In this document: one piece after another, positions 1 through 64,000 of the stretch | Layout: each line of letters starts with the position of its first letter | Position numbering within the stretch: the first letter of the stretch is position 1 | Assembly (NCBI RefSeq): GCF_900104025.1 | Contig: NZ_FNIQ01000005.1 | Coordinates: 124,001 to 188,000 of the forward strand | Source: Geodermatophilus sp. DSM 45219 | GTDB taxonomy: Bacteria > Actinomycetota > Actinomycetes > Mycobacteriales > Geodermatophilaceae | Direction: 5' to 3' | DNA length: 64,000 bases | Notes under the pieces: generated by a model | The model's input: only the letters and a program-made list of their open reading frames with translations | Database searches by the model: none | What the model was told of the DNA's origin: nothing | Made by a program: the position numbers and the translations under genes

Positions 1-464
1 TCGGGGTGCCAGACCGCCAGCAGCGCGTTGACCTCCCGCTCGGGATAGCGGACGCCGGCGTCGAAGACCCGCACCAGGTGCTCGAGCACGACCCGCCGCT
101 TGGTCTGCTGCGCCGGGATGGACACCAGCCGCCCGTCGCGGACGAAGGCCGACAGGACGGCGTCCTCGGCGGGGTCGTCGGACAGCGGCTCGGGCGGTGG
201 CGCGGCCTCGGCCGCGGCGCGGGCCGCGGCGCCGAACTGCCCGGTCAACAACTCCAGCTCGTGCCGGTCGCGGCGGACCAGGCCGGCCCGGCCCAACCGC
301 CGGGAAGCGAGTGCCACGTCCTTGAGCGGCAGGCCGGTCGCCTCGGCGACCTGCTCGATCGTCCCGGCGCCCAGGGCGAGGGCGGCGACGACCTTGAGCC
401 TGGTCGGGTCGGCCAGCAGCCCGGCGATGGTCGCGGCGTGCACTCCCCGACCGTATCCGTGCAT
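1..464 (-). CDS. HTH regulator with DUF2087 domain (C-terminus cut by window edge)
   Basis: Probable small transcriptional regulator joining an N-terminal helix-turn-helix to a C-terminal DUF2087 domain; ligand and targets are unknown. The start is ATG 464 and about 154 residues are visible before the gene runs off the window. Residues about 8-70 read like an ArsR-type winged helix (LLADPTRLKVVAAL, then a TIEQVAEATGLPL recognition region). From about residue 105 the stretch SIPAQQTKRRVVLEHL followed by YPEREVNALL is the typical DUF2087 core. It is divergent from the small DUF2795 gene, with only about 30 bp between the starts, so the two probably share a promoter region. The family call is from recognised motifs; function is not inferred further. 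Confidence 0.8.
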   Translation of the reverse strand, partial: MHGYGRGVHAATIAGLLADPTRLKVVAALALGAGTIEQVAEATGLPLKDVALASRRLGRAGLVRRDRHELELLTGQFGAAARAAAEAAPPPEPLSDDPAEDAVLSAFVRDGRLVSIPAQQTKRRVVLEHLVRVFDAGVRYPEREVNALLAVWHP

Positions 465-495
465 CGCCCGCGTCGGCCGGGGGTAGCCCGGGCCC

Positions 496-672
496 ATGGT
501 GAGCCCGATCGACATCCAGAAGGCCCTCAAGGGCATGGACTACCCGGCGAGCAAGCAGCAGATCCTGGAGCACGCGAAGGGGGGCGACAGGGAGGTCCTC
601 GACGCGCTGGAGAAGATCGACGACCGGGAGTACGAGGGGCCCAGCGGCGTGAGTGCCGCGGTCTTCGACTGA
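496..672 (+). CDS. DUF2795 small protein
   Basis: 58-residue protein starting at ATG 496 ([18 protein letters not shown]). The opening helix and the [17 protein letters not shown] stretch match the DUF2795 pattern, a compact helical domain common in actinobacteria with no established role. The C-terminus ([17 protein letters not shown]) fits the family, where an acidic YEGP-like turn follows the last helix. It is divergent from the DUF2087 regulator, and its stop at 672 lies just before the hisN promoter hexamer. The frame ends cleanly and codon use matches the neighbours. Function is unknown. Confidence 0.8.
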
Positions 673-680
673 GCGCCCGC

Positions 681-686
681 TAGGTT
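681..686 (+). promoter_or_regulatory. -10 hexamer (TAGGTT) of leaderless hisN
   Basis: TAGGTT ends 8 nt before the ATG at 695, the spacing expected when transcription begins at or next to the start codon. No Shine-Dalgarno sequence is visible at this start. Inferred from motif and spacing only. Confidence 0.5.
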
Positions 687-694
687 CGGTGCCC

Positions 695-1501
695 ATGACA
701 CCGGGCCGGGACTACACGGGGGACATGCACCTGGCGCACGTGCTGGCCGACCAGGCTGACTCGATCAGCCTGGACCGCTTCAAGGCGCTGGACCTGCAGG
801 TCGACACCAAACCGGACCTCACGCCGGTCACCGACGCCGACCGCGCCGTGGAGGAGCAGCTGCGCATCACGCTGGCTCGTGCCCGCACCCGCGACGCGGT
901 GCTCGGCGAGGAGATGGGCGCGACCGGCCACGGACCGCGCCGGTGGGTGCTCGACCCGATCGACGGGACGAAGAACTTCGTCCGTGGCGTGCCCGTGTGG
1001 GCCACGCTCATCGCCCTGTTCGACGGCGACGAGCCGGTCGTCGGGCTGGTCTCGGCGCCGGCGCTCAACCGTCGCTGGTGGGCGGCCAAGGGCGTCGGGG
1101 CCTGGACCGGCCGGCGGCTGGAGTCGGCGAGCCGGTGCACCGTGTCGAAGGTCGGCGACCTGGCCGACGCGAGCCTGTCTTACTCCAGCCTCTCCGGCTG
1201 GGAGGAGCGGGGCCAGCTCGGCGGCTTCCTCGACCTGACCCGCACGGTGTGGCGCACCCGCGCCTACGGCGACTTCTGGAGCTACGTGCTGCTGGCCGAG
1301 GGTGCGGTGGACGTCGCCTGCGAGCCCGAGGTCTCGGTGTGGGACCTGGCCGCCCTCGACGTCATCGTGCGGGAGGCCGGCGGCGCCTTCACCGACCTCA
1401 CCGGCACCCCTGGCCCGGCCGGCGGCAGCGCGCTGGCGACGAACGGCCTCCTGCACGACGCCGCGCTGGGCGTCCTGCGCCCACCACCCGCAGCCGCCTG
1501 A
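695..1501 (+). CDS. hisN: Histidinol-phosphatase HisN (inositol-monophosphatase fold)
   Basis: Dephosphorylates L-histidinol phosphate in histidine biosynthesis; Mg-dependent and cytosolic. The 268-residue length suits the actinobacterial HisN branch of the inositol monophosphatase superfamily. Metal and phosphate motifs are intact: GEE at 71-73, DPIDGTKNF from 87 and WDLAALD at 216-222. The stretch [17 protein letters not shown] near residue 37 is characteristic of HisN rather than generic inositol phosphatases. The start is set at ATG 695 because TAGGTT sits 8 nt upstream, a leaderless pattern; ATG 725 is an alternative preceded by a G-rich run. The gene stands alone, with a palindromic repeat immediately after its stop. 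Some relatives accept other phosphates, so strict specificity is inferred. Confidence 0.9.
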
Positions 1502-1503
1502 AG

Positions 1504-1562
1504 AAGGACCTCCCTGCCCCCCGCCACTCGCAAGCTCGCGGCGGGACCCTGCAGGGAGGCCA
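1504..1562. repeat. Dispersed palindromic repeat, family A, copy 1
   Basis: Imperfect palindrome placed between the hisN stop and the stop of the leftward 54-residue gene. The outer arms are AAGGACCTCCCTG and CAGGGAGGCC. An inner stem, CCCGCC/GGCGGG, surrounds the CTCGCAAGCTCG core. It can fold on either strand and is probably a bidirectional terminator. See the finding on family A. Confidence 0.75.
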
Positions 1563-1570
1563 CCCTGCAC

Positions 1571-1735
1571 CTAGCGGCCGTGACCGCCCTGGAAGCGGCG
1601 GCGCGCGTCGTCGATCTTCGCCCGGGTCTTCGGGTCCTTGGCCAGCTGCTGGGCCTTCTCGGTGGCCTGGCTGATGACCCGACGCCCCTTCGGGGTGTTG
1701 GCGAACTGGGCCAGCTTGCTGAACAGCGACGCCAT
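1571..1735 (-). CDS. Small basic helical protein, unknown
   Basis: 54-residue reading frame starting at ATG 1735 (MASLFSKLAQFANTPKGRR) and ending in an Arg/Gly-rich tail. The upstream sequence GAGGAGGACCTACCG gives a good ribosome binding site. The middle (TEKAQQLAKDPKTRAKID) predicts one amphipathic helix. Codon use has the strong third-position GC of real genes here. It lies 52 bp downstream of the sugar-kinase stop and could be the last gene of that operon. Small proteins of this appearance are common in actinobacteria, but I cannot assign a function. Confidence 0.65.
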   Translation of the reverse strand: MASLFSKLAQFANTPKGRRVISQATEKAQQLAKDPKTRAKIDDARRRFQGGHGR

Positions 1736-1787
1736 CGGTAGGTCCTCCTCGCGTCGTCCGGGCGGCTGCTCCGCCCTGCTGTGCCGC

Positions 1788-3188
1788 TCAACGCGGTGGT
1801 GCGGCTCCCCGTTCCGCGGACCAGCGGTCCCGCGCGGCGGTCAGCTCCGGCACCGGCCGGGGCTCGACCGGCCGGCCGGGCTCCTGCTCCGTCGCGACCT
1901 CGGTGCCCGTGCCGCGGGCGGCGAGCACCGCCGCGCCGACCGCCGAGGCGCTGCGGATCGGCAGGTACCGCACGGGGACGGCGAGGACGTCGGCGAGCAG
2001 CTGCTGGACGACGGCCGGCCGCCCACCACCCCCGGTGAGCGTGACCGGCCCCTCCCCGTCGAGCAGCTCCGCGGCCGCCGCGACCGCGAACGCGACGCCC
2101 TCCACGGCCGCTCGGGCCAGCTCGGCGCGGGTCGTGCCCGCGGACAACCCCGTCCAGCCGCCGCGGTCGGCCGGGCCCGCCACGCCGCCGCGCTCGCCGG
2201 TGAGGAACGGCCGGAAGACCACTCCCCCGGCGCCGGGCGGGACCGACGCCGCGGCGTCGAACAGCTCGGCGGGTGTCATCCCGAGCACGCCGCACACCCA
2301 CGTCCACGCCAGGCCGCCGTTCTGCAGCGCGGCCATCGCGTACCAGCCGTCCTCGACGTCGGCGTATCCGTGCACCGGCGGGTCGTCGGCCGGCGTCGGC
2401 GTCCACCCGGGCTGCAGCACCTGCGCACCGGTGCCGAGGTTGACCTGCCGGCCGGCCGTCGTCCCGGCGGCGAGCAGGGCCAGCGGGGTGTCCCCGCCAC
2501 CGACCACGACCGGCACCTCGCCGACCGGGAGTGCCGCGGTGCCCACGACCTCGGCCGAGGGCCGCACCACGGGCAGCTGCCCCGGGTCGACGCCGGCCAC
2601 GGTCACCGCCTCGGCCGACCAGCCGTCGGCGACGACGTCCCACAGCAGGGTGGCCGAGGCGTCGCTGCGGTCGGTGACCCGCGGGTCGGCGTCCGGCACG
2701 AGCGCGGCGCGCAGCACGTCCTTGGGCAGCAGCACGGTGGCCGCCCGCCCCAGCAGACCCGGCTCGTGCGCGGCCAGCCAGGCCAGCACGGGACCGGTCA
2801 TCCCCGGGACGAGCGGGTTGGCCAGCGCGGCACGGGCACCGTCGGGCAGCCCGTGCCAGCGCTGCACCTCGGCGCCGGCGCGGGAGTCCGGCCAGAGCAC
2901 GGCGGGCGCCAGCGGGGCGCCGGCGGCGTCGACCAGCACGGTGCCGTGCATCTGCCCGGACAGGCCCAGCCCGGCGACGCGGCGGCCGGCCAGCGCCGGG
3001 AGCACCCGGGCCAGCGCGTCGTCCACCGCCGCCCGCCACACGGCCGGGTCGGTCTGCGCCCAGCCGGGGCGCGGGCGGTCGACGTCGTAGCCGGACTCCG
3101 CCTCGGCCACCACGTCGCCGGAGGCGTCCAGCGCCAGCAGCTTCAGCCCGCTCGTGCCGAGGTCGACGCCGAGCAGGACGTCGCTCAC
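1788..3188 (-). CDS. xylB: Xylulokinase-type FGGY carbohydrate kinase
   Basis: Phosphorylates a ketopentose (D-xylulose in the type enzyme) with ATP, feeding the pentose phosphate pathway. The 466-residue protein has the full two-domain FGGY layout. It shows the N-terminal phosphate loop VDLGTSGLK, the substrate motif SGQMHG at 77-82, WPDSR at 99-103, the catalytic GGGDT with Asp233, and the C-terminal TGGGGR adenosine motif. The start ATG overlaps the stop of the upstream XdhC-like gene by 4 nt, so translation is probably coupled. No xylose isomerase is next to it; two aldo/keto reductases lie upstream in the same run, so the substrate may be a different sugar or polyol-derived ketose. Family is certain, substrate is inferred. 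Confidence 0.88.
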   Translation of the reverse strand: MSDVLLGVDLGTSGLKLLALDASGDVVAEAESGYDVDRPRPGWAQTDPAVWRAAVDDALARVLPALAGRRVAGLGLSGQMHGTVLVDAAGAPLAPAVLWPDSRAGAEVQRWHGLPDGARAALANPLVPGMTGPVLAWLAAHEPGLLGRAATVLLPKDVLRAALVPDADPRVTDRSDASATLLWDVVADGWSAEAVTVAGVDPGQLPVVRPSAEVVGTAALPVGEVPVVVGGGDTPLALLAAGTTAGRQVNLGTGAQVLQPGWTPTPADDPPVHGYADVEDGWYAMAALQNGGLAWTWVCGVLGMTPAELFDAAASVPPGAGGVVFRPFLTGERGGVAGPADRGGWTGLSAGTTRAELARAAVEGVAFAVAAAAELLDGEGPVTLTGGGGRPAVVQQLLADVLAVPVRYLPIRSASAVGAAVLAARGTGTEVATEQEPGRPVEPRPVPELTAARDRWSAERGAAPPR

Positions 3189-3688
3189 CGCGGTCGGTGC
3201 GCGGAGCCGCCGCTGCGGCCGTTGCGGTCGGCCAGCAGACCGGCCAGCGTGCTCAGCGCGATCTCCGCGGGGGTGCGCGAGCCGATGTCCAGCCCGATGG
3301 GCCGGTGCACGCGGGCGACCTCCTCGGGCGGGACGCCGAGGGCGGCCAGCGCCGCCACGTGCGGACCCTCGTGCCGCGGGTTGCCCATGACACCGACCCA
3401 GCGCACCCGCCGGGCCAGCGCGTCGCGCAGCACCTCGCCGAGCTCGGGCCGGTGGTGGTCGGTGACGACGACGTCGGCGTCGGACAGGTCCTCGGTGAGG
3501 TCGGCCAGCTCCACGACGCCGGCCCCGCGGGCGGGGTCGGGGTCGAGCAGCACCGTGCGGAACCCGAGTTCCGGCGCCCAGCGCTGCAGCACCTCGGCCA
3601 CGGGCGAGGCGAAGACGGCGACCAGCACCCGGCCGCTGGTCTCGTCGGCGGGCGCACCGTGCGCGACGCCGCAGTTCGGATCGCTCAC
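3185..3688 (-). CDS. Solitary XdhC-type Rossmann-domain protein
   Basis: 167-residue protein matching only the C-terminal Rossmann half of the XdhC/CoxF family, whose full-length members insert sulfurated molybdenum cofactor into xanthine dehydrogenase. Diagnostic segments are the nucleotide-fold start GRVLVAVFAS, VVVTDHH in the middle, WVGVMGNPRH, and the family-specific HRPIGLDIGSRTPAEIALS near the C-terminus. The N-terminal XdhC domain with its conserved cysteine is absent, and no molybdenum hydroxylase gene is in the window. It overlaps both neighbours by 4 nt (hydrolase upstream, sugar kinase downstream). It may be a remote molybdenum-enzyme helper or an NAD-binding protein recruited to this operon; neither can be decided here. 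Confidence 0.75.
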   Translation of the reverse strand: MSDPNCGVAHGAPADETSGRVLVAVFASPVAEVLQRWAPELGFRTVLLDPDPARGAGVVELADLTEDLSDADVVVTDHHRPELGEVLRDALARRVRWVGVMGNPRHEGPHVAALAALGVPPEEVARVHRPIGLDIGSRTPAEIALSTLAGLLADRNGRSGGSAHRPR

Positions 3689-4473
3689 GATGTCTCCCCG
3701 AGGAAGCCGACCAGCGCCGCAGCGAAGGCCGGAGCCCGGAGTGCGGTCGAGTGGTCGCCGGGGACGACGGTCACCCGGGCACCGGGGATGGCCGCAGCGA
3801 GCGCCTCGGGGCGGTCCGCGAGCGGATCGGCGTCGCCGGCGAGGACGAGCGTGGGCGCGGTGATGGCGGCCAGGTCCGGGTCGCGGGCGTGCACCGCACG
3901 GGCGTGCGCGGCCAGGGCGCGCCGGTCGGCGGCGAGGGCGTCGGCCATCCGGCGGAAGTCGACGGTGACGGGGTCGCGCACATCGGCGACGTCGGCCGCC
4001 TCCAGCGCGGCGGCCAGCCGGGCCATCAGGGCGGCGTGGCGCGCGGCGCCACCGGGCTCGACGAACGGGGCGCCGGCACCGCCGACGACCAGCCGGCGCA
4101 CCCTCCGGTCGGTGGCCGCGGTCAGCATCGCGACCGTCGCGCCCATCGAGTAGCCGGCCAGGTCGAAGGACTCGTGGCCGAGGGCATCGGCCACCCGCCG
4201 TAGGTCGTCGGCCATCCGGCGCTCCCCGTAGGCGGCGGAGTCGTGCGGCTTGTCCGACCTCCCGTGCCCGCGGGCGTCGACGCCGACGACCTCCCGTCCG
4301 GCCGACAGGAGGACGCCGACGGCCCCGGTGCCGACCCAGTTGAGCCGGGTGTCCGCGACGAAGCCGTGCTGGAGGTACACCGGCGGCAGGTCACCGGGGG
4401 CGCCCCACCGGTGCACGGCGACCTCGACGCCGTCTGCCCCGGGTACCCGCAGCCTCGTCGCCGGCACGGTCAC
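3685..4473 (-). CDS. Alpha/beta-fold hydrolase
   Basis: 262-residue serine hydrolase of the alpha/beta superfamily, probably cytosolic. The oxyanion-hole region is [13 protein letters not shown] at about 34-46. The nucleophile elbow is GYSMG with Ser109. A late Asp sits in [11 protein letters not shown] and the catalytic His in [11 protein letters not shown]. The [11 protein letters not shown] stretch near 66-76 is typical of haloperoxidase/esterase-like members. It overlaps the aldo/keto reductase upstream and the XdhC-like gene downstream by 4 nt each, so it belongs to the same operon. The substrate is unknown; a lactonase or esterase step acting on a reductase product would fit the context but is speculation. 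Confidence 0.8.
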
Positions 4474-5483
4474 GTCGCGTGCTCCGGGCTGTCGCCGTAC
4501 GTGTAGGAGGGGTCGGCGTAGCGCCCGCCGACGGCCGCACCGGGCGGGGCGATCTCACCCAGGCGGGCCAGGTCGTCGTCCGACAGCTCGACGGCGGCGG
4601 CGCCGACGTTCTCCTCCAGGTGGCTGCGCCGCTTGGTGCCGGGGATGGGCACGACGTCGTCCCCCTGCGCGAGGACCCAGGCCAGGGCGAGCTGGCCGGG
4701 CGTGCACCCCTTCTCCTCCGCCATCGCCCGGACGGCGTCGACCAGCCGCAGGTTGGTCGTGAACGCCTCACCGGTGAAGCGCGGGTGGCCGCGGCGCCAG
4801 TCGTCCTCGCCGAAGTCCTCCGGGCTGCGGATGGCGCCGGTGAGGAAGCCGCGGCCCAGCGGGCTGAACGGCACGATGCCGATGCCGTGCTCGCGGGCCA
4901 CGCCGAGCACCTCTGCCTCCAGGTCGCGGGTCCACAGCGACCACTCGCTCTGCAGCGCGGCGATGGGGTGGACGGCGACGGCGCGGCGGATCGAGGCGGC
5001 CGACGCCTCCGACAGCCCGAGGTGGCGGACCTTGCCCTGCTGCACCAGCTCGGCCATCGCGCCGACCGTGTCCTCGATCGGCACCCGCCGGTCGACCCGG
5101 TGCTGGTAGTACAGGTCGATCACGTCGACGCGCAGCCGGCGCAGGCTGGCCTCCGCGCAGGCGCGGACGTTCTCCGGGCGGCCGTCGACGACCATCGAGT
5201 CGCCACGGCGGGACAGCGAGAACTTGGTCGCCAGCTGCACCTCGTCCCGCCGTCCGGCGATCGCCTCGCCGACCAGCTCCTCGTTGTGCCCGTCCCCGTA
5301 GACGTCGGAGGTGTCGAGGAAGGTGACGCCGAGGTCCAGTGCCCGGTGGATGGTCGCGAGCGACTCGTCGCGGTCGGCGGCGCCGTAGGACTGGCTCATC
5401 CCCATGCAGCCGAGGCCGGGTGCGGAGACGGTCAGGCCGTCGCGGCCGAGCGTGCGGGTGCCGACGGGAGAGGGAGAGGTCAC
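4470..5483 (-). CDS. Aldo/keto reductase (YhdN/AKR13-like)
   Basis: NADPH-dependent aldo/keto reductase of 337 residues with a TIM-barrel fold. The N-terminus [22 protein letters not shown] and the [18 protein letters not shown] block containing the catalytic Tyr are typical of the AKR11/13 oxidoreductase group. The catalytic Lys is in LATKFSLS and the His in LYYQHRVD. The C-terminal cofactor loop reads [18 protein letters not shown] 5483 is chosen as start because GGCGAGGA lies about 7 nt upstream and it clears the previous gene by 22 bp; ATG 5525 would overlap that gene. It is coupled by a 4-nt overlap to the hydrolase downstream. The substrate is unknown. Confidence 0.85.
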
Positions 5484-5505
5484 CCGGGCATCCTCGCCGT
5501 CCCGG

Positions 5506-6285
5506 TCACGGGCGCGCCAGGCCATCGATGCGGGCCACCTCGTCGTCGGTCAGCGCGAGGTCGGCGATCGCCAGGTTGGCGCGGATCCGCTCCGGGGTCG
5601 CCGACTTGGGGATCACGACGACCTGGTGCTCGACGTGCCAGCGCAGCACGACCTGCGCCGGGGTGGCGCCGTGCGCGTCGGCGACCTCGCGCAGCACCGG
5701 GTCGCCGAGGTCGGTGTTCTTGAAGGGGCTGTAGCCCTCGAGGACGACGCCGCGTTCCCGGTGCCCGGCCTCGACGTCGGCGTCGTACAGCGATGGCGCC
5801 CAGCTCACCTGGTTGACCTGCGGCGTCACCCCGGTCGCGGCGGTCAGCTCGTCGACCTGCTCCAGCGAGTAGTTGCTGACCCCGACCGCCCGGGCCCGGC
5901 CGTCCTCGCGGGCTGCGACGAACCGCGCCCAGACGTCGGCCCTGGCACCACCGGGCGGCCAGTGGACCAGCCACAGGTCGACGGCGTCGACGCCGAGCGC
6001 GTCGAGCGACGCCGCCAGCACCTGGTCCGCCTGGTCGGCCCGGGGCGGCGGCAGCTTGGTGGTCACGAAGACCTCGTCGCGGTCGACGCCCGAGTCGCGC
6101 AGCGCCCGCCCGACCTCGGCCTCGTTGCGGTAGATCGCCGCGGTGTCCAGGTGCCGGTAGCCGGCGTCCAGGGCCGTGCGGACGGCGTCGTAACAGGTGG
6201 AGCCGGTCATCTGCCAGGTGCCGAACCCGAGCAGCGGCATGCCGGGGGCACCGTCGAGCGGCACGGTGGGGAAGCTCTCGGTCAT
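5506..6285 (-). CDS. Aldo/keto reductase (2,5-diketogluconate reductase-like)
   Basis: 259-residue aldo/keto reductase of the AKR5 type, which reduces diketogluconate, methylglyoxal and related carbonyls with NADPH. Visible signatures are LLGFGTWQM near residue 20, [13 protein letters not shown] with the catalytic Tyr, the Lys in VFVTTKLPP, the His in [20 protein letters not shown], and the C-terminal [18 protein letters not shown]-binding loop. It is the first gene of a leftward run of five coupled or closely spaced genes and is divergent from cbs across 114 bp. Having two reductases of different AKR branches in tandem is notable. Family is certain, substrate is unknown. Confidence 0.87.
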
Positions 6286-6399
6286 GCCCGGTCCGGTGCC
6301 CGCTGGGAGCGCAGCCGACACCCGGCGGGGACCGGTCCCGTCTGGTGGGATGGACGCTGACGGGCCGGCGACCGGCCGCCCGCCGAGGAGGGCCCTTCC

Positions 6400-7794
6400 G
6401 TGCAGTACGTCGAGAACGTCATCGAGCTGGTCGGGAACACCCCGCTGGTCCGGCTGACGTCCGTCACCCGCGACCTCGGGCCGGATGCGCCCCTGGTGCT
6501 GGCCAAGGTCGAGTACCTCAACCCCGGCGGCTCGGTGAAGGACCGCATCGCCGTGCGCATGGTCGACGACGCCGAGGCCAGCGGGGCGCTGCGGCCGGGC
6601 GGCACGATCGTCGAGCCCACCAGCGGGAACACCGGCATCGGCCTGGCGCTGGTCGCCCAGCAGCGCGGCTACCGCTGCGTCTTCGTCTGCCCCGACAAGG
6701 TGGGCAAGGAGAAGTTCGACGTGCTCAAGGCCTACGGCGCCGAGGTGCACGTCTGCCCGACCGCCGTCGACCCGGCGGACCCGCGCTCCTACTACTCGGT
6801 CTCCGACCGGCTGGCCCGCGAGACGCCGGGCGGGTGGAAGCCCGACCAGTACGCCAACCCGGCCAACCCGCGGTCGCACTACGAGAGCACCGGGCCGGAG
6901 ATCTGGGCGCAGACCGAGGGGCGGGTGACCTGCTTCGTCACCGGCGTCGGGACCGGGGGCACGATCAGCGGCACCGGGCGCTACCTCAAGGAGGCCTCCG
7001 GTGGGCGGGTGCGCGTCGTCGGCGTCGACCCCGAGGGCTCGGTCTACTCCGGTGGCACCGGGCGGCCGTACCTGGTCGAGGGCGTGGGCGAGGACTTCTG
7101 GCCCGACGCCTACGACCGCACCGTCGCCGACGAGATCGTCGCCGTCAGCGACGGGGACTCCTTCGCGATGACCCGGCGGCTGGCGCGCGAGGAGGGGCTG
7201 CTGGTCGGCGGTTCCTGCGGCATGGCGGTGGCCGGCGCGCTGCGCGCCGCGGAGCGGCTGACGAAGGACGACGTCCTGGTGGTGCTGCTGCCCGACGGCG
7301 GCCGCGGCTACCTCGGCAAGATCTACAACGACGACTGGATGGCCGACTACGGCTTCCTGGAGCAGGCCACCCGGGGCACCGTCGGCGAGCTGCTCGCGGA
7401 GAAGGGCGGGGCGACCCCCGAGCTGGTGCACACCCACCCCAACGAGACGGTGCGCGACGCCATCGACATCCTGCGCGAGTACGGCGTCAGCCAGCTGCCG
7501 GTGGTGCGGGCCGAGCCTCCGGTGACCGCGGGCGAGGTGGTCGGGTCGGTCGAGGAGAAGACGCTGCTCGACGCGCTGTTCGCCGGGCGGGCCAACCTCG
7601 CCGACCGGGTGGAGCGGCACATGTCCCCGCCGCTGCCGATCATCGGCTCCGGCGAGCCGGTCAGCGCCGCGGTCGCGGCCCTGGGGACGGCGGACGCGCT
7701 GCTGGTGCACGAGGAGGGCAAGCCGGCCGGCGTCGTCACCCGCCAGGACGTGCTCGGCCACCTGGCCGGGCTGGCTCCTACGGTCGAGGCATGA
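6400..7794 (+). CDS. cbs: Cystathionine beta-synthase
   Basis: PLP enzyme condensing serine and homocysteine to cystathionine, the first step of reverse transsulfuration. The 464-residue protein has the fold-type II catalytic domain (about 1-320) followed by a pair of CBS domains (about 335-460). The PLP lysine is Lys47 in NPGGSVKDRI; the phosphate loop is PTSGNTGIGLA, and GVGTGGTISGTGRYL is the second PLP motif. The start is GTG 6400, with GAGGAGGG about 8 nt upstream. The stop overlaps the metB start (ATGA), making a two-gene sulfur amino-acid operon. The C-terminal CBS pair separates it from plain cysteine synthase. Confidence 0.93.
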   Translation: MQYVENVIELVGNTPLVRLTSVTRDLGPDAPLVLAKVEYLNPGGSVKDRIAVRMVDDAEASGALRPGGTIVEPTSGNTGIGLALVAQQRGYRCVFVCPDKVGKEKFDVLKAYGAEVHVCPTAVDPADPRSYYSVSDRLARETPGGWKPDQYANPANPRSHYESTGPEIWAQTEGRVTCFVTGVGTGGTISGTGRYLKEASGGRVRVVGVDPEGSVYSGGTGRPYLVEGVGEDFWPDAYDRTVADEIVAVSDGDSFAMTRRLAREEGLLVGGSCGMAVAGALRAAERLTKDDVLVVLLPDGGRGYLGKIYNDDWMADYGFLEQATRGTVGELLAEKGGATPELVHTHPNETVRDAIDILREYGVSQLPVVRAEPPVTAGEVVGSVEEKTLLDALFAGRANLADRVERHMSPPLPIIGSGEPVSAAVAALGTADALLVHEEGKPAGVVTRQDVLGHLAGLAPTVEA

Positions 7795-8936
7795 GCACCA
7801 CCCACGGCTTCAACACCCGCGCCATCCACGCCGGGCAGGACCCGGACCCGGCCACCGGGGACGTCGTCGTCCCGCTGCACCTGGCGACCACCTTCAAGCA
7901 GGACGGCGTCGGCGGGCTGCGCGGCGGCTACGAGTACGCCCGCAGCGCCAACCCCACCCGGACGGCGCTGCAGGAGGCGCTGGCCGCCCTCGAGCAGGGC
8001 CGCACCGGGCTCGCCTTCGCCTCCGGCCTGGCCGCCGAGGACACCCTGCTGCGCACCGTCTGCGAGCCGGGCAGCCACGTCGTCCTCGGCGGGGACGCCT
8101 ACGGCGGCACGTTCCGGCTCATCTCGCGGGTGGCCTCGCGCTGGGGCGTCGAGCACACGCCGGCCGACCTCAACGACCCCGACGCGCTGCGGGCGGCGAT
8201 CCGCCCCACGACGCGGGTGGTCTGGTGCGAGACGCCGACCAACCCGCTGCTGAACATCGCCGACATCGCGCTGACCGCCGAGGTCGCGCACGAGGCCGGT
8301 GCGTTGCTCGTCGTCGACAACACCTTCGCCTCGCCCTACCTGCAGCAGCCGCTGACCCTGGGCGCCGACGTCGTCGTCCACTCGACGACGAAGTACCTCG
8401 GCGGGCACTCCGACGTCGTCGGCGGTGCGCTGGTCGTCGGGGACGACGGCCTCGCCGAGCAGCTCGCCTACCACCAGAACGCGATGGGCGCGGTCTCCGG
8501 ACCGCTGGCCGACTGGCTGGTGCTGCGCGGCATCAAGACCCTCGGCGTGCGGATGGACCGGCACCAGGCCAACGCCGCCCGCATCGCCGAGTTCCTGCTC
8601 GGCCACCCCGCCGTCGCCTCGGTGCGCTACCCGGGTCTGCCCGACCACCCGGGGCACGACATCGCGGCGAAGCAGATGTCCGGGTTCGGCGGGATGCTCT
8701 CGTTCCGCCTCGCCGGCGGGGAGGACGCCGCGCTGCGGGTGTGCGAGCGGGCGCAGGTGTTCACCCTCGCGGAGTCGCTGGGCGGGGTGGAGTCGCTGAT
8801 CGAGCACCCGGCGCGGATGACCCACGCCAGCGCCGCCGGGTCGCCGCTGGAGGTGCCGGCCGACCTGGTGCGGCTGTCGGTCGGCATCGAGGACGTCGAG
8901 GACCTCATCGCCGACCTGGACCAGGCCCTCGCCTGA
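7791..8936 (+). CDS. metB: Cystathionine gamma-synthase/lyase
   Basis: PLP-dependent Cys/Met metabolism enzyme of 381 residues. The pair cbs-metB lets the cell interconvert homocysteine and cysteine through cystathionine. The PLP lysine is Lys201 in HSTTKYLGGHSD. Other landmarks are YEYARSANPTRTALQ near residue 48, FASGLAAED at 77-84, DNTFASPYLQQP at 176-187 and SLGGVESLIEHPARMTH near the end. The start ATG overlaps the cbs stop by 4 nt. Gamma-synthase and gamma-lyase activities cannot be told apart by sequence here; actinobacterial orthologues beside cbs are usually called MetB. The gene is convergent with map and is followed by a palindromic repeat. Confidence 0.9.
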   Translation: MSTTHGFNTRAIHAGQDPDPATGDVVVPLHLATTFKQDGVGGLRGGYEYARSANPTRTALQEALAALEQGRTGLAFASGLAAEDTLLRTVCEPGSHVVLGGDAYGGTFRLISRVASRWGVEHTPADLNDPDALRAAIRPTTRVVWCETPTNPLLNIADIALTAEVAHEAGALLVVDNTFASPYLQQPLTLGADVVVHSTTKYLGGHSDVVGGALVVGDDGLAEQLAYHQNAMGAVSGPLADWLVLRGIKTLGVRMDRHQANAARIAEFLLGHPAVASVRYPGLPDHPGHDIAAKQMSGFGGMLSFRLAGGEDAALRVCERAQVFTLAESLGGVESLIEHPARMTHASAAGSPLEVPADLVRLSVGIEDVEDLIADLDQALA

Positions 8937-8958
8937 CCGGGTCGTCGGTGACCGCGGT

Positions 8959-9017
8959 GGCCCCCTTGCAGGGTCCCACCGCGAGCCTGCGAGCGGTGGG
9001 GGGCAAGGGGGTCCTTT
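8959..9017. repeat. Dispersed palindromic repeat, family A, copy 2
   Basis: The best-formed copy. Outer arms GGCCCCCTTGC and GCAAGGGGGTCC enclose inner arms CCACCGC and GCGGTGG around a GAGCCTGCGAG core. It fills the gap between the convergent metB and map stops, ending two bases before the map stop triplet. A two-storey hairpin on both strands is consistent with bidirectional termination. Confidence 0.85.
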
Positions 9018-9018
9018 C

Positions 9019-9789
9019 TCAGCGCGGGGCGGTGAGGATCCTGGGGCCGTCGTCGGTGACCGCCACGGTGTGCTCGACGTGCGCCGCGCGGCTGCCGTCG
9101 GCGCTGTAGAGCGTCCAGCCGTCCGCGGCGACCCGGTAGTCGTCGCCGCCGCCGGCGAGGAACCACGGCTCGATCGCGATCACCAGGCCGGCGCGCAGCG
9201 GCAGGCCCCGCCCGGGACGGCCCTCGTTCGGCACGTGCGGCGCCTCGTGCATGGTGCGGCCCACCCCGTGCCCGCCCTGGTCGGTGTTGATGCCGCAGCC
9301 GCCGGCCCGGCCCACCGCGCCGATCGCCGCGGAGACGTCGCCGACCCGGTTGCCGACGACGGCCGCGGCGATCCCGGCCGCCAGCGCCCGCTCGGTGGTC
9401 GCCACGAGCTCGAGGTCCCCCGGCCGCGGCGTGCCCACCGGGAAGGTCACCGCGGCGTCGCCCACCCAGCCGTCGAGGGTGGCCCCGGCGTCGACGCTGA
9501 GCAGGTCGCCGTCCTCGAGCTCGGCCGGCGTCGGGATGCCGTGCAGCGCGACGTCGTTGACCGACAGGCAGACCACGCCCGGGAACGGCGGCGTGGTGGG
9601 CAGCGGGGCGTACCCGAGGAACGGCGAGGTCGCACCGGCGTCGTCCAGGACGGCGCGGGCCACCTCGTCGAGCTGGGTGAGCCGGACGCCCGGCGCCGCG
9701 GCGGCCCGGACGGCGGCGAGCATGTCGGCCACCACCGCTCCGGCGGCGCGCATGGCGTCCAGCTCGCCGGGCGTGCGCAGCTCGATCAC
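9019..9789 (-). CDS. map: Methionine aminopeptidase, type I
   Basis: Removes N-terminal methionine from nascent proteins; a cytosolic dinuclear metalloenzyme. The 256-residue protein has all family ligands in order: VALHGIPTP (His), LLSVDAGAT (Asp), WVGDAAVTF (Asp), QGGHGVGRTMHEAP (His), LVIAIEPWF (Glu) and AAHVEHTVAV (Glu). There is no N-terminal zinc-finger or SH3-binding extension. The GTG start at 9789 overlaps the stop of the upstream gene (GTGA), so the two are translationally coupled. Actinobacteria often carry two map genes; this one is not in the ribosomal-protein cluster and is probably the second copy. Confidence 0.92.
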   Translation of the reverse strand: MIELRTPGELDAMRAAGAVVADMLAAVRAAAAPGVRLTQLDEVARAVLDDAGATSPFLGYAPLPTTPPFPGVVCLSVNDVALHGIPTPAELEDGDLLSVDAGATLDGWVGDAAVTFPVGTPRPGDLELVATTERALAAGIAAAVVGNRVGDVSAAIGAVGRAGGCGINTDQGGHGVGRTMHEAPHVPNEGRPGRGLPLRAGLVIAIEPWFLAGGGDDYRVAADGWTLYSADGSRAAHVEHTVAVTDDGPRILTAPR

Positions 9790-10664
9790 GCGGCACCGCC
9801 CGCGAGCTGCTCGGTGAACCAGGCCCGGGCGCGGGCGTTGCCCGCGCGGCCCCGCTCCCCCGCCGCGCGCACCCACCCGGCGAGCTCCCCGGACAGGCAG
9901 CGCTCCAGGGCCGCGTCCAGGGCCTCGGGGGTCACCTCGTCGGCGGGGACGACGAGCGGCCAGTCCAGCGCCGCGGCCTGGCTGGTGACCTTGGCGCCGC
10001 CGGCGATCGGGTCGCACGCCACCACAGGCCGGCCGTGCTTGAGGCCCAGCACGAGCGCGGGCAGCCGCATGCTGACCACGACGTCGGCCCGCCGCACCAG
10101 GGCCTCGACCTGCGCCGGACGGCGGGCGTGCGGCTTCTCGTAGAGGTCCATGTCCAGCTCGAACCAGGGCAGCGCGCGGTCGGCCAGCCACTCCTCGATC
10201 GCCCCGCGGACCCGCTCGGCCTGGCTGCGCTCGCCGTACTCGCCCTGCGCCGGCGTGAACGCCACCGCGACCACCGGCAGGTCCGGCACCGGGCCCTCGA
10301 CGGCGAGGTCGGGGCGGGCCAGGCCGGCGGCGTCGCGCTCCCAGATCCGGTCGAACAGCCCGCGCGCGGACTCCTGCACCACGGACACGTTGACCGCCCA
10401 GCGCTCGGCGCCCGCGAAGGCGCCGGTGAGCTCGCGCAGCAGCGGCCGGTCGGCCAGCGGGCCGCTGACGAACACCAGGTGCGTGTAGTCGGCCGGGTCG
10501 ACGTCCCGCCAGTCCACCCCGCGCTCCAGGTAGGGCGCCCAGGCGACGTCGTGGTCGACGCCTGCGTCGGTGAGCCAGCCGGCCACCACGTCGGCGCCGA
10601 GCTCGTCGCCCACGGTGGCGATCACCTCGTCGAAGCTGAACCACCCGGCGAGCAGGACACGCAT
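9786..10664 (-). CDS. Polysaccharide pyruvyl transferase-like protein
   Basis: 292-residue protein related to the polysaccharide pyruvyl transferase (CsaB/WcaK) superfamily, which adds ketal pyruvate to cell-surface sugars. The C-terminal half carries the recognisable acceptor-site pattern: RRADVVVSMRLPALVLGL, then GRPVVACDPIAGGAKVTSQA. The N-terminal half is a Rossmann-like domain opening with MRVLLAGWFSFDE. No signal peptide or membrane segment is visible. It starts at ATG 10664 and its stop overlaps the map start by 4 nt, an odd partnership. No glycan operon is next to it, so the acceptor is unknown. Divergent from the VOC gene. Confidence 0.7.
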   Translation of the reverse strand: MRVLLAGWFSFDEVIATVGDELGADVVAGWLTDAGVDHDVAWAPYLERGVDWRDVDPADYTHLVFVSGPLADRPLLRELTGAFAGAERWAVNVSVVQESARGLFDRIWERDAAGLARPDLAVEGPVPDLPVVAVAFTPAQGEYGERSQAERVRGAIEEWLADRALPWFELDMDLYEKPHARRPAQVEALVRRADVVVSMRLPALVLGLKHGRPVVACDPIAGGAKVTSQAAALDWPLVVPADEVTPEALDAALERCLSGELAGWVRAAGERGRAGNARARAWFTEQLAGGAA

Positions 10665-10766
10665 GGCCGCCAGCCTCGCACCCACGGGTGACGGGAACCC
10701 GTCGAGGGAACGAGATCCTGGTCGCAGCGGTTGTGCCGACCGTCGTCCGACCCCGAGGAGAGCCCC

Positions 10767-11276
10767 GTGAGCGACACCGCCAGCGACCTGGACCCGACCG
10801 CCGTCGAGCGGGAGCGCACCCGCATCCGGGAGGCCCACCTCAAGCCCGCCGGTGAGCGCCCGGCGTCCACCGCCCGCGGCCTGCACCACACCGCGCTGAT
10901 CAGCAGCGACGTCGAGCGGACCGTCCGCTTCTACCAGGACGTGCTGGGCTTCCCGCTGACCGAGCTCATCGAGAACCGCGACTACCCCGGGTCCTCGCAC
11001 TTCTTCTTCGACATCGGCCACGGCAACCTGCTGGCCTTCTTCGACTTCCCCGGCCTGGACGTCGGCCCGTACGCCGAGGTCCTCGGCGGCCTGCACCACA
11101 TGGCGATCAGCGTCGACCCCGAGCGCTGGCAGGCGCTGGTGCAGCGGCTCACCGACGCCGGCGTCCCGCACGAGGTGCACAGCGGCGTCTCGGTCTACTT
11201 CCGCGACCCCGACGGCGCCCGCATCGAGCTGATCGCCGACCCGCTCGGCGAGATGTACGGCTCCAAGGTCCTCTGA
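10767..11276 (+). CDS. VOC (glyoxalase/dioxygenase) family protein
   Basis: 169-residue vicinal-oxygen-chelate protein. The paired beta-alpha-beta halves begin at GLHHTALISSDVERTVRFYQ (about residue 35) and GLHHMAISVDPERW (about residue 105). Metal-ligand positions (His in each half, Glu in RIELIAD) are present, and YFRDPDGARIEL is the usual closing motif. The start is GTG 10767, with GAGGAGAG about 5 nt upstream. A 30-residue charged N-terminal extension precedes the fold. The family includes glyoxalases, dioxygenases and antibiotic-binding proteins, and the substrate cannot be read from sequence. Confidence 0.8.
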   Translation: MSDTASDLDPTAVERERTRIREAHLKPAGERPASTARGLHHTALISSDVERTVRFYQDVLGFPLTELIENRDYPGSSHFFFDIGHGNLLAFFDFPGLDVGPYAEVLGGLHHMAISVDPERWQALVQRLTDAGVPHEVHSGVSVYFRDPDGARIELIADPLGEMYGSKVL

Positions 11277-11288
11277 AGGACGGGGCCG

Positions 11289-11576
11289 TCAGCTCGGGGG
11301 CTCGACCAGGTCGGCGTAGTCCGGGTGCCGCTCGATGTAGCCGCGGACGAAGGAGCACAGCGGCACCACCCGTGCCCCGCGGGCGCGGACGTCGTCCAGG
11401 GCACCGCTCACCAGGGTGCTGCCCACCCCGCCGCCCTCGGCGTCGGGGTCGACCTCGGTGTGGGTGAACACCACGCGGTCGTCCTCCCGCCGGTAGGCGG
11501 CCAGGCCCAGCACGCGGTCGCCGTCGCGGACCTCGTAGCGGCCGGCCTCGGGGACGTCGGTGACGGTGAGTTCCAT
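11289..11576 (-). CDS. GNAT-family N-acetyltransferase, YjdJ type
   Basis: 95-residue minimal acetyltransferase. The pattern LGLAAYRREDDRVVFTHTEV, then EGGGVGSTLVSGALDDVRAR and VVPLCSFVRGYIERHPDYADL, is the small YjdJ-like GNAT group. The acetyl-CoA phosphate loop is GGGVGSTLV, and the C-terminal FVRGYIERHPDY is the hallmark of this branch. Convergent with the VOC gene (12 bp between stops). Start ATG 11576. No substrate is established for this branch. Confidence 0.85.
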   Translation of the reverse strand: MELTVTDVPEAGRYEVRDGDRVLGLAAYRREDDRVVFTHTEVDPDAEGGGVGSTLVSGALDDVRARGARVVPLCSFVRGYIERHPDYADLVEPPS

Positions 11577-11618
11577 GCGGGCGGCAACCCCACCCGGGCC
11601 GGGGCTGTTCCAGGAACG

Positions 11619-11656
11619 ACGGAGGGCCCGGTCACCGTGGTGACCGGGCCCTCCGT
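11619..11656 (-). terminator. Intrinsic terminator of initiator tRNA gene 1
   Basis: Perfect 18-bp inverted repeat (11619-11636 with 11639-11656) exactly 7 nt beyond the 3' end of the tRNA at 11664. The arms carry GGAGGGCCCGGTCACC and its complement. It has no long T-run, as usual in high-GC actinobacteria. Confidence 0.85.
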
Positions 11657-11663
11657 TCGGGAG

Positions 11664-11737
11664 TAGCGGGGACAGGATTCGAACCTGTGACCTCTGGGTT
11701 ATGAGCCCAGCGAGCTACCGAGCTGCTCCACCCCGCG
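11664..11737 (-). tRNA. Initiator tRNA-fMet (CAU), copy 1
   Basis: 74-nt initiator tRNA read leftward. The anticodon loop is CTCATAA with anticodon CAT, on a stem ending in the three G-C pairs (GGG/CCC) typical of initiators. The acceptor begins CGCGGGG and pairs with CCCCGC, leaving position 1 mismatched with 72, another initiator hallmark. The T-arm reads ACAGGTTCGAATCCTGT. CCA is not encoded. TAGAGT, 9 nt or so upstream of the 5' end, is a plausible -10 element. Nearly identical to the copy at 14407-14480. Confidence 0.95.
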
Positions 11738-12145
11738 TCGCACTGACCACTCTACACGCCGGCCGACGCCCCCTCCGCAGGACGTCGACCGGCTCCTCCC
11801 CGTGCAGTGCAGTCGGGCCGGCGGGGTCCCGGTGGCCGTGGCGATGCGGCGGTCGCCGGCCCGGGCACGCGCGAGGTCGTCCGCACGTCCCCCGGTCCCC
11901 CCGTCACGCACAGCCGCTCCCGGTTCCCGGGAGGTGCTCGGCCGCTCGACGGGGGAGGTGACGGCTACGGTCCCTCGGATGACGGGCTCCGAGTCGCCGG
12001 AGGCGCGGTCAGGTGCACACCGGATGTCGCGGGCGGCCGCGGTACTCGGGGGGCAGGGTCCGATCGACCTGCCCGGCGTCGCCGTGCTGGTCGCCGATCC
12101 TGCGGCACCCCGCAGACCGAGGCACCTGGTCGCCGGGGGGTCGCG
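11738..12145. other. 408-bp intergenic region with tRNA promoter
   Basis: The left edge holds the promoter of the leftward tRNA (TAGAGT on the minus strand near 11748). An open frame runs through the rest in phase with the downstream DUF6544-like gene. That upstream stretch has no recognisable domain and no clear start, so I leave it non-coding. No repeat or stable hairpin is seen. Confidence 0.5.
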
Positions 12146-12913
12146 GTGACCGGTTCCTCGGTGCCCCGTGCCGCCCGCAGCGTGCGCCGGGAGTGGGACC
12201 TGCTGAGCAGCGGCACCCAGCCGCTGGAGGTCTTCGACCCGTCGATGGTCGCCCGCCTGCCGGAGCCCGCGCGCCGCTGGCTCGTCCACGCGATCGCCCC
12301 CGGGACCCCGCTGTGGCAGACGGTGGAGCTCTCCATGCGTGGAGAGATCCGCCTGGGCGCCTGGCGACCCTTCGTCGCACGGCAGGTGCTCGCCCCGCCC
12401 CGGGGTTTCGTCTGGGCCGCCACCGCCCGCTTCCTCGGGATCCCGGTGACCGGTTTCGACCGACTCAGCTCCGGGTCGGGCCAGATGCGCTGGCGGCTGG
12501 GTGGTCTGGTGCCCGTCGTGTCGGCCACCGGGCCCGACGTCACCCGCAGCGCCGCCGGCCGCCTGGCCGGGGAGATGGTCCTGGTGCCGACCACCTTCCG
12601 CGCCGCGACGTGGACGCCCGGCTCCGACGAGGACCGGGTCGTCGTCACCTGGCGCATCGACGGACGGGACGAGAGCGCCGAGCTCCAGGTCGGCCAGGAC
12701 GGGCGCTTGCTCGGCATCGTCGTGCAGCGTTGGGGCAACCCGGGCGGAGCACCGTTCGGCCGCTACCCGTTCGGTGTCGCCATCGAGGCCGAGCAGACCT
12801 TCACCGGCGTGACCGTCGGCTCGGTGCTGCGCGCAGGCTGGTGGTGGGGAACGGCCCGGCAGCCCGAGGGCGAGTTCTTCCGGGCCCGGATCACGGGGGC
12901 CACGTTCCGGTGA
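12146..12913 (+). CDS. DUF6544-like protein
   Basis: 255-residue protein of a family annotated only as DUF6544. Supporting features are the opening LPEPARRWLVHAIAPGTP, a central WRPFVARQVLAPPRGFVWAA beta-rich stretch, VPTTFRAATWTP, and the closing QVGQDGRLLGIVVQRWGNP with a PFGVAIEAEQTF tail. No signal peptide or membrane helix is seen. GTG 12146 is chosen as start because recognisable sequence begins soon after; the frame stays open about 340 bp further upstream, so a longer protein is possible. The gene sits alone between two initiator tRNA genes, and its stop lies about 100 bp before the terminator of the second tRNA. Function is unknown. Confidence 0.65.
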   Translation: MTGSSVPRAARSVRREWDLLSSGTQPLEVFDPSMVARLPEPARRWLVHAIAPGTPLWQTVELSMRGEIRLGAWRPFVARQVLAPPRGFVWAATARFLGIPVTGFDRLSSGSGQMRWRLGGLVPVVSATGPDVTRSAAGRLAGEMVLVPTTFRAATWTPGSDEDRVVVTWRIDGRDESAELQVGQDGRLLGIVVQRWGNPGGAPFGRYPFGVAIEAEQTFTGVTVGSVLRAGWWWGTARQPEGEFFRARITGATFR

Positions 12914-13016
12914 CCGGACACCGACGCACCCGGCGGTCTGCAGTGGCGGCGGTGGTGACGCCGCGGCCAGGAGCCGGCGCAGCCCGGCGGCCGCTGACGG
13001 TCTCCTGCAAGAACGA

Positions 13017-13049
13017 CAGTGGCCCTCACAGTCACTGTGAGGGCCACTG
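13017..13049 (-). terminator. Displaced terminator of initiator tRNA gene 2
   Basis: Perfect 15-bp hairpin (13017-13031 with 13035-13049, loop TCA). It lies 7 nt from the left copy of the tRNA 3' end, the same spacing as the terminator of tRNA copy 1. The insertion sequence now separates it from the tRNA it served. It could also end the DUF6544-like gene from the other strand. Confidence 0.8.
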
Positions 13050-13052
13050 CAC

Positions 13053-13068
13053 CTTGTAGCGGGGGCAG
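13053..13068. repeat. Left 16-bp direct repeat flanking the IS (target duplication)
   Basis: CTTGTAGCGGGGGCAG, identical to 14403-14418. From position 13057 it reproduces the last 12 nt of the initiator tRNA. The base before it (C) and the bases after it (TG) differ from the right copy, so the repeat is exactly 16 bp. Confidence 0.85.
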
Positions 13069-13158
13069 TGTCCTGGCTCAGGACATCCCGGACAGGTGTC
13101 TCACGACATCCCGGACTGATGTCGCAGGTCATGCCGGAGGGCTGGTCGAGGGTCGGCC

Positions 13159-14343
13159 ATGTCGAAAGCCCGGCTGGTCATCACCGCGATCGAGGTCGAG
13201 GGCCGATCCCCGGCCGAGGTCATCGCCGCCTATGGCATCTCCAAGTCCTGGCTGTACGAGCTGCTCAAGCGCTACCGGACCGAGGGCGAGGCCGCGTTCG
13301 AGCCGCGCTCGCGGCGTCCCAACAGCTCACCGCGGGCCACCCCACCGGCCACCGTCGAGCTGGTTCTGCGGCTGCGAAAGGAGCTCACCGAGGCCGGCCT
13401 GGACGCCGGCGCGGACACCCTCGGCTGGCACCTGGCCCAGCACCACCAGACCAGCCTGTCGCGGGCCACCATCCACCGGATCCTCACCCGACACGGCGCG
13501 GTCACCCCCGCCCCAGCCAAACGCCCTAAGGCCTCCTACCTGCGCTTCGCCGCCGAGCAGCCCAACGAGACCTGGCAGTCGGACTTCACCCACTACCGGC
13601 TGACCACCGGCGCCGACACCGAGATCATCACCTGGCTCGACGACCACTCCCGCTACGCCCTGCACGTCTCCGCCCATCCGCGGATCACCGGGCCCATCGT
13701 GCTGGCCACCTTCGGTCACACCGCCGAACAGCACGGCTACCCGGCCTCCACGCTGACCGACAACGGCATGGTCTACACCACCCGGCTGGCCGGCGGCCGC
13801 GGCGGCCGCAACCCCCTGGAGACCGAACTGGCCGCGCGCGGCATCGCGCAGAAGAACTCCCGCCCGGGCCACCCCACCACCTGCGGCAAGGTCGAACGCT
13901 TCCAGCAGACGCTGAAGAACTGGCTGCGCGCCCAACCGGCCCAGCCGGCCACCCTCGACCACCTGCAGGCCCTGCTCGACCGTTTCCTGATCGAGTACAA
14001 CCAGCACCGCCCGCACCGGTCCCTGCCGCACCGGGCCACTCCGGCGACCGCCTACACCGCCCGACCCAAAGCCACCCCCGGCACCGGCAGCACCGATACC
14101 CACCACCGGGTCCGCACCGACCGCGTCGACCAAGCCGGCTGCGTCACCCTGCGCCTGGCCGGCCGGCTGCACCACATCGGCATCGGACGGACCCACACCC
14201 GAACCCACGTCCTCCTGCTCGTGGACGACCTGCACGTGCGCGTCATCCACGCCGCCACCGGCGAGCTGCTGCGCGAGCTCACCGTCGACCCCACCCGCGA
14301 CTACCAGCCCACCGGACGACCACCAGGACCGGCCCGGAAATGA
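13159..14343 (+). CDS. IS481-family transposase
   Basis: 394-residue DDE transposase. The N-terminal helix-turn-helix covers about 1-110 (SPAEVIAAYGISKSWLYELL, then the second HTH with GWHLAQHHQTSLSRATIHRI). The rve integrase core runs from about 135 to 300, with catalytic residues in ETWQSDFTHY (Asp), STLTDNGMVYT (Asp) and CGKVERFQQT (Glu). YNQHRPHRSLPHRATPATAY is the typical end of the core. A C-terminal beta-rich segment of about 80 residues follows, as in actinobacterial IS481 members. The start is ATG 13159, 90 bp inside the left end. Codon use is close to the host's, so the element probably circulates among high-GC actinobacteria. Confidence 0.95.
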   Translation: MSKARLVITAIEVEGRSPAEVIAAYGISKSWLYELLKRYRTEGEAAFEPRSRRPNSSPRATPPATVELVLRLRKELTEAGLDAGADTLGWHLAQHHQTSLSRATIHRILTRHGAVTPAPAKRPKASYLRFAAEQPNETWQSDFTHYRLTTGADTEIITWLDDHSRYALHVSAHPRITGPIVLATFGHTAEQHGYPASTLTDNGMVYTTRLAGGRGGRNPLETELAARGIAQKNSRPGHPTTCGKVERFQQTLKNWLRAQPAQPATLDHLQALLDRFLIEYNQHRPHRSLPHRATPATAYTARPKATPGTGSTDTHHRVRTDRVDQAGCVTLRLAGRLHHIGIGRTHTRTHVLLLVDDLHVRVIHAATGELLRELTVDPTRDYQPTGRPPGPARK

Positions 14344-14347
14344 CGAA

Positions 14348-14378
14348 CGCCCGAACCCACAAACCGTGGGTTCGGGCG
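14348..14378 (+). terminator. Transposase terminator inside the IS
   Basis: Perfect 13-bp stem (CGCCCGAACCCAC with its complement) and a 5-nt loop, starting 4 nt after the transposase stop. It would end transposase transcription and shield the neighbouring tRNA from read-through. Confidence 0.85.
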
Positions 14379-14402
14379 TCCGCGATGTCCTGAGACATCA
14401 CA

Positions 14403-14418
14403 CTTGTAGCGGGGGCAG
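14403..14418. repeat. Right 16-bp direct repeat flanking the IS (target duplication)
   Basis: Second copy of CTTGTAGCGGGGGCAG. Its last 12 bases are part of the intact tRNA at 14407-14480, so the duplication preserved the tRNA 3' end when the IS inserted. Confidence 0.85.
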
Positions 14419-14480
14419 GATTCGAACCTGCGACCTCTGGGTTATGAGCCCAGCGAGCTACCGAGCTGCTCCACCCCGCG
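14407..14480 (-). tRNA. Initiator tRNA-fMet (CAU), copy 2
   Basis: 74-nt initiator tRNA read leftward, nearly identical to copy 1. It differs by a compensatory A-U to G-C pair at the base of the T-stem (GCAGGTTCGAATCCTGC). The anticodon stem keeps the three G-C pairs, and the 1:72 mismatch is present. CCA is not encoded. A TACAGT -10-like hexamer lies just upstream. The IS abuts its 3' end; the original terminator is about 1.35 kb away at 13017-13049, beyond the element. Confidence 0.95.
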
Positions 14481-14529
14481 TCGGTGAGACCACTGTACCC
14501 CGCCGTCGAGCGGAGGTGCAGCCGCCGGT

Positions 14530-14564
14530 GGCGTGGGCCCCACCACAGCGGTGGGGCCCACGCC
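14530..14564 (-). terminator. Terminator of the UPF0182 gene
   Basis: Perfect 15-bp stem (GGCGTGGGCCCCACC with its complement, loop ACAGC) located 9 nt past the UPF0182 stop. Confidence 0.85.
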
Positions 14565-14572
14565 GTCCCGAC

Positions 14573-17533
14573 TCAGCCGCCCGGCGTCCCGGCCGGCTGG
14601 GCGGCCTGACCCTGCGCGGCCTGGTAGGCGTCGACGGCGGTCTGCAGGTCCTCGAGCGCCTGCCCCTGACCGGCGAAGTCGCCGTTGCGCTGCGCGTCCT
14701 CGAGCGCCTGCAGGGCACCGTTGATCGCGTCGACCGCCTGCTGCATGTCCGGGGTCGGCGCGGGCGTCGTCCCGTCCGGTGCAGGGGCCGGCGCGGGCGC
14801 CGGCGCGTCCGGCTGGTCGGCCGGCTCCGAGGCGTCCTCGGTGAGGTCGTCGCTGTCGACGGCGGCCTCCCCGGCCCCGGCACCGAAGACCTGGTCCAGC
14901 GCCTCGGCGAGGGTGTCGGCGTAGCCCACCCGGTCGCCGTAGTTGACCAGCACCTTCTGCAGCAGCGGGAAGGAGTTCTCCCCGGTGCCCTCGACGTACA
15001 GCGGCTCGACGTAGAGCAGGCCGTTGTCGCCGATCGGCAGGGTGAGCAGGTTGCCGAACACCGCCCGGGACTCGGCGCTGTTGAACAGCGTGAGGTCCGG
15101 CCGCACCTGGTTGTTGGTGATGAACGACTGCTGCACCTGCTGCGGGCCGCGGAAGGGGGTGTTGCCCGGCAGGGTCAGCACCTGGATCTCGCCGTACGTC
15201 TCCGGCGCGCTGGACGCCGAGACGAACGCCGACAGGTTCTCCCGGCGGAACGCGTTGAGCGCGCTGGTCAGCTGGAAGCTCGCCTCCGGGTCACCCGGCC
15301 GCTGGGCCAGGATGTAGTACGGCGGCTGCGGCTCCTGGGTGTCCTGCGTCGGGTCGGCCGGGACCGCCCAGCGGTCGTTCTGGCTGTAGAAGTCGCCCGG
15401 GTCGCTGACGTGGTAGCGGGTCAGGATGTCCCGCTGGACCTTGAACAGGTCCTCCGGGTACCGCACGTGGCTCTCCAGCTCCTGCGGCATGTCCTCGCGC
15501 GGCTCCACGAGCCCGGGGAACGCCTTCATGTAGGTCTGCAGGACCGGGTCCTGCTCGTCCCACTCGTAGAGCCGGACGGTGCCGTCGTAGGCGTCGACCG
15601 TGGCCTTCACCGAGTTGCGGATGTAGTTGAACGTCTCGTTGGGCAGCGCCGTCGTCCCCTGCCCGGTGATCGCGTCGGTGGCGGCCTCCTGCAGCTCCAT
15701 CTGCTCGGCGTAGGGGTAGGAGCCCGACGTGGTGTAGCCGTCGAGCATCCAGACCACCCGGCCGTCGATGACCGCGGGGTACGGGTCGCCGTCCACGGTG
15801 AGGAACGGCGCGGCCTTCTCCACCCGGTCCATCGGGTCGCGGACGTACAGCACCCTGGAGGCCTCGTTGACGGCGCCGGAGAGCAGGAAGTTCCGCTCCC
15901 GGTAGAAGATCGCGAAGGTCAGCTGCCGGAAGAAGCTGCCCATCTCGACGCCGCCCCGGCCGCCGTAGGTGTTGTTGATCTGGCCCTCGCCGTCGCTGCC
16001 CTCGGGCAGGTCGAACTCGCGCGGCTCGGCACCCTCGGGCGCACCGACGACCGAGTAGTCCTCCATCAGCTCGCCGTAGTAGATCCGCGGCTGCTCGACC
16101 TCGATGTTGCCCACCGTCGGCAGGTCCCGGGTGGTGAAGTTCGGCTCGCCGCCCTCCTGGCCGGCGACGACCTCGTTGGCCGGCGCGGCCACGAACCCGT
16201 TGCCGTGCGTGTAGACGGTGTGCCGGTTGATCCAGGTGTCCTGGTTCTCGCTCAACCCGTCGCTGTTGAGCTCGCGGACCGCGACCACGTAGTCCTGGGT
16301 CTCGCCGCCGATCGTGTACCGGTCGATGTCGAGCTTCTCCGGGAAGCCGTAGACGTTGCGGATCTGCTGGCGCGCGGTGAACGTGTCGGACAGCACGTTG
16401 GGGTCCAGCAGCCGCGCGTTGGGGATCGTCTCGGTGTCGTTGCGCAGCTCGGCCAGCGCCGCGGCCGGGTCGACCTCCTCACCGGTGGTCTGCTGCGCGT
16501 ACTGCACGTAGTCCACCTCGGTCAGGTCGTAGGCCTCGCGGGTGGACTCGATCGCGCGGGCGATGAAGTCCGCCTCCCGCTGGTCGGCGCTGGGCCGGAC
16601 GACGAACTGCTGCACGATCGCCGGGTAGGCGACCCCGATGACCAGGCTGGACAGCAGCAGCAACACCAGCGCCGCGGCGGGCAGCTTGAAGTTGCGGACG
16701 ACGACGTTGGCGAAGAACGCGATGGCGCACACCGCCGCCGCGAAGACCAGGATCGTCTTGGCCGGCAGCAGCGCGTTGACGTCGGTGTAGCTGGCACCGG
16801 TGAACAGGCCGCCGCGGTCGGAGAAGACCAGCGCGTAGCGGTCCAGCCAGTAGGCCGCGGCCTTGAGCGCGAGGAACAGGCCCAGCAGCACCGACAGCTG
16901 GATCATCGCCGCGCCGGTCAGCTTCTGCCCCGGGGTCTGCAGCCGCAGGCCGCCGAACACGTAGTGGGTCAGCAGCGAGCCGATGAGCGCGAGGATCACG
17001 ATCGCGAACCCGAAGCTCAGCAGCAGCCGGTAGAAGGGGTAGTCGAAGACGAAGAACGAGATGTCGAGGTTGAACTGGGGGTCGACCCGGCCGAAGTCGG
17101 TGCTGTTGCGGAACTGCAGCCAGGTCTCCCAGCTGCCCTGCGCGGTGAACCCGGCGAACAGGCCCAGCACGACGCCCACCGAGGTCAGCACCAGGGTGCG
17201 GCGCGGCTCGAGCGACTGCCGGTAGCGCTCCAGGTTCTGCTGCTCCAGCGACATCGGGCGGAAGGCGGGCCGGAAGCGGTAGGCCAGGTAGACCGCCAGG
17301 GCGGTCAGCCCACCGGTCGCCACCCCGGCCACCGCGAAGAGCAGGGCGCGGGTCTGCAGCTCGGTCCAGAAGACGTCGGTGTACCCGGTCTCGTCGAACC
17401 ACAGGTAGTCGACGTAGACGTTGGTGAGCGTCCCGATGGCCGTGAAGAGCACCAGCAGGACGGCGATGGCCCCGATGACCACCTTCGCGCGCCGCGACAG
17501 TGCCGGCACGGACACGGGGGGCCGCATGGCCAC
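14573..17533 (-). CDS. UPF0182 large membrane protein
   Basis: 986-residue integral membrane protein of the UPF0182 family, conserved across actinobacteria and of unknown function. The N-terminal third has about seven transmembrane helices: near 17-40, 63-85, 113-130, 170-195, 210-230, 255-280 and 285-310. Diagnostic sequences include YVDYLWFDETGYTDVFWTEL between the first two helices. The large extracytoplasmic region (about 320-890) contains NAFRRENLSAFVSASS and VRYPEDLFKVQRDIL. An acidic, Ala/Pro/Asp-rich tail (about 890-950) precedes a short helical end. The start GTG 17533 has AGGAGAACCCTC in front. It is followed downstream by its own hairpin terminator. Confidence 0.93.
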   Translation of the reverse strand: MAMRPPVSVPALSRRAKVVIGAIAVLLVLFTAIGTLTNVYVDYLWFDETGYTDVFWTELQTRALLFAVAGVATGGLTALAVYLAYRFRPAFRPMSLEQQNLERYRQSLEPRRTLVLTSVGVVLGLFAGFTAQGSWETWLQFRNSTDFGRVDPQFNLDISFFVFDYPFYRLLLSFGFAIVILALIGSLLTHYVFGGLRLQTPGQKLTGAAMIQLSVLLGLFLALKAAAYWLDRYALVFSDRGGLFTGASYTDVNALLPAKTILVFAAAVCAIAFFANVVVRNFKLPAAALVLLLLSSLVIGVAYPAIVQQFVVRPSADQREADFIARAIESTREAYDLTEVDYVQYAQQTTGEEVDPAAALAELRNDTETIPNARLLDPNVLSDTFTARQQIRNVYGFPEKLDIDRYTIGGETQDYVVAVRELNSDGLSENQDTWINRHTVYTHGNGFVAAPANEVVAGQEGGEPNFTTRDLPTVGNIEVEQPRIYYGELMEDYSVVGAPEGAEPREFDLPEGSDGEGQINNTYGGRGGVEMGSFFRQLTFAIFYRERNFLLSGAVNEASRVLYVRDPMDRVEKAAPFLTVDGDPYPAVIDGRVVWMLDGYTTSGSYPYAEQMELQEAATDAITGQGTTALPNETFNYIRNSVKATVDAYDGTVRLYEWDEQDPVLQTYMKAFPGLVEPREDMPQELESHVRYPEDLFKVQRDILTRYHVSDPGDFYSQNDRWAVPADPTQDTQEPQPPYYILAQRPGDPEASFQLTSALNAFRRENLSAFVSASSAPETYGEIQVLTLPGNTPFRGPQQVQQSFITNNQVRPDLTLFNSAESRAVFGNLLTLPIGDNGLLYVEPLYVEGTGENSFPLLQKVLVNYGDRVGYADTLAEALDQVFGAGAGEAAVDSDDLTEDASEPADQPDAPAPAPAPAPDGTTPAPTPDMQQAVDAINGALQALEDAQRNGDFAGQGQALEDLQTAVDAYQAAQGQAAQPAGTPGG

Positions 17534-17733
17534 GAGGGTTCTCCTTCAGTCGCGGTCGTGGCTCGACGCCACGGACGGTGCCGGCTCCGGACGTCCGGGC
17601 CGGCCCCGGTTCGGGCCCCCGGGCGCCGATCCGGTCGCCCAGACCAACGCTCGGGACCGTGCGGGGTTCCCCGCCCGCCCGTCCCGGCCGACAGCTTCCC
17701 CCAACCGGGGCGGCCCGTGTCGCCGGGGCGGGC

Positions 17734-18756
17734 TCAGCAGCCCGGCGGCGTCTCCCCGGCGCGGAGGTCCTCGAGCGCGGCCAGGGCGTCGTCGAGGGTC
17801 GACACACGGGCGAGGGTGAGCCCCGGCTGCGGGGCGGCCAGGGCCTCGGCGCAGTTGCCGGCCGGCACGAGGAAGAGCTCGGCACCGATCTCGGTGGCGG
17901 CGATCATCTTCAGCTGGATGCCACCGATCGGGCCGACCTCGCCGGTGGCGTCGATCGTGCCGGTGCCCGCGACCGTGGCGCCGCCGGTCAGGTCGGTGTC
18001 CCCGACCAGGTCGAGGATGCCGAGGCTCAGCATCAGCCCCGCGGACGGGCCGCCGACGTCCTCCACCGCGATGTCGACGTCGAAGGGCGCGGCGGGCTGC
18101 TCGCGGACGAGCACCCCGAGCACCGCCCCCTCCCCGTCCTCTGCGGTCCCGGTGGTGACCCTCGCCGTCCCGGGCTCGCCCAGGCGGGTGTAGCCGACCT
18201 CCACCGCCGTGCCGCCGGGGATCGAGCTCAGGACGGCGTCCAGCGCGGCGAGGTCGGGCGTGGGACGGCCCACGACGCTCTCGATCGCGTCGCCCTCCTG
18301 CAGCTCCCCCTCGGCCGGCGAGTCGTCGGAGAGGCCGCGCACGACCACCTTGACCGGGTGCCCGAGCTCGGCGAGGGCCGCGGCCTCGGCCGCCTCCTCG
18401 GAGGTCAGGAAGGCCTGCCGGTTGGCGTCGCGGGTCTCCTGCTCGCTGCGGCCCGGCGGGTAGACGGTCTCCTCGGGGACGACGCTGACCTCGTCGTCGA
18501 ACCAGCCCTGCACCGCCTCGACCAGGCTCAGCCCGGCCCGGCTGACGCCGACCGTGGTGAGGGTCAGCTCGCCCTCGGTCTCGTTGCGCTCGCGGCCCTC
18601 GACGCTGATGATCGGCTCGCCCTCGATCTCGCCGAGGGTGTCGAAGGTCGGGCCCGGCACCTGGGCCACGTAGGGCACCGGCACCGCCGCGCCGAGGACG
18701 CCGAAGACCACCAGCAGCACGACACCGACGCTGAGGACGGCCATCCGACGGGTCAC
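17734..18756 (-). CDS. YlbL-type PDZ-Lon protease, membrane anchored
   Basis: 340-residue membrane-anchored serine protease of the YlbL family. One N-terminal membrane helix (about 5-25, MAVLSVGVVLLVVFGVLG) is followed by a PDZ domain (about 120-200, GLSDDSPAEGELQEGDAIE) and a C-terminal Lon-type protease domain. The catalytic dyad is visible: Ser in VGGPSAGLMLSLG and Lys in GPIGGIQLKMIAA. GTG 18756 is chosen as start because TAAGCT lies 8 nt upstream, a leaderless layout; the frame is open to 18810. It is divergent from the DUF2342 gene. Family members act at the cell envelope; the substrate here is unknown. Confidence 0.9.
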   Translation of the reverse strand: MTRRMAVLSVGVVLLVVFGVLGAAVPVPYVAQVPGPTFDTLGEIEGEPIISVEGRERNETEGELTLTTVGVSRAGLSLVEAVQGWFDDEVSVVPEETVYPPGRSEQETRDANRQAFLTSEEAAEAAALAELGHPVKVVVRGLSDDSPAEGELQEGDAIESVVGRPTPDLAALDAVLSSIPGGTAVEVGYTRLGEPGTARVTTGTAEDGEGAVLGVLVREQPAAPFDVDIAVEDVGGPSAGLMLSLGILDLVGDTDLTGGATVAGTGTIDATGEVGPIGGIQLKMIAATEIGAELFLVPAGNCAEALAAPQPGLTLARVSTLDDALAALEDLRAGETPPGC

Positions 18757-18764
18757 GACCGGCG

Positions 18765-18770
18765 AGCTTA
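18765..18770 (-). promoter_or_regulatory. -10 hexamer (TAAGCT) of leaderless ylbL
   Basis: TAAGCT on the minus strand, 8 nt before GTG 18756. It supports the shorter start over the one at 18810. Confidence 0.5.
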
Positions 18771-18858
18771 TGTGGCTGTCCGGCTCGGGGCCGTCGCGCG
18801 GCGTACCCACCCGGTTGCGCTCCCGGCGGACGGAGGGTCCGCGGGGAGATCACGCGAC

Positions 18859-18864
18859 TACCGT
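18859..18864 (+). promoter_or_regulatory. -10 hexamer (TACCGT) of leaderless DUF2342 gene
   Basis: TACCGT 6 nt before ATG 18871. It lies back to back with the ylbL hexamer, making a compact divergent promoter. Confidence 0.5.
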
Positions 18865-18870
18865 GGGGGC

Positions 18871-20229
18871 ATGAGCGACGTCCCGTTCGGCTTCGGCCGC
18901 CCCGACCGTGACCCCGAGCGCCGGGACCCGTCCGGATCCGGTGCCGGCAACGACCCGTTCGGCTTCGGTGCCCTGTTCGGCGGCGGCGCCGGCGGCGCCG
19001 GGACGCCGGAGGACCTGCTCGCCAAGATGCCGCTGTTCGCCGAGCTGCAGAAGCTCATGAACTGGTCGGGCGGCCCGGTCAACTGGGACCTCGCCCGGCA
19101 GGGCGCGATCAGCTCGCTCGCCGCCGGGTCCCAGCCCACCTCCGACGCCGAGCGGGCCGCCGTGGCCGACGCGCTGCGGCTGGCCGACCTGTGGCTGGAC
19201 CAGGTCACCGAGCTGCCCTCCGGTGTCGACCGGCCGCTGGCGTGGTCGCGGGTGGAGTGGGTGGAGCAGACGCTGCCCGCCTGGAGCACCCTGATCGACC
19301 CGCTGGCCGAGCGCGTCGTGGCCGCCATGACCAGCGCGCTGCCCGCCGAGGCGGCCGCGATGGCCGGCCCGCTCGGCGGGATCATGGGCCGGATGGGCGG
19401 CCTGATGTTCGGCGCCCAGGTCGGCCAGGCCCTGGGCCGGCTGTCCGGCGAGGTCCTCACCAGCGGCGAGATCGGCATCCCGCTGGCCCCGGCCGGCGCC
19501 GGGGTGCTGGTGCCGCAGAACGTCGCCGAGTTCGCGGCCGGCCTGGACCGCCCGGCCGACGAGGTGCGGCTGTTCCTCGCGCTCCGCGAGGCCGCCTCCC
19601 AGCGGCTGTTCGTGCACGTGCCGTGGCTGCGCCAGCAGCTGCACGACGCCGTCCACGCCTACGCGCGCGGCATCCACGTCGACCGCGAGGCCATCCAGCG
19701 GGGCATCGACGAGGCGATGAGCTCGATGGGCGGGATCGACCCGACCAACCCGGAGGGCATCCAGGCGCTGCTGGGCAGCGGGATGCTCGAGCCCGAGGAG
19801 ACCCCCGAGCAGCAGGCGGCGCTGCGCCGGCTGGAGACGCTCCTGGCACTCGTCGAGGGCTGGGTGGACAGCGTGGTGGCCGCCGCGGCCGGCGACCGGC
19901 TGCCCGGGCACTCGGCGCTGGCCGAGACGATGCGCCGTCGCCGGGCCTCCGGTGGCCCGGCCGAGCAGACCTTCGCCACGCTGGTCGGCCTGGAGCTGCG
20001 GCCCCGCCGGCTCCGCGACGCCGCGACCGTCTGGGGCGCGATGGCCCAGCAGCACGGCAGTGCCGAGCGGGACCGGCTGTGGTCGCACCCCGACCTGCTG
20101 CCGACCTCCGACGACCTGGACGAGCCGCTGGACTTCGTGGCCCGCCAGGGTGCGGACGACGAGCTGCGCACCCTCACCGCCGACGACGCCGAGGCCAAGC
20201 CCGACGCGAAGGACGACACACAGGACTGA
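18871..20229 (+). CDS. DUF2342 zinc-dependent metalloprotease-like protein
   Basis: 452-residue protein of the DUF2342/zincin_2 family, sometimes annotated as a putative hydrolase or F420-associated protein. The N-terminus is low-complexity (repeated PFGFG). Family landmarks are LFAELQKLMNWSGGPVNWDLA near residue 50, GRMGGLMFGAQVGQALG near 170, LFVHVPWLRQQLHDAVHAYA near 250 and LPGHSALAETMRRRR near 345. No HExxH motif is visible, so protease activity is doubtful. The C-terminal tail is acidic and repetitive (DAEAKPDAKDD). The position divergent from ylbL is the same as in mycobacteria (from memory). Function is unproven. Confidence 0.85.
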   Translation: MSDVPFGFGRPDRDPERRDPSGSGAGNDPFGFGALFGGGAGGAGTPEDLLAKMPLFAELQKLMNWSGGPVNWDLARQGAISSLAAGSQPTSDAERAAVADALRLADLWLDQVTELPSGVDRPLAWSRVEWVEQTLPAWSTLIDPLAERVVAAMTSALPAEAAAMAGPLGGIMGRMGGLMFGAQVGQALGRLSGEVLTSGEIGIPLAPAGAGVLVPQNVAEFAAGLDRPADEVRLFLALREAASQRLFVHVPWLRQQLHDAVHAYARGIHVDREAIQRGIDEAMSSMGGIDPTNPEGIQALLGSGMLEPEETPEQQAALRRLETLLALVEGWVDSVVAAAAGDRLPGHSALAETMRRRRASGGPAEQTFATLVGLELRPRRLRDAATVWGAMAQQHGSAERDRLWSHPDLLPTSDDLDEPLDFVARQGADDELRTLTADDAEAKPDAKDDTQD

Positions 20230-20321
20230 GCCCGGCGTCGCGGCCGGGGACGGCACCGCGCGAGGCCACAGCTCACCGGGGAGGGCAGGCAGCCGGGGTG
20301 GACCGGTCGCGGGAGTCCGGT

Positions 20322-20379
20322 GGCCCCCTCCAGGGCACCGCCCCGAGCGTGCGAGGGGTGGGGAGGAGGGGGTCCTTCC
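20322..20379. repeat. Dispersed palindromic repeat, family A, copy 3
   Basis: Arms GGCCCCCTCC and GGAGGGGGTCC, inner CACCGCCCC and GGGGTGGGG, core GAGCGTGCGAG. It lies in the convergent gap between the DUF2342 and metallopeptidase genes. Confidence 0.8.
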
Positions 20380-20433
20380 ACCGACCGGGACACGGGCAGC
20401 GGCTCAGCGCCGGCCGGGGACGCCTCCTGGCCA

Positions 20434-20494
20434 CGGTGCGGTCCGGAGGACCGCGATGTCACCGCGGTGCGGTCCGGAGGACCGCAGTGTCACC
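20434..20494. repeat. Hairpin repeat, family B, tandem pair
   Basis: Two 30-bp units (20434-20463 and 20465-20494). Each contains the hairpin GCGGTCC-GGA-GGACCGC followed by TGTCACC, and they differ at only two bases. They lie just beyond the stop of the leftward metallopeptidase gene and are probably terminator hairpins. Similar single units occur near 33710 and 53631. Confidence 0.7.
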
Positions 20495-20499
20495 GCCGC

Positions 20500-21162
20500 T
20501 CAGTCGACGTCGTCGTCCCCGGTGGACCGCGCGCCCGAGGCGGCCCCGAGTTCCACGCCCTCGAGGAAGCCGCGCGCCCGCTCGGCCTGCGGGTAGCGGG
20601 CCACCAGCGACCAGAACCGCGCGTCGTGGCTGGGCTCCACCAGGTGCGCCAGCTCGTGCACCAGCACGTAGTCGACGACGTACTCCGGCATCGCGCGCAG
20701 CCGGCTGGAGAGCCGGATCGTGCGGTCGGCCGGCGTGCACGAACCCCAGCGCCGGTTCTGGTTGTCCACCCACCGGACACCGGCCGGCTGGGGCACCCCG
20801 TCCAGGTGCGCCGCGGACAGCGCCCGCGCCCGGGCCATCAGCTCTCCGTCCCCACCGAGGGACCGGCGCCGCCGTTCCTCCCGGGTCTGCAGCTTGGCCA
20901 CCATCTGCGCCACCCAGCGCTGCTCCTCGGCCGGGCTGAACGCCGCCGGGATGAGCACCACGGTGCGGCCGGACTCCCGGTAGGCGGTCACGGTGCGCCG
21001 CCTCCGGCTGCTGCGCCGGACCTCGACCGCTCCCTCGGGCAGGACGCCGCCCGCCGCCCGCGCCGACCGATCGGCGGGGACGGCCCGGGTGCCCCGCAGG
21101 TCCGCGCGCACGGAGTCGTCGGGCACGGGGCGGCGCGGGGTGTCGGAGGGCGTTCCAGGCAC
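20500..21162 (-). CDS. YgjP-like metallopeptidase (DUF45)
   Basis: 220-residue zinc metallopeptidase of the YgjP/DUF45 type. The catalytic HELAH motif sits in DYVLVHELAHLVEPSHDARFW, and RWGSCTPADRTIRLSSRLRA upstream is the other family signature. The N-terminal 60 residues are basic and disordered-looking. GTG 21162 is chosen because TACGGT lies 6 nt upstream (leaderless); the frame remains open to 21546 without recognisable sequence. No signal peptide is visible, so it is probably cytosolic. YgjP proteins are often found near restriction or helicase genes, but no such partner is adjacent. Substrate is unknown. Confidence 0.85.
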   Translation of the reverse strand: MPGTPSDTPRRPVPDDSVRADLRGTRAVPADRSARAAGGVLPEGAVEVRRSSRRRRTVTAYRESGRTVVLIPAAFSPAEEQRWVAQMVAKLQTREERRRRSLGGDGELMARARALSAAHLDGVPQPAGVRWVDNQNRRWGSCTPADRTIRLSSRLRAMPEYVVDYVLVHELAHLVEPSHDARFWSLVARYPQAERARGFLEGVELGAASGARSTGDDDVD

Positions 21163-21547
21163 GGGTCGACCGTAGTTCCCGCACCGGCGGCGTGCGCCGC
21201 CGGGCGCACCTCCGCGGGACCCATGTCGCACGGACGGTGGACATCCGCCCGCCCGGACCGGGGACGGCCACCTGCCGCCCGTCGTCCACAAGGGGGCAAC
21301 CGGTGTTCCCGCAGCTCGCACGGCGCGTCGCAGGACGCGCTCCGAACCCCGGACGGAGCCTCTCCCCCGGCCACGCACAGCGACACGCCGCCGGTTCCCC
21401 ACGTGCTCCACAGGTCTGTCCACAGGCTGTGGGCAGGGCGGTGCCGCGGTGTCGCCGTCGAGCCGGGAAGGGCCTCGCAGCCCGGGTAGCGTTCCCGAGG
21501 ACGGCGGCCCGAGGGGGACGCCGAGCGGACCGAGACGAGGAGGCACC
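21163..21547. other. 385-bp divergent intergenic region with DnaA-box-like sites
   Basis: Lies between the leftward YgjP gene and the rightward DUF5679 gene. Near the left edge is the YgjP -10 hexamer (TACGGT, minus strand, 21169-21174). Three 9-mers close to the actinobacterial DnaA box occur: TCGTCCACA (21282-21290), TGCTCCACA (21404-21412) and CTGTCCACA (21416-21424). No reading frame with a recognisable product is seen. Confidence 0.45.
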
Positions 21548-21700
21548 GTGGCGGAGAGCTACAACGGCTACTGCGTGAAGTGCAAGGAGAAGCGCGACTT
21601 CGACGGTGAGGTCAAGGTCAGCGAGTCCGGCCGTCGCATGGCGCAGGGCACCTGCCCGGTCTGCGGCACGAAGATGAACCGGATCCTCGGCAAGGCCTGA
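21548..21700 (+). CDS. DUF5679 small zinc-ribbon protein
   Basis: 50-residue protein starting at GTG 21548 after a GAGACGAGGAGG ribosome binding site. Two CxxC pairs (YCVKCKEKRDF and GTCPVCGTKMNR) make a zinc ribbon. The length and the YNGYCVKCKEKRDFDGEV opening match DUF5679. Proteins of this kind are widespread in actinobacteria, with no demonstrated role; nucleic-acid binding is a reasonable guess. It is followed directly by a family A repeat. Confidence 0.88.
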   Translation: MAESYNGYCVKCKEKRDFDGEVKVSESGRRMAQGTCPVCGTKMNRILGKA

Positions 21701-21702
21701 GA

Positions 21703-21787
21703 GAGGACCACCCTTCCCCCACGCCTCGTGGAAGGACCCCGTCCTGCCCACCCTGCGCAGGCTCAGGGCGGGGCCCGGGACGGGGCC
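21703..21787. repeat. Dispersed palindromic repeat, family A, copy 4
   Basis: Begins 2 bp after the DUF5679 stop. It contains a partial unit (GAGGACCACCCTTCCCCCAC) followed by a full unit, AAGGACCCCGTCCTG to GGGACGGGGCC, around a GCGCAGGCTC core. Confidence 0.7.
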
Positions 21788-21923
21788 GGCGGGCCGCTGG
21801 AGGATGGCCGTTCCAGCACGTCACCACGGCGGCGGTGCCCGCACGGCGGGCGCCGCCGTTCGGCGTCCCGGAGCCTGTGGACGGACGCAGCGGACCGGGC
21901 CGGGACGCTGGCACCCTCCCGGC

Positions 21924-23039
21924 GTGGCCGACACCGTGCACCCGCTGCTGCCCCCGACCGTCCCGCTGCTGCACCGCACCGGGGTGGCCGGTACCGCGGA
22001 CGTCCAGGTCGGCGGCACCGGATCCGACGACGGGCTGCTGGTGTCCCCCGGCGGGGATGAGCTCGCCACCCTGCTGCGCGGGCTGGACGGACGGCGCACC
22101 CAGCGGGCGTTCCTCGCCGAGGCCGGCCGGGCCGGTCACGACCCCACGGTCCTCACCGCCGTGCTCGACGGCCTGCGGTCCACCGGCCTGCTGGTCGACC
22201 TGGACCCCGCCGACCTGCTGGCCTCCGACGCCGGGCCGGCCGCCGCCGCCCGGACGCGGTCCGAGCTCCCCACCGCCACGGGACGGGGGTCGGGCGCTCG
22301 CTGGCGCGCCCGCCGGGCGTCCGCGGTCCTCGTCGACGGGGCCACGCGGGTGGGTGTCCCGCTCGCCGCACTGCTGGCCGCGAGCGGCGTGGGCCGGGTG
22401 AGCGTCCGGGACGACGGCCTGACCACCGCGGGGGACGCCGTCGTCGGTGGGCTCGGCGCCGAGGACGAGGGGCGCCCTCGCGTCCTGGCCGCCGGTGACG
22501 CCGTCCGCCGGGCCAGCCCGTTGACCGACCTGCGCCCGCTCGCGCCCGGCAGCTCGACCGACCTCGTGGTCCTCACCCGGCCGCAGGCGGCCTCCGACCC
22601 GGTGGCGGCCGACCTCCACCGGCGCGGCGTGCGGCACCTGGTGGCCACCGTGCGCGGGGAGACCGGAGTGGTCGGACCGCTGGTGGTGCCCGGCGCGACC
22701 GGCTGCCTGCGGTGCGCCGACCTGCACCGCCGCGACGCCGACCCCCGGTGGCCGCACCTCGCGCTCCAGCTGTCCACCGGCGATGCGCTCCCCTCCGGGG
22801 CCACGGTGACCTGCCTGGCCACCGCGGTGACGGCGGCCGTCCAGGTACTGGCGCTGCTCGACGGGACCGGCGCTCCGCTCACGCTGGGGACGACGGTGGA
22901 GCTCCGCCCGCCGGACCTGCTGCCCCGCACCCGCCGCTGGCCGGCGCACCCCGACTGCGGTTGCGTCCCCGCACCGACGGGTGGGTCCGACCCGTCCTCC
23001 AGCGGCATCCCCGCCGATCGGGGGACAATGGTCCCGTAG
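21924..23039 (+). CDS. Orphan ThiF/cyclodehydratase E1-like protein
   Basis: 371-residue protein resembling the E1-like half of thiazole/oxazole-modified peptide cyclodehydratases (ThiF fold). The best evidence is in the C-terminal half: VVGPLVVPGATGCLRCADLH, then RRDADPRWPHLALQL, typical of the docking half. A final Cys pair is in HPDCGCVPAP. The Rossmann-like centre (SAVLVDGATRVGVPLAALLA) lacks a canonical GxGxxG ATP loop, so activity as an adenylating enzyme is doubtful. GTG 21924 is chosen as start; earlier in-phase codons give unconvincing sequence. No YcaO partner or precursor peptide is visible nearby. It precedes the AarF kinase gene by 68 bp. Confidence 0.7.
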   Translation: MADTVHPLLPPTVPLLHRTGVAGTADVQVGGTGSDDGLLVSPGGDELATLLRGLDGRRTQRAFLAEAGRAGHDPTVLTAVLDGLRSTGLLVDLDPADLLASDAGPAAAARTRSELPTATGRGSGARWRARRASAVLVDGATRVGVPLAALLAASGVGRVSVRDDGLTTAGDAVVGGLGAEDEGRPRVLAAGDAVRRASPLTDLRPLAPGSSTDLVVLTRPQAASDPVAADLHRRGVRHLVATVRGETGVVGPLVVPGATGCLRCADLHRRDADPRWPHLALQLSTGDALPSGATVTCLATAVTAAVQVLALLDGTGAPLTLGTTVELRPPDLLPRTRRWPAHPDCGCVPAPTGGSDPSSSGIPADRGTMVP

Positions 23040-23107
23040 TGCGCCTCCGGGCCCGATCGGGGCCGGTGCCGCCGCGACCGCGGACGACCGACCGCCGAGG
23101 AGGATGC

Positions 23108-24430
23108 GTGACGGAGCCTGACCGGGGGATCCCACGAGGCTCGGTCTCACGGACCGCCCGGCTCGCCTCCCTGCCACTGGGCGCGGCCGGGCGGGCCACC
23201 CTCGGCATCGGCAAGCGGCTGTCCGGGCGCGACGCCGACGCGGTGAACGCCGAGCTCCAGCAGCGCACCGCCGAGCAGCTGTTCGCCGTCCTGGGACAGC
23301 TCAAGGGCGGGGCGATGAAGCTGGGCCAGACGCTGTCGGTGTTCGAGGCGGCGGTGCCCGAGGAGGTGGCCGCCCCCTACCGCGAGGCGCTGGTCAAGCT
23401 GCAGGAGGAGGCGCCGCCGATGCCGGTGCGCACCGTCCACGCGGTGCTCGCCCAGCAGCTCGGCGGCCGGTGGCGCGAGCGGTTCCGGCACTTCGACGAC
23501 GACCCGGCGGCCGCGGCCAGCATCGGCCAGGTCCACCGGGCGACCTGGCGCGACGGCCGGGACGTGGCGGTGAAGATCCAGTACCCGGGGGCGGCCACCG
23601 CGCTGATGGCCGACCTCAACCAGCTGGCCCGCTTCGCCCGGCTGTTCGCGGCGCTCTTCCCCGGCATGGACGTCAAGCCGCTGATCACCGAGCTCAAGGC
23701 CCGGGTGGTCGAGGAGCTGGACTACGGCATGGAGGCCGACTCCCAGCGGGCCTTCGCAGCCGCCTACGCCGACGACCCGGAGATCGTCGTCCCGCGGGTG
23801 GTGGCCAGCGCGCCGAAGGTGATCGTGTCGGAGTGGCTCGAGGGCAAGCCGCTGTCGAAGGTGATCGCCTCGGGCACGCGCGAGGAGCGCGACAAGGCAG
23901 GCCACCTGCTCGCCGTCCTGCACTTCTCCGCTCCGCAGCGGGCCGGCCTGCTGCACGCCGACCCGCACCCGGGCAACTTCCGGCTGACCCCCGACGGCCG
24001 CTTCGGGGTGATCGACTTCGGCGCCACCGCGCGGTTGCCCGACGGGCACCCCGAGCCGATCGGCCGGTTGCTGCGCTGGGCCCTGGAGGGCCGGGCCGAC
24101 GACGTGCTGGCCGACCTGCGCACCGAGGGGTTCGTCCGCCCGGGCGTGCAGGTCGACGCGCAGGGGGTGCTGGACTACCTGCTGCCGCTGCTCGAGCCGA
24201 TCCAGCAGCGGCCGTTCCACTTCACGCGGGCGTGGATGCAGGAGCAGGCCACCCGCATCGCCGACCCGCGCACGGAGGCCAACCGGCTGGGCCGGATGCT
24301 CAACCTGCCGCCGGCCTACCTGCTCATCCACCGGGTGACCATCGGGTCGATCGGGGTGCTCTGCCAGCTCGACGCCTCCGACGACTACCGCGCCGTGATC
24401 GAGGAGTGGCTGCCCGGCTTCACCGGCTGA
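23108..24430 (+). CDS. ABC1/AarF-UbiB atypical kinase
   Basis: 440-residue member of the ABC1 (AarF/UbiB) atypical protein-kinase family. The family motif KLGQTLSVFEAAVP (the KxGQ motif) is near residue 76. The Ala-rich loop AAASIGQVHRATWRDGRDVAVKIQYPG includes the nucleotide Lys. EELDYGMEADSQ, the catalytic-loop HADPHPGNF and the metal-binding VIDFGATA all follow in order. The start is GTG 23108 with GAGGAGGATGC in front. Family members act on isoprenoid-quinone metabolism or as ATPases; the role in actinobacteria is not settled. No membrane helix is obvious. Confidence 0.92.
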   Translation: MTEPDRGIPRGSVSRTARLASLPLGAAGRATLGIGKRLSGRDADAVNAELQQRTAEQLFAVLGQLKGGAMKLGQTLSVFEAAVPEEVAAPYREALVKLQEEAPPMPVRTVHAVLAQQLGGRWRERFRHFDDDPAAAASIGQVHRATWRDGRDVAVKIQYPGAATALMADLNQLARFARLFAALFPGMDVKPLITELKARVVEELDYGMEADSQRAFAAAYADDPEIVVPRVVASAPKVIVSEWLEGKPLSKVIASGTREERDKAGHLLAVLHFSAPQRAGLLHADPHPGNFRLTPDGRFGVIDFGATARLPDGHPEPIGRLLRWALEGRADDVLADLRTEGFVRPGVQVDAQGVLDYLLPLLEPIQQRPFHFTRAWMQEQATRIADPRTEANRLGRMLNLPPAYLLIHRVTIGSIGVLCQLDASDDYRAVIEEWLPGFTG

Positions 24431-24450
24431 GCGGCCCCCGACGCTCGTAG

Positions 24451-24516
24451 AAGGGCCCCGTCTCCCCACCCCTCGCAGGCTCAGGGCGGGTCCCGGGACA
24501 GGGCCGGCGGGACCCT
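24451..24516. repeat. Dispersed palindromic repeat, family A, copy 5
   Basis: Unit GAAGGGCCCCGTCTCC to GGGACAGGGCC around a CCTCGCAGGCTC core, 20 bp after the aarF stop. Confidence 0.65.
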
Positions 24517-24550
24517 GCGCCGGAGCGTCCGGACCCGGCCTCGGTCGGGA

Positions 24551-24688
24551 TGGTCCCGTCCTCACCCCTCGCCCCGAGCGGAGCGAGGGGTGAGGCGGAC
24601 GGGCGGCCCCGCTGCAGGGGCCCACCGCCGGCCCCGTCCCGAGGCTCGCGCCGAGCTTGCGAGGCGTGAGGAGGACGGGGTCCTTCCA
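24551..24688. repeat. Dispersed palindromic repeat, family A, copy 6 (composite)
   Basis: Two modules back to back. The first is GTCCTCACCCCTCGC with GCGAGGGGTGAGGCGGAC (24557-24600). The second runs from GCCCCGTCCCGAGGCTCG to GAGGAGGACGGGGTCCTTCC (24630-24688). It looks like one copy inserted in or fused to another, in the convergent gap between aarF and the 54-residue gene. Confidence 0.65.
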
Positions 24689-24714
24689 TGGTGGGGGACA
24701 GCGGGGTCCTCGCT

Positions 24715-24879
24715 TCAGCGGACGGCGGCGCTGGCCCGCGCCGCGCGCCGCGTCGCGTACTCGGCCCGTCGGGCCCAGCGGCGGGCGGCACGCAGCCGGC
24801 GGGCGCGCGCGGCGGCGTCGGCCTCGGCGCGCAGGCCGCGCAACCGGTCGACCGCCAGGTCGTACTCGTAGCTGTACAC
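24715..24879 (-). CDS. Arg/Ala-rich small protein downstream of whiB7
   Basis: 54-residue protein starting at GTG 24879 (MYSYEYDLAVDRLRGLRAEA) with GAGGACC as ribosome binding site about 5 nt upstream. The body is a single very basic helix (RARRLRAARRWARRAEYATR). It lies 63 bp downstream of the whiB7 stop on the same strand and so probably shares its transcript. Codon use is typical of real genes here. I know of no assigned function; it could bind nucleic acid. Confidence 0.65.
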   Translation of the reverse strand: MYSYEYDLAVDRLRGLRAEADAAARARRLRAARRWARRAEYATRRAARASAAVR

Positions 24880-24942
24880 GTCAGGTCCTCACGTCGTCGT
24901 GGACGGTCCGCCGTCGGCGGGCCGGGACTGCGTGCCGGTCGC

Positions 24943-25278
24943 TCACGCGACCGCCACCTTGCGGGGACGTCCCCGCGGGCGCTTGCGCGGGATGACCGCA
25001 CCCCGCTCGAAGATCTCCCCGCCCCAGACACCCCACGGCTCGCCGCGGTCCAGCGCACCGGCCAGACAGGCGTCGCGGACCGGGCACTCCGCGCAGCGGA
25101 GCTTGGCCTCCTCCAGCCCGGCCGGGGTCTCGGCGAACCACAGGTCGGGGTCGGCCCGGCACGGCAACGGGCGCCGTACCGGTGCCGGCGCGGGCACCGG
25201 CCGTCGGGGAAGGGGGCCGCCGATCCGGGGGAGCCCCGGCCGGCGGTGGGACGTCAGACGGTCGGCCGTCGACTGCAC
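24943..25278 (-). CDS. whiB7: WhiB7 redox-sensing transcriptional activator
   Basis: Iron-sulfur activator that partners with the principal sigma factor and switches on intrinsic antibiotic-resistance genes, including itself. The 111-residue protein has the four cluster cysteines (Cys40, Cys62, Cys65, Cys71), the WhiB signature GVWGG at 83-87, and the C-terminal AT-hook RGRP (102-105) inside RKRPRGRPRK, which distinguishes WhiB7 from other WhiB proteins. GTG 25278 follows a GAGGAGGAG ribosome binding site. The N-terminal 35 residues are Pro/Arg rich. A long leader with promoter, reading frame and hairpin lies upstream. The place next to uvrD2 is conserved with mycobacteria. Confidence 0.95.
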   Translation of the reverse strand: MQSTADRLTSHRRPGLPRIGGPLPRRPVPAPAPVRRPLPCRADPDLWFAETPAGLEEAKLRCAECPVRDACLAGALDRGEPWGVWGGEIFERGAVIPRKRPRGRPRKVAVA

Positions 25279-25365
25279 TGCCGCTCCTCCTCGTACTCGT
25301 CGTCTACGACCGGCGGGGAGACCCGCCGACCGGGAGTCGGTGCGGGTGCCGCGGCGGAGATGACA

Positions 25366-25400
25366 GAGGCCGCGGAACCCGGTTCGGGTTCCGCGGCCTC
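25366..25400 (-). promoter_or_regulatory. Attenuator-like hairpin in the whiB7 leader
   Basis: Perfect 15-bp stem (GAGGCCGCGGAACCC with its complement) and 5-nt loop, located 19 nt after the stop of the upstream reading frame and 88 nt before the whiB7 start. It matches the expected position of the terminator that represses whiB7 unless leader translation stalls. No long T-tract follows. Function is inferred from known whiB7 leaders. Confidence 0.65.
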
Positions 25401-25419
25401 GAGGAGGTCCTGTCGAGCG

Positions 25420-25764
25420 CTAGCTCGCGGGTCTCCTCGGGGAGTGGATCCCGAGGGTGGTGCCGTTGTGCTCGGTGGTGGTGCGCGTGCCGACCTGCTG
25501 CGCGTGGTCATCGGTGGCGCCGAGGGCGTCGATCGGCGGCGTCACGCCGACGTCGGTGCCGAGGACCCGGGTGCCGAAGACACCGCTGCCGAAGACGGCC
25601 GGAGCGGGGACACGGGTGCCGGCGACCCGGACGGCGACGGTCGCCGGGACGGCGCGCAGGCGCGCGGTCAGGGGCGACTCGACGGCGCAGTCGGCCGCGC
25701 GCACGGCGACGCCCACCGGGCCACGGATCCCGGCGGGGGCGGAGGTCCACATCGTGCTGATCAC
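25420..25764 (-). CDS. Upstream reading frame in the whiB7 leader
   Basis: 114-codon frame between the whiB7 promoter and the attenuator-like hairpin. GTG 25764 has a strong GGAGG Shine-Dalgarno 8 nt upstream; ATG 25752 is an alternative. Nearly every codon ends in G or C, as in real genes here. The sequence begins MISTMWTSAPAGIRG and contains VRVAGTRVPAPAVFGS, with no domain I recognise. Known whiB7 upstream frames are usually much shorter, so this may be a long regulatory frame or a separate small protein. It ends in Arg/Pro-rich codons (HSPRRPAS). Confidence 0.55.
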   Translation of the reverse strand: MISTMWTSAPAGIRGPVGVAVRAADCAVESPLTARLRAVPATVAVRVAGTRVPAPAVFGSGVFGTRVLGTDVGVTPPIDALGATDDHAQQVGTRTTTEHNGTTLGIHSPRRPAS

Positions 25765-25851
25765 GTCGCCCACCTCCTCCGGGGGTCCGATCGCGGCCGT
25801 GCGGCCGGTCTCTGGGTCTGGTGCGCCCGGGGTCCCCCAGGCGCGATCAGG

Positions 25852-25889
25852 ACAGTAGGAGACCGCCGCGGAGACGGTCAACGCAATTA
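25852..25889 (-). promoter_or_regulatory. whiB7 promoter with WhiB7-type AT-rich element
   Basis: On the minus strand, TTGACC (25876-25881) and TACTGT (25852-25857) are separated by 18 bp. AT-only bases (TAATT, 25885-25889) lie 3 bp upstream of the -35, the position described for WhiB7-activated promoters. It predicts autoregulation and a leader of about 570 nt. Confidence 0.7.
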
Positions 25890-25946
25890 GCGGGCCGGGG
25901 GACGGGCGGCTGCACCCACCCGGCCGCCGTCACCGAGCGCAAGGGA

Positions 25947-27971
25947 TCAGGAGCCGAGGGTGGCGAGGACGTCCTCGCCGTAGAGCTCGAGCTTGCGGGC
26001 ACCGATGCCGGGCAGAGCAGAGAGCTCGCGCAGCGACGCCGGACGCGTCTCGGCGATGGCCTGCAGCGTCGCGTCGGTGAAGACCACGTAGGCGGGTACC
26101 GAGGCGGACGCGGCCGCCTCGCTGCGCCAGGCACGCAGCCGCTCGAACAGCTCCCCCGCCTCGCCCTCGAGGACGACCTTGGCGCGCTTCTGCTTCCGCT
26201 GCGGCGGTGCGGCAGTCGGTGTGGACCCGGGGACCAGCCCGTCGAGGAAGCGGCTCCGCGGCCGGGACCGGCGTCCGCCGGGGTTGCGGGCCAGCGACCA
26301 GGACAGCGTCAGCTGCTCGCGGGCCCGGGTGACGGCGACGTAGAGCAGCCGCCGCTCCTCCTCGACCGCGTCGGGCCGGCTCAGCGACTGGGAGATCGGC
26401 AGCACTCCGTCGACCAGGCCGACGACGAAGACGGCGTCCCACTCCAGGCCCTTGGCCGCGTGCATCGAGGCCAGCGTGACCCCCTGGACGGTCGGCGCGT
26501 GCTGGGCGTCGGCGCGGGCGGCCAGGTGCGCCACGAAGCCGGCGAGGTCCATCGTCGGGTCCTCGGCGACCAGGTCGACGGCGAGGTCGACGAGCGCGGC
26601 CAGGGACTGCCAGCGGTCGCGGGCGGCTCCCCCGGGCGGCGGACGGTGCTCGACCCAGCCGGTGGAGGCGAGCACGTCGCGCACGGTGGGCACCAGCGCG
26701 CCCGGATCGCTGCCCCCGGCCGCGGCGCCGCGCAGCAGCAGCACGGCCTCGCGCACCTCCGGCCGTTCGAAGAACCGCTCGCCGCCGCGCAGCACGTACG
26801 GCACGCCCACGGCGCTGAGCGCGTTCTCGTAGACCTCGGACTGGGCGTTGATCCGGAACAGGACGGCGATCTCCGCCGCCGGTGTGCCGGCCTCGACGAG
26901 CGCGCGGCAGGCGTTGGCGACCGCGGCGGCCTCGGTCGGCTCGTCGGGGTGCTCGAAGAAGCGTGGTGGGGGACCCTCGGCGCGCTGACCCAGCAGCCGG
27001 AGCCCCGGCAGGCCCTTGCGCGGTGGGGCCTGCCCGATCAGCTTGTTGGCCAGCCCGACGACCTGCGGCGTGGAGCGGTAGTCGCGCTCCAGCTTGACCA
27101 CCTCGGCGTCGGGGTAGCGGTCGGCGAAGCCGAGCAGGTAGTCGGGGTCGGCGCCGGTGAAGGAGTAGATCGTCTGGTTCGGGTCGCCGACGACGCAGAC
27201 GTCGGCGCGGCCCCCGAGCCAGGCGTCCAGCAGCCGCTGCTGGAGCGGGTTGACGTCCTGGTACTCGTCGACCACGAAGTGCCGGTACTGCCCGCGCACC
27301 TGGCGGGCGACGTCCGGGTGCTCCTCGAGGGCGAAGGCGGTGACCAGCAGCAGGTCCTCGAAGTCCAGCGCGCCGTCCCGCTGCTTGGCCGACTCGTAGC
27401 CGGCGTACACCCGCGCGACCGCCGCGGGCTCGAACGGCGGCTCGCGGCCGGCGGCCTGCGACCGGGCCGGGTAGTCGTCGGGGGTGGCCAGCGTGGTCTT
27501 GGCCCACTCGATCTCGCTGGCGAGGTCGCGCAGGCTGGTGCGGTCGGTGGACAGCCGGGCCCGGGACGCCGCGGCGGCCACCAGCCGCAGCTTGTTCTCG
27601 ACCAGCTGCGGCATCGGGCCGCCCAGCACCCGGGGAGCGAAGTAGCGCAGCTGGCGCATGGCGGCGGCGTGGAAGGTGCGGGCCTGGACACCGCCGACGC
27701 CGAGGCCGGCCAGGCGGGAGCGCAGCTCCCCCGCCGCACGGGCGGTGAACGTGACGGCGAGGACCTGCTCGGGCACGAACGCCCCGGTGTGCACGCCGTA
27801 GGCGATCCGGTGGGTGATCGTGCGCGTCTTCCCGGTGCCCGCACCGGCGAGGATGCAGACCGGCCCGGACACCGCCGAGGCGGCCGCGCGCTGCTCGTCG
27901 TCCAGCTGCGCGAGCACCGCCTCGGCGCCCTGCACCCGGACGTCACCGGGCGCACCGGCGATCTGCGACAT
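25947..27971 (-). CDS. uvrD2: UvrD2-type DNA helicase with HRDC domain
   Basis: Superfamily 1A helicase of 674 residues. Motifs are intact: Walker A GAGTGKT (43-49), TFTARAAGELRSR (Ia), FVVDEYQDVNPLQQ (II), VVGDPNQTIYSFTGA (III), LERDYRSTPQVV (IV), VQGVTLASMHAAKGLEWD (V) and LLYVAVTRARE (VI). The C-terminus (about 600-674) is an HRDC domain ending PGIGARKLELYGEDVL. The linker between core and HRDC has no cysteine, whereas mycobacterial UvrD2 carries a tetracysteine motif there. ATG 27971 is chosen because GGGGAGG precedes it. It is divergent from mrx1 as in mycobacteria. Confidence 0.92.
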   Translation of the reverse strand: MSQIAGAPGDVRVQGAEAVLAQLDDEQRAAASAVSGPVCILAGAGTGKTRTITHRIAYGVHTGAFVPEQVLAVTFTARAAGELRSRLAGLGVGGVQARTFHAAAMRQLRYFAPRVLGGPMPQLVENKLRLVAAAASRARLSTDRTSLRDLASEIEWAKTTLATPDDYPARSQAAGREPPFEPAAVARVYAGYESAKQRDGALDFEDLLLVTAFALEEHPDVARQVRGQYRHFVVDEYQDVNPLQQRLLDAWLGGRADVCVVGDPNQTIYSFTGADPDYLLGFADRYPDAEVVKLERDYRSTPQVVGLANKLIGQAPPRKGLPGLRLLGQRAEGPPPRFFEHPDEPTEAAAVANACRALVEAGTPAAEIAVLFRINAQSEVYENALSAVGVPYVLRGGERFFERPEVREAVLLLRGAAAGGSDPGALVPTVRDVLASTGWVEHRPPPGGAARDRWQSLAALVDLAVDLVAEDPTMDLAGFVAHLAARADAQHAPTVQGVTLASMHAAKGLEWDAVFVVGLVDGVLPISQSLSRPDAVEEERRLLYVAVTRAREQLTLSWSLARNPGGRRSRPRSRFLDGLVPGSTPTAAPPQRKQKRAKVVLEGEAGELFERLRAWRSEAAASASVPAYVVFTDATLQAIAETRPASLRELSALPGIGARKLELYGEDVLATLGS

Positions 27972-28119
27972 CGGCCTCCCCGTCTCCCGTCGATGGCCCG
28001 GCACCATCCTCCCAGCCGCCACCGACAGCCGGGGGAAGCATCCCCGGGGGCGCGGCGTTGTCGCCCGGGAACGGTCCGGGACCCGTGCCCGGACGGACCC
28101 GACCGGGAGGAACGCCTCG

Positions 28120-28383
28120 ATGACCGCCGCACCCGCCGCCGTGACCATGTACACCACCGTCTGGTGCGGGTACTGCCTACGGCTGAAGAAGCTGATGCAG
28201 CGGGAGGGGATCGACTACGCCGAGGTCGACATCGAGCAAGACCCGGCCGCTGCCGAGCTGGTGATGCAGGCCAACGGGGGCAACCGGACGGTGCCGACGC
28301 TGCTCTTCCGCGACGGCAGCGCGCTGACCAACCCGAGCATCGACCAGGTGAAGGCACAGCTCGCGCAGTCGGCCGGGGCCTGA
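28120..28383 (+). CDS. mrx1: Mycoredoxin (glutaredoxin-like)
   Basis: 87-residue thioredoxin-fold protein that reduces mycothiol mixed disulfides. The active site is WCGYC at 15-19. The cis-Pro region NRTVPTLLF and the C-terminal NPSIDQVKAQL are mycoredoxin-like. The VDIEQDPAAAELVMQANGG segment is standard for this family. The start is ATG 28120 after GGGAGG. Its presence implies a mycothiol-producing host. The neighbour uvrD2 is divergent. Confidence 0.93.
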   Translation: MTAAPAAVTMYTTVWCGYCLRLKKLMQREGIDYAEVDIEQDPAAAELVMQANGGNRTVPTLLFRDGSALTNPSIDQVKAQLAQSAGA

Positions 28384-28392
28384 CGGCGGGTG

Positions 28393-28422
28393 ATGCCCCC
28401 GCTGCCCAGCGCGAGGGGGCAT
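28393..28422 (+). terminator. Terminator downstream of mrx1
   Basis: Arms ATGCCCCC (28393-28400) and GGGGGCAT (28415-28422), about 10 nt after the mrx1 stop. The stem is shorter than other terminators here. Confidence 0.6.
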
Positions 28423-28502
28423 AGTCGTGCCGGACGGGTCGTTACCGTAGCCCTCCCCGTCCCCGGCTGCCCGCCGGGCCCAGCCCTCGCGGAGGTCGCC
28501 CA

Positions 28503-28562
28503 GTGAGTGAGCGCACCACCCCAGCGGAGTGTCCGACAGCGGCCACCGGCGGCGCGGCGTGA
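28503..28562 (+). CDS. 19-codon upstream reading frame coupled to the ANTAR gene
   Basis: Short frame MSERTTPAECPTAATGGAA starting at GTG 28503, with a strong GGAGG Shine-Dalgarno 7 nt upstream. Its TGA stop overlaps the GTG start of the ANTAR gene (GTGA at 28559-28562). That downstream start has no ribosome binding site of its own. A TACCGT hexamer near 28443 could be the promoter. It is probably a regulatory leader peptide; function is unproven. Confidence 0.55.
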   Translation: MSERTTPAECPTAATGGAA

Positions 28563-29146
28563 GTCAGGGCCTGGAGCACGCGGCGGCGACGGAGAGGGCG
28601 GCGGACCAGCCCACCGTGGTGGTCGCCCGCACCGGCCGGGGCTGGTCGGTGTTCGCTCCCGGGCGGGCCGAGGACGTCGACGACCTCGTGGAGGGCATGA
28701 CCCTCGCCGACCTGGTCAGCGAGGAGCTGGGCGCGCTCACCGAGCCCGACCGCGGAGCCCGCCGCGCGGCGCGCGGGCCGGCCGGCGGGGCCGACCCGGA
28801 CGTCGACCCGCGGGACGCCCGGCTGGCCGCGCTGGAGCGCACCGTCACCCAGCTCGAGCACGCCCTGGCCGCCCGCGTCTCCACCGAGCGGGCCATCGGC
28901 GTGCTCGCCGAGCGCCACGGCACCACGCCCCAGGCGGCCTTCGACCAGCTGCGTCGCGAGGCCCGCTCCCAGGGACGGCCGGTGCCCGAGCTGGCCCGCG
29001 AGGTGCTCGACGGCCTGGCCGCCCAGGCCGCTGCGACGGAGCCCGACGTCGCCCCCGCGTCGGCCCCGCCGCCGCGCACGTCGGCCGGCCGCGCTCCCCG
29101 CACGCGCACCCGGGCCGGGCGCGGACCCGCCGAGGGCCGGTCCTGA
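28559..29146 (+). CDS. ANTAR-domain protein
   Basis: 195-residue protein with a C-terminal ANTAR RNA-binding domain at about 85-145: ALERTVTQLEHALAARVSTE forms the lead coiled coil, then RAIGVLAERHGTTPQAAFDQ and LRREARSQGRPVPELAREVL. ANTAR domains bind paired hairpins in mRNA leaders and act as antiterminators. The N-terminal 60 residues (VVVARTGRGWSVFAPG, then VDDLVEGMTLADLVSEEL) form a small unassigned domain. The tail is Ala/Pro/Arg rich and probably disordered. GTG 28559 is chosen because it overlaps the stop of a well-initiated 19-codon frame. The downstream kinase-like gene is coupled to it. Confidence 0.82.
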   Translation: MSQGLEHAAATERAADQPTVVVARTGRGWSVFAPGRAEDVDDLVEGMTLADLVSEELGALTEPDRGARRAARGPAGGADPDVDPRDARLAALERTVTQLEHALAARVSTERAIGVLAERHGTTPQAAFDQLRREARSQGRPVPELAREVLDGLAAQAAATEPDVAPASAPPPRTSAGRAPRTRTRAGRGPAEGRS

Positions 29147-29793
29147 CCCGACCGGAGCCGCTGTCACCCGGCGCGCTGGCCGACCGGCTGGCGGACCTGC
29201 TCGCCGGCACCGGACCCGACGACGGGGCCACGGCCCTGCGCGTGGCGGTGGACGGTCCCGACGTCGCCCGCCCCGACCAGCTCGCGGCCGCGGTCGCCGA
29301 GCGGCTGCCGCCGCTGGGCCGCGCCGCCGCCGTCGTCCCGGCCGGTGGGTTCTGGCGCCCGGCGTCCCTGCGGCTGGAGCACGGTCGCACCGACCCCGAC
29401 GCCCGCTACACCGACTGGCTGGACGCCGGCGCGCTGTCCCGGGAGGTGCTCGACCCGCTCGGGCCGGGTGGCTCCGGGGAGTACCTGCCGGTGCTGTGGG
29501 ACGTCGCCCGAGACCGGGCCGCCCGCGCGGTGCCACAGCCGATGCCGCCCCGGGGGGTGCTGCTCGTGCCGGGCGCGCTGCTGCAGGGACTGGGGCTGGC
29601 CTTCGACGTCGTCGTCCACGTGCGGGTCTCCCCCGCGGCCCGGCGACGGCGCACCCCGGACGACCGGGCGTGGGAACTGCCGGCCTTCGACCGCTACGAC
29701 GACGAGGTCGACCCGGTGTCGCTGGCCGACGCCGTGGTGCTGGCCGACTCCCCGGACCACCCGGCGCTGGTGCTCCAGGGTCGATTCGGGTGA
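29143..29793 (+). CDS. Uridine kinase-like P-loop protein with degenerate Walker A
   Basis: 216-residue protein resembling the uridine kinase/phosphoribulokinase-like proteins of actinobacteria. The opening strand LRVAVDGPDVARPDQLAAAV aligns with the usual VDGxxGAGKT loop but lacks the Gly-Lys-Thr, so ATP binding is doubtful. Other landmarks are FWRPASLRLEHG, DARYTDWLDAGALSREVL (lid region) and RPQMPP-like GVLLVPGALLQGLGL. No ATG, GTG or TTG lies in phase before the fold; CTG 29143 overlaps the ANTAR stop (CTGA) with GAGGG 6 nt upstream and is the best start. GTG 29242 would remove the first strand. The enzyme role is uncertain. Confidence 0.65.
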   Translation: MTRPEPLSPGALADRLADLLAGTGPDDGATALRVAVDGPDVARPDQLAAAVAERLPPLGRAAAVVPAGGFWRPASLRLEHGRTDPDARYTDWLDAGALSREVLDPLGPGGSGEYLPVLWDVARDRAARAVPQPMPPRGVLLVPGALLQGLGLAFDVVVHVRVSPAARRRRTPDDRAWELPAFDRYDDEVDPVSLADAVVLADSPDHPALVLQGRFG

Positions 29794-29818
29794 CCGGAAG
29801 TCCCCCAGGCCGGTCGGT

Positions 29819-30787
29819 TCAGCTGAGCTGGTCCTCCAACCACCGGTCGATGATGTGCCGGGCGATCGAGACCGCCGGCGGCAGCGCCCGCGGGCCGGCG
29901 CCGGAGCGCAGCTCCTCGCGGGTGAACCAGCGGGCCTCCTCGATCTCGGTGGGGTCCAGCCGCAGCGTCGGGTCGCCCTCCACGCGGGCGGTGTAGCCGA
30001 GCATCAGCGACTGCGGGAACGGCCACGGCTGGCTGCCCACGTACCGGATGTCGGTGACCCGCACGCCCACCTCCTCGGCCACCTCCCGGGCGACCGCGGC
30101 CTCGGCGGACTCCCCCGGTTCGACGAAGCCGGCGAGGATCGAGAAGCGTCCCGGGGGCCACACCGCCTGGCGGCCCAGCACGCAGCGGTCGCCGCCGTCG
30201 TGGACGAGCATGATCACCGCCGGGTCGGTGCGGGGGAACAGCTCCGCGCCGGTCTCCGGGTCGCGCTGCACCCAGCCGGCCCGCTCGATCGTCGTCCGCG
30301 CGCCGGACAGCGGGCTGAAGCGGTTGCGCTCGTGCCACTCGACCATGGCGACGGCCTCGGCCAGCAGCCCCGCGTCGAGGTCGCCGAGGTCCGCGCCGAC
30401 GTCGCGCAGCCCGGCCCAGGTGTCGACCGGGCGGCCGCCGATGGCCAGCCGCCGGTCGCCGCGGACGGCGGCATAGGGCACCCCGTCGGCCTCCCCGAGG
30501 TAGACCGCGCCCTCCGGCAGCCCGTCCCGCTCCTCCCACACCAGCCGCGGCCCGCCCTCGGCCTCCTCGACCGGGACGGTGCGCCGCTCGTCGACGGTCA
30601 GCACCCGCACGGGGCGGCCACCGGTCGGGTCGGGCAGCAGGCGGGCCAGGTGGCTGCGGTCGTGCGCGGACCGGGACAGCACCGGCACCGCGCCGTCCGG
30701 CGAGGGGCTGCTCTCCGGCCACCTGACGCCGTCGCCGGACGGCGGCGGGTTGTCCGCGGGGGTGCTGCCGCCGGCCGGGACGCTCAT
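29819..30787 (-). CDS. nudC: NADH pyrophosphatase NudC
   Basis: 322-residue Nudix hydrolase that cleaves NAD(H) to NMN(H) and AMP and can remove NAD caps from RNA. The Nudix box is GFVEPGESAEAAVAREVAEE, and the NudC-specific SQPWPFPQSLM motif follows. The N-terminal domain (about 30-160) is present. The linker that holds a four-Cys zinc site in Escherichia coli NudC reads FSPLSGARTTIERAGWVQRD here, with no cysteine. The start is ATG 30787. It overlaps the M16 gene upstream by 4 nt, and three genes (two M16 peptidases, nudC) form one leftward operon. Convergent with the kinase-like gene. Confidence 0.92.
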   Translation of the reverse strand: MSVPAGGSTPADNPPPSGDGVRWPESSPSPDGAVPVLSRSAHDRSHLARLLPDPTGGRPVRVLTVDERRTVPVEEAEGGPRLVWEERDGLPEGAVYLGEADGVPYAAVRGDRRLAIGGRPVDTWAGLRDVGADLGDLDAGLLAEAVAMVEWHERNRFSPLSGARTTIERAGWVQRDPETGAELFPRTDPAVIMLVHDGGDRCVLGRQAVWPPGRFSILAGFVEPGESAEAAVAREVAEEVGVRVTDIRYVGSQPWPFPQSLMLGYTARVEGDPTLRLDPTEIEEARWFTREELRSGAGPRALPPAVSIARHIIDRWLEDQLS

Positions 30788-32139
30788 GCCCGGTCCGCGG
30801 CGGGGACGACGTCCACGGGACCGAACGTGCGCAGTGGGTCGGCCACCTGGCCGGCGTCGCCGACGACGACGGCGGTCAGCCCGGCCGGCTGCAGGACACG
30901 GCGGGCCGCCTCCAGGACCTCCTCGGCGGTGACCCGGGCCAGCGCCTGCTGGTGCTCGGCCAGCCACTGCGGCGGCAGGCCGGACCCGGCGAGCGCCGAC
31001 AGCGTGCTGGCCAGCCCCGCGTGGGTGGCGGTGGACAGCGCCATGCTGCCGAGCACGTAGCGGCGCGCGGCGTCGAGCTCGTCGGCGCTGACCGGCGCGA
31101 GCGCCATGCGGCCCAGCTCGTACCAGGTCTCGAGGAACGCCGGGCCGGTGACCTCGGTCGCGACGTCGGCCTCGACGAGGAACGAGGAGGCGGCGGCGAG
31201 GTGGTCGACCGCGCTGCGCGGGCTGTAGCTGTAGCCGCGCCGCTCGCGGATGTTCTCCACCAGCCGGGAGGAGAAGTAGCCGCCGTAGACCATGTTCGCC
31301 AGCCGGACGGCGGGCAGGTCGGGGTCGGTGCGGCCGGGGGCCGGCCCGCCCAGCCGCACGTTGGACTGCACGGCGCCCGGCCGGTCGACCACCTGCAGCG
31401 GCCCCGGGACCGGTTGCGGCACCGGCGGGGCGGCGACCGCCGTCCCCTCGCCGGTCCACCCGGCCAGTGCGGCGGCGACGGTGTCGACCGCGGCGGCCGG
31501 GTCGAGGTCGCCGACGAGCACCAGGGTGCTGCCGGCCGGCAGCACCCTGTCACCGTGCAGCTTGCGCAGCGCCTGGCTGCGCACGGCGTCCACCAGCTCG
31601 GCGGCCGGCAGCTGCTCGGCGTAGGGGTGCGCGCCGTAGCGGCGGGCGGCCAGTGCGGTGCGGGCGATGATCCCGGGCTGGGAGCGGGCGATGGAGATCC
31701 GCTCGGCGACCCGGGCACGCTCGGCGGCCACCAGGTCGGCCGGGTAGGTGGCGTCGGTGAGCAGCTCGGCCAGCACGCCGAGCACCGGGGCGAGCCCCTC
31801 GGTGAGCAACGTGGTGGAGAACAGCAGTCGGTCGGGGTCGGTGGACACCGACAGCTCCCCGCCGTGGGCCTGCAGCGCCTCGGCGATGCCGGTCGCGTCG
31901 CGCCGGCCCGTGCCCAGCAGGACGGCGCCGGAGAGCACCGCGGCGCGCGCGGTGTGCTGGGCGGCGGTGCGGGCGGTCGCCGCGGCGAACGGCACCCGCA
32001 GCCGCAGCTCGACCAGCGGGACACCGGGCCGGGGGACGACGACCAGGCGGAGCCCGTTGGGCAGCGTCTGCTCGGTGACCGCCAGCTCGGGCTGGGGCCG
32101 GGGCTCCCCCAGCGGCGGGACGAGGACCGGGGCACTCAT
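30784..32139 (-). CDS. M16-family peptidase-like subunit (inactive site)
   Basis: 451-residue M16 (pitrilysin/processing peptidase) fold protein. The zinc-binding HxxEH motif is missing; the equivalent region reads AQHTARAAVLSG. The second-domain arginine/tyrosine motif YFSSRLVENIRERRGYSYSP, the substrate-binding partner signature, is intact. It is therefore the non-catalytic partner of the catalytic subunit encoded immediately upstream, as in bacterial PqqF-like heterodimers. It overlaps that gene and nudC by 4 nt each. Such pairs degrade peptides; the actual substrate is unknown. Confidence 0.87.
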   Translation of the reverse strand: MSAPVLVPPLGEPRPQPELAVTEQTLPNGLRLVVVPRPGVPLVELRLRVPFAAATARTAAQHTARAAVLSGAVLLGTGRRDATGIAEALQAHGGELSVSTDPDRLLFSTTLLTEGLAPVLGVLAELLTDATYPADLVAAERARVAERISIARSQPGIIARTALAARRYGAHPYAEQLPAAELVDAVRSQALRKLHGDRVLPAGSTLVLVGDLDPAAAVDTVAAALAGWTGEGTAVAAPPVPQPVPGPLQVVDRPGAVQSNVRLGGPAPGRTDPDLPAVRLANMVYGGYFSSRLVENIRERRGYSYSPRSAVDHLAAASSFLVEADVATEVTGPAFLETWYELGRMALAPVSADELDAARRYVLGSMALSTATHAGLASTLSALAGSGLPPQWLAEHQQALARVTAEEVLEAARRVLQPAGLTAVVVGDAGQVADPLRTFGPVDVVPAADRA

Positions 32140-33446
32140 CGCTGGCCTCCCGTGGCGCGCAGCTCGAGGACGGCGACCATGCCGGGGTCCAGGCCCCGGG
32201 CGGCGGTCTGCACCTGCTCGGGGGTGACCGCGGCGAGCCGGGCGGCGAGCTCGCCGGCCAGCTCGGCGCGGCCGTGGACCAGCTCGGCGGTGGCGAAGGC
32301 CAGCGTGCGGCCGAGCACGGAGTCGGCCTGGCGCAGCAGCTGGGCCTCGGTGCGGGCCTGGACGCGGGCGAGCTCGTCGGCGCCGACGCCGTCCTGGGCG
32401 ATCCGGCCGACCTCCTCGTGGACCGCGGCGACCACCTTCTCGACGGGGACGCTCCCCGGGTGGTGCACCTGGGTGGTGAGCAGCGTGGCGTCCCGGACGT
32501 CGAAGGGGTCGCCGAACAGGCCGACGTAGCTGCTCTGGGCGACGGCGAGCTGGTCGTCGTGCACCAGCCGGCGCTCCAGGCGGGAGGCGTCGCCCTCGCT
32601 GAGCAGCTCGGCCAGCAGCACCGTGCCGAGGTAGGTGTCCAGGTCACCGACCGGGTCGGGGACGCGCCAGCCGAGGGCGACCGCCGGCGCCGGGGCCAGC
32701 CGGTCCTCGACCACGCCGGACCGCACGCCGGTGGGCGAGGGCTCACCGGTGGGCGGCGTCGGCGGGACGTCGCGGGCGGCGATGGGGCCGAACCAGCGGC
32801 GCACCAGCTCCTCGGTCCCGGTGACGTCGAGGTCCCCGCCGAGGCACAGGACGGCGTTGCCCGGCGCGTAGTAGCGGTGGAAGAAGTCCGCGGCGTCCTC
32901 GACGGTCGAGGACTCCAGGTCGACGAAGGACCCGTAGCCGTCGTGGGTGTTGGCGAAGCTCTCGAAGGCGATCTGCGGCAGCTGCAGCCAGGGGAAGGCC
33001 CCGTACGGGCGGTTGAGCACGTTGACCCGGATCTCCTCCTTGACCACGTCGATCTGGTTGCGGAGGTTCTCCTCGGTGATGGCCGGCGCCGCCATGCGGT
33101 CGGCCTCGAGGAACAGCGCGCGCTCGAGGGCCTCGGCGGGCAGCGCCTCGTAGTAGTTCGTGTAGTCCTGGTGGGTCGAGCCGTTGAAGGTACCGCCCGC
33201 GGCCTGGACCAGGCGGGCGTGCTCCATCTTCGGGACGTTGGCCGAGCCCTGGAACATCAGGTGCTCGAAGAGGTGGGCGAACCCGGTGCGGCCCTGGGGC
33301 TCGTTGCGCATCCCGACGTCGTAGGAGACGGTCACCGCGACGACGGGGACGCTGCGGTCCGGCGCCAGGACGACGCGCAGCCCGTTCTCGAGTCGGAAGC
33401 GCTCCACCGGGTGCCGGAGAGTCAGGTCGGCACCGGCTGCAGTCAC
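32136..33446 (-). CDS. M16-family zinc metallopeptidase, catalytic subunit
   Basis: 436-residue catalytic M16 peptidase. The zinc motif is HLFEH (HxxEH) in GRTGFAHLFEHLMFQGSAN, with the third ligand Glu in the FLEADRM/KEEIR region, and NGSTHQDYTNYYEAL follows. GTG 33446 is chosen because TAGGGT sits 7 nt upstream; no signal peptide is visible, so it is likely cytosolic. It is the first gene of the M16-M16-nudC operon and is coupled to the inactive partner by a 4-nt overlap. Two 20-bp direct repeats lie upstream. Confidence 0.9.
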   Translation of the reverse strand: MTAAGADLTLRHPVERFRLENGLRVVLAPDRSVPVVAVTVSYDVGMRNEPQGRTGFAHLFEHLMFQGSANVPKMEHARLVQAAGGTFNGSTHQDYTNYYEALPAEALERALFLEADRMAAPAITEENLRNQIDVVKEEIRVNVLNRPYGAFPWLQLPQIAFESFANTHDGYGSFVDLESSTVEDAADFFHRYYAPGNAVLCLGGDLDVTGTEELVRRWFGPIAARDVPPTPPTGEPSPTGVRSGVVEDRLAPAPAVALGWRVPDPVGDLDTYLGTVLLAELLSEGDASRLERRLVHDDQLAVAQSSYVGLFGDPFDVRDATLLTTQVHHPGSVPVEKVVAAVHEEVGRIAQDGVGADELARVQARTEAQLLRQADSVLGRTLAFATAELVHGRAELAGELAARLAAVTPEQVQTAARGLDPGMVAVLELRATGGQR

Positions 33447-33453
33447 GTGCCCG

Positions 33454-33459
33454 ACCCTA
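33454..33459 (-). promoter_or_regulatory. -10 hexamer (TAGGGT) of the leaderless M16 operon
   Basis: TAGGGT on the minus strand, 7 nt before GTG 33446. Confidence 0.5.
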
Positions 33460-33530
33460 ACCGCGCCTCGTCGGCCCTGCCCCGGGCGGCCGGGGCCTGC
33501 CATCGGCGTCACCCGCGGGCCGCTCTCCCA

Positions 33531-33570
33531 CTCCCGCGCCGTTGCACCCGCTCCCGCGCCGTTGCACCAG
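33531..33570. repeat. Tandem 20-bp direct repeat upstream of the M16 operon
   Basis: CTCCCGCGCCGTTGCACCCG followed directly by a second copy with one change (CCAG at the end). It lies 72-117 bp upstream of the predicted transcription start. Two adjacent copies in a non-coding gap suggest a regulator-binding site; unproven. Confidence 0.5.
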
Positions 33571-33704
33571 CGCGCAGGCGAGCACGACCGCGCGAGAGTC
33601 ACCGCAGGACGGCCGCGGTGGGGTGTCCCCGGGAGCGGGGGGCCGGAGGCTCCTCCGAGCAGGGACGGGGGTCCGGAGCTCCACGGCGACCGGGGACGGC
33701 ACGT

Positions 33705-33738
33705 GGCGGCGGTGTCGGCCGGTGGGCCGACGGTGTCA
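33705..33738. repeat. Hairpin repeat, family B, single unit
   Basis: GGCGGCGGTGTCGGCCGGTGG continuing to ACGGTGTCA, with stem GTCGGCC/GGCCGAC (33714-33720, 33725-33731). The final TCA is the stop codon of the leftward DUF2510 gene, so the hairpin begins right after the coding end. Confidence 0.6.
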
Positions 33739-34596
33739 GAGCACCTCGACGGCCTCGACCACGCGGTCGATGACGCCGTAGAGCTCGGCGTGGGTGTTGG
33801 GGACCGACAGGTACAGCAGCGCGGGGGCCGGGCGCCCGACGTCGACGAGCAGCAGGGCGGCCCGCTCCCCCGTCGCGTCGTAGCCCGGGACGTCCCAGGC
33901 GAGGTCGAACTCGAGCAGGTGCGCCGGAGCGCCGTCCACGGTGCGGGGCTCGTCGCGCAGCACCTCCTGCTCGTGCGGTGCGGGGTAGTAGTTGATCCGC
34001 ACGCTGTCGGCGACCTGGGCCAGGGTGGGCTGCAGGCCGGCCGCACCGGGGTACCCGAACAGCGGCGACAGCGGCCCGGAGGTGCACTGGGCGATGAACG
34101 GCCCGTCGCCCGGCGTCTCCGGCTGGGTGACCAGGTACTGCCCGGCCACCGAGGTGGTCTCGACGACCTGCTGCAGGTCGTACTCCAGCCAGCCCTCGCC
34201 GAGGTAGGGGTAGGCGATGCCGGCGGCCGGGTCGACGATCCGCACGGTGCCCGGCGGGAAGGGCGACCCGCTCGGGGCGGGCGGGACGGCGACCGGCCGG
34301 TCGTCGCCGCCCCCGCTGGGCCGGCCGACGAGGAGGCCGACCAGGACGACCAGGACCACGCCGAGGACCGACAGCCCGACCACCCACGCGGTCCGCCGCG
34401 GCGGCTCCGGATCGGCGGCCCGGACCGGCGCCTGCACCGTCGCGGTGCGCTGGGCCGCCGGGGCCCGCACGGCCACGCCGGGTCCGGCCGGGGTGGTGAC
34501 GTCGGACCAGCCGCGGCCGTCCCACCAGCGCACCGTGTCCGGGGTGCCGTCGGGGTCGGGGTACCAGCCTGCCGGCGCGCTCGACTGCCCGTTCAC
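33736..34596 (-). CDS. DUF2510 membrane-anchored protein
   Basis: 286-residue protein. Residues about 7-40 are a DUF2510 domain (APAGWYPDPDGTPDTVRWWD, then GRGWSDVTTPAG), a short Trp-rich module often at the cytoplasmic N-terminus of actinobacterial membrane proteins. A single transmembrane helix spans about 69-90 (TAWVVGLSVLGVVLVVLVGLLV). The C-terminal part (about 110-286) is extracytoplasmic, with IAYPYLGEGWLEYDLQQ and DVGRPAPALLYLSVPNTH; I do not recognise its fold. GTG 34596 has TAGGGT 6 nt upstream. It lies just downstream of the kinase gene. Function is unknown. Confidence 0.82.
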   Translation of the reverse strand: MNGQSSAPAGWYPDPDGTPDTVRWWDGRGWSDVTTPAGPGVAVRAPAAQRTATVQAPVRAADPEPPRRTAWVVGLSVLGVVLVVLVGLLVGRPSGGGDDRPVAVPPAPSGSPFPPGTVRIVDPAAGIAYPYLGEGWLEYDLQQVVETTSVAGQYLVTQPETPGDGPFIAQCTSGPLSPLFGYPGAAGLQPTLAQVADSVRINYYPAPHEQEVLRDEPRTVDGAPAHLLEFDLAWDVPGYDATGERAALLLVDVGRPAPALLYLSVPNTHAELYGVIDRVVEAVEVL

Positions 34597-34602
34597 GGCG
34601 TC

Positions 34603-34608
34603 ACCCTA
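34603..34608 (-). promoter_or_regulatory. -10 hexamer (TAGGGT) of the leaderless DUF2510 gene
   Basis: TAGGGT on the minus strand, 6 nt before GTG 34596. It overlaps the last codon and stop region of the upstream kinase gene. Confidence 0.5.
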
Positions 34609-36240
34609 GGACCGCCGGTCGGCGGACCGGTCCCACCACGAGACGAGCTCGGGCAGCGCGTCCTCCCCGCCGCCGCGCACCTCCGCGACGGCGAGGGTGC
34701 CCAGGTCGTCCCAGGTCCAGCGCAGCTGCGCGTCGCCCTGGGCGTCGATCGAGCAGGCCAGCCGGCCGACCGGGTCGTCGTCGGAGCCGGTGAGCTGCAC
34801 CCAGCCCTCCGGGTCCTCGCCGTACCCGCACTCGTACTCCGAGTCGTTGCGCGACAGGCCCTCGGTCTCGACGAAGCGAGCGAGGGTGGTGGCGGCACCG
34901 TCCCCGGCGTACAGGGAGTAGGTGGCGGCCGGGGCGCCGCCGTCGTCCCGGTCGCCCGCCGGGCACTCCAGCCGGCGCAGCTCGGCGCCGGTGGCCACGG
35001 TGGCCGTGCAGTCGGCCGGGTCGACCTCGTCGGGCAGGCCCACGACGAGCAGCCGTTCGGCCACCCCCGAGGTGTCGACGGCCTCGTCCTCGGCACCCCG
35101 GCTCGTGACCACCAGGGCGACGGCGAGCACCACCGCCACCAGGGCCGCGGCCGCGGCGACCAGCCAGGGCAGCCACCCGCGCCGGCGGGGCGCCGGAGCG
35201 GGCGCCCCGGCCGCCGTCGAGCCGGCCGCCGCCGGGCCGACGAGGGTGGGCGGGGACGGGGCGGGGACGGGCACCGGCTCCTGCCGGGTCACCGAGCGGC
35301 CGGCGTCCCCCGCGACCGGCCCGACGGCGGTGACGGCGTCTCCGGGCGGCACCGGCACCCCGCTGCCGGCCAGCGCCGACCGGGCCGCGGCGGCCAGGTC
35401 GCCGGCGCGCTGCCAGCGCCGTCCGGGGTCCTTGGCCAGGCCGTGCAGGACGGCCTCGTCCAGGGCCGGCGGCAGGCCGGGGCGCAGGGACGACGGCGCG
35501 GGCGGCGGCTCGTGCAGGTGGGCGGCCATCAGGCCCGCCGGGTCGGCGGCGACGAACGGCCGGCGGCCGGTGAGCAGCTCGAAGAGCAGGCAGGCCAGCG
35601 AGTAGACGTCGGCGCGGCCGTCCGGCGGGGTGGGGCCGAAGCGCTCGGGGGCCATGTACTCGGTGCTGCCGACCGCGGTGCCGACGGCGGTCAGCGCGGG
35701 ACCCGGGCCGTCGTCGGCACCGCGGGCGATGCCGAAGTCGGCCAGGTAGGCGAAGTCCTCCCCCGCCGCCGAGGTGGCCAGGTCGCGGCCGTCGGGGCGG
35801 GCGACGAGCAGCACGTTGGAGGGCTTGACGTCCCGGTGCACCAGGCCGCCGGCGTGCGCGGCGTCGAGCGCCCGGGCGACCTGGCCGACCAGGTCGACGG
35901 CGCGGGCGGGGTCCATCGGGCCGGTGCGGCGCAGCAGCGAGTCGAGGTCCTCGCCGTGCACCAGGCGCATGTCGAGGAACAGCTGGCCGTCGACCTCCCC
36001 GTAGCGGTGGATCGGGATGACGTGCGGCTCGGTCAGGCGGGCGGCGATGCGGGCCTCGCGGCGGAAGCGGTCGCGGTAGACCTCGTCCTGCGCCCACTGC
36101 GGGTGCAGCACCTTGAGGGCGACGTCCCGCTCGTGCTCGGCGTCGTGCGCCCGCAGCACCGACCCCATGCCGCCGCGGCCGAGGACCCCGAGGACCCGGT
36201 AGGGGCCGAAGTGCGCGGCACCGGGCTGGTCGGCGCTCAC
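34606..36240 (-). CDS. Transmembrane serine/threonine protein kinase
   Basis: 544-residue Pkn-type receptor kinase. The kinase domain spans about 12-285: glycine loop GRGGMGSV (21-28), Lys43, HRDVKPSN (135-142), DFG (168-170) and APE (197-199). A Pro/Ala-rich linker leads to one transmembrane helix (about 356-379). The extracytoplasmic domain (about 400-544) has four cysteines (411, 426, 471, 496) and a terminal WW; the same pattern recurs in the membrane protein at 45939-46886. There are no PASTA repeats. GTG 36240 overlaps the M20 peptidase stop (GTGA), so kinase and peptidase are coupled. The sensed signal is unknown. Confidence 0.92.
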   Translation of the reverse strand: MSADQPGAAHFGPYRVLGVLGRGGMGSVLRAHDAEHERDVALKVLHPQWAQDEVYRDRFRREARIAARLTEPHVIPIHRYGEVDGQLFLDMRLVHGEDLDSLLRRTGPMDPARAVDLVGQVARALDAAHAGGLVHRDVKPSNVLLVARPDGRDLATSAAGEDFAYLADFGIARGADDGPGPALTAVGTAVGSTEYMAPERFGPTPPDGRADVYSLACLLFELLTGRRPFVAADPAGLMAAHLHEPPPAPSSLRPGLPPALDEAVLHGLAKDPGRRWQRAGDLAAAARSALAGSGVPVPPGDAVTAVGPVAGDAGRSVTRQEPVPVPAPSPPTLVGPAAAGSTAAGAPAPAPRRRGWLPWLVAAAAALVAVVLAVALVVTSRGAEDEAVDTSGVAERLLVVGLPDEVDPADCTATVATGAELRRLECPAGDRDDGGAPAATYSLYAGDGAATTLARFVETEGLSRNDSEYECGYGEDPEGWVQLTGSDDDPVGRLACSIDAQGDAQLRWTWDDLGTLAVAEVRGGGEDALPELVSWWDRSADRRS

Positions 36241-37655
36241 CGGGGACGCAGCGGGACGGTCGCCAGCTCGCGCCACAGGTGGGCCGCCGCCTCCGCGCCG
36301 CGGTGCAGCATCGACAGCAGCACCCGCTCGTTCGGCGAGTGGATGCGGTCGGTGGGCAGGCCGGCGCCGAGGAACAGCAGCGGCGCGCCGAGGACCTCCA
36401 CCAGGTCCGCCTCCGGGCCGCTGCCGCCCTCGCGGGTGAACAGCACGTCGGCGGGGTCGCGGTCGAATGCCTGACCGATCGCGGTGAGCAGCGCGGTCAT
36501 CGCCGGGGAGTCCAGGTCGCTCGCGCACGGCGAGACGCCGCCGGCCGGGACGTGCACGTCGGCCTGGATGCCCTGCGGGAGGTTCGCCGCCACCCAGCCG
36601 CGGACCTGCTCGGCGAGGTCGGCCGGGCGCTGGTCGGCGACCAGCCGGAAGGTGATCTTGGCGTGCGCCTCGGCCGGGATGATCGTCTTGTGGCCCGGGC
36701 CGGTGTAGCCGCCCCACAGGCCGTTCACCTCGGCGGTGGGTCGCGCCCCGATCCGCTCCAGGGTGGTGTAGCCCTGCTCGCCGGTGGCGAGGCGGGAGGC
36801 CGCCGGCCCGGTCAGCCAGGCCTGCTCGTCGAACGGCACGCGGGCCATGAGCTCGCGCTCCCGGTCGGTCAGCGGCCGCACCTTCTCGTAGAAGCCGGGC
36901 AGGGTGACCCGCCCCTGGGCGTCGTGCAGGCTCGCCAGCAGGGTCGCCATCGCGTGCAGCGGGTTCGGGACGCCGCCGCCGAAGGACCCGGAGTGCAGGT
37001 CGACGGCGGGTCCGCGCAGGGTGATCTCGGCGTCGGCGAGCCCGCGCATCGCGACCACGGCGCTGGGGACGTCGGGGGCGGCCATCCCGGTGTCGCTGAC
37101 CACGACGACGTCGCAGCGCAGCCGGTCGGCGCGCTCCCGCAGCAGCGCGGGGAAGTGCGGCGAGCCGGACTCCTCCTCGCCCTCGACCAACACCTTGACG
37201 GTCACCGCGGGGGTGTCGCGGCCGGTGGCGGCCAGGTGCGCGCGCATGCCGAGCAGGTGCATGGCGACGTTGCCCTTGTCGTCGATCGCGCCGCGGGCGT
37301 GCAGCTCCGGGCCGTCGGGGCCCTCGACCCGGGTGGGCTCGAACGGCGGGTGCTCCCACAGCTCCAGCGGGTCGACCGGCTGGACGTCGTGGTGGCCGTA
37401 GACGAGGGCGACCGGCGCACCGTCGTCCGCCGAGGGCCACTCGGCGTAGACGGCGGGCGCACCGGCGGTCTCCCACACCTCCACGACGGGGAACCCGGTG
37501 CGGCGCAGCGCGGTGGCCAGCCACTCGGCGCTGGCGGCGACGTCGCGCGCGTGCGCCGGGTCGGCGGAGATCGACGGGATCCGCAACCACGCGTCGAGGT
37601 CGCCGTGCAGGTCGTCGAGGTGCGCGGTGACGAAGTCGCGTTCCGGGCTGCTCAC
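36237..37655 (-). CDS. M20-family dipeptidase/carboxypeptidase
   Basis: 472-residue dizinc peptidase of the M20 family, carnosinase/dipeptidase-like branch. Zinc and catalytic motifs are VYGHHDVQPVDP, HARGAIDDKGN, VEGEEESGSP, VSDTGMAAPDVPS and the dimerisation-domain VDLHSGSFGG. The C-terminal ligand His is in DRIHSPNERV. GTG 37655 has TACCGT 8 nt upstream, giving a leaderless start. It is coupled by GTGA overlap to the receptor kinase. A peptidase encoded with an envelope-sensing kinase suggests a peptide or peptidoglycan-fragment signal, but this is inference. No signal peptide is visible. Confidence 0.9.
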   Translation of the reverse strand: MSSPERDFVTAHLDDLHGDLDAWLRIPSISADPAHARDVAASAEWLATALRRTGFPVVEVWETAGAPAVYAEWPSADDGAPVALVYGHHDVQPVDPLELWEHPPFEPTRVEGPDGPELHARGAIDDKGNVAMHLLGMRAHLAATGRDTPAVTVKVLVEGEEESGSPHFPALLRERADRLRCDVVVVSDTGMAAPDVPSAVVAMRGLADAEITLRGPAVDLHSGSFGGGVPNPLHAMATLLASLHDAQGRVTLPGFYEKVRPLTDRERELMARVPFDEQAWLTGPAASRLATGEQGYTTLERIGARPTAEVNGLWGGYTGPGHKTIIPAEAHAKITFRLVADQRPADLAEQVRGWVAANLPQGIQADVHVPAGGVSPCASDLDSPAMTALLTAIGQAFDRDPADVLFTREGGSGPEADLVEVLGAPLLFLGAGLPTDRIHSPNERVLLSMLHRGAEAAAHLWRELATVPLRPR

Positions 37656-37663
37656 GACTCCCG

Positions 37664-37669
37664 ACGGTA
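37664..37669 (-). promoter_or_regulatory. -10 hexamer (TACCGT) of the leaderless M20-kinase operon
   Basis: TACCGT on the minus strand, 8 nt before GTG 37655. Confidence 0.5.
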
Positions 37670-37718
37670 GCCCGGCCCGGGGGGCCGCGACCGGGACGCG
37701 TGCGGAGACCCGGGCCAC

Positions 37719-37724
37719 TAGCGT
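37719..37724 (+). promoter_or_regulatory. -10 hexamer (TAGCGT) of the leaderless hydrolase gene
   Basis: TAGCGT 7 nt before ATG 37732. With the M20 hexamer it makes a compact divergent promoter pair. Confidence 0.5.
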
Positions 37725-37731
37725 CGGGCGC

Positions 37732-38568
37732 ATGTCCGGAGAGCTGATGCAGGTGGACGTCGGCGACCTCGCCTTCGACGTCCGGGTCGACGGTCCGGAC
37801 GAGGGCCGGCCGGTGGTGCTGCTGCACGGCTTCCCGGAGACGTCCGCGTCGTGGGCGGCGGTGACCCCGCAGCTGGCCGAGGCGGGGCTGCGCACCTACG
37901 CCGTAGACCAGCTCGGCTACTCCCCCGGCGCCCGGCCGGCCGAGGTGGAGGCCTACGCGCTGGCCAACCTGGCGCAGGTCACCGCGGACCTGATGACCGC
38001 GATGGACGTGCCGCGCGCCGACGTCGTCGGCCACGACTGGGGCGCCAACGTGGCCTGGGCGCTGGCCGCGTGGCACGAGGACCGGGTGCGCTCGCTGACC
38101 GCGGTCTCGGTGCCGCACCCGACGGCGTTCACCATGGCCTTCCGCTCCGACCCCGAGCAGAAGGAGCGGTCGGCCTACATCCGGCTGTTCTGGCAGCAGG
38201 GCAAGGCCGAGGAGGTACTGCTCGCCGACGACGCCCGGCGGCTGCGGCGGATGTTCGGCGACGCGGTCCCCGCCGAGGCCGTCGACGAGTACGTCGCCGT
38301 GCTGTCGGCGCCGGGCGCGCTGACCGCGGCGCTCAACTGGTACCGGGCGATGAGCTCGGGCACCCCGGTCGACCCGGTCGCGGTGCCGACGACGTACGTG
38401 TGGAGCGACGACGACGTCGCGATCGGCCGGCGGGCCGCCGAGGGCTGCGCGGATCAGGTGACCGGCGACTACCGGTTCGTCGAGCTGGCCGGGATCTCGC
38501 ACTGGATCCCCGAGCAGGCACCGGAGCAGCTGGCCATCGCGATCCTGGACCGCATCGCCTCCAGCTGA
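37732..38568 (+). CDS. Alpha/beta hydrolase, epoxide-hydrolase/haloalkane-dehalogenase type
   Basis: 278-residue alpha/beta hydrolase. The oxyanion motif is LLHGFPETSASW, and the nucleophile elbow GHDWGANVAW carries an Asp nucleophile, as in epoxide hydrolases and dehalogenases. The late acid is in VWSDDDVAIG and the catalytic His in ISHWIPEQAP. The cap region contains FWQQGKAEEVLL. The start is ATG 37732, with a leaderless -10. It is divergent from the M20-kinase operon and followed after 2 bp by a small unknown gene. The Asp nucleophile supports epoxide hydrolase over esterase; the substrate is unknown. Confidence 0.87.
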   Translation: MSGELMQVDVGDLAFDVRVDGPDEGRPVVLLHGFPETSASWAAVTPQLAEAGLRTYAVDQLGYSPGARPAEVEAYALANLAQVTADLMTAMDVPRADVVGHDWGANVAWALAAWHEDRVRSLTAVSVPHPTAFTMAFRSDPEQKERSAYIRLFWQQGKAEEVLLADDARRLRRMFGDAVPAEAVDEYVAVLSAPGALTAALNWYRAMSSGTPVDPVAVPTTYVWSDDDVAIGRRAAEGCADQVTGDYRFVELAGISHWIPEQAPEQLAIAILDRIASS

Positions 38569-38570
38569 CC

Positions 38571-38996
38571 GTGGACACGATCGTCTTCCACGTCCACCCG
38601 GACGAGGAGCTGCCAGGAGCTCGGCGGGTCGTCCCCGTGGTGGACGGCGTGCCGCTGACCGCGTCGGTCACCGACTTCGAGGTCGAGCACGGCTGCGACG
38701 ACCCGGCAGGCGGCTACGACGGGATCGCCGTCGATGCGGCGCGCGCCGCCGAGCACGCCCGCGACCTCACCACCACCTCCTGGTGGCGTCGCTCGCGACG
38801 CGTCGACCTGCTCGGCTGCGAGTGCGGCGGCACGGCGTGCTGGCCGCTCGAGGCCAGGGTGCACGTCGGCGAGCACGCCGTGACGTGGGACCGCTTCCGG
38901 CAGCCGCACCGGCCGTCGCGCGACTACTCCGGGTTCGGCCCGTTCGCGTTCGACGCGGCCTCCTACCGCGAAGCGGTCCGGGCGCTCGAGGGTTGA
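38571..38996 (+). CDS. Conserved hypothetical protein with CxC/C cluster
   Basis: 141-residue protein starting at GTG 38571, 2 bp after the hydrolase stop. The first half is beta-rich (VVDGVPLTASVTDFEVEHG). The strongest conserved-looking segment is VDLLGCECGGTACWPLEARV, with three cysteines that could bind a metal. It ends FGPFAFDAASYREAVRALEG, a frequent C-terminus of small actinobacterial proteins of this sort. No signal peptide or membrane segment is present. I do not know its function; cotranscription with the hydrolase is likely. Confidence 0.7.
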   Translation: MDTIVFHVHPDEELPGARRVVPVVDGVPLTASVTDFEVEHGCDDPAGGYDGIAVDAARAAEHARDLTTTSWWRRSRRVDLLGCECGGTACWPLEARVHVGEHAVTWDRFRQPHRPSRDYSGFGPFAFDAASYREAVRALEG

Positions 38997-39005
38997 CGGG
39001 CGGGC

Positions 39006-42000
39006 TCAGCGGGCCGTTCCGGTGACCAGGGCGAGCAGGCCGGCCTCGTCGAGCAGGTCGACCGGGCGGACGGTGACCCCGGCGGCGACGTGGTGGAAGC
39101 CGGCGCTGACCCGCTCGACCGGGACGCCGGTCAGCCGCGCCCAACCCAGGCGGTAGGCGGCCAGCTGCACCCCGGCGGCGGCCAGCTCGGCACCGGACGG
39201 CGGTGGGCCGGTCTTCCAGTCGATGACCTCGTAGCCACCGTCCCCGTCGCCGAACACCGCGTCGATCCGCCCGCGCAGGGTCAGCGGCCCCAGGGGCGTC
39301 TCGAACGGCACCTCGACCTCCAGCGGCTGGCGGTCGGCCCACTCACCGGCGAGGAACGCCTCCTGCAGCTCGGCCAGCGCGCTGTCGGGTGCGGCGAACT
39401 CGTCGCCCGAGCCGGGCAGCTCGTCGAGGTCGACCAGCCGGGAGGCGCCGAAGCGCTCCTCCAGCCAGGCGTGGAAGGCGGTGCCGCGCCGGGCCAGCGG
39501 AGCGGGCGCGGCCGGCATCGGGCGGCGCAGCCGGCGGGCCAGCTCGGCGGGGTCGCGGCGCAGCGTCACCAGCGCCGACACCGACAGGTGCGAGGGCAGC
39601 GGGACCTCGACGGTCGGGCTGGCCGACCTCGCCCGCTCGCGCAGCAGCAGGTCGGCGTCGCGCACCCACTGGTCGACCAGCGGATCGGGGTGGCCGAGGC
39701 GGGCGTCGGTCTCCAGCGGGTGCGCCGCGGACCCGGCGACCAGCTCGGCGGCCGCGGTGAGCGCGCGCCGCCGTCCGGGGGCGAGCGGGTCGGCGGGCCA
39801 GACGCCGACCGGCCACTCCTCCAGGGCGGGGTTGGTCGCGCCGTCCTCGGGCGCCGGCGCCCAGTGCACGACCGTGCCGGCGCCGCCCTCGCAGGCCTCG
39901 CGGACGGTGTGCAGCAGGGACGATGGCCCGTTCGGCCGCACCCCGTCGCGCCACCAGCTGCCCGAGCAGACCAGCAGGTGGCGGGCGCGGGTCACCGCGA
40001 CGTAGCCGAGCCGGACCTCCTCGCCGGTGCCGAAGCGCTTCCACTCCTCGACGTACTCCTCCAGCGACTGCGAGAGCACCTTCTGGTCACCGGAGCCGGG
40101 CACCGGGCGGCGCCACTGCGGCAGCTCCGCGCGGTCGACGGTGCGCAGCTCGGCCGGCACCGCGCCCGGGTCACGGATCCAGGAGTCGGCGACCCCGGGC
40201 TTGGCCGGGAACTGGTCCTCGGTCATGCCGGGGACCGCGACGACGTCCCACTCCAGCCCCTTGGCCGAGTGCCCGGTGAGCAGTTGCACCGCCTCCGGGT
40301 TGACCGCGACCTCGCCGGGCTCCAGCCCGCGCTCGCGCTCCTCGGCGTCGCGGAGGTAGCCCAGGAAGGCCGGCAGCGAGGGCAGCTCGGCCAGCTCGGT
40401 GAACTGGGCGGCCACGCCGTGCAGGGCGTCGAGGTGGGCGCGGGCACCGGCCGGGCTGACGTCGGGTGCGCTGGCCAGCTCGGTCTCCAGGCCCAGGGTG
40501 CGGGCCACCTCGTCGACCAGGTCGGGCAGCGACTCCCCCAGCCGCGCCCGCAGCCCGGACAGCTCCGCGCCGAGCCGCCGCAGCCGGCGGTACCCCTCGG
40601 CCGACCAGGCGTCGGCGTCCCCGAGGTCGTCGAGGGCCTCGACGATGCTGCCCCGCTCGGTCGGCGGCTCCTCGCGGCCGCCGGCCGCGCGCTCGGGGCG
40701 GCGGGCGTGCACCAGCGTCCGGGCGCGGGACTCCAGCGCGGCGAGGTCGCGCGGGCCGATCCGCCAGCGGGCGCCGGTGAGCAGCCGGCCGAGGGCGTCA
40801 CCGGCGGTCGGGTCGACCAGCACGGTGAGCGCGGCGACGACGTCGGACACCTCGGGCACCTCGAGCAGCCCGCCCAGCCCGACCACCTCCACCGGCACGT
40901 CCCGCTCGCGCAGCGCGGCGGCGATGCCGGGCAGCTGCTTGCGGGTGCGGGCGAGGACGGCGACCGTCGGCGGGCGGCCGTCGGGACGGCGGGTGAGGAC
41001 GGCGTCCGTGCCGTGCCAGCAGGCGGCCAGCCGGTCGGCCAGCGCGGCGGTCTCCTCGGCGACGGTCCGGTACAGGCCGACGGTGACCGAGCCCCGCCCG
41101 GCGGTCGGCGCGGGAGCCAGGTCGGGCAGCGGCACCTCGGGCTCGGGCAGCACGGCCGACACGGCGTTGGCCACGGCGAGCACGGCCTCGTCGTTGCGCC
41201 AGCTGGTGGCCAGGGTGAGCCTCTCGGCCCGGCGGTCTCCGGTGCCGGGGAAGGTCCGCGGGAAGCGCTCGATGGTGCCCGCCGAGGCACCGCGCCAGCC
41301 GTAGATGGACTGGCGCGGGTCGCCGACGGCGAGCACCGGGTGCCCGGTCGCCCGCCCGAACAGCGCCTCGAGCATGCGCAGCTGGCCGACGCTGGTGTCC
41401 TGGTACTCGTCGAGGAGCACCACCGTCCAGCGGGCGCGCTCGCGGCGGCCGACCTCTGCTGCTGCCACCGCGATCCGGGCGGCGTGCGCCACCTGGTCGG
41501 CGTAGTCGATGGAGCCCATGGCCCGCTTGCGCGCCTCGAACGCCTCGACCAGCGGCAGCAGCGCCACCCGCGCCCGCTGCCGGGCGAGCACGTCGAGCAC
41601 GTCCTTGTACGGCCCGCGCTTCTTCGGGGCGTCGGGGTAGCCGTGCACCTGCGCCTCGAGGCTCGCCGTCCAGGCCCGCAGCGCGGTCGGGGTGATGTCG
41701 TGCTCGCCCATGTCGGCGGCCAGCGCCAGCACGTCCTCGACCGTGGTGAGCAGCGACAGCGGGACGTCGTCCATGTCGCCGGTGTACGCGGCGACCACCT
41801 GGGTGGCCTGCCCCCAGCACATGGCCGGGCCGAGGACGCCGGCGCCGGGTTCCACGCCGATCCGCAGCCCGTGCTCGGCGACGAGCGAGGCGGCGTAGCC
41901 GTGGTAGGTGGCCACCGTCGGCCGGGCGATCTCCAGCCGGTCCTTCAGCTCCCGCTCGGTGTCCGGGTGGCGGGCCAGGGCCCCCAGCCGGAGGTGGATG

Positions 42001-42365
42001 CGCTCGTTGAGCTCGCTGGCGGCCTTGCGGGTGAAGGTCAGGCCGAGGACGGCCTCGGGCTCGACGACCCGGTTGGCGACCAGCCAGGAGACCCGCGCGG
42101 CCATCGTCTCGGTCTTGCCCGAGCCCGCGCCGGCGACCACCACGAGCGGCCGGTCGGCCGGGGCCTCGACGACCCGTGCCTGCTCGGGCGAGGGCGCGTA
42201 GGACAGCCCGCAGCGCGCGGCCACCTCGGCCGGGGTGAGCAGTCGCCGTGGCTCGGGCCGGGGCGCGCTCTCACCGCCGAGCAGGTCGTCGAAGGAGAGC
42301 TGGTGAAGGACCCCGTCCTCCTCCCCGCTCGCAGGCTCGCGGGGGGAACCGGAATCGGGCCTCAC
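39006..42365 (-). CDS. adnB: AdnB subunit of the AdnAB helicase-nuclease
   Basis: Motor-nuclease subunit that with AdnA resects DNA double-strand breaks. The 1119-residue protein has an SF1 motor (Walker A AGAGSGKT at 78-85, VVLLDEYQDTSVGQL, VGDPRQSIYGWRGA, LLTGHSAKGLEWDVV, LGYVAVTRARH). A C-terminal RecB-like nuclease is marked by GRIDAVFGDG and YEVIDWKTG near residue 1050. GTG 42365 overlaps the adnA stop (GTGA), so the subunits are coupled in the usual adnA-adnB order. Codons 5-20 come from a family A palindromic repeat that lies inside the gene. Mycobacterial AdnB is of similar length. Confidence 0.92.
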   Translation of the reverse strand: MRPDSGSPREPASGEEDGVLHQLSFDDLLGGESAPRPEPRRLLTPAEVAARCGLSYAPSPEQARVVEAPADRPLVVVAGAGSGKTETMAARVSWLVANRVVEPEAVLGLTFTRKAASELNERIHLRLGALARHPDTERELKDRLEIARPTVATYHGYAASLVAEHGLRIGVEPGAGVLGPAMCWGQATQVVAAYTGDMDDVPLSLLTTVEDVLALAADMGEHDITPTALRAWTASLEAQVHGYPDAPKKRGPYKDVLDVLARQRARVALLPLVEAFEARKRAMGSIDYADQVAHAARIAVAAAEVGRRERARWTVVLLDEYQDTSVGQLRMLEALFGRATGHPVLAVGDPRQSIYGWRGASAGTIERFPRTFPGTGDRRAERLTLATSWRNDEAVLAVANAVSAVLPEPEVPLPDLAPAPTAGRGSVTVGLYRTVAEETAALADRLAACWHGTDAVLTRRPDGRPPTVAVLARTRKQLPGIAAALRERDVPVEVVGLGGLLEVPEVSDVVAALTVLVDPTAGDALGRLLTGARWRIGPRDLAALESRARTLVHARRPERAAGGREEPPTERGSIVEALDDLGDADAWSAEGYRRLRRLGAELSGLRARLGESLPDLVDEVARTLGLETELASAPDVSPAGARAHLDALHGVAAQFTELAELPSLPAFLGYLRDAEERERGLEPGEVAVNPEAVQLLTGHSAKGLEWDVVAVPGMTEDQFPAKPGVADSWIRDPGAVPAELRTVDRAELPQWRRPVPGSGDQKVLSQSLEEYVEEWKRFGTGEEVRLGYVAVTRARHLLVCSGSWWRDGVRPNGPSSLLHTVREACEGGAGTVVHWAPAPEDGATNPALEEWPVGVWPADPLAPGRRRALTAAAELVAGSAAHPLETDARLGHPDPLVDQWVRDADLLLRERARSASPTVEVPLPSHLSVSALVTLRRDPAELARRLRRPMPAAPAPLARRGTAFHAWLEERFGASRLVDLDELPGSGDEFAAPDSALAELQEAFLAGEWADRQPLEVEVPFETPLGPLTLRGRIDAVFGDGDGGYEVIDWKTGPPPSGAELAAAGVQLAAYRLGWARLTGVPVERVSAGFHHVAAGVTVRPVDLLDEAGLLALVTGTAR
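42306..42351. repeat. Dispersed palindromic repeat, family A, copy 7 (inside adnB)
   Basis: AAGGACCCCGTCCTCCTCCC, then the core CGCTCGCAGGCTCGCGGGG. It lies 14 nt inside the adnB start and is translated as SGSPREPASGEEDGVL. The usual second outer arm is worn (GGAACCGG). Confidence 0.75.
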
Positions 42366-45300
42366 CCGGTCACCTGTCGGCCGCGCTCGTGCAGCGGGCA
42401 GCTGCGCCGGGCGGGGCAGCGCTGGCAGTGGGCGCCGGTGCGCACCTCGAAGGCGCCGGCCCCCATCCCCTCACCGACCGCGGCGATCAACTCGCCGGCC
42501 GGGGTCTGCTCCAGCGGGACGTCGGCCGGCAGCGGCTCTTGGTGCTGCTCCTTGGCCCGGGCTCCGGTGCCCACCTGCAGCAGCGCCGCACCGCCGGGGA
42601 CGGTGCCGTGGTCGCCGAACCCGCCGGCGGCGACCGCGACCTGGTAGGCGGCCAGCTGCCCGTGCGTCTCGACGTCCTTGGCCGCGGTCCGGCCGGTCTT
42701 GAGGTCGACGACGACCAGCCGGCCCTCGGCGTCGCGCTCCAGCCGGTCGACCTGCCCGCGCAGCCGGGCCCGGCCGACCGTCACGTCGAAGTCCTCCTCG
42801 GCCGCGACCAGCGTGCGGCCGTTGGCGGTGTGCCAGCGCAGGAACCGCTCGAGCATCTGCTGGGCGGTGGCCCGCTGGCGCTGGTCGGCCCAGCCCGGGC
42901 CCAGGTCGAGCTGGTCGAGCTCGGCGGCCAGCGCGTCGGGCGCCTCAGCGGAGGGCAGCCCGTCGGCGACCCGCTGGGCGACCGCGTGCACCGCCGAGCC
43001 GATGGTCCGGGTGGCGTCGGGCGAGGCCTCGGCGCCGACCGCGCCGAGCACCCACTTCAGCGGGCAGCGCTGGAAGGTCTCGATGGCCGACGGGCGCACC
43101 CGCACCGGGGCGTCCGGGTCGACGAGCGGGGCGTCGTCCGACAGCGGGGCCAGGCCCCACCAGGACCGCGGCGCCGCCCCGGGCACGCCCTCCTCGGCGA
43201 GCCGCCGCAGCACCGCGGCTGCGGCGGAGCGGCGGGCCGGCGGGGTGTGCGGGTCGGTGACGGTGCGACGCAGGTCGGCGACCAGGGCGGGGAGGGTCAG
43301 CGAGCGGGGCAGCTCGGTGAGCGGGCGGCCGTCGTCCGGCGGCGGCACCACCAGGTCGAGGAAGCGTGAGGCGGTCGCGCCGGCCTCGGCGCCGTCGAGC
43401 GCCCCCTGGACGGCGGTGACCACCAGCCGGCGCCGGGCTCGGGTGCAGGCGACGTAGAACAGCCGCCGCTCCTCGGCCAGGGCCAGGGTGCGCCGGTCGA
43501 CCGCAGCGCCGTCGATGCCGGCGGCCAGCTCCACGAGCTCCTCGGTGCCGAGCAGCGTGGCGCGCTCCCGCAGGTCGGGCCACACGCCCTCCTGCACGCC
43601 GGCCACGCACACGACGTCCCACTCCAGGCCCTTGGCGGCGTGCGCGGTGAGCAGCCGCACCGTCTCGTCGGTCGCGGCCCGCGCCGCGCCGGTGTCGCCG
43701 GGCAGCTCCTGGGCGGAGAGGTGGTCGACGAACGCCCGCACGTCGGCCGAGGGCAGCCGGTCGACGAAGCCGGCCGCGGCGTCGAACAGCGCGACGACGG
43801 CGTCGAGGTCGCGGTCGGCGACGGCGCCGGCCGCGCCGCCGGCGGCACTGGCCCGCGCCCACCGGCCGGCCAGGCCGCTGCGCTGCCACATCGCCCACAG
43901 CACGTCCTCGGCGCTGCCGTCGTGCGCGAGCGCCGCCCGGCCTGCGGCGAGGACGCCGGCGACCCGGAGCGCGGGTCGGGCCACGTGCTCGGGCAGCGTC
44001 TCCAGCAGCAGCTCGTCGGTGACCGCGGTCGCCAGGGGGGCGCCGCGCTCGGCGGTGTCGATCCCCTGCCGGGCCAGGGCGATGCGGACCGCGCGGCGCA
44101 GCCGCCGCAGGTCGAGCACGCTGGCCCCGCCCAGCGGCGAGGCCAGCAGCGCCTCGGCCGCCGGCTCGTCGAGGCCGGCCGGGGTGCCGTCGGCGCCGGG
44201 CAGCAGCGCGTCGAGCGCGGACAGGAACGGCGCCACGGCGGGCTGGGCGGCCAGCGGGAGGTCGTCGGCGGAGACGGCGACGGGGACGCCGGCGGAGGTC
44301 AGCGCGCGCCGCAGCGGACCCAGCGCGAGCGTCGTCCGGACGACGACGGCCATCTGCGACCACGGCACGCCGTCGAGCAGGTGGGCGCGGCGCAGCACGT
44401 CGGCGAGGTAGGCCGCCTCGACCGCGGCCGACCCGAAGACGTGCACCTCGGCGGTGCCGTCGTCGCTGCCCTCGACCGGCTGCAGCCGCCGGTGCTGGGC
44501 CGGGCCGGGCAGCCCCTCGGCGACCCTGCGGCTGACCCGCAGCAGCTCGGCACCGGAGCGGCGGCAGACGCCCAGGGACAGCCGGCCGGCGGGCCGCCCG
44601 TCGACGTGCCGGAACCGGTCGGGGAACTCGACGATCCCGCGCGGCTCGGCACCGCGGAAGGCGTAGACGGCCTGGTCGGGGTCGCCGACGGCGACCAGGT
44701 CGCCGCCACGGCCGGCGAGCAGCGCGAGCAGCTCGACCTGCGCGGGGTCGGTGTCCTGGTACTCGTCGACGAACAGCCAGCGGGCCCGCTCCCGTTCCTG
44801 GCGGAGCAGCTGGGGGTCGTCCTCGAGCTCGAGGATGGCCTGGCGGACCAGCTCGGCGGGGTCGTAGCCGGAGGAGTCACCGCGGGAGGCGGTGGCGAAG
44901 GCGGTGACCGCCTCGTACTGCTCCTGGAACGCCGCGGCGAGCACCCAGTGGTCGCGGCCGGTCGCCCGGCCCCAGGCCGCCAGCTGCTCGGACCCGACGC
45001 CGCGTTCGGTGGCCCGCAGCAGCAGGTCGCGCAGTTCGCCGCGGAAGGCGTTGGTGGCCAGCGCCGGGCCGAGCTCCTCGGGCCAGTGGACGGCGCCCTC
45101 GCCCTCGACGTCCCCGCGCAGCAGCGAGGCCACGACGGCGTCCTGCTCCGCGGCGGTGAGCAGCCGGGGCGGGGGCTCGCCGCGCAGCAGGGCGGCACGG
45201 CGCAGCACCCCGTAGGCGTAGGAGTGGAAGGTGCGGGCCAGCGGCTCGCGGATGGTGCGGGCGACCCGGCCGGTGATGCGGGTGCGCAGCTCGGCGGCGG

Positions 45301-45544
45301 CCTTGCGGCTGAAGGTCAGGACGAGGATCTGCTCGGGGTCGACCCCGCGGTCGATGCGGGCGGCGACGGCCTCGACGATCGTCGTCGTCTTGCCGGTGCC
45401 CGGTCCGGCGAGCACCAGCAGCGGGCCGCCGGGGTGGTCGACGACGGCCTGCTGGGTGCGGTCCAGCCGCGGGCGCGCGGACGGCACCGGCCCGCTCTGC
45501 ACGAGCCGGTAGACCGGCGCCCCTGCGTCCCCCCGCTGTGCCAC
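42362..45544 (-). CDS. adnA: AdnA subunit of the AdnAB helicase-nuclease (Fe-S type nuclease)
   Basis: 1060-residue partner of AdnB. The motor motifs are AGPGTGKT (46-53), TFSRKAAAELRTR, WLFVDEYQDTDPAQV, AVGDPDQAVYAFRGA, LLTAHAAKGLEWDVV and LFYVACTRARR. The C-terminal nuclease has RLVVVDLKTGRTA, and four cysteines (one in TFQRCPLKWVLG, three in HCQRCPARRSCPLHE) likely hold a 4Fe-4S cluster, as in AddB-type nucleases. The start is GTG 45544; the frame stays open further upstream but that sequence is coding in another frame (alkyltransferase-like gene). The stop overlaps the adnB start by 4 nt. Confidence 0.93.
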   Translation of the reverse strand: MAQRGDAGAPVYRLVQSGPVPSARPRLDRTQQAVVDHPGGPLLVLAGPGTGKTTTIVEAVAARIDRGVDPEQILVLTFSRKAAAELRTRITGRVARTIREPLARTFHSYAYGVLRRAALLRGEPPPRLLTAAEQDAVVASLLRGDVEGEGAVHWPEELGPALATNAFRGELRDLLLRATERGVGSEQLAAWGRATGRDHWVLAAAFQEQYEAVTAFATASRGDSSGYDPAELVRQAILELEDDPQLLRQERERARWLFVDEYQDTDPAQVELLALLAGRGGDLVAVGDPDQAVYAFRGAEPRGIVEFPDRFRHVDGRPAGRLSLGVCRRSGAELLRVSRRVAEGLPGPAQHRRLQPVEGSDDGTAEVHVFGSAAVEAAYLADVLRRAHLLDGVPWSQMAVVVRTTLALGPLRRALTSAGVPVAVSADDLPLAAQPAVAPFLSALDALLPGADGTPAGLDEPAAEALLASPLGGASVLDLRRLRRAVRIALARQGIDTAERGAPLATAVTDELLLETLPEHVARPALRVAGVLAAGRAALAHDGSAEDVLWAMWQRSGLAGRWARASAAGGAAGAVADRDLDAVVALFDAAAGFVDRLPSADVRAFVDHLSAQELPGDTGAARAATDETVRLLTAHAAKGLEWDVVCVAGVQEGVWPDLRERATLLGTEELVELAAGIDGAAVDRRTLALAEERRLFYVACTRARRRLVVTAVQGALDGAEAGATASRFLDLVVPPPDDGRPLTELPRSLTLPALVADLRRTVTDPHTPPARRSAAAAVLRRLAEEGVPGAAPRSWWGLAPLSDDAPLVDPDAPVRVRPSAIETFQRCPLKWVLGAVGAEASPDATRTIGSAVHAVAQRVADGLPSAEAPDALAAELDQLDLGPGWADQRQRATAQQMLERFLRWHTANGRTLVAAEEDFDVTVGRARLRGQVDRLERDAEGRLVVVDLKTGRTAAKDVETHGQLAAYQVAVAAGGFGDHGTVPGGAALLQVGTGARAKEQHQEPLPADVPLEQTPAGELIAAVGEGMGAGAFEVRTGAHCQRCPARRSCPLHERGRQVTG

Positions 45545-45618
45545 CCGTCGATTGCAGCACGGACCGCCGACGCTTCCCGTGCCGCGGGGCCGTGGTCCTC
45601 GGGGCCGGGCGGCCCTCC

Positions 45619-45942
45619 TCAGGGCCAGGCGACGGCGGACAGGTCGATGCGACCCGAGCGCACCGGCACCCCCTCGGCGGCGAGCAGCGCGAACTGCTCC
45701 ACGCGGACCGGCTCGGCGACCGAGCCGTCGGCCCGGACCACGCGGTGCCAGGGCACCGCTCCCCCGCCCTGCGACAGCGCGCGGGCGACCCGCCGGGGCC
45801 CGACGCCGACCAGCCGGCCGACGGCACCGTAGGTGCTCACCCGCCCGGCCGGGATCCGCTCCACGACGTCGAACACCGCCTCGTCCACGTCCAGCGGCGA
45901 GGTCCCCGGTGGCGGCGGTCCGGCGGGCGCCGGGGGGCTCAC
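45619..45942 (-). CDS. Alkyltransferase-like protein (MGMT fold, Cys replaced by Trp)
   Basis: 107-residue alkyltransferase-like (ATL) protein. The DNA-binding core [20 protein letters not shown], then [20 protein letters not shown], matches the MGMT C-terminal domain. The acceptor cysteine of PCHRV is replaced by Trp (PWHRV), so it cannot transfer the alkyl group. Known ATL proteins bind O6-alkylguanine and direct it to nucleotide excision repair. GTG 45942 overlaps the upstream gene's stop (GTGA). It lies just before adnA, in a cluster of DNA-repair genes. Confidence 0.9.
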
Positions 45943-46886
45943 CGCACGTAGTCGCTGTTCGTCGTCCACCACTCGTAGAGCGCGGCGAGGTCGGCCTGGG
46001 TGCCGCCCTCCCCGACGACGATGCCCTCGGTGAGCGCGACGTCGTCGGTCCAGTAGAGCCACGGCCGGCCGTCGATGAGCGCGCAGGCCAGCTGCCCCGA
46101 GCTGCCGGCGCCCGACCACTCGCCGATGCCCTGGCTGCCGATGCAGTCGGGCTCGCCGGGGAACTCGGGGAAGCCGCGACCCTCGACGTCCCGGCTGAAC
46201 ACCTCGTCCAGGGTCGCCTTGTCGGCGTAGAGGTGGAACTGCGCCTCCGTGGGACCCGGCTGGGTGAGCGCCGCGCCGCAGGTGGCCGCGGCGATGTCGC
46301 CGTCGCCCGCCAGCTCGCGTTCGGAGCAGCCGGTGAGGTCGACCGGCAGGGTGGCGACGAAGTCCAGGCTCGGCGCGGGCGCGGGCGCGGGGGCGACCGG
46401 CGTCGGCGGGGGCAGAGGTGGCGGCAGCGGGGTGCGGCCGGGGGACGGCGACCGCGACGGGCGGGCCGGCTCGCTGGAGGACGCGGTGGCCGCAGCGGGC
46501 GCCGGGTCGTCGTCGTCCCCCAGCGCCAGGAACAGGGTGGCGGCGATGGCGATGACCAGCACGACCCCGGCGACCAGCGCGACGACGAGCCCCTGCCGGC
46601 CCGGCCTCCCGCCGCCGGGTCCACCGGGGGCGCCGTACGAACCGGGCGCGCCGTACGGACCGGGCGCGCCGTACGGACCGGGTGGACCGTACTGACCGGG
46701 TTGGCCGTACTGACCGGGTTGGCCGTACTGGCCCGGAACTCCGTACTGGCCAGGGGGGCCGGGCTGGGCGGGAGGGCCGTACGGACCGGGCTGCGACGGC
46801 TGCCCGGCCCAGCCGCCCTGCGCGGGCGGCTGCCCCGGTCCGCCGGAGGGGTTGTACGGGTCCGGGCCTGAGGGCGGCTGGCTCAT
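45939..46886 (-). CDS. Membrane protein with Pro/Gly/Tyr repeats and kinase-like sensor domain
   Basis: 315-residue single-pass protein. Residues 1-95 are low complexity with short repeats ([11 protein letters not shown], then [14 protein letters not shown]). One transmembrane helix lies at about 100-122. A Pro/Ala/Ser linker (125-172) leads to an extracytoplasmic domain with cysteines at 187, 203, 248 and 268 and a terminal WW at 306-307. These spacings and the text around them ([35 protein letters not shown]) parallel the outer domain of the kinase at 34606-36240. The start is ATG 46886 with AGGAGG upstream. It is coupled by overlap to the ATL gene. Function is unknown. Confidence 0.75.
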
Positions 46887-46971
46887 GCGGAGCACCTCCT
46901 GCTGGTCACGGGCACCGCAGCGTAGAGGCGGCGTGCCCGGCAGGTGGGCGTCTCCTGCGCGGCTCCCGGGG

Positions 46972-47556
46972 TCAGGCGCGGCGCCCGTACCTGCCCAGCA
47001 GGCGCACCTGCGGCGGGGCGGTGCGCGGCACGTCCAGCGGCGGGTCGAACAGGCCGCGGACGCCGTCCTCGGGCAGCCGGTCGGCGACGACCAGGGACGC
47101 GGTGACCAGCGCCGGGTCCAGCTCGGTGTCACCGCCCGTGGCGCGGGCCAGGTCCCAGCAGTGCACGGTCAGGTCGGCGGTGAGCTCCTCGATGTACACC
47201 GCTGCCGAGGTCGGTCCGCGCCGCAGGTGGACGGTGTGCAGCAGCGCCCTGTCCTGGGCGAACGCGGCCAGCGCGCCGTCGGCGGCGGTCTCCCACCCGG
47301 TGAGCGGGTCGTCGCCGAGCAGGTCGGGGGTCTCGTCGGGGAAGCGCCCGTCGACGAGGTCGGCGGGCTCGCCGGCCAGCAGCGGAGGCGTCCACAGCGC
47401 CTCGGAGACCAGGTGGGCGACGAGGTCGGCGACGGTCCAGCCGGGCAGCGCCTCGTCGTCCCACTGCTCCGGTCCGACCGCGTCCACGCGGTCGGTGAAC
47501 TCGGCCTGGGCGCGCTGGAACAGAGCCAGCAGCTCGGTCGGAGCGAAGTCGGCCAT
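46972..47556 (-). CDS. Mycothiol-dependent maleylpyruvate isomerase-fold protein
   Basis: 194-residue DinB-fold protein of the TIGR03086/maleylpyruvate-isomerase group, which uses mycothiol or acts as a thiol-dependent enzyme. A metal-binding His is in [15 protein letters not shown], and another is in [20 protein letters not shown]. The N-terminal helix [20 protein letters not shown] is typical. The start is ATG 47556. It stands alone, with the moeZ terminator region upstream and 85 bp to the next gene. Reaction unknown. Confidence 0.82.
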
Positions 47557-47576
47557 GCGGTCAGTAGACAGCGAGA

Positions 47577-47613
47577 GGGCCCGGTCCGCCCCGTACGGGA
47601 GCAGACCGGGCCC
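47577..47613. terminator. Hairpin between moeZ and the DinB-fold gene
   Basis: Stem GGGCCCGGTC (47577-47586) and GACCGGGCCC (47604-47613). It lies beyond the family A repeat that follows moeZ; probably a second terminator, or part of the leader of the leftward gene. Confidence 0.5.
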
Positions 47614-47630
47614 AGGTGAGTTGCTGGAAC

Positions 47631-47688
47631 GGCCCCCTCGCAGGGTCCCGGCCCGAGCGGAGCGAGGGTAGGGGGCGAGGGGGTCCTT
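47631..47688. repeat. Dispersed palindromic repeat, family A, copy 8
   Basis: GGCCCCCTCGCAGGG to CGAGGGGGTCCTT around CCGAGCGGAGCGAGGG. It touches the moeZ stop codon (47689) directly, so it acts as the immediate 3' end of that gene. Confidence 0.8.
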
Positions 47689-48849
47689 CTAATAGGTCGG
47701 CAGCGCCTTGTCGATGCGCGTGGCCCAGGCGGTGACGCCGCCCTGCACGTGCACGGCGTCGGAGAAGCCGGCGTTCTTCACCGCGGCGAGCACCTCGGCC
47801 GAGCGGACGCCGGTCTTGCAGTGCAGCACGATCGGCTTGTCCTGCGGCAGCTCCGCGAGCGCGCGGCCGGAGAGGATCTCGTCCTTGGGGATCAGCTTCG
47901 CGCCGGGGATCGAGACGATCTCGTACTCGTTGGGCTCCCGGACGTCGATCAGCTCGAAGTCCTTGCCGGCGTCCATCATGTCCTTGAGCTCGTCGACGGT
48001 GATCGTCGAGCCCGCGGCGGCCTCCTGGGCCTCGGTGGACACGACCCCGCAGAAGGTCTCGTAGTCGATCAGCCCGGTGATCGGCTCGGCATCGGGGTCC
48101 TTGCGCACCTTGATGGTGCGGAAGGTCATCTCCAGGGCGTCGTAGACCATCAGCCGGCCGAGCAGCGTCTCGCCGATGCCGGTGATGAGCTTGACCGCCT
48201 CGGTGGCCTGGATGGCGCCGACGGTCGCGCACAGCACGCCGAGCACGCCGCCCTCCGCGCAGGAGGGGACCATGCCGGGCGGCGGCGGCACCGGGTAGAG
48301 GTCGCGGTAGTTGGGCCCGTGCTCGTTCCAGAAGACCGAGACCTGGCCGTCGAAGCGGTAGATCGAGCCCCAGACGTAGGGCTTGCCCAGCAGCACGCAC
48401 GCGTCGTTGACGAGGTAGCGCGTGGCGAAGTTGTCGGTGCCGTCGACGATGAGGTCGTACTGGCCGAAGATCTCCATCACGTTGTCGCTGTCCAGCCGCG
48501 TCTCGTGCAGGCGGACGTCGACGAGCGGGTTGATCTCCTTGATGGAGTCCCGCGCGCTCTCGGCCTTGGACCGGCCGACGTCGGAGGCGCCGTGGATGAT
48601 CTGCCGCTGCAGGTTCGACTCGTCGACGACGTCGAACTCGACGATGCCGAGCGTGCCGACCCCCGCCGCGGCGAGGTACATGAGCACCGGCGAGCCGAGG
48701 CCGCCGGCGCCGACGGCGAGCACCTTGGCGTTCTTCAGCCGCTTCTGACCGTCCATCCCGACGTCGGGGATGATCAGGTGACGGCTGTACCGCCGGACCT
48801 CCTCGATCGAGAGGTCCTCGGCGGGCTCCACCAGGGGTGGCAGGGACAC
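47689..48849 (-). CDS. moeZ: MoeZ sulfurtransferase-adenylyltransferase
   Basis: 386-residue fusion of an E1-like (MoeB/ThiF) domain and a C-terminal rhodanese domain. It adenylates and thiocarboxylates small sulfur carriers for molybdopterin, thiamine and CysO-type cysteine synthesis. The ATP loop is VLAVGAGGLGSPVLMYLAAA; other E1 landmarks are RQIIHGASDVGRSKAESA and IVDGTDNFATRYLVND. The rhodanese active loop is HCKTGVRS, with the persulfide Cys. There is no CxxC zinc site. The start is GTG 48849 with GAGGAG upstream. Followed directly by a palindromic repeat. Confidence 0.94.
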   Translation of the reverse strand: MSLPPLVEPAEDLSIEEVRRYSRHLIIPDVGMDGQKRLKNAKVLAVGAGGLGSPVLMYLAAAGVGTLGIVEFDVVDESNLQRQIIHGASDVGRSKAESARDSIKEINPLVDVRLHETRLDSDNVMEIFGQYDLIVDGTDNFATRYLVNDACVLLGKPYVWGSIYRFDGQVSVFWNEHGPNYRDLYPVPPPPGMVPSCAEGGVLGVLCATVGAIQATEAVKLITGIGETLLGRLMVYDALEMTFRTIKVRKDPDAEPITGLIDYETFCGVVSTEAQEAAAGSTITVDELKDMMDAGKDFELIDVREPNEYEIVSIPGAKLIPKDEILSGRALAELPQDKPIVLHCKTGVRSAEVLAAVKNAGFSDAVHVQGGVTAWATRIDKALPTY

Positions 48850-48963
48850 GAGCTGCTCCTCAGTACTCGACAGCGGCCCAGCGCAGGCCTGCGTTCGTCG
48901 GGTCAACAGCGTGGCACGCCCGGCTGATTCCCCGTCGACCGGAGCTGCGCGCGAGGATCGGGC

Positions 48964-49236
48964 TCAGCTCCCGGCGGTCAGGCGCTCGACCGTCTGGGCG
49001 ACGTGGACGACGGACGGCACGGAGAAGACCCCGCCGATGACCGCCCGCACCCGGTCGTCGGAGAGGCCGGAGGTCCGGGCGACCGGCCGGGCCACCGCGT
49101 CCGCGAGCTTCGCGCGCCAGCCCTGCAGGCCGGCCTTGCCGAACGAGATCGCATCCGTGCAGGGCCCCCACCCCGGCACGGCCGGCCGGACGTGGCGGAA
49201 GGCCCGACCGTGTGCGCTGGTGCGCACTTCCAGCAT
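48964..49236 (-). CDS. Small conserved hypothetical protein
   Basis: 90-residue protein starting at ATG 49236. The readable part is ISFGKAGLQGWRAKLADAVA, then RTSGLSDDRVRAVIGGVFSV, ending VVHVAQTVERL. The middle predicts an amphipathic helix and the last third a weakly hydrophobic one. It fits real coding composition, and a leftward gene here is common in related genomes as far as I recall. No domain or function is recognised. Confidence 0.55.
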   Translation of the reverse strand: MLEVRTSAHGRAFRHVRPAVPGWGPCTDAISFGKAGLQGWRAKLADAVARPVARTSGLSDDRVRAVIGGVFSVPSVVHVAQTVERLTAGS

Positions 49237-49360
49237 CCGGCCCTACGCATCAGCGCCCAGCGTCGGGGAACCAGCGCCCCAGGGATGAGGCCAGGCGTTC
49301 CCGGCGCAGCCCTCGCGTGGTCGCCTGGTCGATCGTCCGTGGCCTGGCGTCGGCTCCCGA

Positions 49361-49876
49361 TCACCCCTCGGTGCCGGTCGTCGCGGTGCGCTGGTCGGCG
49401 AACCTGCGCCGGGCGTCCTCCAGCGCCTCGACGGCCTTCCCCCGCTGCTCCCAGCCGCGGGTCTCGGCCGACTTGTCGGGTGCGAGGGCCTCGTAGATCT
49501 CGAAGAAGTGCCAGATCTCGGCGATCTGGTGCATCGGCACGTCCTCCAGCTCCTGCAGGTGGAGCTGCCGCGGGTCGGTCGCGGGGACGCAGAGCAGCTT
49601 GGCGTCCGGGCCGTGCGTGTCGTGCACCCAGAACACGGCGATGACCCGGGCGCGGACGAGGCAACCGGGGAAGGTCGGCTCGGTGAGGAGCAGGAGGGCG
49701 TCGATGGGGTCGCCGTCCTCGGCCAGCGTGTCGGGCACGAACCCGTAGTCGCCCGGATAGCCGGTCGCGGTGAAGAGCATCCGGTCGAGCCGGATCCGGC
49801 CGAGCCGCGGGTCGTACTCGTACTTGTTCCGCGATCCCTTGGGGATCTCGACGATCACGTCGACTTCCACGGCCAC
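49361..49876 (-). CDS. ppa: Inorganic pyrophosphatase
   Basis: 171-residue soluble family I pyrophosphatase that hydrolyses PPi to drive biosynthetic reactions. The signature DGDPIDALLL holds the metal-binding aspartates. EIPKGSRNKYEYDPRLG at the N-terminus and GFVPDTLAEDGDPID are canonical, and the third Asp is in VPATDPR. The start is GTG 49876 after GAGGAGAGGC. It stands alone, with a long helical C-terminal extension of usual length for actinobacteria. Confidence 0.95.
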   Translation of the reverse strand: MAVEVDVIVEIPKGSRNKYEYDPRLGRIRLDRMLFTATGYPGDYGFVPDTLAEDGDPIDALLLLTEPTFPGCLVRARVIAVFWVHDTHGPDAKLLCVPATDPRQLHLQELEDVPMHQIAEIWHFFEIYEALAPDKSAETRGWEQRGKAVEALEDARRRFADQRTATTGTEG

Positions 49877-50001
49877 GCCTCTCCTCGGCGATCGGCCCCG
49901 GAGCCCGGAGTGGCCGATGTCGCCCCGCGACCCTGGCGCGGCGTCCGTCGTGCGTCAACCGGGTCACCGGCGAAACCGGGAGACCGCGCCCGGACGGGCG
50001 A

Positions 50002-51135
50002 TCAGGGATACGGCCAGGCGTTCTTGGTGCAGCCCTCGAGCCCGAGCGTCTGCTGCTGCATGACGGGGGCGGGTCGGCCCGGACCGGGGCACTCCTGGTG
50101 GCCGTTGCCGAGCGCGTGGCCGACCTCGTGGTTGACCACGTACTGCCGGTAGGTGGGGATGTCGCCCTGGTAGTCCGGGACGGCGGTGGCCCAGCGGGCC
50201 AGGTTGATGACGGCGCGGTCGCCGTAGCGGCAGGAGGTGTAGCCGCCGGTGCCGACGCCGGGGCAGTACCGCTCCATGCTGCCCGGGCTGATGAGGGTCA
50301 CCTTGAACTCGAACTGCCCGGTCTCCGCCTCGGCCCGGCCGACCCGCTGGAACGACATCCGGCCGCCGTTGCCCCACGAGCGGGGATCACCGAGCGTCGC
50401 CTCGACGGCGCTGGCGAACGCGGGCCCGTCCACCTCGATGCCGTCCTCGACCTCGACGACGAAGCGCTGCAGCGGCCCGGTCCCGGAGACCGGGGAGCTG
50501 CCGTCGACGACGGTGACCGTGCCCGCGCCCTGCTGGACGAAACCGGGGGCGCCGACGGCGGTCTCGGGCGCCTCGGCCGGTGCGGCGTCCACCTCGGCCG
50601 GTGCCGGAGGAGCGGCGGAGGGCTCGGCCACCGGGTCGGCCGTGTCGGGCGCCGCGGCCGCGGCCGACGGCGAGGGTGGCGCGGTGGCCGTCCCGGTGGT
50701 CTCCGAGCCGCGGACCGCGAGGTCCACGAGCGTCACCACGGTGACGAGGGCCAGCAGCGGGATCGCGTAGGCACGCCAGCCCCACCGCGTCACGAACCGG
50801 CGGAAGCGCCCGCCACCGCCGCCGGACCGGGACCGGGTGCGGCCGGTGACGACGACGCGGGTGCCCCCGCTGCGGGGCTCGGCCGGGGCCGGAGCGGGAC
50901 GGCGCACCCGCGGCCGCTCCGCCCGGCCCGACGGACCCGAGCGGGTCAGCACCGGGTTGGTCTCGGCGAAGCGCGGGGGCTCGTACGGGTCGGCCCGGCG
51001 AGCGGGCGGCGGCACCCGGGGGAGGCCGCGGACGGGCTCCTCGGCGCGCGCCGGACGGCCGGGCGGGCCGGCGTCCGGCGACGGTCGCGTGCGCCCGTTC
51101 GGCCCGCGGCCTGGGGAGGCGTCCGCGGGACTCAC
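50002..51135 (-). CDS. DUF3152 membrane-anchored metalloprotease-like protein
   Basis: 377-residue protein. The N-terminal 110 residues are a basic, Pro-rich cytoplasmic segment. One transmembrane helix spans about 122-142 (AYAIPLLALVTVVTLVDLAV). An Ala/Pro linker follows. The C-terminal DUF3152 domain (about 210-377) contains a zinc-peptidase motif HEVGH in QYVVNHEVGHALGNGHQ, with a further His, and GAPAPVMQQQTLGLE-like Met-turn sequence (RPAPVMQQQ). Cysteines flank it (RYCPGVG, ECPGPG). The start is GTG 51135. It probably acts outside the membrane; substrate unknown. Confidence 0.88.
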   Translation of the reverse strand: MSPADASPGRGPNGRTRPSPDAGPPGRPARAEEPVRGLPRVPPPARRADPYEPPRFAETNPVLTRSGPSGRAERPRVRRPAPAPAEPRSGGTRVVVTGRTRSRSGGGGGRFRRFVTRWGWRAYAIPLLALVTVVTLVDLAVRGSETTGTATAPPSPSAAAAAPDTADPVAEPSAAPPAPAEVDAAPAEAPETAVGAPGFVQQGAGTVTVVDGSSPVSGTGPLQRFVVEVEDGIEVDGPAFASAVEATLGDPRSWGNGGRMSFQRVGRAEAETGQFEFKVTLISPGSMERYCPGVGTGGYTSCRYGDRAVINLARWATAVPDYQGDIPTYRQYVVNHEVGHALGNGHQECPGPGRPAPVMQQQTLGLEGCTKNAWPYP

Positions 51136-51210
51136 GCCGCCAGGTTCTCACGCCCCGGCCGGCCGACGTGGGCGGCTCGCGGGGACGGCGTGTGGCCCCC
51201 GCGCACCCGG

Positions 51211-52272
51211 TCAGGAGGCCCGCGCGGCGTCCTCGTCGTGCGCCGGCTGCCCCGCGGCGTCCTCGGCCAGCGCGAGCACCGCCCGCGCCACCGGCTCGGC
51301 GGCCTCGAGCATGGCGACGTGCCCCACGCCCTCGAGCACCTGCAGGCGCCCGTCGGGGACGGCGGCGGCCAGCCGCGGTGCGAGGGCGGGGTCGACCAGC
51401 CGGTCGCGGTCGCCCCAGACGACCAGGGTCGGGGGGCGCAGCGAGCGGGCCAGCCGCCAGGCGTTGCCGGGGCCGACCCGCAGGTAGGAGGTGATCAGGC
51501 TGCGCATGCTGCGGGTCAGGGCGCGCGTGGCCCAGGGCTGCCCGGCGCGCTCGCGCATCTCCTCCAGCGCCTGGTCCAGCCGGGCCCGCGGCACCCGGCG
51601 CGGGTCGCCGAAGCACACCTGGACCATGCCGCGCACCTGCTGCTCGGGTGTCGCGCCGGACAGCCGGCGCTCGGCCAGGGCCGGGATCCCCGGGAGCAGG
51701 AGCAGCAGCAGGGTGCGGCTGAAGACGCCCGGCACCCGGTAGACCGGCATCGCCGGCGAGATCAGCGTCAGGGTGGCGACCAGGTTGGGACGGCTGGCCG
51801 CGACGAACAGCGACACCAGACCCCCGAGCGAGTTGCCCAGCAGGTGCACCGGCCGGCCGGCGCCGTCCCCGGGCTCGGCGACGATCCGCTCGAGGACGTC
51901 GACGACGGCGGCCACGTGCCCGCGCACCGAGTACGACGAGCGGGCGGGTGGCCGGGAGCGGCCGAAGCCGGGGAGGTCCACGGCCCAGCCGTCGAAGCGG
52001 ACGGCGAGCAGCGCGGCGAGGTCGGTCCAGTTGGTCGAGGCGCCACCCAGCCCGTGCACGTAGAGCGCCCGCTCCCGCGGCGCGCCCGCGCCGTCGAGTG
52101 GACCAGTCCACGGCGTCCGCCGGACGTGGACCTCGCCGCCGCGGACGGGCACCTGCCCACCGGGCCAGGGCGGCGGGACGGTGTCCGCGCCGGGCAGCGG
52201 GACGGTCGACAGCCGGGCCTGCCGGACCGGCGTCCCCACCGGGACGGCGGACGCAGCGGGACCCTCGGGCAC
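51211..52272 (-). CDS. Alpha/beta-fold hydrolase
   Basis: 353-residue hydrolase. The oxyanion region is LYVHGLGGASTNWTDLA, the nucleophile elbow GNSLGGLVSLF, the acid in VVWGDRDRLVDPALA and the His in LEGVGHVAMLEAAEP. The first 60 residues are a Pro-rich extension before the fold. GTG 52272 has TACCGT 7 nt upstream. It is divergent from the TetR gene, and the two could be functionally linked (regulator and target), but this is inference. Substrate is unknown. Confidence 0.85.
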   Translation of the reverse strand: MPEGPAASAVPVGTPVRQARLSTVPLPGADTVPPPWPGGQVPVRGGEVHVRRTPWTGPLDGAGAPRERALYVHGLGGASTNWTDLAALLAVRFDGWAVDLPGFGRSRPPARSSYSVRGHVAAVVDVLERIVAEPGDGAGRPVHLLGNSLGGLVSLFVAASRPNLVATLTLISPAMPVYRVPGVFSRTLLLLLLPGIPALAERRLSGATPEQQVRGMVQVCFGDPRRVPRARLDQALEEMRERAGQPWATRALTRSMRSLITSYLRVGPGNAWRLARSLRPPTLVVWGDRDRLVDPALAPRLAAAVPDGRLQVLEGVGHVAMLEAAEPVARAVLALAEDAAGQPAHDEDAARAS

Positions 52273-52279
52273 CCGGTCG

Positions 52280-52285
52280 ACGGTA
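52280..52285 (-). promoter_or_regulatory. -10 hexamer (TACCGT) of the leaderless hydrolase gene
   Basis: TACCGT on the minus strand, 7 nt before GTG 52272. Confidence 0.5.
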
Positions 52286-52326
52286 GGTCAGCACGGACGA
52301 CGGCGCGCGATCGGGTGACCGGTCGG

Positions 52327-52332
52327 TAACAT
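52327..52332 (+). promoter_or_regulatory. -10 hexamer (TAACAT) of the TetR gene
   Basis: TAACAT 9 nt before ATG 52342. The divergent promoters of the regulator and the hydrolase lie within 60 bp, a likely operator site. Confidence 0.45.
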
Positions 52333-52341
52333 CCGTCCGCC

Positions 52342-52992
52342 ATGCACGCACCCCGGTCAGCACCCGCGCCCGTCCGCCGCTCCTCCCGTCTGCCGCGGGG
52401 CGCCCGCCGGGCCCAGCTGCTCGAGGCGGCCCAGGAGGTCTTCGTCGCCCAGGGCTTCCACGCCGCGGCGATGGACGAGATCGCCGACCGGGCCGGGGTC
52501 AGCAAGCCGGTGCTGTACCAGCACTTCCCGGGCAAGCGGGAGCTCTACCTGGCCCTGCTCGAGCAGCAGGTCACGCTCCTCACCGACCGGGTCCGCGAGG
52601 CGATGGAGGGCACCGACGACAACCGCACCCGCGTGAACGGGGCCGTCGGCGCCTACTTCGACTTCATCAACGCCGAGGGCGCCGCGTACCGGCTGGTGTT
52701 CGAGTCCGACCTGCGCAACGACGACGACGTGCGGGAACTGGTCGACCGGGGTCACCGGGCCTGCGTGGAGGCGATCGGCGAGGTCATCGCCGCCGACACG
52801 GGCCTGGACCGGGAGCGGGCGCTGCTGCTGGCCTCGGGCATGACCGGGTTGTCGGAGACCAGCGCCCGGTGGTGGCTGCCGCGCAAGGGCACCGTGTCCC
52901 GGGACGAGGCGGTCTCGCTGCTGACCTCGCTGGCCTGGCGCGGCATCTCCCGCTTCCCGCGCCTCGAGGGCGGCGAGGGTCCGGCGCGCTGA
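52342..52992 (+). CDS. TetR-family transcriptional regulator
   Basis: 216-residue repressor-type regulator. The helix-turn-helix (about 22-68) reads RRAQLLEAAQEVFVAQGFHA, then MDEIADRAGVSKPVLYQHFP. The C-terminal ligand domain includes RALLLASGMTGLSETSARWW. The start is ATG 52342. It is divergent from the alpha/beta hydrolase and lies upstream of the DUF3107 gene, as in mycobacteria (from memory). The ligand is unknown. Confidence 0.92.
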   Translation: MHAPRSAPAPVRRSSRLPRGARRAQLLEAAQEVFVAQGFHAAAMDEIADRAGVSKPVLYQHFPGKRELYLALLEQQVTLLTDRVREAMEGTDDNRTRVNGAVGAYFDFINAEGAAYRLVFESDLRNDDDVRELVDRGHRACVEAIGEVIAADTGLDRERALLLASGMTGLSETSARWWLPRKGTVSRDEAVSLLTSLAWRGISRFPRLEGGEGPAR

Positions 52993-53091
52993 GCCCCCCG
53001 GCGGGACGGCGCGCTCAGCGCCCCGCGGGCCGTTCGCTGACGGCGCACCTGCACCGCAGGTCGGCCGCTCGGCCGCTGCACTAGCGTGGGG

Positions 53092-53097
53092 AACAGC
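53092..53097 (+). promoter_or_regulatory. -10 hexamer (TAGCGT) of the DUF3107 gene
   Basis: TAGCGT 25 nt before GTG 53123. Unlike most genes here, this leaves a short leader, and an AGGAGG ribosome binding site lies in it. Confidence 0.5.
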
Positions 53098-53122
53098 CGC
53101 GCAACTCGAGGAGGCATCCCCC

Positions 53123-53359
53123 GTGGAAGTCAAGATCGGTGTCCAACACTCCCCCCGGGAGCTGGTCATCGACAGCCCCAAGACCCCCGACGAGATCGCT
53201 GCCGAGGTGGCGAAGGCCATGTCCGGCGCGACCAAGGACGGCCTGCTGACGCTGGTCGACGACCGCGGCCGCCGGGTGCTCGTCCCCGTCGACCGCATCG
53301 CCTACGTGGAGATCGCGCAGGCCGACCAGCGGCGCGTGGGCTTCATCGCCGGGGTGTGA
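53123..53359 (+). CDS. DUF3107 protein
   Basis: 78-residue protein of the DUF3107 family, typical of actinobacteria and of unknown function. It matches over its whole length: VKIGVQHSPRELVIDSPKTP, then VAKAMSGATKDGLLTLVDD and VLVPVDRIAYVEIAQADQRR, ending VGFIAGV. The start is GTG 53123 after AGGAGG. It is preceded by the TetR gene and followed by a terminator. Confidence 0.92.
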   Translation: MEVKIGVQHSPRELVIDSPKTPDEIAAEVAKAMSGATKDGLLTLVDDRGRRVLVPVDRIAYVEIAQADQRRVGFIAGV

Positions 53360-53455
53360 CGACAGCCCCGGGAGCACCGCAGCGAGGAACGGGCGAGGAG
53401 CGGACCGGGGCGCGGAGTCACGCCAACGGCACGGCCTGAGGGCACCCGCACGTCC

Positions 53456-53493
53456 CGACGGGGCGCCTCCGCTGCGGCGGGGGCGCCCCGTCG
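53456..53493 (+). terminator. Terminator downstream of the DUF3107 gene
   Basis: Arms CGACGGGGCGCC (53456-53467) and GGCGCCCCGTCG (53482-53493), followed by a short T-containing run (TCGTCTG). Confidence 0.7.
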
Positions 53494-53630
53494 TCGTCTG
53501 CGGGAAGGGCCCCGAGACCGCCCGGGGACGTCGACCCGAGCTGCCGTCCCCGCCCGACTGCGGGGAACCCGGGCGCAGATCCCCCTCCGCAGCCCCGACT
53601 TCCCGGCAACCGTGCTCCGGGGACCTGGCG

Positions 53631-53659
53631 GCGGTGCGGTCCGGGAGACCGCGACGTCA
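53631..53659. repeat. Hairpin repeat, family B, single unit
   Basis: GCGGTGCGGTCCGGGAGACC then GCGACGTCA. The stem is GCGGTC/GACCGC, and the final TCA is the stop of the leftward ferritin-like gene. It matches the tandem unit near 20434 closely. Confidence 0.65.
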
Positions 53660-54307
53660 GGGGTTGAGGCCGAGGGTCTCCATGCGCTCGGTGTGGGCGC
53701 CGGTGATGCGGTCGATCAGCCGGGCGATGCCGGCGAAGTCCCCGGTGCCCTCGACGATCAGCGCGGCGAGCTGGTCGCGCTCGGCGATGACGGCCTGCGA
53801 CTGGCGCACGGCCTCCCCCACCAGCCGCCGTCCCCACAGCGCGAGCCGGCCGGACAGCGTGCGGTCGGTGGCGATGGCCGAGCGCACCTCCCGGACGGCG
53901 AAGTCGGCGTGGCCGGTGTCGGCGAGGACGTCGAGGATGAGCGCCCGGTCGGGGTCGGGCAGGTGGGCCGCGATCTCCCGGTAGAAGTCCGAGGCCAGGC
54001 CGTCGCCGACGTAGGCCTTGACCAGCCCCTCCAGCCAGGTGCGCGGCCGGGTGCTCTCGTGGAAGGCGTCCAGAGCCGGGACGAAGGGCGCCATCGCCGT
54101 CATCGGGTCGGCGCCCAGCTCGGTCAGCCGGGCGGTCAGCCGGACGTGGTGGTCGATCTCGGCCGCCGCCATGCGCGCCAGCGCGGCCCGGCCGGCGAGG
54201 GTGGGGGCCAGCCGCGCGTCCTCGGCGAGCCGGTCGAAGGCGGTGAGCTCGGCGTAGGACAGCACGCCCAGCAGGTCGATGACGGCCTGCTCGTCGACGG
54301 CGTCCAC
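53657..54307 (-). CDS. Ferritin-like-fold protein
   Basis: 216-residue helical protein of the actinobacterial ferritin-like group (MiaE-like annotation in some databases). Conserved segments are LLGVLSYAELTAFDRLAEDA, ALARMAAAEIDHHVRLTARL, GLVKAYVGDGLASDFYREIA and LADTGHADFAVREVRSAI. Potential metal ligands are Glu/His pairs in helices 1-4 (YAELTAF, EIDHH, TGHADF). The start is GTG 54307. It is divergent from rhlE, and a family B hairpin sits right at its stop. Function is unknown. Confidence 0.82.
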   Translation of the reverse strand: MDAVDEQAVIDLLGVLSYAELTAFDRLAEDARLAPTLAGRAALARMAAAEIDHHVRLTARLTELGADPMTAMAPFVPALDAFHESTRPRTWLEGLVKAYVGDGLASDFYREIAAHLPDPDRALILDVLADTGHADFAVREVRSAIATDRTLSGRLALWGRRLVGEAVRQSQAVIAERDQLAALIVEGTGDFAGIARLIDRITGAHTERMETLGLNP

Positions 54308-54407
54308 TGGCAGCTCCCGGGTCGGCGGAGGGTCGGGCCACTGCCCCGGACGGGTGGGCTCGGGGCCCCGGGCAGCGCGGCGCAGGGAGGCTAACCGGTG
54401 CGCGCGC

Positions 54408-54413
54408 TATGGT
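54408..54413 (+). promoter_or_regulatory. -10 hexamer (TATGGT) of rhlE with long leader
   Basis: TATGGT with predicted start near 54420, leaving about 220 nt of leader before the TTG at 54643. The -35 is unclear. Confidence 0.4.
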
Positions 54414-54642
54414 GGGAATCGGCGAGCCCTCGGGTTCGCTGGTGCATCTGCGCGCTGACGACCGCTGGAGACGACGCCCCGAGGGGTTTCCTCCCGGACC
54501 GACACCGAGGTGCGGCCCGGTTTCTGCTGGCCGCGTCGGCGCTGGAACCGATCCCGCGACACCCGACCGGGACTGGTGCGACAGCGGCGCGATCGCGCCT
54601 CCGGAGCCGGTCCCCCAGCAGACCAGAGGCGAGACACCGACC

Positions 54643-56274
54643 TTGACCGAGAACACCCCCACCACCCCCGAGCTCGACCACGCCGAGTCCGGCGCTCCCG
54701 CCCCCGAGCAGCTCGAGCAGGCCGTCGAGGAGCTCGGCGGCGCGCCCGTCGCCCCGGACGCCCCGCTGTTCAGCGACTTCGATGTCCACCCCGACGTCGT
54801 CGCGGCGCTGGCCGAGGCCGGCATCACCCGGACCTTCGCCATCCAGGAGCTGACCCTCCCCCTGGCGCTGGCCGGCAACGACCTCATCGGCCAGGCACGC
54901 ACCGGCACCGGCAAGACCCTCGGCTTCGGCGTCCCGCTGCTGCAGCGCGTCGTCCCGGCTGCCGAGGGCGGCGACGGCGTCCCGCAGGCGCTGGTCGTCG
55001 TCCCCACCCGTGAGCTCTGCGTGCAGGTCTCCCGCGACCTGGCCACGGCCGGCGCGAAGCGCGGCATCCGCGTGCAGGCCATCTACGGCGGCCGGGCGTT
55101 CGAGCCGCAGGTCGCCGCGCTGCAGGCCGGCGTCGAGGTCGTCGTCGGCACCCCGGGCCGGCTGCTCGACCTGGCCCAGCGGGGCGACCTGATCCTCGGC
55201 AAGGTGAAGGTGCTCGTCCTCGACGAGGCCGACGAGATGCTCGACCTGGGCTTCCTGCCCGACATCGAGCGGATCCTGGCGATGGTCCCGGACAAGCGGC
55301 AGACGATGCTGTTCTCCGCGACCATGCCCGGCCCGATCGTGACGCTGTCGCGGTCGTTCATGACCCAGCCGACCCACATCCGGGCACACGGCAACGACGA
55401 GGGCTCGACGGTCCCCCAGACCACCCAGTTCATCTACCGGGCGCACAACCTGGACAAGCCCGAGCTGCTGTCCCGGGTGCTGCAGTCCCGCGACCGCGGC
55501 CTGGTGATGGTGTTCTGCCGCACCAAGCGGACCGCGCAGAAGGTCGCCGACGAGCTGGTCGAGCGCGGCTTCGCCGCCGCGGCCGTGCACGGCGACCTGG
55601 GCCAGGGCGCCCGTGAGCAGGCGCTGCGCGCCTTCCGCAGCGGCAAGGTCGACGTGCTCGTCGCCACCGACGTCGCCGCCCGCGGCATCGACGTCACCGG
55701 TGTCAGCCACGTCGTGAACTACCAGTGCCCCGAGGACGAGAAGACCTACGTGCACCGGATCGGCCGCACCGGCCGCGCCGGCAGCACCGGCGTCGCGGTC
55801 ACCCTCGTCGACTGGGACGACATCCCCCGGTGGCAGCTGATCAACAAGGCGCTGGAGCTGGACTTCACCGACCCGCCGGAGACCTACTCCACCTCGCCGT
55901 GGGTGTACTCCGACCTGGACGTGCCCGAGGGCGCGACCGGCCGGCTGCCCCGCTCGCAGCGCACCCGCGAGGGGCTGGACGCCGAGACCGTCGAGGACCT
56001 CGGCGAGACCGGCAAGCGCACCCGCTCCGGCGGCGGCTCCGGCGCGAGCCGTGGCCCCGCCCGGTCGGACGAGGAGGAGCCGGCCGGCCCCCGCAAGAGC
56101 CGCCCACGCCGGCGCACCCGCGGCAGCGGTGCCGCGACGGGCGACGCCCCGGCCGCGCCGGCCGGTGCCCCCGCCGGCGAGGCCGCCCCGACCGGGGACG
56201 GCGCCGCCCGCAAGCGCCGCCGTCGTCGCCGTGGCGGCGGCTCCGGGCAGGGCTCCGCCGAGCCCGCCGCGTAA
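54643..56274 (+). CDS. rhlE: DEAD-box RNA helicase (RhlE type)
   Basis: 543-residue RNA helicase. The Q motif is TRTFAIQELTLPLAL; motif I QARTGTGKT; Ia VVVPTRELC; motif II VLVLDEADEML; III LFSATMPGP; V VATDVAARGID; VI VHRIGRTGRAG. The C-terminus after about residue 400 is a basic, low-complexity tail with ARKRRRRRRGGGSGQGS-like repeats. TTG 54643 is taken as the start; upstream in-phase sequence has no family resemblance. The gene is preceded by a long leader and followed after 11 bp by the propeller gene. Confidence 0.9.
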   Translation: MTENTPTTPELDHAESGAPAPEQLEQAVEELGGAPVAPDAPLFSDFDVHPDVVAALAEAGITRTFAIQELTLPLALAGNDLIGQARTGTGKTLGFGVPLLQRVVPAAEGGDGVPQALVVVPTRELCVQVSRDLATAGAKRGIRVQAIYGGRAFEPQVAALQAGVEVVVGTPGRLLDLAQRGDLILGKVKVLVLDEADEMLDLGFLPDIERILAMVPDKRQTMLFSATMPGPIVTLSRSFMTQPTHIRAHGNDEGSTVPQTTQFIYRAHNLDKPELLSRVLQSRDRGLVMVFCRTKRTAQKVADELVERGFAAAAVHGDLGQGAREQALRAFRSGKVDVLVATDVAARGIDVTGVSHVVNYQCPEDEKTYVHRIGRTGRAGSTGVAVTLVDWDDIPRWQLINKALELDFTDPPETYSTSPWVYSDLDVPEGATGRLPRSQRTREGLDAETVEDLGETGKRTRSGGGSGASRGPARSDEEEPAGPRKSRPRRRTRGSGAATGDAPAAPAGAPAGEAAPTGDGAARKRRRRRRGGGSGQGSAEPAA

Positions 56275-56285
56275 GCACCGGTCGG

Positions 56286-57428
56286 GTGCCCGTCACGTCC
56301 CTGCGCCGCCCGCCGCTGCGGGTGTGGGTGTGGACGGCGGCCGTCCTCGTGCTGGCCGTCGTCGCCACCCTGCTGTGGCGGGGCTCGGACGCGGCGGCCA
56401 CCGTCAGCACCACCGCGGCACCGGCCGGCGTCCCCAGCGGGACGCCGGCCGGTGCCGTCTCCACCGCCTGGACCGCCCGCACGACCCCCACCGACGGCGC
56501 GGCGCGGTCGACCGTCGACGGCGGCCGGGTCGTCGTCGGCGACGGCCACGGCGTGCGGGCGCTGGACGTCGTCACCGGCGACGAGGCCTGGCGCTACAGC
56601 CGCGCCAACGCCCGGCTCTGCGACTGGACGGTCGTCGGCGGCCGCGTCGTCGCCGCCTACGGCACCGAGGACCGCTGCGACGAGGCGGTGGCCCTCGCGG
56701 TCGACACCGGCGTCCGGCAGTGGACCCGCAACCTGGACCTGCGCCCCGACGCCGTCCTCTCCGCCACCGAGGGCATCGTGCTGGCGACCAGCCCCACCGG
56801 CGTGCTCACCCTCGACCCGGTCGGCGACAGCATCCGCTGGCGGGCCGACCCGGACGAGGGCTGCACCATCGAGGACGCCGACGTCGGTGGCGCGGGCGTC
56901 GCCCTGCTGCAGCGCTGCGCGGGGACGACGCGCGTGCGGCTGCTCGACGGCTACGACGGCACGCCGCTGTGGAGCCGCGACGTGCCCGCCGGGACGACGC
57001 TGGGCGGGGTCGAGCAGGCCGTCGTCCTCGCCGGGGAGGGCGGGGTGCAGCTGCTCGGCCCCGCCGACGGCGCCCCGCTCGGCGCGCCCGGAACCGCGCC
57101 CGCGGCAGGGGCGTCGGTGACCGGCGTCGGCTCCAGCGCGCTCGTCTGGGCCGGCGGCACCCTCACCGTCGTCGACCAGGGCACCGGAGCGGTCACCTGG
57201 CGCACCCCGGCGACCGGGCTGCCCGCCGGCCCGGTCGACCGCGCGCTGCTGGCGGCCGGGACGTCGGTGCCGGTGCCGGAGGGCGACGCCGTCGTCCTCC
57301 GCGACCTCGCGACCGGGGCCGAGCTGCAGCGCGTGGCCGCTCCCGGGCTGCTCGCCGGCGGGCTGGTCGCGGTGACCGGGCCGGTCGTCGTGCAGCAGCT
57401 GCCCGACCGGGTCCTCGCCCACCGCTGA
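56286..57428 (+). CDS. Membrane-anchored PQQ/WD-type beta-propeller protein
   Basis: 380-residue protein with one N-terminal transmembrane helix (about 14-33, VWVWTAAVLVLAVVATLLWR) and an extracytoplasmic beta-propeller of PQQ-like repeats. Repeat marks include VRALDVVTGDEAWRYSRANA, VALAVDTGVRQWTRNLDLRP, VLTLDPVGDSIRWRADPDEG, VRLLDGYDGTPLWSRDVPAG and VVDQGTGAVTWRTPATGLPA. Start GTG 56286. It lies 11 bp after rhlE, the same order as in mycobacteria (from memory). No ligand or enzyme activity can be assigned. Confidence 0.85.
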   Translation: MPVTSLRRPPLRVWVWTAAVLVLAVVATLLWRGSDAAATVSTTAAPAGVPSGTPAGAVSTAWTARTTPTDGAARSTVDGGRVVVGDGHGVRALDVVTGDEAWRYSRANARLCDWTVVGGRVVAAYGTEDRCDEAVALAVDTGVRQWTRNLDLRPDAVLSATEGIVLATSPTGVLTLDPVGDSIRWRADPDEGCTIEDADVGGAGVALLQRCAGTTRVRLLDGYDGTPLWSRDVPAGTTLGGVEQAVVLAGEGGVQLLGPADGAPLGAPGTAPAAGASVTGVGSSALVWAGGTLTVVDQGTGAVTWRTPATGLPAGPVDRALLAAGTSVPVPEGDAVVLRDLATGAELQRVAAPGLLAGGLVAVTGPVVVQQLPDRVLAHR

Positions 57429-57473
57429 CGTGCCTCCCGGCAGCGGTGGCGCGGGCGGGGTTCACTGGGCGCC

Positions 57474-58403
57474 ATGGTGATGCCCGGCGGCCGCGACGAC
57501 CACGCCCCTGTCCCCATCGCACCCGAGGACCTCCGGCAGCTGGCCGACCACGACGCGCGCCACCGCACCTTCGACGGCCTCGCCGGCCCGCTGGCGGCAC
57601 TGGACACCGGGGGCGGCGGGGAGCAGGGCACGGTCCTGCTGGTCGCGGGCTTCACCGGCAGCAAGGAGGACTTCGCGCCGCTGCTGCGTCCGCTGTGCGC
57701 CGCCGGACACCGCGTCGTCGCGCTCGACCAGCGCGGCCAGTTCGAGTCCCCCGGCCCCGACGACCCGGCCCGCTACTCGGTCGCCGAGCTCGGCGGGGAC
57801 CTCGTCGCCGTCGCCCGTCAGCTGCGCGCCGAGGGGGCGACCCCGCTGCACGTGGTCGGCCACTCCTTCGGCGGGCTGGTCGGCCGCGCTGCCGTCCTGG
57901 CCGACCCGACGGCGTTCGACACGCTCACGCTGCTGGGCTCGGGTCCCGCTCGGCTGGGCGGCGCCCGGGCGCAGCTGCTCGAGCACCTCACCCCGCTGCT
58001 GGACGCCGGCGGCGTCCCGTTGGTGCACGAGACCCTCGAGCAGCTGGCCATGACCGATCCCCAGGCGCAGCTGGTGCCCCGGCCGACCCGCGAGTTCCTG
58101 TCCCGCCGGTTCCTCGCCAACAGCGCCGCCGGCCTGCGCGGCATGGCCGACGCGATGACCCGCGAACCCGACCGCGTCGCCGAGCTGGCGGCCACCGGCG
58201 TCCCGGTGCTGGTCACGCACGGCGCCGCGGACGACGCCTGGACGCCGGAGGCCCAGGCGGACATGGCACGGCGGCTCGGAGCCCGCTACGAGGTGATCGA
58301 GGGCGCGATCCACTCCCCCGCGATCGAGAACCCACCCCGCACCCTCGAGGTGCTGCTCGGCTTCTGGGCCGCCGTGCCGTCCACCACCGGTGTGCTCCGG
58401 TGA
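57474..58403 (+). CDS. Alpha/beta hydrolase
   Basis: 309-residue hydrolase. The oxyanion region is LLVAGFTGSKEDFAP, the elbow VVGHSFGGLVGRA, the acid in THGAADDAWTPEA and the His in EGAIHSPAIENP. The first 30 residues form an extension before the fold. Start ATG 57474. Its stop overlaps the next gene's start by 4 nt (GTGA). Esterase or lipase is likely; substrate unknown. Confidence 0.85.
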   Translation: MVMPGGRDDHAPVPIAPEDLRQLADHDARHRTFDGLAGPLAALDTGGGGEQGTVLLVAGFTGSKEDFAPLLRPLCAAGHRVVALDQRGQFESPGPDDPARYSVAELGGDLVAVARQLRAEGATPLHVVGHSFGGLVGRAAVLADPTAFDTLTLLGSGPARLGGARAQLLEHLTPLLDAGGVPLVHETLEQLAMTDPQAQLVPRPTREFLSRRFLANSAAGLRGMADAMTREPDRVAELAATGVPVLVTHGAADDAWTPEAQADMARRLGARYEVIEGAIHSPAIENPPRTLEVLLGFWAAVPSTTGVLR

Positions 58404-59272
58404 ACCGGCTCCCCTCGATCCGCGACTTCACCGCCGAGGAGGACCTCCTCGGCTTCTTCGGCCCCGACAGCGTCACCTGGCGCATCCACGCCGACCCGGC
58501 CTTCTCCGTCGGCGGCATCCGGGCGCTGCTGCTGCAGGCACTGCACCCCGTGGCCATGGACGGCGTCGCCCGCTTCTCCACGGCCTTCACCGAGGACCCG
58601 TGGGCGCGGCTGACCCGCACCGCGGAGTACGTCGCCACGCTGACCTTCGGCACCCGCCGCGACGCCCTGCGGTCGGTGCGCCGGGTGCGCGGCCTGCACC
58701 GGGGCAAGTCGGCGGTCGAGGAGGGCACCGGGCGCAGCTACTCCGTCGACGACGCCGACCTGCTGCTGTGGGTGCACTGCTGCGAGGTCGACTCGCTGCT
58801 GTCGGTCGCCCGGCGCGCCGGGGTCCCGCTGACCGACGACGACGCCGACCGCTACGTCGCCGAGCAGGTGACCGCCGCGGTGCTGATCGGCTGCGCGGCC
58901 GAGGACGTGCCCGCGACCGCCGCCGAGCTCGACGCCTACCTGGAGCGGATGCGCCCGCAGCTGGCCGCGACCCCGGCCGCCCGCAACGCGTCCCGGTTCG
59001 TGCTGGTGCCGCCGATGCCTGGCTGGGTGCAGCTGCTCACCCCGGCGCGGCCCGCATGGAGCACGCTGGCCGCCCTCGGCGCCGCCAGCCTGCCCGGGTG
59101 GGCCCGCCGGGTGTACGGGCTGCCGGGCTACGGGCTGACCGACACCGCGGCCACCGCGGGCCTGCGCGCGTTCCGGCAGGCCGCGCTGGCGGTGCCGGTG
59201 CGGGTCCGGGAGTCGCCGATCGTGCGGGCGGCGAGGGAGCGCGTCGCGGCGGCGGAGGAGCTCACGGCCTGA
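58400..59272 (+). CDS. Oxygenase MpaB family (DUF2236) protein
   Basis: 290-residue protein of the DUF2236/oxygenase MpaB family, heme- or metal-containing oxygenases related to latex-clearing and mycophenolic-acid enzymes. Landmarks are FGPDSVTWRIHADPAF near residue 20, LLLQALHPVAMDGVARFST near 46, RRVRGLHRGKSAVEEG and LLLWVHCCEVDSLLSVA. The His of QALHP and of LWVHC are likely ligands. GTG 58400 overlaps the hydrolase stop. Convergent with the LysR gene by an 11-nt overlap. Substrate unknown. Confidence 0.83.
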   Translation: MNRLPSIRDFTAEEDLLGFFGPDSVTWRIHADPAFSVGGIRALLLQALHPVAMDGVARFSTAFTEDPWARLTRTAEYVATLTFGTRRDALRSVRRVRGLHRGKSAVEEGTGRSYSVDDADLLLWVHCCEVDSLLSVARRAGVPLTDDDADRYVAEQVTAAVLIGCAAEDVPATAAELDAYLERMRPQLAATPAARNASRFVLVPPMPGWVQLLTPARPAWSTLAALGAASLPGWARRVYGLPGYGLTDTAATAGLRAFRQAALAVPVRVRESPIVRAARERVAAAEELTA

Positions 59273-60149
59273 CGTCGTCCAACTCGCGGCGGGCCGCGGC
59301 GAGCACCGCGGCGGCCACCCGGTCCAGCGAGGGTGAGCGCAGCCGCCACTGCTGCCAGTGCAGGACGACGTCGACCGCGCCGTCCGGGTCCAGCGCGACG
59401 AGCTCACCGGCGGGCTCCTGCTGCGCCGGCACCATGCCCCACCCGAGGCCCAGCCGCACCGCGCTGACGTAGTCGGCGGACGCCGGCACGTGGTGCACCG
59501 GCGGGACGGCGCCGACCCCGCGCTGCCGCAGGTAGCGGTGCTGCAGGTCGTCCCGCCGGTCGAAGACCACCACCGGCGCGCGCCCGAGTGCGGCCGGGTG
59601 GACGCCGTCGGCGAACCACCGGCCCGCGAAGGCAGCGGTGGCCATCGGCCGGTAGCGCATGCTGCCCAGCCGGGTCACGGTGCACCCCGGGACCGGCTCG
59701 GCGTCGGCGGTGACCGCGGCCATCACCCGCCCGTCGCGGAGCAGCGCGGCGGTGTGCTCCTGGTCCTCGCGGTGCAGGTCGAAGGCGAGCTCGCCGGCCA
59801 GCGGGGCGAGCGCGGGCAGCACCCAGGTGGCCATCGAGTCGGCGTTGACCGCGATCGGCAGGGTCACCGGGTCGTGCTCCCCGTCCGCGGCGAGCTCGCG
59901 GGTGGCGTCCGCGGTCAGCAGGGCCACCTGGCGGGCCAGCCGGAGCACCGCCTGCCCGGACTCGGTGACCCGCACCGGCCGGCTGCGCACCAGCAGCACC
60001 CGGCCGGTCGCCGTCTCCAGGGCCTTGAGCCGCTGGCTGATCGCGCTCGGTGTCACGTGCAGTGCCCGGGCGGCGCCGTCCAGCGTGCCCGCGGTGACGG
60101 TCGCCTCCAGCGCCCGGAGCTGGGCCAGGTCGAGGTCCACAGCCACCAT
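59262..60149 (-). CDS. lysG: LysR regulator, ArgP/LysG family
   Basis: 295-residue LysR regulator of the ArgP/LysG branch, which senses basic amino acids. The HTH is at about 18-65 ([20 protein letters not shown]). The family-specific [12 protein letters not shown] and [12 protein letters not shown] stretches appear in the effector domain. It is divergent from lysE, the classic partner, with about 70 bp between them. ATG 60149 is the start; GTG 60140 is an alternative. It probably activates lysE when lysine or arginine builds up. Confidence 0.9.
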
Positions 60150-60204
60150 CAGACCAGCTACAGGTGCGAAAGGAACATGAGCGGAACTGGCGGACGTCGC
60201 CGCC

Positions 60205-60210
60205 TACCGT
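60205..60210 (+). promoter_or_regulatory. -10 hexamer (TACCGT) of leaderless lysE
   Basis: TACCGT 7 nt before GTG 60218, in the divergent lysG-lysE gap that should also hold the LysG operator. Confidence 0.5.
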
Positions 60211-60217
60211 CGCCCGG

Positions 60218-60835
60218 GTGACCCCCGCGCTGCTCGCCGCCGTCTCGGGCCTCGGGCTCGGCCTGTCCCTGATCGTGGCGATCGGGGCGCAGAACGCCTT
60301 CGTGCTGCGCCAGGGTCTGCGCACGGAGCACGTCGCCGCCGTCGTCGCCGTCTGCCTGCTCTCCGACGCCGTCCTGATCGCCGCGGGCACGGCCGGGGCG
60401 GGGGCGCTGGTGACCCGGGTGCCGGAGCTGCTCACCGTCGTCTGCCTGGCCGGCGCGGCCTTCCTGCTGGCCTACGGAGCGATGGCCGCGCGGCGGGCGG
60501 TGCGCCCGGCCGCGCTCGTGACCGAGGAGGCCGGACGCCGGGCCGGGCTGCTGGTCACCGTGACCACCTGCCTGGCGCTGACCTGGCTCAACCCGCACGT
60601 CTACCTGGACACCGTGGTCCTGCTCGGCTCGCTGGCCAGCACCTGGGACGACGACCGGTGGTGGTTCGCCGCCGGCGCCGCGGTGGGCAGCACGCTGTGG
60701 TTCGTCGGCCTCGGCTACGGGGCGCGGCTGCTGCGCCCGCTGTTCGCCCGGCCGTCGTCGTGGCGGGTCCTCGACGCGGTCATCGCGGTCGTCATGGTGA
60801 CCCTGGCCGCGGGGCTCGTCGTCCGCGCGGTCTGA
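60218..60835 (+). CDS. lysE: LysE-family amino-acid exporter
   Basis: 205-residue membrane exporter for basic amino acids, with the usual five to six helices. The family start [20 protein letters not shown] and the conserved [20 protein letters not shown] segment near residue 125 are both present. GTG 60218 is chosen from the leaderless hexamer. Divergent from the LysG/ArgP regulator, as in Corynebacterium. Cytoplasmic membrane location. Confidence 0.93.
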
Positions 60836-60891
60836 GAGGACCCCCTGCCCCCCACCACTCGCGAGCTCGCGGCGGGGCCCTGCAGGGGGCC
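60836..60891. repeat. Dispersed palindromic repeat, family A, copy 9
   Basis: GAGAGGACCCCCTGCCCCCC to GCAGGGGGCC around CTCGCGAGCTCGC. It begins at the base after the lysE stop, convergent with the RecB-nuclease gene. Confidence 0.8.
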
Positions 60892-60927
60892 GCCCTGCGC
60901 CGGCCCGCTGCGTGCGAGCGGGTCCTG

Positions 60928-61767
60928 CTACTCCTCGGGCAGGAAGCTCCACGTCTCCCGCGACGGGGTGGCGGCCCGGCCGGGCGCGCAGCTGGGCCGG
61001 AAGTCGCACCAGCCGCACTGCCGGCCCGGGAGCGCGGGGAAGGCGGCGTCCGGGTCCGCCCCGGCGTCGAGCGCCGCGGTGGCCGTGGCGATGTCGGCGG
61101 CGACGTCCTCGGCCCGGCGGACGTGGTTGGCCAGCGACCGGTCGGTGTGCTCGAAGGCGGCCACCGTGCCGCTGGGCAGGTGGTGCAGCTCGACGCGGCT
61201 GCACGGCCGGCGCAGGGTGCGGCGCACCCCGAGCACGTAGGCGGCCAGCGCGGGTGACCCGCGGGCCTCGTCGTCGGTGGAGACCGACCGGCCGGTCTTG
61301 TAGTCCACGACGACCAGCTCGTCGCCGCGCTGGTCGATGCGGTCGACCCGGCCCGAGAGCGCCAGCCGCTCGGTGGTGGCGGCCACCTGCCGTTCGGTGC
61401 CGACCGGCTCGTCGGCGGGGTCGAGGCCGGTCAGGTAGTCGGTGAGCCAGCCCGCGGCGCGGGTGCGCCACCGCTCGGACTGCTCGGCGTCGCGGAAACC
61501 CGCCGTCGACCAGACGCCGTACAGCAGCTGGCGGGCCGCGGCCGGGGTGCGCTTCGGGAGCGGCAGCTCCCACCAGGAGCGCAGCGCGGCGTGCACCGCC
61601 GACCCGACGCTGTTGTGCGCCCACGCCGGGCCCTTCGCCGGGGTCGGCCGGTCGACGTAGGCGTGCCGGTAGCGGCGCGGGCAGTCGGCGAAGGCGGCCA
61701 GCTTGCTCGGCGTGGCCGGGAACAGCCGCCGCGGCATGCCGGGCATCTTCAGCTGCGCGCCTCCCAT
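60928..61767 (-). CDS. Stand-alone RecB-family exonuclease with Fe-S cysteines
   Basis: 279-residue PD-(D/E)xK nuclease. The start of the fold is PATPSKLAAFADCPRRYRHA. The catalytic core is LSGRVDRIDQ, then ELVVVDYKTGRSV. Three C-terminal cysteines (QCGWCDFRPSCAPG), together with the Cys of ADCPRRY, match an AddB/Cas4-like 4Fe-4S site. ATG 61767 has TAGCGT 7 nt upstream, so it is preferred over ATG 61776. No helicase domain is present. A DNA-repair role is likely; the partner is unknown. Confidence 0.87.
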   Translation of the reverse strand: MGGAQLKMPGMPRRLFPATPSKLAAFADCPRRYRHAYVDRPTPAKGPAWAHNSVGSAVHAALRSWWELPLPKRTPAAARQLLYGVWSTAGFRDAEQSERWRTRAAGWLTDYLTGLDPADEPVGTERQVAATTERLALSGRVDRIDQRGDELVVVDYKTGRSVSTDDEARGSPALAAYVLGVRRTLRRPCSRVELHHLPSGTVAAFEHTDRSLANHVRRAEDVAADIATATAALDAGADPDAAFPALPGRQCGWCDFRPSCAPGRAATPSRETWSFLPEE

Positions 61768-61774
61768 GGCCGCC

Positions 61775-61780
61775 ACGCTA
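61775..61780 (-). promoter_or_regulatory. -10 hexamer (TAGCGT) of the RecB-family nuclease gene
   Basis: TAGCGT on the minus strand, 7 nt before ATG 61767. It overlaps the stop region of the upstream PHP gene. Confidence 0.5.
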
Positions 61781-62653
61781 ACCGGCGTCCCCGACCGTCC
61801 CGGTGAACGGCGCGGCGCCCGTCCCGGCGGCCAGCAGCGCCTCGTACTGGTCCGGAGCGGTGGTGCAGGCGGCGATCGGCGTCGTCTTGTTGCTGCCGTG
61901 GTAGTCGCTGGAGCCGGTGACCAGCAGCCCGAGGTCGGCGGCCAGCCCGCGCAGGTGGGCGCGCTCGTCGGGGTCGTGGTCGGGATGGTCGACCTCCAGG
62001 CCGAGCAGACCCATCCCGGCCATCGTCGCGACGGCCTCGTCCCCCACCACCCGGCCGCGCCGCGTGGCCAGGCCGTGGGCGAACACCGGCACCCCGCCGG
62101 CCGCCCGCACCAGCGCGATGCCCTCGAGGACGTCGGTGTCGGCCTTGGCGACGTAGAAGGGGCTGCGGTGGTGCAACAGGGTGGCGAAGGCGTGGTCGAC
62201 GGAGTCGACCACGCCGGCCTCGACCAGGGCGCGGGCCACGTGCGGCCGGCCCACCACGCCGCCGCCGGCGCGCTCGACGATCTCGGCCCAGACCACCGGG
62301 TGGCCGGCCTCGGCCAGCGCGGACACGATCCGCTCGCCGCGGCCGAGCCGCTCCTCGCGCAGCCGCGCCCGCTCGGCGGCCAGCGCGGGGTGCTGCGGGT
62401 CGAACAGGTAGGCCAGCAGGTGCACGCTGATCGGCGGCGCCCCCGCCGGGAACCAGCGGCAGGACAGCTCCATCCCGGGGACGACGGTCAGCCCGTCGGG
62501 GCGGGCCGCCGCGGCCTCCGCCCAGCCCGCGGTGGTGTCGTGGTCGGTCAGGGCGACGACGTCGAGGCCGGCGGTCCGCGCCGCGGCCAGCACCCCGGCC
62601 GGGCTGTCGGTGCCGTCGGACACCGACGAGTGCGTGTGCAGGTCGATGCGCAT
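61778..62653 (-). CDS. PHP-domain phosphoesterase (YciV/RNase AM type)
   Basis: 291-residue PHP phosphoesterase. Metal-binding motifs are in order: RIDLHTHSSVSDGTD, LTDHDTT, VPGMELSCR, HLLAYLFDP, VVGRPHVARALVE, VFAHGLATRR and TGSSDYHGSNKT. This set fits the YciV (RNase AM/TrpH) group, which removes 5' phosphates or trims RNA 5' ends. Start ATG 62653. The stop overlaps the promoter of the nuclease gene. Substrate specificity is inferred from the family. Confidence 0.9.
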   Translation of the reverse strand: MRIDLHTHSSVSDGTDSPAGVLAAARTAGLDVVALTDHDTTAGWAEAAAARPDGLTVVPGMELSCRWFPAGAPPISVHLLAYLFDPQHPALAAERARLREERLGRGERIVSALAEAGHPVVWAEIVERAGGGVVGRPHVARALVEAGVVDSVDHAFATLLHHRSPFYVAKADTDVLEGIALVRAAGGVPVFAHGLATRRGRVVGDEAVATMAGMGLLGLEVDHPDHDPDERAHLRGLAADLGLLVTGSSDYHGSNKTTPIAACTTAPDQYEALLAAGTGAAPFTGTVGDAG

Positions 62654-62697
62654 CAGCGCCCAGACTGCCGCACCCGCCGTCCGGCCACCCGCCCGGC

Positions 62698-63357
62698 TCA
62701 GGGGTCCTGCGGCTGCGGCGGGACGGGAGCGGTGTCCCGGCGCCCGCCGGTCTCGCCGCCGGGCTCCGGTCGTCGAGGGCTGCGCGGCGACGGCTCGGGG
62801 TTGCCCTCGTCGTCCCCGGAGTCGGCGCCGTCCCCTCCGAACAGCAGGTCGCTCACCCGGCGGTACATCTGGTCCGCGTGCGGCAGGTAGGTGATCTCCG
62901 ACAGCGCCTGCTGCTGGCCGGCCGACTCGAAGCGGAACGTCCCGTAGCCGAGCAGCTGGCCGAGCAGCGTCTCCTTGTAGGTGAGGTCGGTGATCCGGCG
63001 CAGCGGCAGCAGGGCGACGGTCCGGACGACGATCCCCGTGGTCAGCAGGACCCGCCGGTTGGTGACGATGAAGTGCCGCATCCACCACTCGCCGCCGCGC
63101 AGCGCCAGGTACCCCAGCGCGCCGGCCAGCAGGACCAGGCCGAGGGTGGCGGTGACCCGGTTGTCGGGGTCGAGCAGCATGGTCCACAGGCCGACCGCGA
63201 GCACCGGCAGCGCCTTCAGCGCGGGCACGACGAGCACCGCCCAGTGCCGGCGGGTGGCGACGACGGGCGGCTGCTCGTGCGGGAGCAGGTACTTCTCGGC
63301 GTCCTTGCTCCACCGCGGCCGGCGGCCGTCGGGGTCCGGTGCCGCCGGGCCGCCCAC
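62698..63357 (-). CDS. PH-domain (bPH2/YdbS-like) membrane protein
   Basis: 219-residue membrane protein. Two helices (about 40-60, LVVPALKALPVLAVGLW, and about 68-87) precede a bacterial PH domain (about 88-170) with FIVTNRRVLLTTGIVVRTVA, LLPLRRITDLTYKETLLGQL and LGYGTFRFESAG. The C-terminal tail is charged and disordered-looking. GTG 63357 lies 6 bp after the small membrane-protein stop, so the genes are cotranscribed. Function is unknown. Confidence 0.88.
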   Translation of the reverse strand: MGGPAAPDPDGRRPRWSKDAEKYLLPHEQPPVVATRRHWAVLVVPALKALPVLAVGLWTMLLDPDNRVTATLGLVLLAGALGYLALRGGEWWMRHFIVTNRRVLLTTGIVVRTVALLPLRRITDLTYKETLLGQLLGYGTFRFESAGQQQALSEITYLPHADQMYRRVSDLLFGGDGADSGDDEGNPEPSPRSPRRPEPGGETGGRRDTAPVPPQPQDP

Positions 63358-63363
63358 GCCGGC

Positions 63364-63516
63364 CTAGGCGAGGGACTCGAAGAAGGAGGCGAGGGACGTC
63401 GCGGCGTCGCCGATGGCCTGCCCGGCGCTGCGGACGAACTCCGCGGAGCTCTCCGGCGCCGAGATGACGTAGAAGATCACGAAGGCGAGTGCCAGCCAGG
63501 TGAGGAGCTTCTTCAC
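63364..63516 (-). CDS. Small single-pass membrane protein
   Basis: 50-residue protein starting at GTG 63516 with GGAGGTGACG ribosome binding site. One helix (KKLLTWLALAFVIFYVISAP) spans the membrane; the rest is a short amphipathic tail (SAGQAIGDAATSLASFFESL). The frame continues open to 63618, but that part lacks a good start. It precedes the PH-domain gene by 6 bp. Function is unknown. Confidence 0.75.
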   Translation of the reverse strand: MKKLLTWLALAFVIFYVISAPESSAEFVRSAGQAIGDAATSLASFFESLA

Positions 63517-63640
63517 CGTCACCTCCGCGGTGGCCGTCGGGCGGGCGTGCGGACGACGGTCGCCCGCACGGCGAGCCCCATGGGTAACACACGTCGCAGG
63601 GCTCACCGCCCGGGACACGCCGCCCGGCCGGGTCCGTCCG

Positions 63641-64000
63641 TCACGGCCCCGGCAGCAGGTGCTCGCTGGGCGGGCCGAGCGGCAGGTCGGGGTAGAGCCG
63701 GTCCCGCAGGTCGACCAGCTCCATCTGTTCGGCCAGCAGCCAGGCGGCCGACATGGGCCACATGACCAGCCACAGCCAGACGCCGAAGGCCTCCCCCACG
63801 AAGGCGGCGCGGTCGTCCGACGTCGGCACCGCCCACAGCGGCGCGTGCTGGCCGGCGGCCTCGACGGCGGCCGACGACGGGCCGGAGATGACGTCGCCGG
63901 GGTCGAGGCCGGGCAGCCCGGCGTAGCCGCAGCCCACGCCGGTGCCGGGCTCCTCCGCGACGAGCACGAGCTCGGCCGAGCCGCCCAGGGGCGCGGGCCC
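63641..64000 (-). CDS. Hypothetical protein, 5' end beyond the window
   Basis: At least 119 residues, with the frame open to the right edge; an internal GTG at 63967 is a possible start but is not needed. Readable text includes CGYAGLPGLDPGDVISGPSS, then EAFGVWLWLVMWPMSAAWLL, a possible membrane helix, and RDRLYPDLPLGPP. No family is recognised. Confidence 0.55.
   Translation of the reverse strand, partial: GPAPLGGSAELVLVAEEPGTGVGCGYAGLPGLDPGDVISGPSSAAVEAAGQHAPLWAVPTSDDRAAFVGEAFGVWLWLVMWPMSAAWLLAEQMELVDLRDRLYPDLPLGPPSEHLLPGP

Follow-up and report, generated by a model that had tools for sequence, protein, structure and literature searches.

A stop-codon-anchored palindromic repeat of Geodermatophilaceae, probably a mobile element of the REP kind

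The palindromes dispersed along this stretch of DNA are probably copies of one short mobile palindrome of the REP kind, non-autonomous and specific to Geodermatophilaceae. Each unit would comprise a 4-nt foot, a 55-58-nt bulged hairpin and, in some copies, a 16-nt tail, and would insert without target duplication. The foot could overlap a stop codon, with GTAG supplying TAG, or T followed by GANR supplying TGA, and the hairpin would then follow the stop at a distance of exactly 0 or 2 nt. Copies landing at other places in genes or promoters would rarely be kept, while the apex loops of older copies would serve as landing sites for new ones, and older copies could be lost through internal hairpin deletion. 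We suggest that movement, present or past, may take place as folded single-stranded DNA in a REP-type reaction whose enzyme has been lost or goes unrecognised, and that an influence on the gene upstream, if any, would be secondary. A preliminary description had proposed a dispersed palindromic family at gene ends with covarying arms, either bidirectional terminators or REP/MITE-like mobile sequences; the gene-end location, the covariation and the REP-like, mobile character hold up, and the terminator role does not.

The window (the whole stretch of DNA analysed, 64 kb) contains nine imperfect palindromes of 55-58 nt that score 59-80 bits with a model built from the same nine, and the next-best match to this model reaches 25 bits. 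The copies and associated features are as follows, with genes taken from our own codon-bias calls rather than from annotation.

1504-1561, plus strand: copy of 58 nt, 2 nt 3' of the TGA (stop 1499-1501) of an inositol-monophosphatase-family gene, in a convergent gap
8959-9016, minus strand: copy of 58 nt, 2 nt 3' of the TGA of the peptidase M24 gene 9019-9789 (minus), in a convergent gap
11277-11287, plus strand: probable deletion scar AGGACGGGGCC 3' of a TGA, where relative G016 carries a full copy
20322-20377, minus strand: copy in a convergent gap, no called stop adjoining
21703-21731, plus strand: left half of an older copy that the 21732 copy interrupts, 2 nt 3' of the TGA ending the DUF5679 gene 21548-21700
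21732-21787, plus strand: full copy lying within the apex loop of the older 21703 copy
21788-21825, plus strand: right half of the older copy (21788-21809) and its 16-nt tail GTTCCAGCACGTCACC (21810-21825)
21826-21859, plus strand: separate GC hairpin outside the repeat that 19 of 20 relatives share whether they carry the repeat or not; probably the actual terminator
24451-24505, plus strand: copy whose arms have decayed, apparently lying within a degenerate copy 3' of the TGA at 24428-24430
24550-24610, no strand assigned: different strong hairpin, not a clear member by folding and model score
24605-24629, minus strand: right half of an older copy, arm CAGCGGGG
24630-24685, minus strand: full copy lying within the apex loop of the older copy halved at 24605-24629 and 24686-24711
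24686-24711, minus strand: left half of the older copy, 3 nt 3' of the TGA at 24717-24715
42306-42361, plus strand: recent copy at the GTGA where the stop and start of two UvrD-helicase/PD-(D/E)XK genes overlap
47576-47614, minus strand: separate GC hairpin near the 47631 copy, with a counterpart in 15 of 18 relatives, both repeat-bearing and repeat-free; probably the actual terminator
47615-47630, minus strand: 16-nt tail of the 47631 copy, GTTCCAGCAACTCACC
47631-47688, minus strand: copy directly 3' of the TAG of the ThiF/rhodanese gene 47689-48849 (minus); most relatives are occupied at this site
60836-60891, plus strand: copy directly 3' of the TGA (60833-60835) of a LysE-family gene, in a convergent gap

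Nine copies had also been counted at the outset, but two of the positions were wrong. That at 21703 is the left half of an older outer copy, broken by the full copy at 21732 inside it, and that at 24551 is a different hairpin (-48.3 kcal/mol; 18 bits on the plus strand, 25 bits on the minus strand); the copy at 24630 is a real member absent from the earlier list. Five copy-bearing gaps do lie between convergent stops in our gene calls (those with the copies at 1504, 8959, 20322, 24451/24630 and 60836). The distance of 0-25 nt given earlier between several copies and a stop codon understated the precision: the 1504 and 8959 copies begin exactly 2 nt after TGA, those at 60836 (TGA) and 47631 (TAG) follow directly, and the 42306 copy abuts TGA in reverse, although the 20322 copy abuts no stop.

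The hairpin of the unit is bulged, measures 55-58 nt, runs from AAGGACC to GGGGCC and has the apex CTCGCANGCTCG; with the 16-nt tail GTTCCAGYACGTCACC of some copies the unit reaches about 74 nt. We considered its anchoring in 125 copies from the same genome, obtained from 130 model matches (16 from an evenly spaced sample and 114 others) by removing duplicates and matches under 50 nt, a set that favours high-scoring copies apart from the 16 of the sample. Among the 95 copies that passed filters and had an upstream gene on the same strand, 41 lie exactly 2 nt from the stop codon, against 2.5 expected under a null that left out 10 copies inside gene calls and 5 at locus edges; 20,000 simulated runs never gave more than 10. 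The foot at stops is mostly GAAG-like and overlaps TGA, so that the hairpin starts exactly 2 nt 3' of the stop. In copies away from stops the 4-nt foot has the consensus G-T-(A/G)-G, a degenerate GTAG that is weak at its middle positions (G 62%, T 42%, A 40% or G 38%, G 85%), in a set of 40 copies that are neither stop-adjacent nor nested by the strict pattern, some of which adjoin a stop on the opposite strand or appear nested on inspection by eye. GTAG is the commonest foot 4-mer, with 11 occurrences in 119 copies, six of the 125 having no parsable AAGG end.

The TGA of the distance-2 copies reads CTGA in 37 of 41 cases, compared with 62% of TGA stops (p = 4e-5). CTGA was dropped as a general target sequence because none of the 40 copies away from stops carries it, and the explanation by the foot was preferred. 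With respect to gene context, 110 copies divide into 67 tandem, 39 convergent and 4 divergent, against 277, 71 and 74 among all 422 gene junctions. Enrichment at gene ends and covariation between the arms, whose joint absence the preliminary description had set against itself, are both found.

The copy at 42306 provides the one exactly resolved empty site. It is a clean, in-frame insertion of 57 nt without target duplication: the filled site reads GAGCTGG[TG AAGGACC...GGGC]CTCACC, and the empty site reads GAGCTGG-CTCACC in relative G005 and GCTGG-CTCAC in G008. If the GTG at 42365 is the start codon, the insertion adds 19 codons to the beginning of the gene 39006-42365 (minus strand). None of the 18 relatives that have the upstream gene gives a model match within 200 nt. 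Insertion into existing copies is seen as nesting in apex loops, which a strict pattern detects in 15 of 119 copies; the outer copy around 21732 is intact in relatives such as G003 (L119). The repeat is short and multicopy and contains inverted repeats, as would a MITE derived from a DDE-type insertion sequence, but the lack of target duplication at the clean 42306 site and the build of a single uninterrupted bulged hairpin, with no core flanked by terminal repeats, make such an origin very improbable. In its behaviour the family is REP-like and mobile; with some copies sharing the same gene end across several genera, however, movement at present is unproven. A replication-strand bias, as lagging-strand insertion might give, was not significant, with 84 leading-strand copies among the 150 matches listed for genome G024 (p = 0.16).

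Sixteen copies in a 400-kb sample correspond to an estimated 200 or so per genome, and the model finds at least 151 matches in genome G000 and at least 150 in G024, both above the 100 short extragenic palindromes per genome that REPs of the GTAG type exceed. The model search detected the repeat in 34 of 37 Geodermatophilaceae genomes, in none of 24 genomes from other families of the order and in none of 295 elsewhere in the class (best 19 candidates per genome, E <= 1e-5, some genomes being shared with the 24). Plasmids and phages, queried with one 62-nt copy, and viral contigs, queried with one exact pattern, gave no matches. Within the genomes searched, the repeat is confined to Geodermatophilaceae.

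A linked REP-associated tyrosine transposase (RAYT) of the Y1 type, a prospect raised by the preliminary description, was looked for and not found: PF01797 is absent from all 112 genomes of the family and matches 5 of 14 control genomes. Among the genes listed between neighbouring copies, no transposase-like gene was recognised by eye from the first 70 residues. No integron integrase exceeded the TIGR02249 cut-off in 37 genomes, 23 of them from the same genus, and XerC/D-like matches below the cut-off occur in all 37 as well as in 14 of 14 controls. It is possible, if somewhat doubtful, that insertion is directed to stop codons by the foot overlapping TGA or TAG, with the element moved by an enzyme or process other than RAYT or IS200/IS605 transposases. 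The absence of the Y1 transposase, the single resolved empty site, the lack of a significant strand bias and the weak middle of the foot consensus are points against the mobile REP-kind reading.

Bidirectional intrinsic terminators kept by selection at gene ends would explain the location of the repeats there, the 39 of 110 copies in convergent gaps, the near absence from divergent gaps and the stability of the hairpins. However, only 1 of 125 copies has a T-tract (at least 4 T in 8 nt), and 16 copies in 400 kb, or about 200 per genome, are too few for a general terminator. A terminating ribosome would cover a hairpin 0-2 nt 3' of the stop. At the gene end at 21700 the model matches 10 of 20 relatives, and by eye two of the other ten have a recognisable copy, one a doubtful copy and seven none, while the separate downstream hairpin occurs in 19 of the 20 whether or not the repeat is present. 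A separate hairpin likewise occurs in 15 of 18 relatives at the 47689 site, again irrespective of the repeat. The terminator reading is disfavoured because the T-tract is missing and a separate hairpin is found in most relatives at both sites; we regard it as distinctly unlikely, and the repeat is probably not the terminator. No strong hairpin other than the repeat seems to be present in G013 at 21700 and in G005 at 47689, and the repeat may stand in for a terminator there. The copy at 47689 in G005 is reversed, as judged by eye.

Control of translation or mRNA stability is also unlikely, though a little less so. Hairpins within 15 nt of the stop are reported to slow terminating ribosomes in the case of E. 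coli REPs (as described in PMC12306157), and the 41 of 95 hairpins at exactly 2 nt fall inside that distance. Pairing is also preserved between copies at the 47689 site, in an alignment from 18 syntenic relatives with no row for L138, L142, L143, L145, L148 and L152, which are without a plain copy. At this same site, however, species whose copies of the gene are 94-97% identical differ in the presence and orientation of the repeat, which implies that the gene does not need the repeat, and any such control may be an effect of insertion rather than its reason.

The covariation of the arms is clear in the nine window copies: 89.4% of cells are paired versus 76.9% after shuffling, 9 of 18 pairs have changed on both sides, and none of 500 shuffles scored as high on any of five measures, in a test whose structure was drawn from the same nine sequences. 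In a wider set of 114 copies from the same genome, 108 have parsable arms, and the 8-nt outer arms are perfectly complementary in 86 of these; several discrete arm types occur, each matched on both arms, and one type occupies both arms in 44 copies. An unusually strong fold is not a property of every stretch, the folding z lying above -1 in three of 10 (the nine copies and the 24551 hairpin), namely 21690-21794, 24451 (+0.82) and 60836.

Paired changes had been taken to point to selection for the fold. The changes on both arms are real, and extend to copies at one orthologous site (47689), but the same pattern would arise from template switching at the hairpin (quasi-palindrome correction) or from one copy being replaced by another of the family. 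The discrete, doubly matched arm types and the different arm and loop types at one orthologous site are consistent with this account, which we consider evenly poised; selection on a folded transposition substrate would look alike. The account bears on the covariation alone and could hold alongside a REP-kind mobile palindrome. Finding arms that covary at gene ends is not enough to call a terminator.

Several known systems share features with the repeat. The attC sites of integrons are likewise imperfect, bulged hairpins directly behind stop codons; in contrast, no integron integrase exceeds the cut-off in the 37 genomes, and no attC core boxes were seen by eye in the repeat. Mycobacterial interspersed repetitive units (MIRU), whose target is DTGA, are also short actinobacterial repeats at gene junctions, and the 42306 copy was likewise inserted where a stop and a start overlap in GTGA; the distance-2 TGA, however, is preceded by C in 37 of 41 copies, against the DTGA target, even if 42306 itself lies at GTGA. 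In addition, MIRU as described in PMC12548453 carry an ORF coupled to the next gene, whereas here a hairpin lies behind stops. Rickettsia palindromic elements, according to PMC2229807, can lie in frame inside genes, as does one established copy here, but most of our copies are at gene ends.

The closest likeness is to the GTAG-tagged REPs, which the account in PMC3733652 describes as high-copy, mostly intergenic palindromes with GTAG at one end, a tag that often gives flanking ORFs a TAG stop, and with some units inside genes; these traits recur here, the GTAG only as a degenerate consensus. The units there are 20-40 bp long (PMC3733652) against the 55-58-nt bulged hairpin of Geodermatophilaceae, whose foot is only loosely GTAG and mostly meets TGA with a 2-nt offset, which nests in apex loops, and for which no RAYT was found. 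The name Geodermatophilus does not occur in the main text of PMC3733652. The CGTC REPs, as presented in that source, similarly have no known dedicated transposase; CGTC directly after GGCC, however, occurs in none of the 125 copies from this genome, or in 4 of 125 with the unadjusted model end. REP-like elements that lack a known transposase pose an unsolved puzzle, and the CGTC class, in the same account, is among them. The present family is abundant in most sampled Geodermatophilaceae genomes, and related genomes, a clean empty site and a near-base-exact stop preference are at hand, so that both its spread and the effect on expression of a hairpin 2 nt behind a stop are directly testable.

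The repeat is an imperfect palindrome that measures 55-58 nt in all nine copies found in the window by a model search. All share AAGGACC, in some cases slightly altered, as one terminus and GGCC as the opposite one, and most have a CTCGCANGCTCG-like apex. The palindrome folds into an outer stem of 10-11 pairs, whose left arm carries one bulged base, usually A, and an inner stem of roughly 8 pairs, with an asymmetric bulge on the right side. The preliminary description had also counted nine copies, and that total holds, but its membership changes: the element placed at 21703 is the left half of a copy split by another, that at 24551 is a different hairpin, and a copy at 24630 had been overlooked. 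The proposal that the arms covary is borne out, with both-sided changes at 9 of 18 pairs among the nine sequences and observed values that no shuffle reached; sliding the partner columns by 1-3 positions abolishes the pairing. At the ThiF/rhodanese gene end (47689), 88.9% of cells are paired across 18 copies, vs 75.6% after shuffling; the covariation score exceeds all 500 shuffles, but for the two measures based on counting pairs and types, 44 and 88 of them reach the observed value. Pairing has been retained there despite sequence change, a pattern that selection, template switching and replacement would leave indistinguishably.

The host genome (4.97 Mb in 12 contigs) holds at least 151 copies by model search, and an evenly spaced 400-kb sample contains 16, which implies some 200 copies in a whole genome; at nine in 64 kb, the window is densely populated. 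Among 61 genomes searched, the repeat occurs in all 26 of the genus, this one included, and in 34 of the 37 from the family Geodermatophilaceae, the three without it being drafts of 2.9-3.7 Mb; the model found it in none of 24 genomes from other families of the order. A scan of the class, which shares part of its genomes with the 61-genome scan and scored 19 candidates per genome, gave none in 295 other genomes, and plasmids, phages and viral contigs yielded no match when queried with one copy or one pattern. On the single-contig chromosome of one relative (G024:C1), which has at least 150 copies, those among the matches listed are unevenly spaced (p = 0.0015, computed with a rounded genome length), from 4 in the tenth opposite dnaA, the fewest, to 28 in the fullest.

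Copies may be nested. The 24630 copy sits in the loop of an older copy that is split but retains arm pairing, and a strict pattern places 15 of 119 copies in the loop of another, with further cases seen by eye. The outer copy that encloses the 21732 copy is unsplit in three relatives (G003, G008 and G021); G012 has the same nesting plus one further insert. This insert (L126:14578-14694), about 60 nt and palindromic with arms GGAGAATCC...GGATTCTC, is of another kind but sits in the same loop, that of the nested copy.

Comparisons at single sites show that some copies are old or recurrent, that some are recent and that some have been lost through internal deletion. The 42306 copy, placed where two UvrD-helicase/PD-(D/E)XK genes overlap, has no model match within 200 nt in any of 18 relatives; against G005 and G008 it is a clean 57-nt insertion, in frame, one base behind the upstream TGA and without target duplication. 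Of 20 relatives, 10 have a model match behind the DUF5679 gene (21700), and by eye the rest comprise two recognisable copies, one doubtful and seven without. At 47689 a same-strand match adjoins the gene end in 13 of 18 relatives; G003 has a reverse match 45 nt further on, and by eye the hairpin is apparently reversed in G005, possibly a remnant in L148 and absent from L142 and L152. In a set that includes Blastococcus, Modestobacter and Klenkia rows, 10 of 28 loci have a model match at this site; the same repeat sub-type occurs there in Blastococcus Ac-2987 and Modestobacter Ac-2986, and no model match comes from three Klenkia rows or from the other six Blastococcus rows. A probable deletion scar at 11277-11287 in the window corresponds to a full copy in G016.

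The helicase-nuclease junction, which carries the REP-like 42306 copy in the window, carries in four relatives a second, MIRU-like repeat family of about 77-82 nt, which starts with GTGAGCGAGCTCGCGAGC or similar and ends in a ribosome-binding-like GCGAGGAGG, often with a CGTGA start/stop overlap.

Copies of the second repeat family (genome stretch and position)
L138, 8616-8697, relative
L140, 11129-11210, relative
L144, 8091-8172, relative
L147, 9954-10035, relative
L038, 12251, own genome
L039, 10337, 12327 and 14349, own genome
L046, 14376-14688, own genome; 77-nt tandem array of four units

Other repeats in the window are two similar tRNA genes separated by about 2.7 kb, at 11664-11737(-) and 14407-14480(-), contained in a 104-nt repeat that is 88% identical, and 18-nt tandem repeats at 46606-46790, within the called gene 45939-46895(-). 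In G014 (L127), a tandem array of about 15 nt (CGGCGGCCCTGCTGA) lies behind the stop of the 17734-18810 orthologue.

The repeat is probably not itself the terminator, one of the roles first proposed for it. A CGGCGG...CCGCCG hairpin follows the gene end at 21700 in 18 of 20 relatives, with a variant in one more, and 15 of 18 have a separate hairpin at 47689, its arms at least 12 bases long. Since these hairpins occur both with and without the repeat, they, rather than the repeat, are likely the terminators in most relatives at these two gene ends. The exceptions, namely G013, which has the repeat alone at 21700, and G003, G015 and G005, in which no such separate hairpin was found at 47689, leave room for the repeat to act as terminator there.

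Among 125 copies in the own genome, co-directional genes flank 56 whose AAGG end faces the upstream stop and 11 in the opposite orientation (p = 2e-8); 39 occupy gaps of convergent genes, 4 those of divergent genes, 10 are inside called genes and 5 at locus edges. The AAGG end lies exactly 2 nt behind the stop in 42 copies (after filters 41 of 95, vs 2.5 expected), 0-5 nt behind it in 56 filtered copies, vs 15 expected, and -3 to 5 nt from a same-strand stop in 67 of the 125. The GGCC end is within 3 nt of an opposite-strand stop in 11, and both ends are at stops in 4. In syntenic stretches of relatives the commonest distances are again 0 and 2 (10 and 15 of 63 copies, a count that takes orthologous sites repeatedly).

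Taken as a whole, these observations indicate that the repeat is probably a REP-like mobile element. Insertion would be of REP type, with the hairpin recognised and no target duplication, by an enzyme since lost or unrecognised; the enzymatic step is one that we infer. A linked REP-associated transposase, looked for as had been suggested, was not found: a Y1 transposase is detected in none of 112 family genomes, vs 5 of 14 control genomes. Integron integrase scores fall under the cut-off in all 37 genomes, and the genes between neighbouring copies, judged by eye, are housekeeping-like. The literature searched, with most subscription papers outside it, gave no description of this repeat family; RepRanger (PMC12306157) lists at least three Actinomycetota, and Geodermatophilus and Blastococcus are absent from its main text.

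The four bases before the AAGG end, or foot, bear on the stop-codon spacing. Once stop-adjacent copies and those of the strict nested set are excluded, 40 remain, whose foot is a degenerate GTAG (G 62%, T 42%, A 40% or G 38%, G 85%), and GTAG is the most frequent single 4-mer (11 of 119 copies). In stop-adjacent copies it is mainly G-A-A-G, its GA being part of TGA. At 42306 the two bases adjoining the hairpin arrived with the element; the foot as a whole may either be carried by the element or belong to the target sequence. For GTAG-type REPs, the tag itself is reported to furnish TAG stops (PMC3733652). A foot that overlaps TGA is thus the simplest reading of the exact 2-nt spacing, and one that overlaps TAG that of the 0-nt spacing. 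The repeat may also affect translation termination; earlier work cited in PMC12306157 describes an action on translation for E. coli REPs located no more than 15 nt from a stop.
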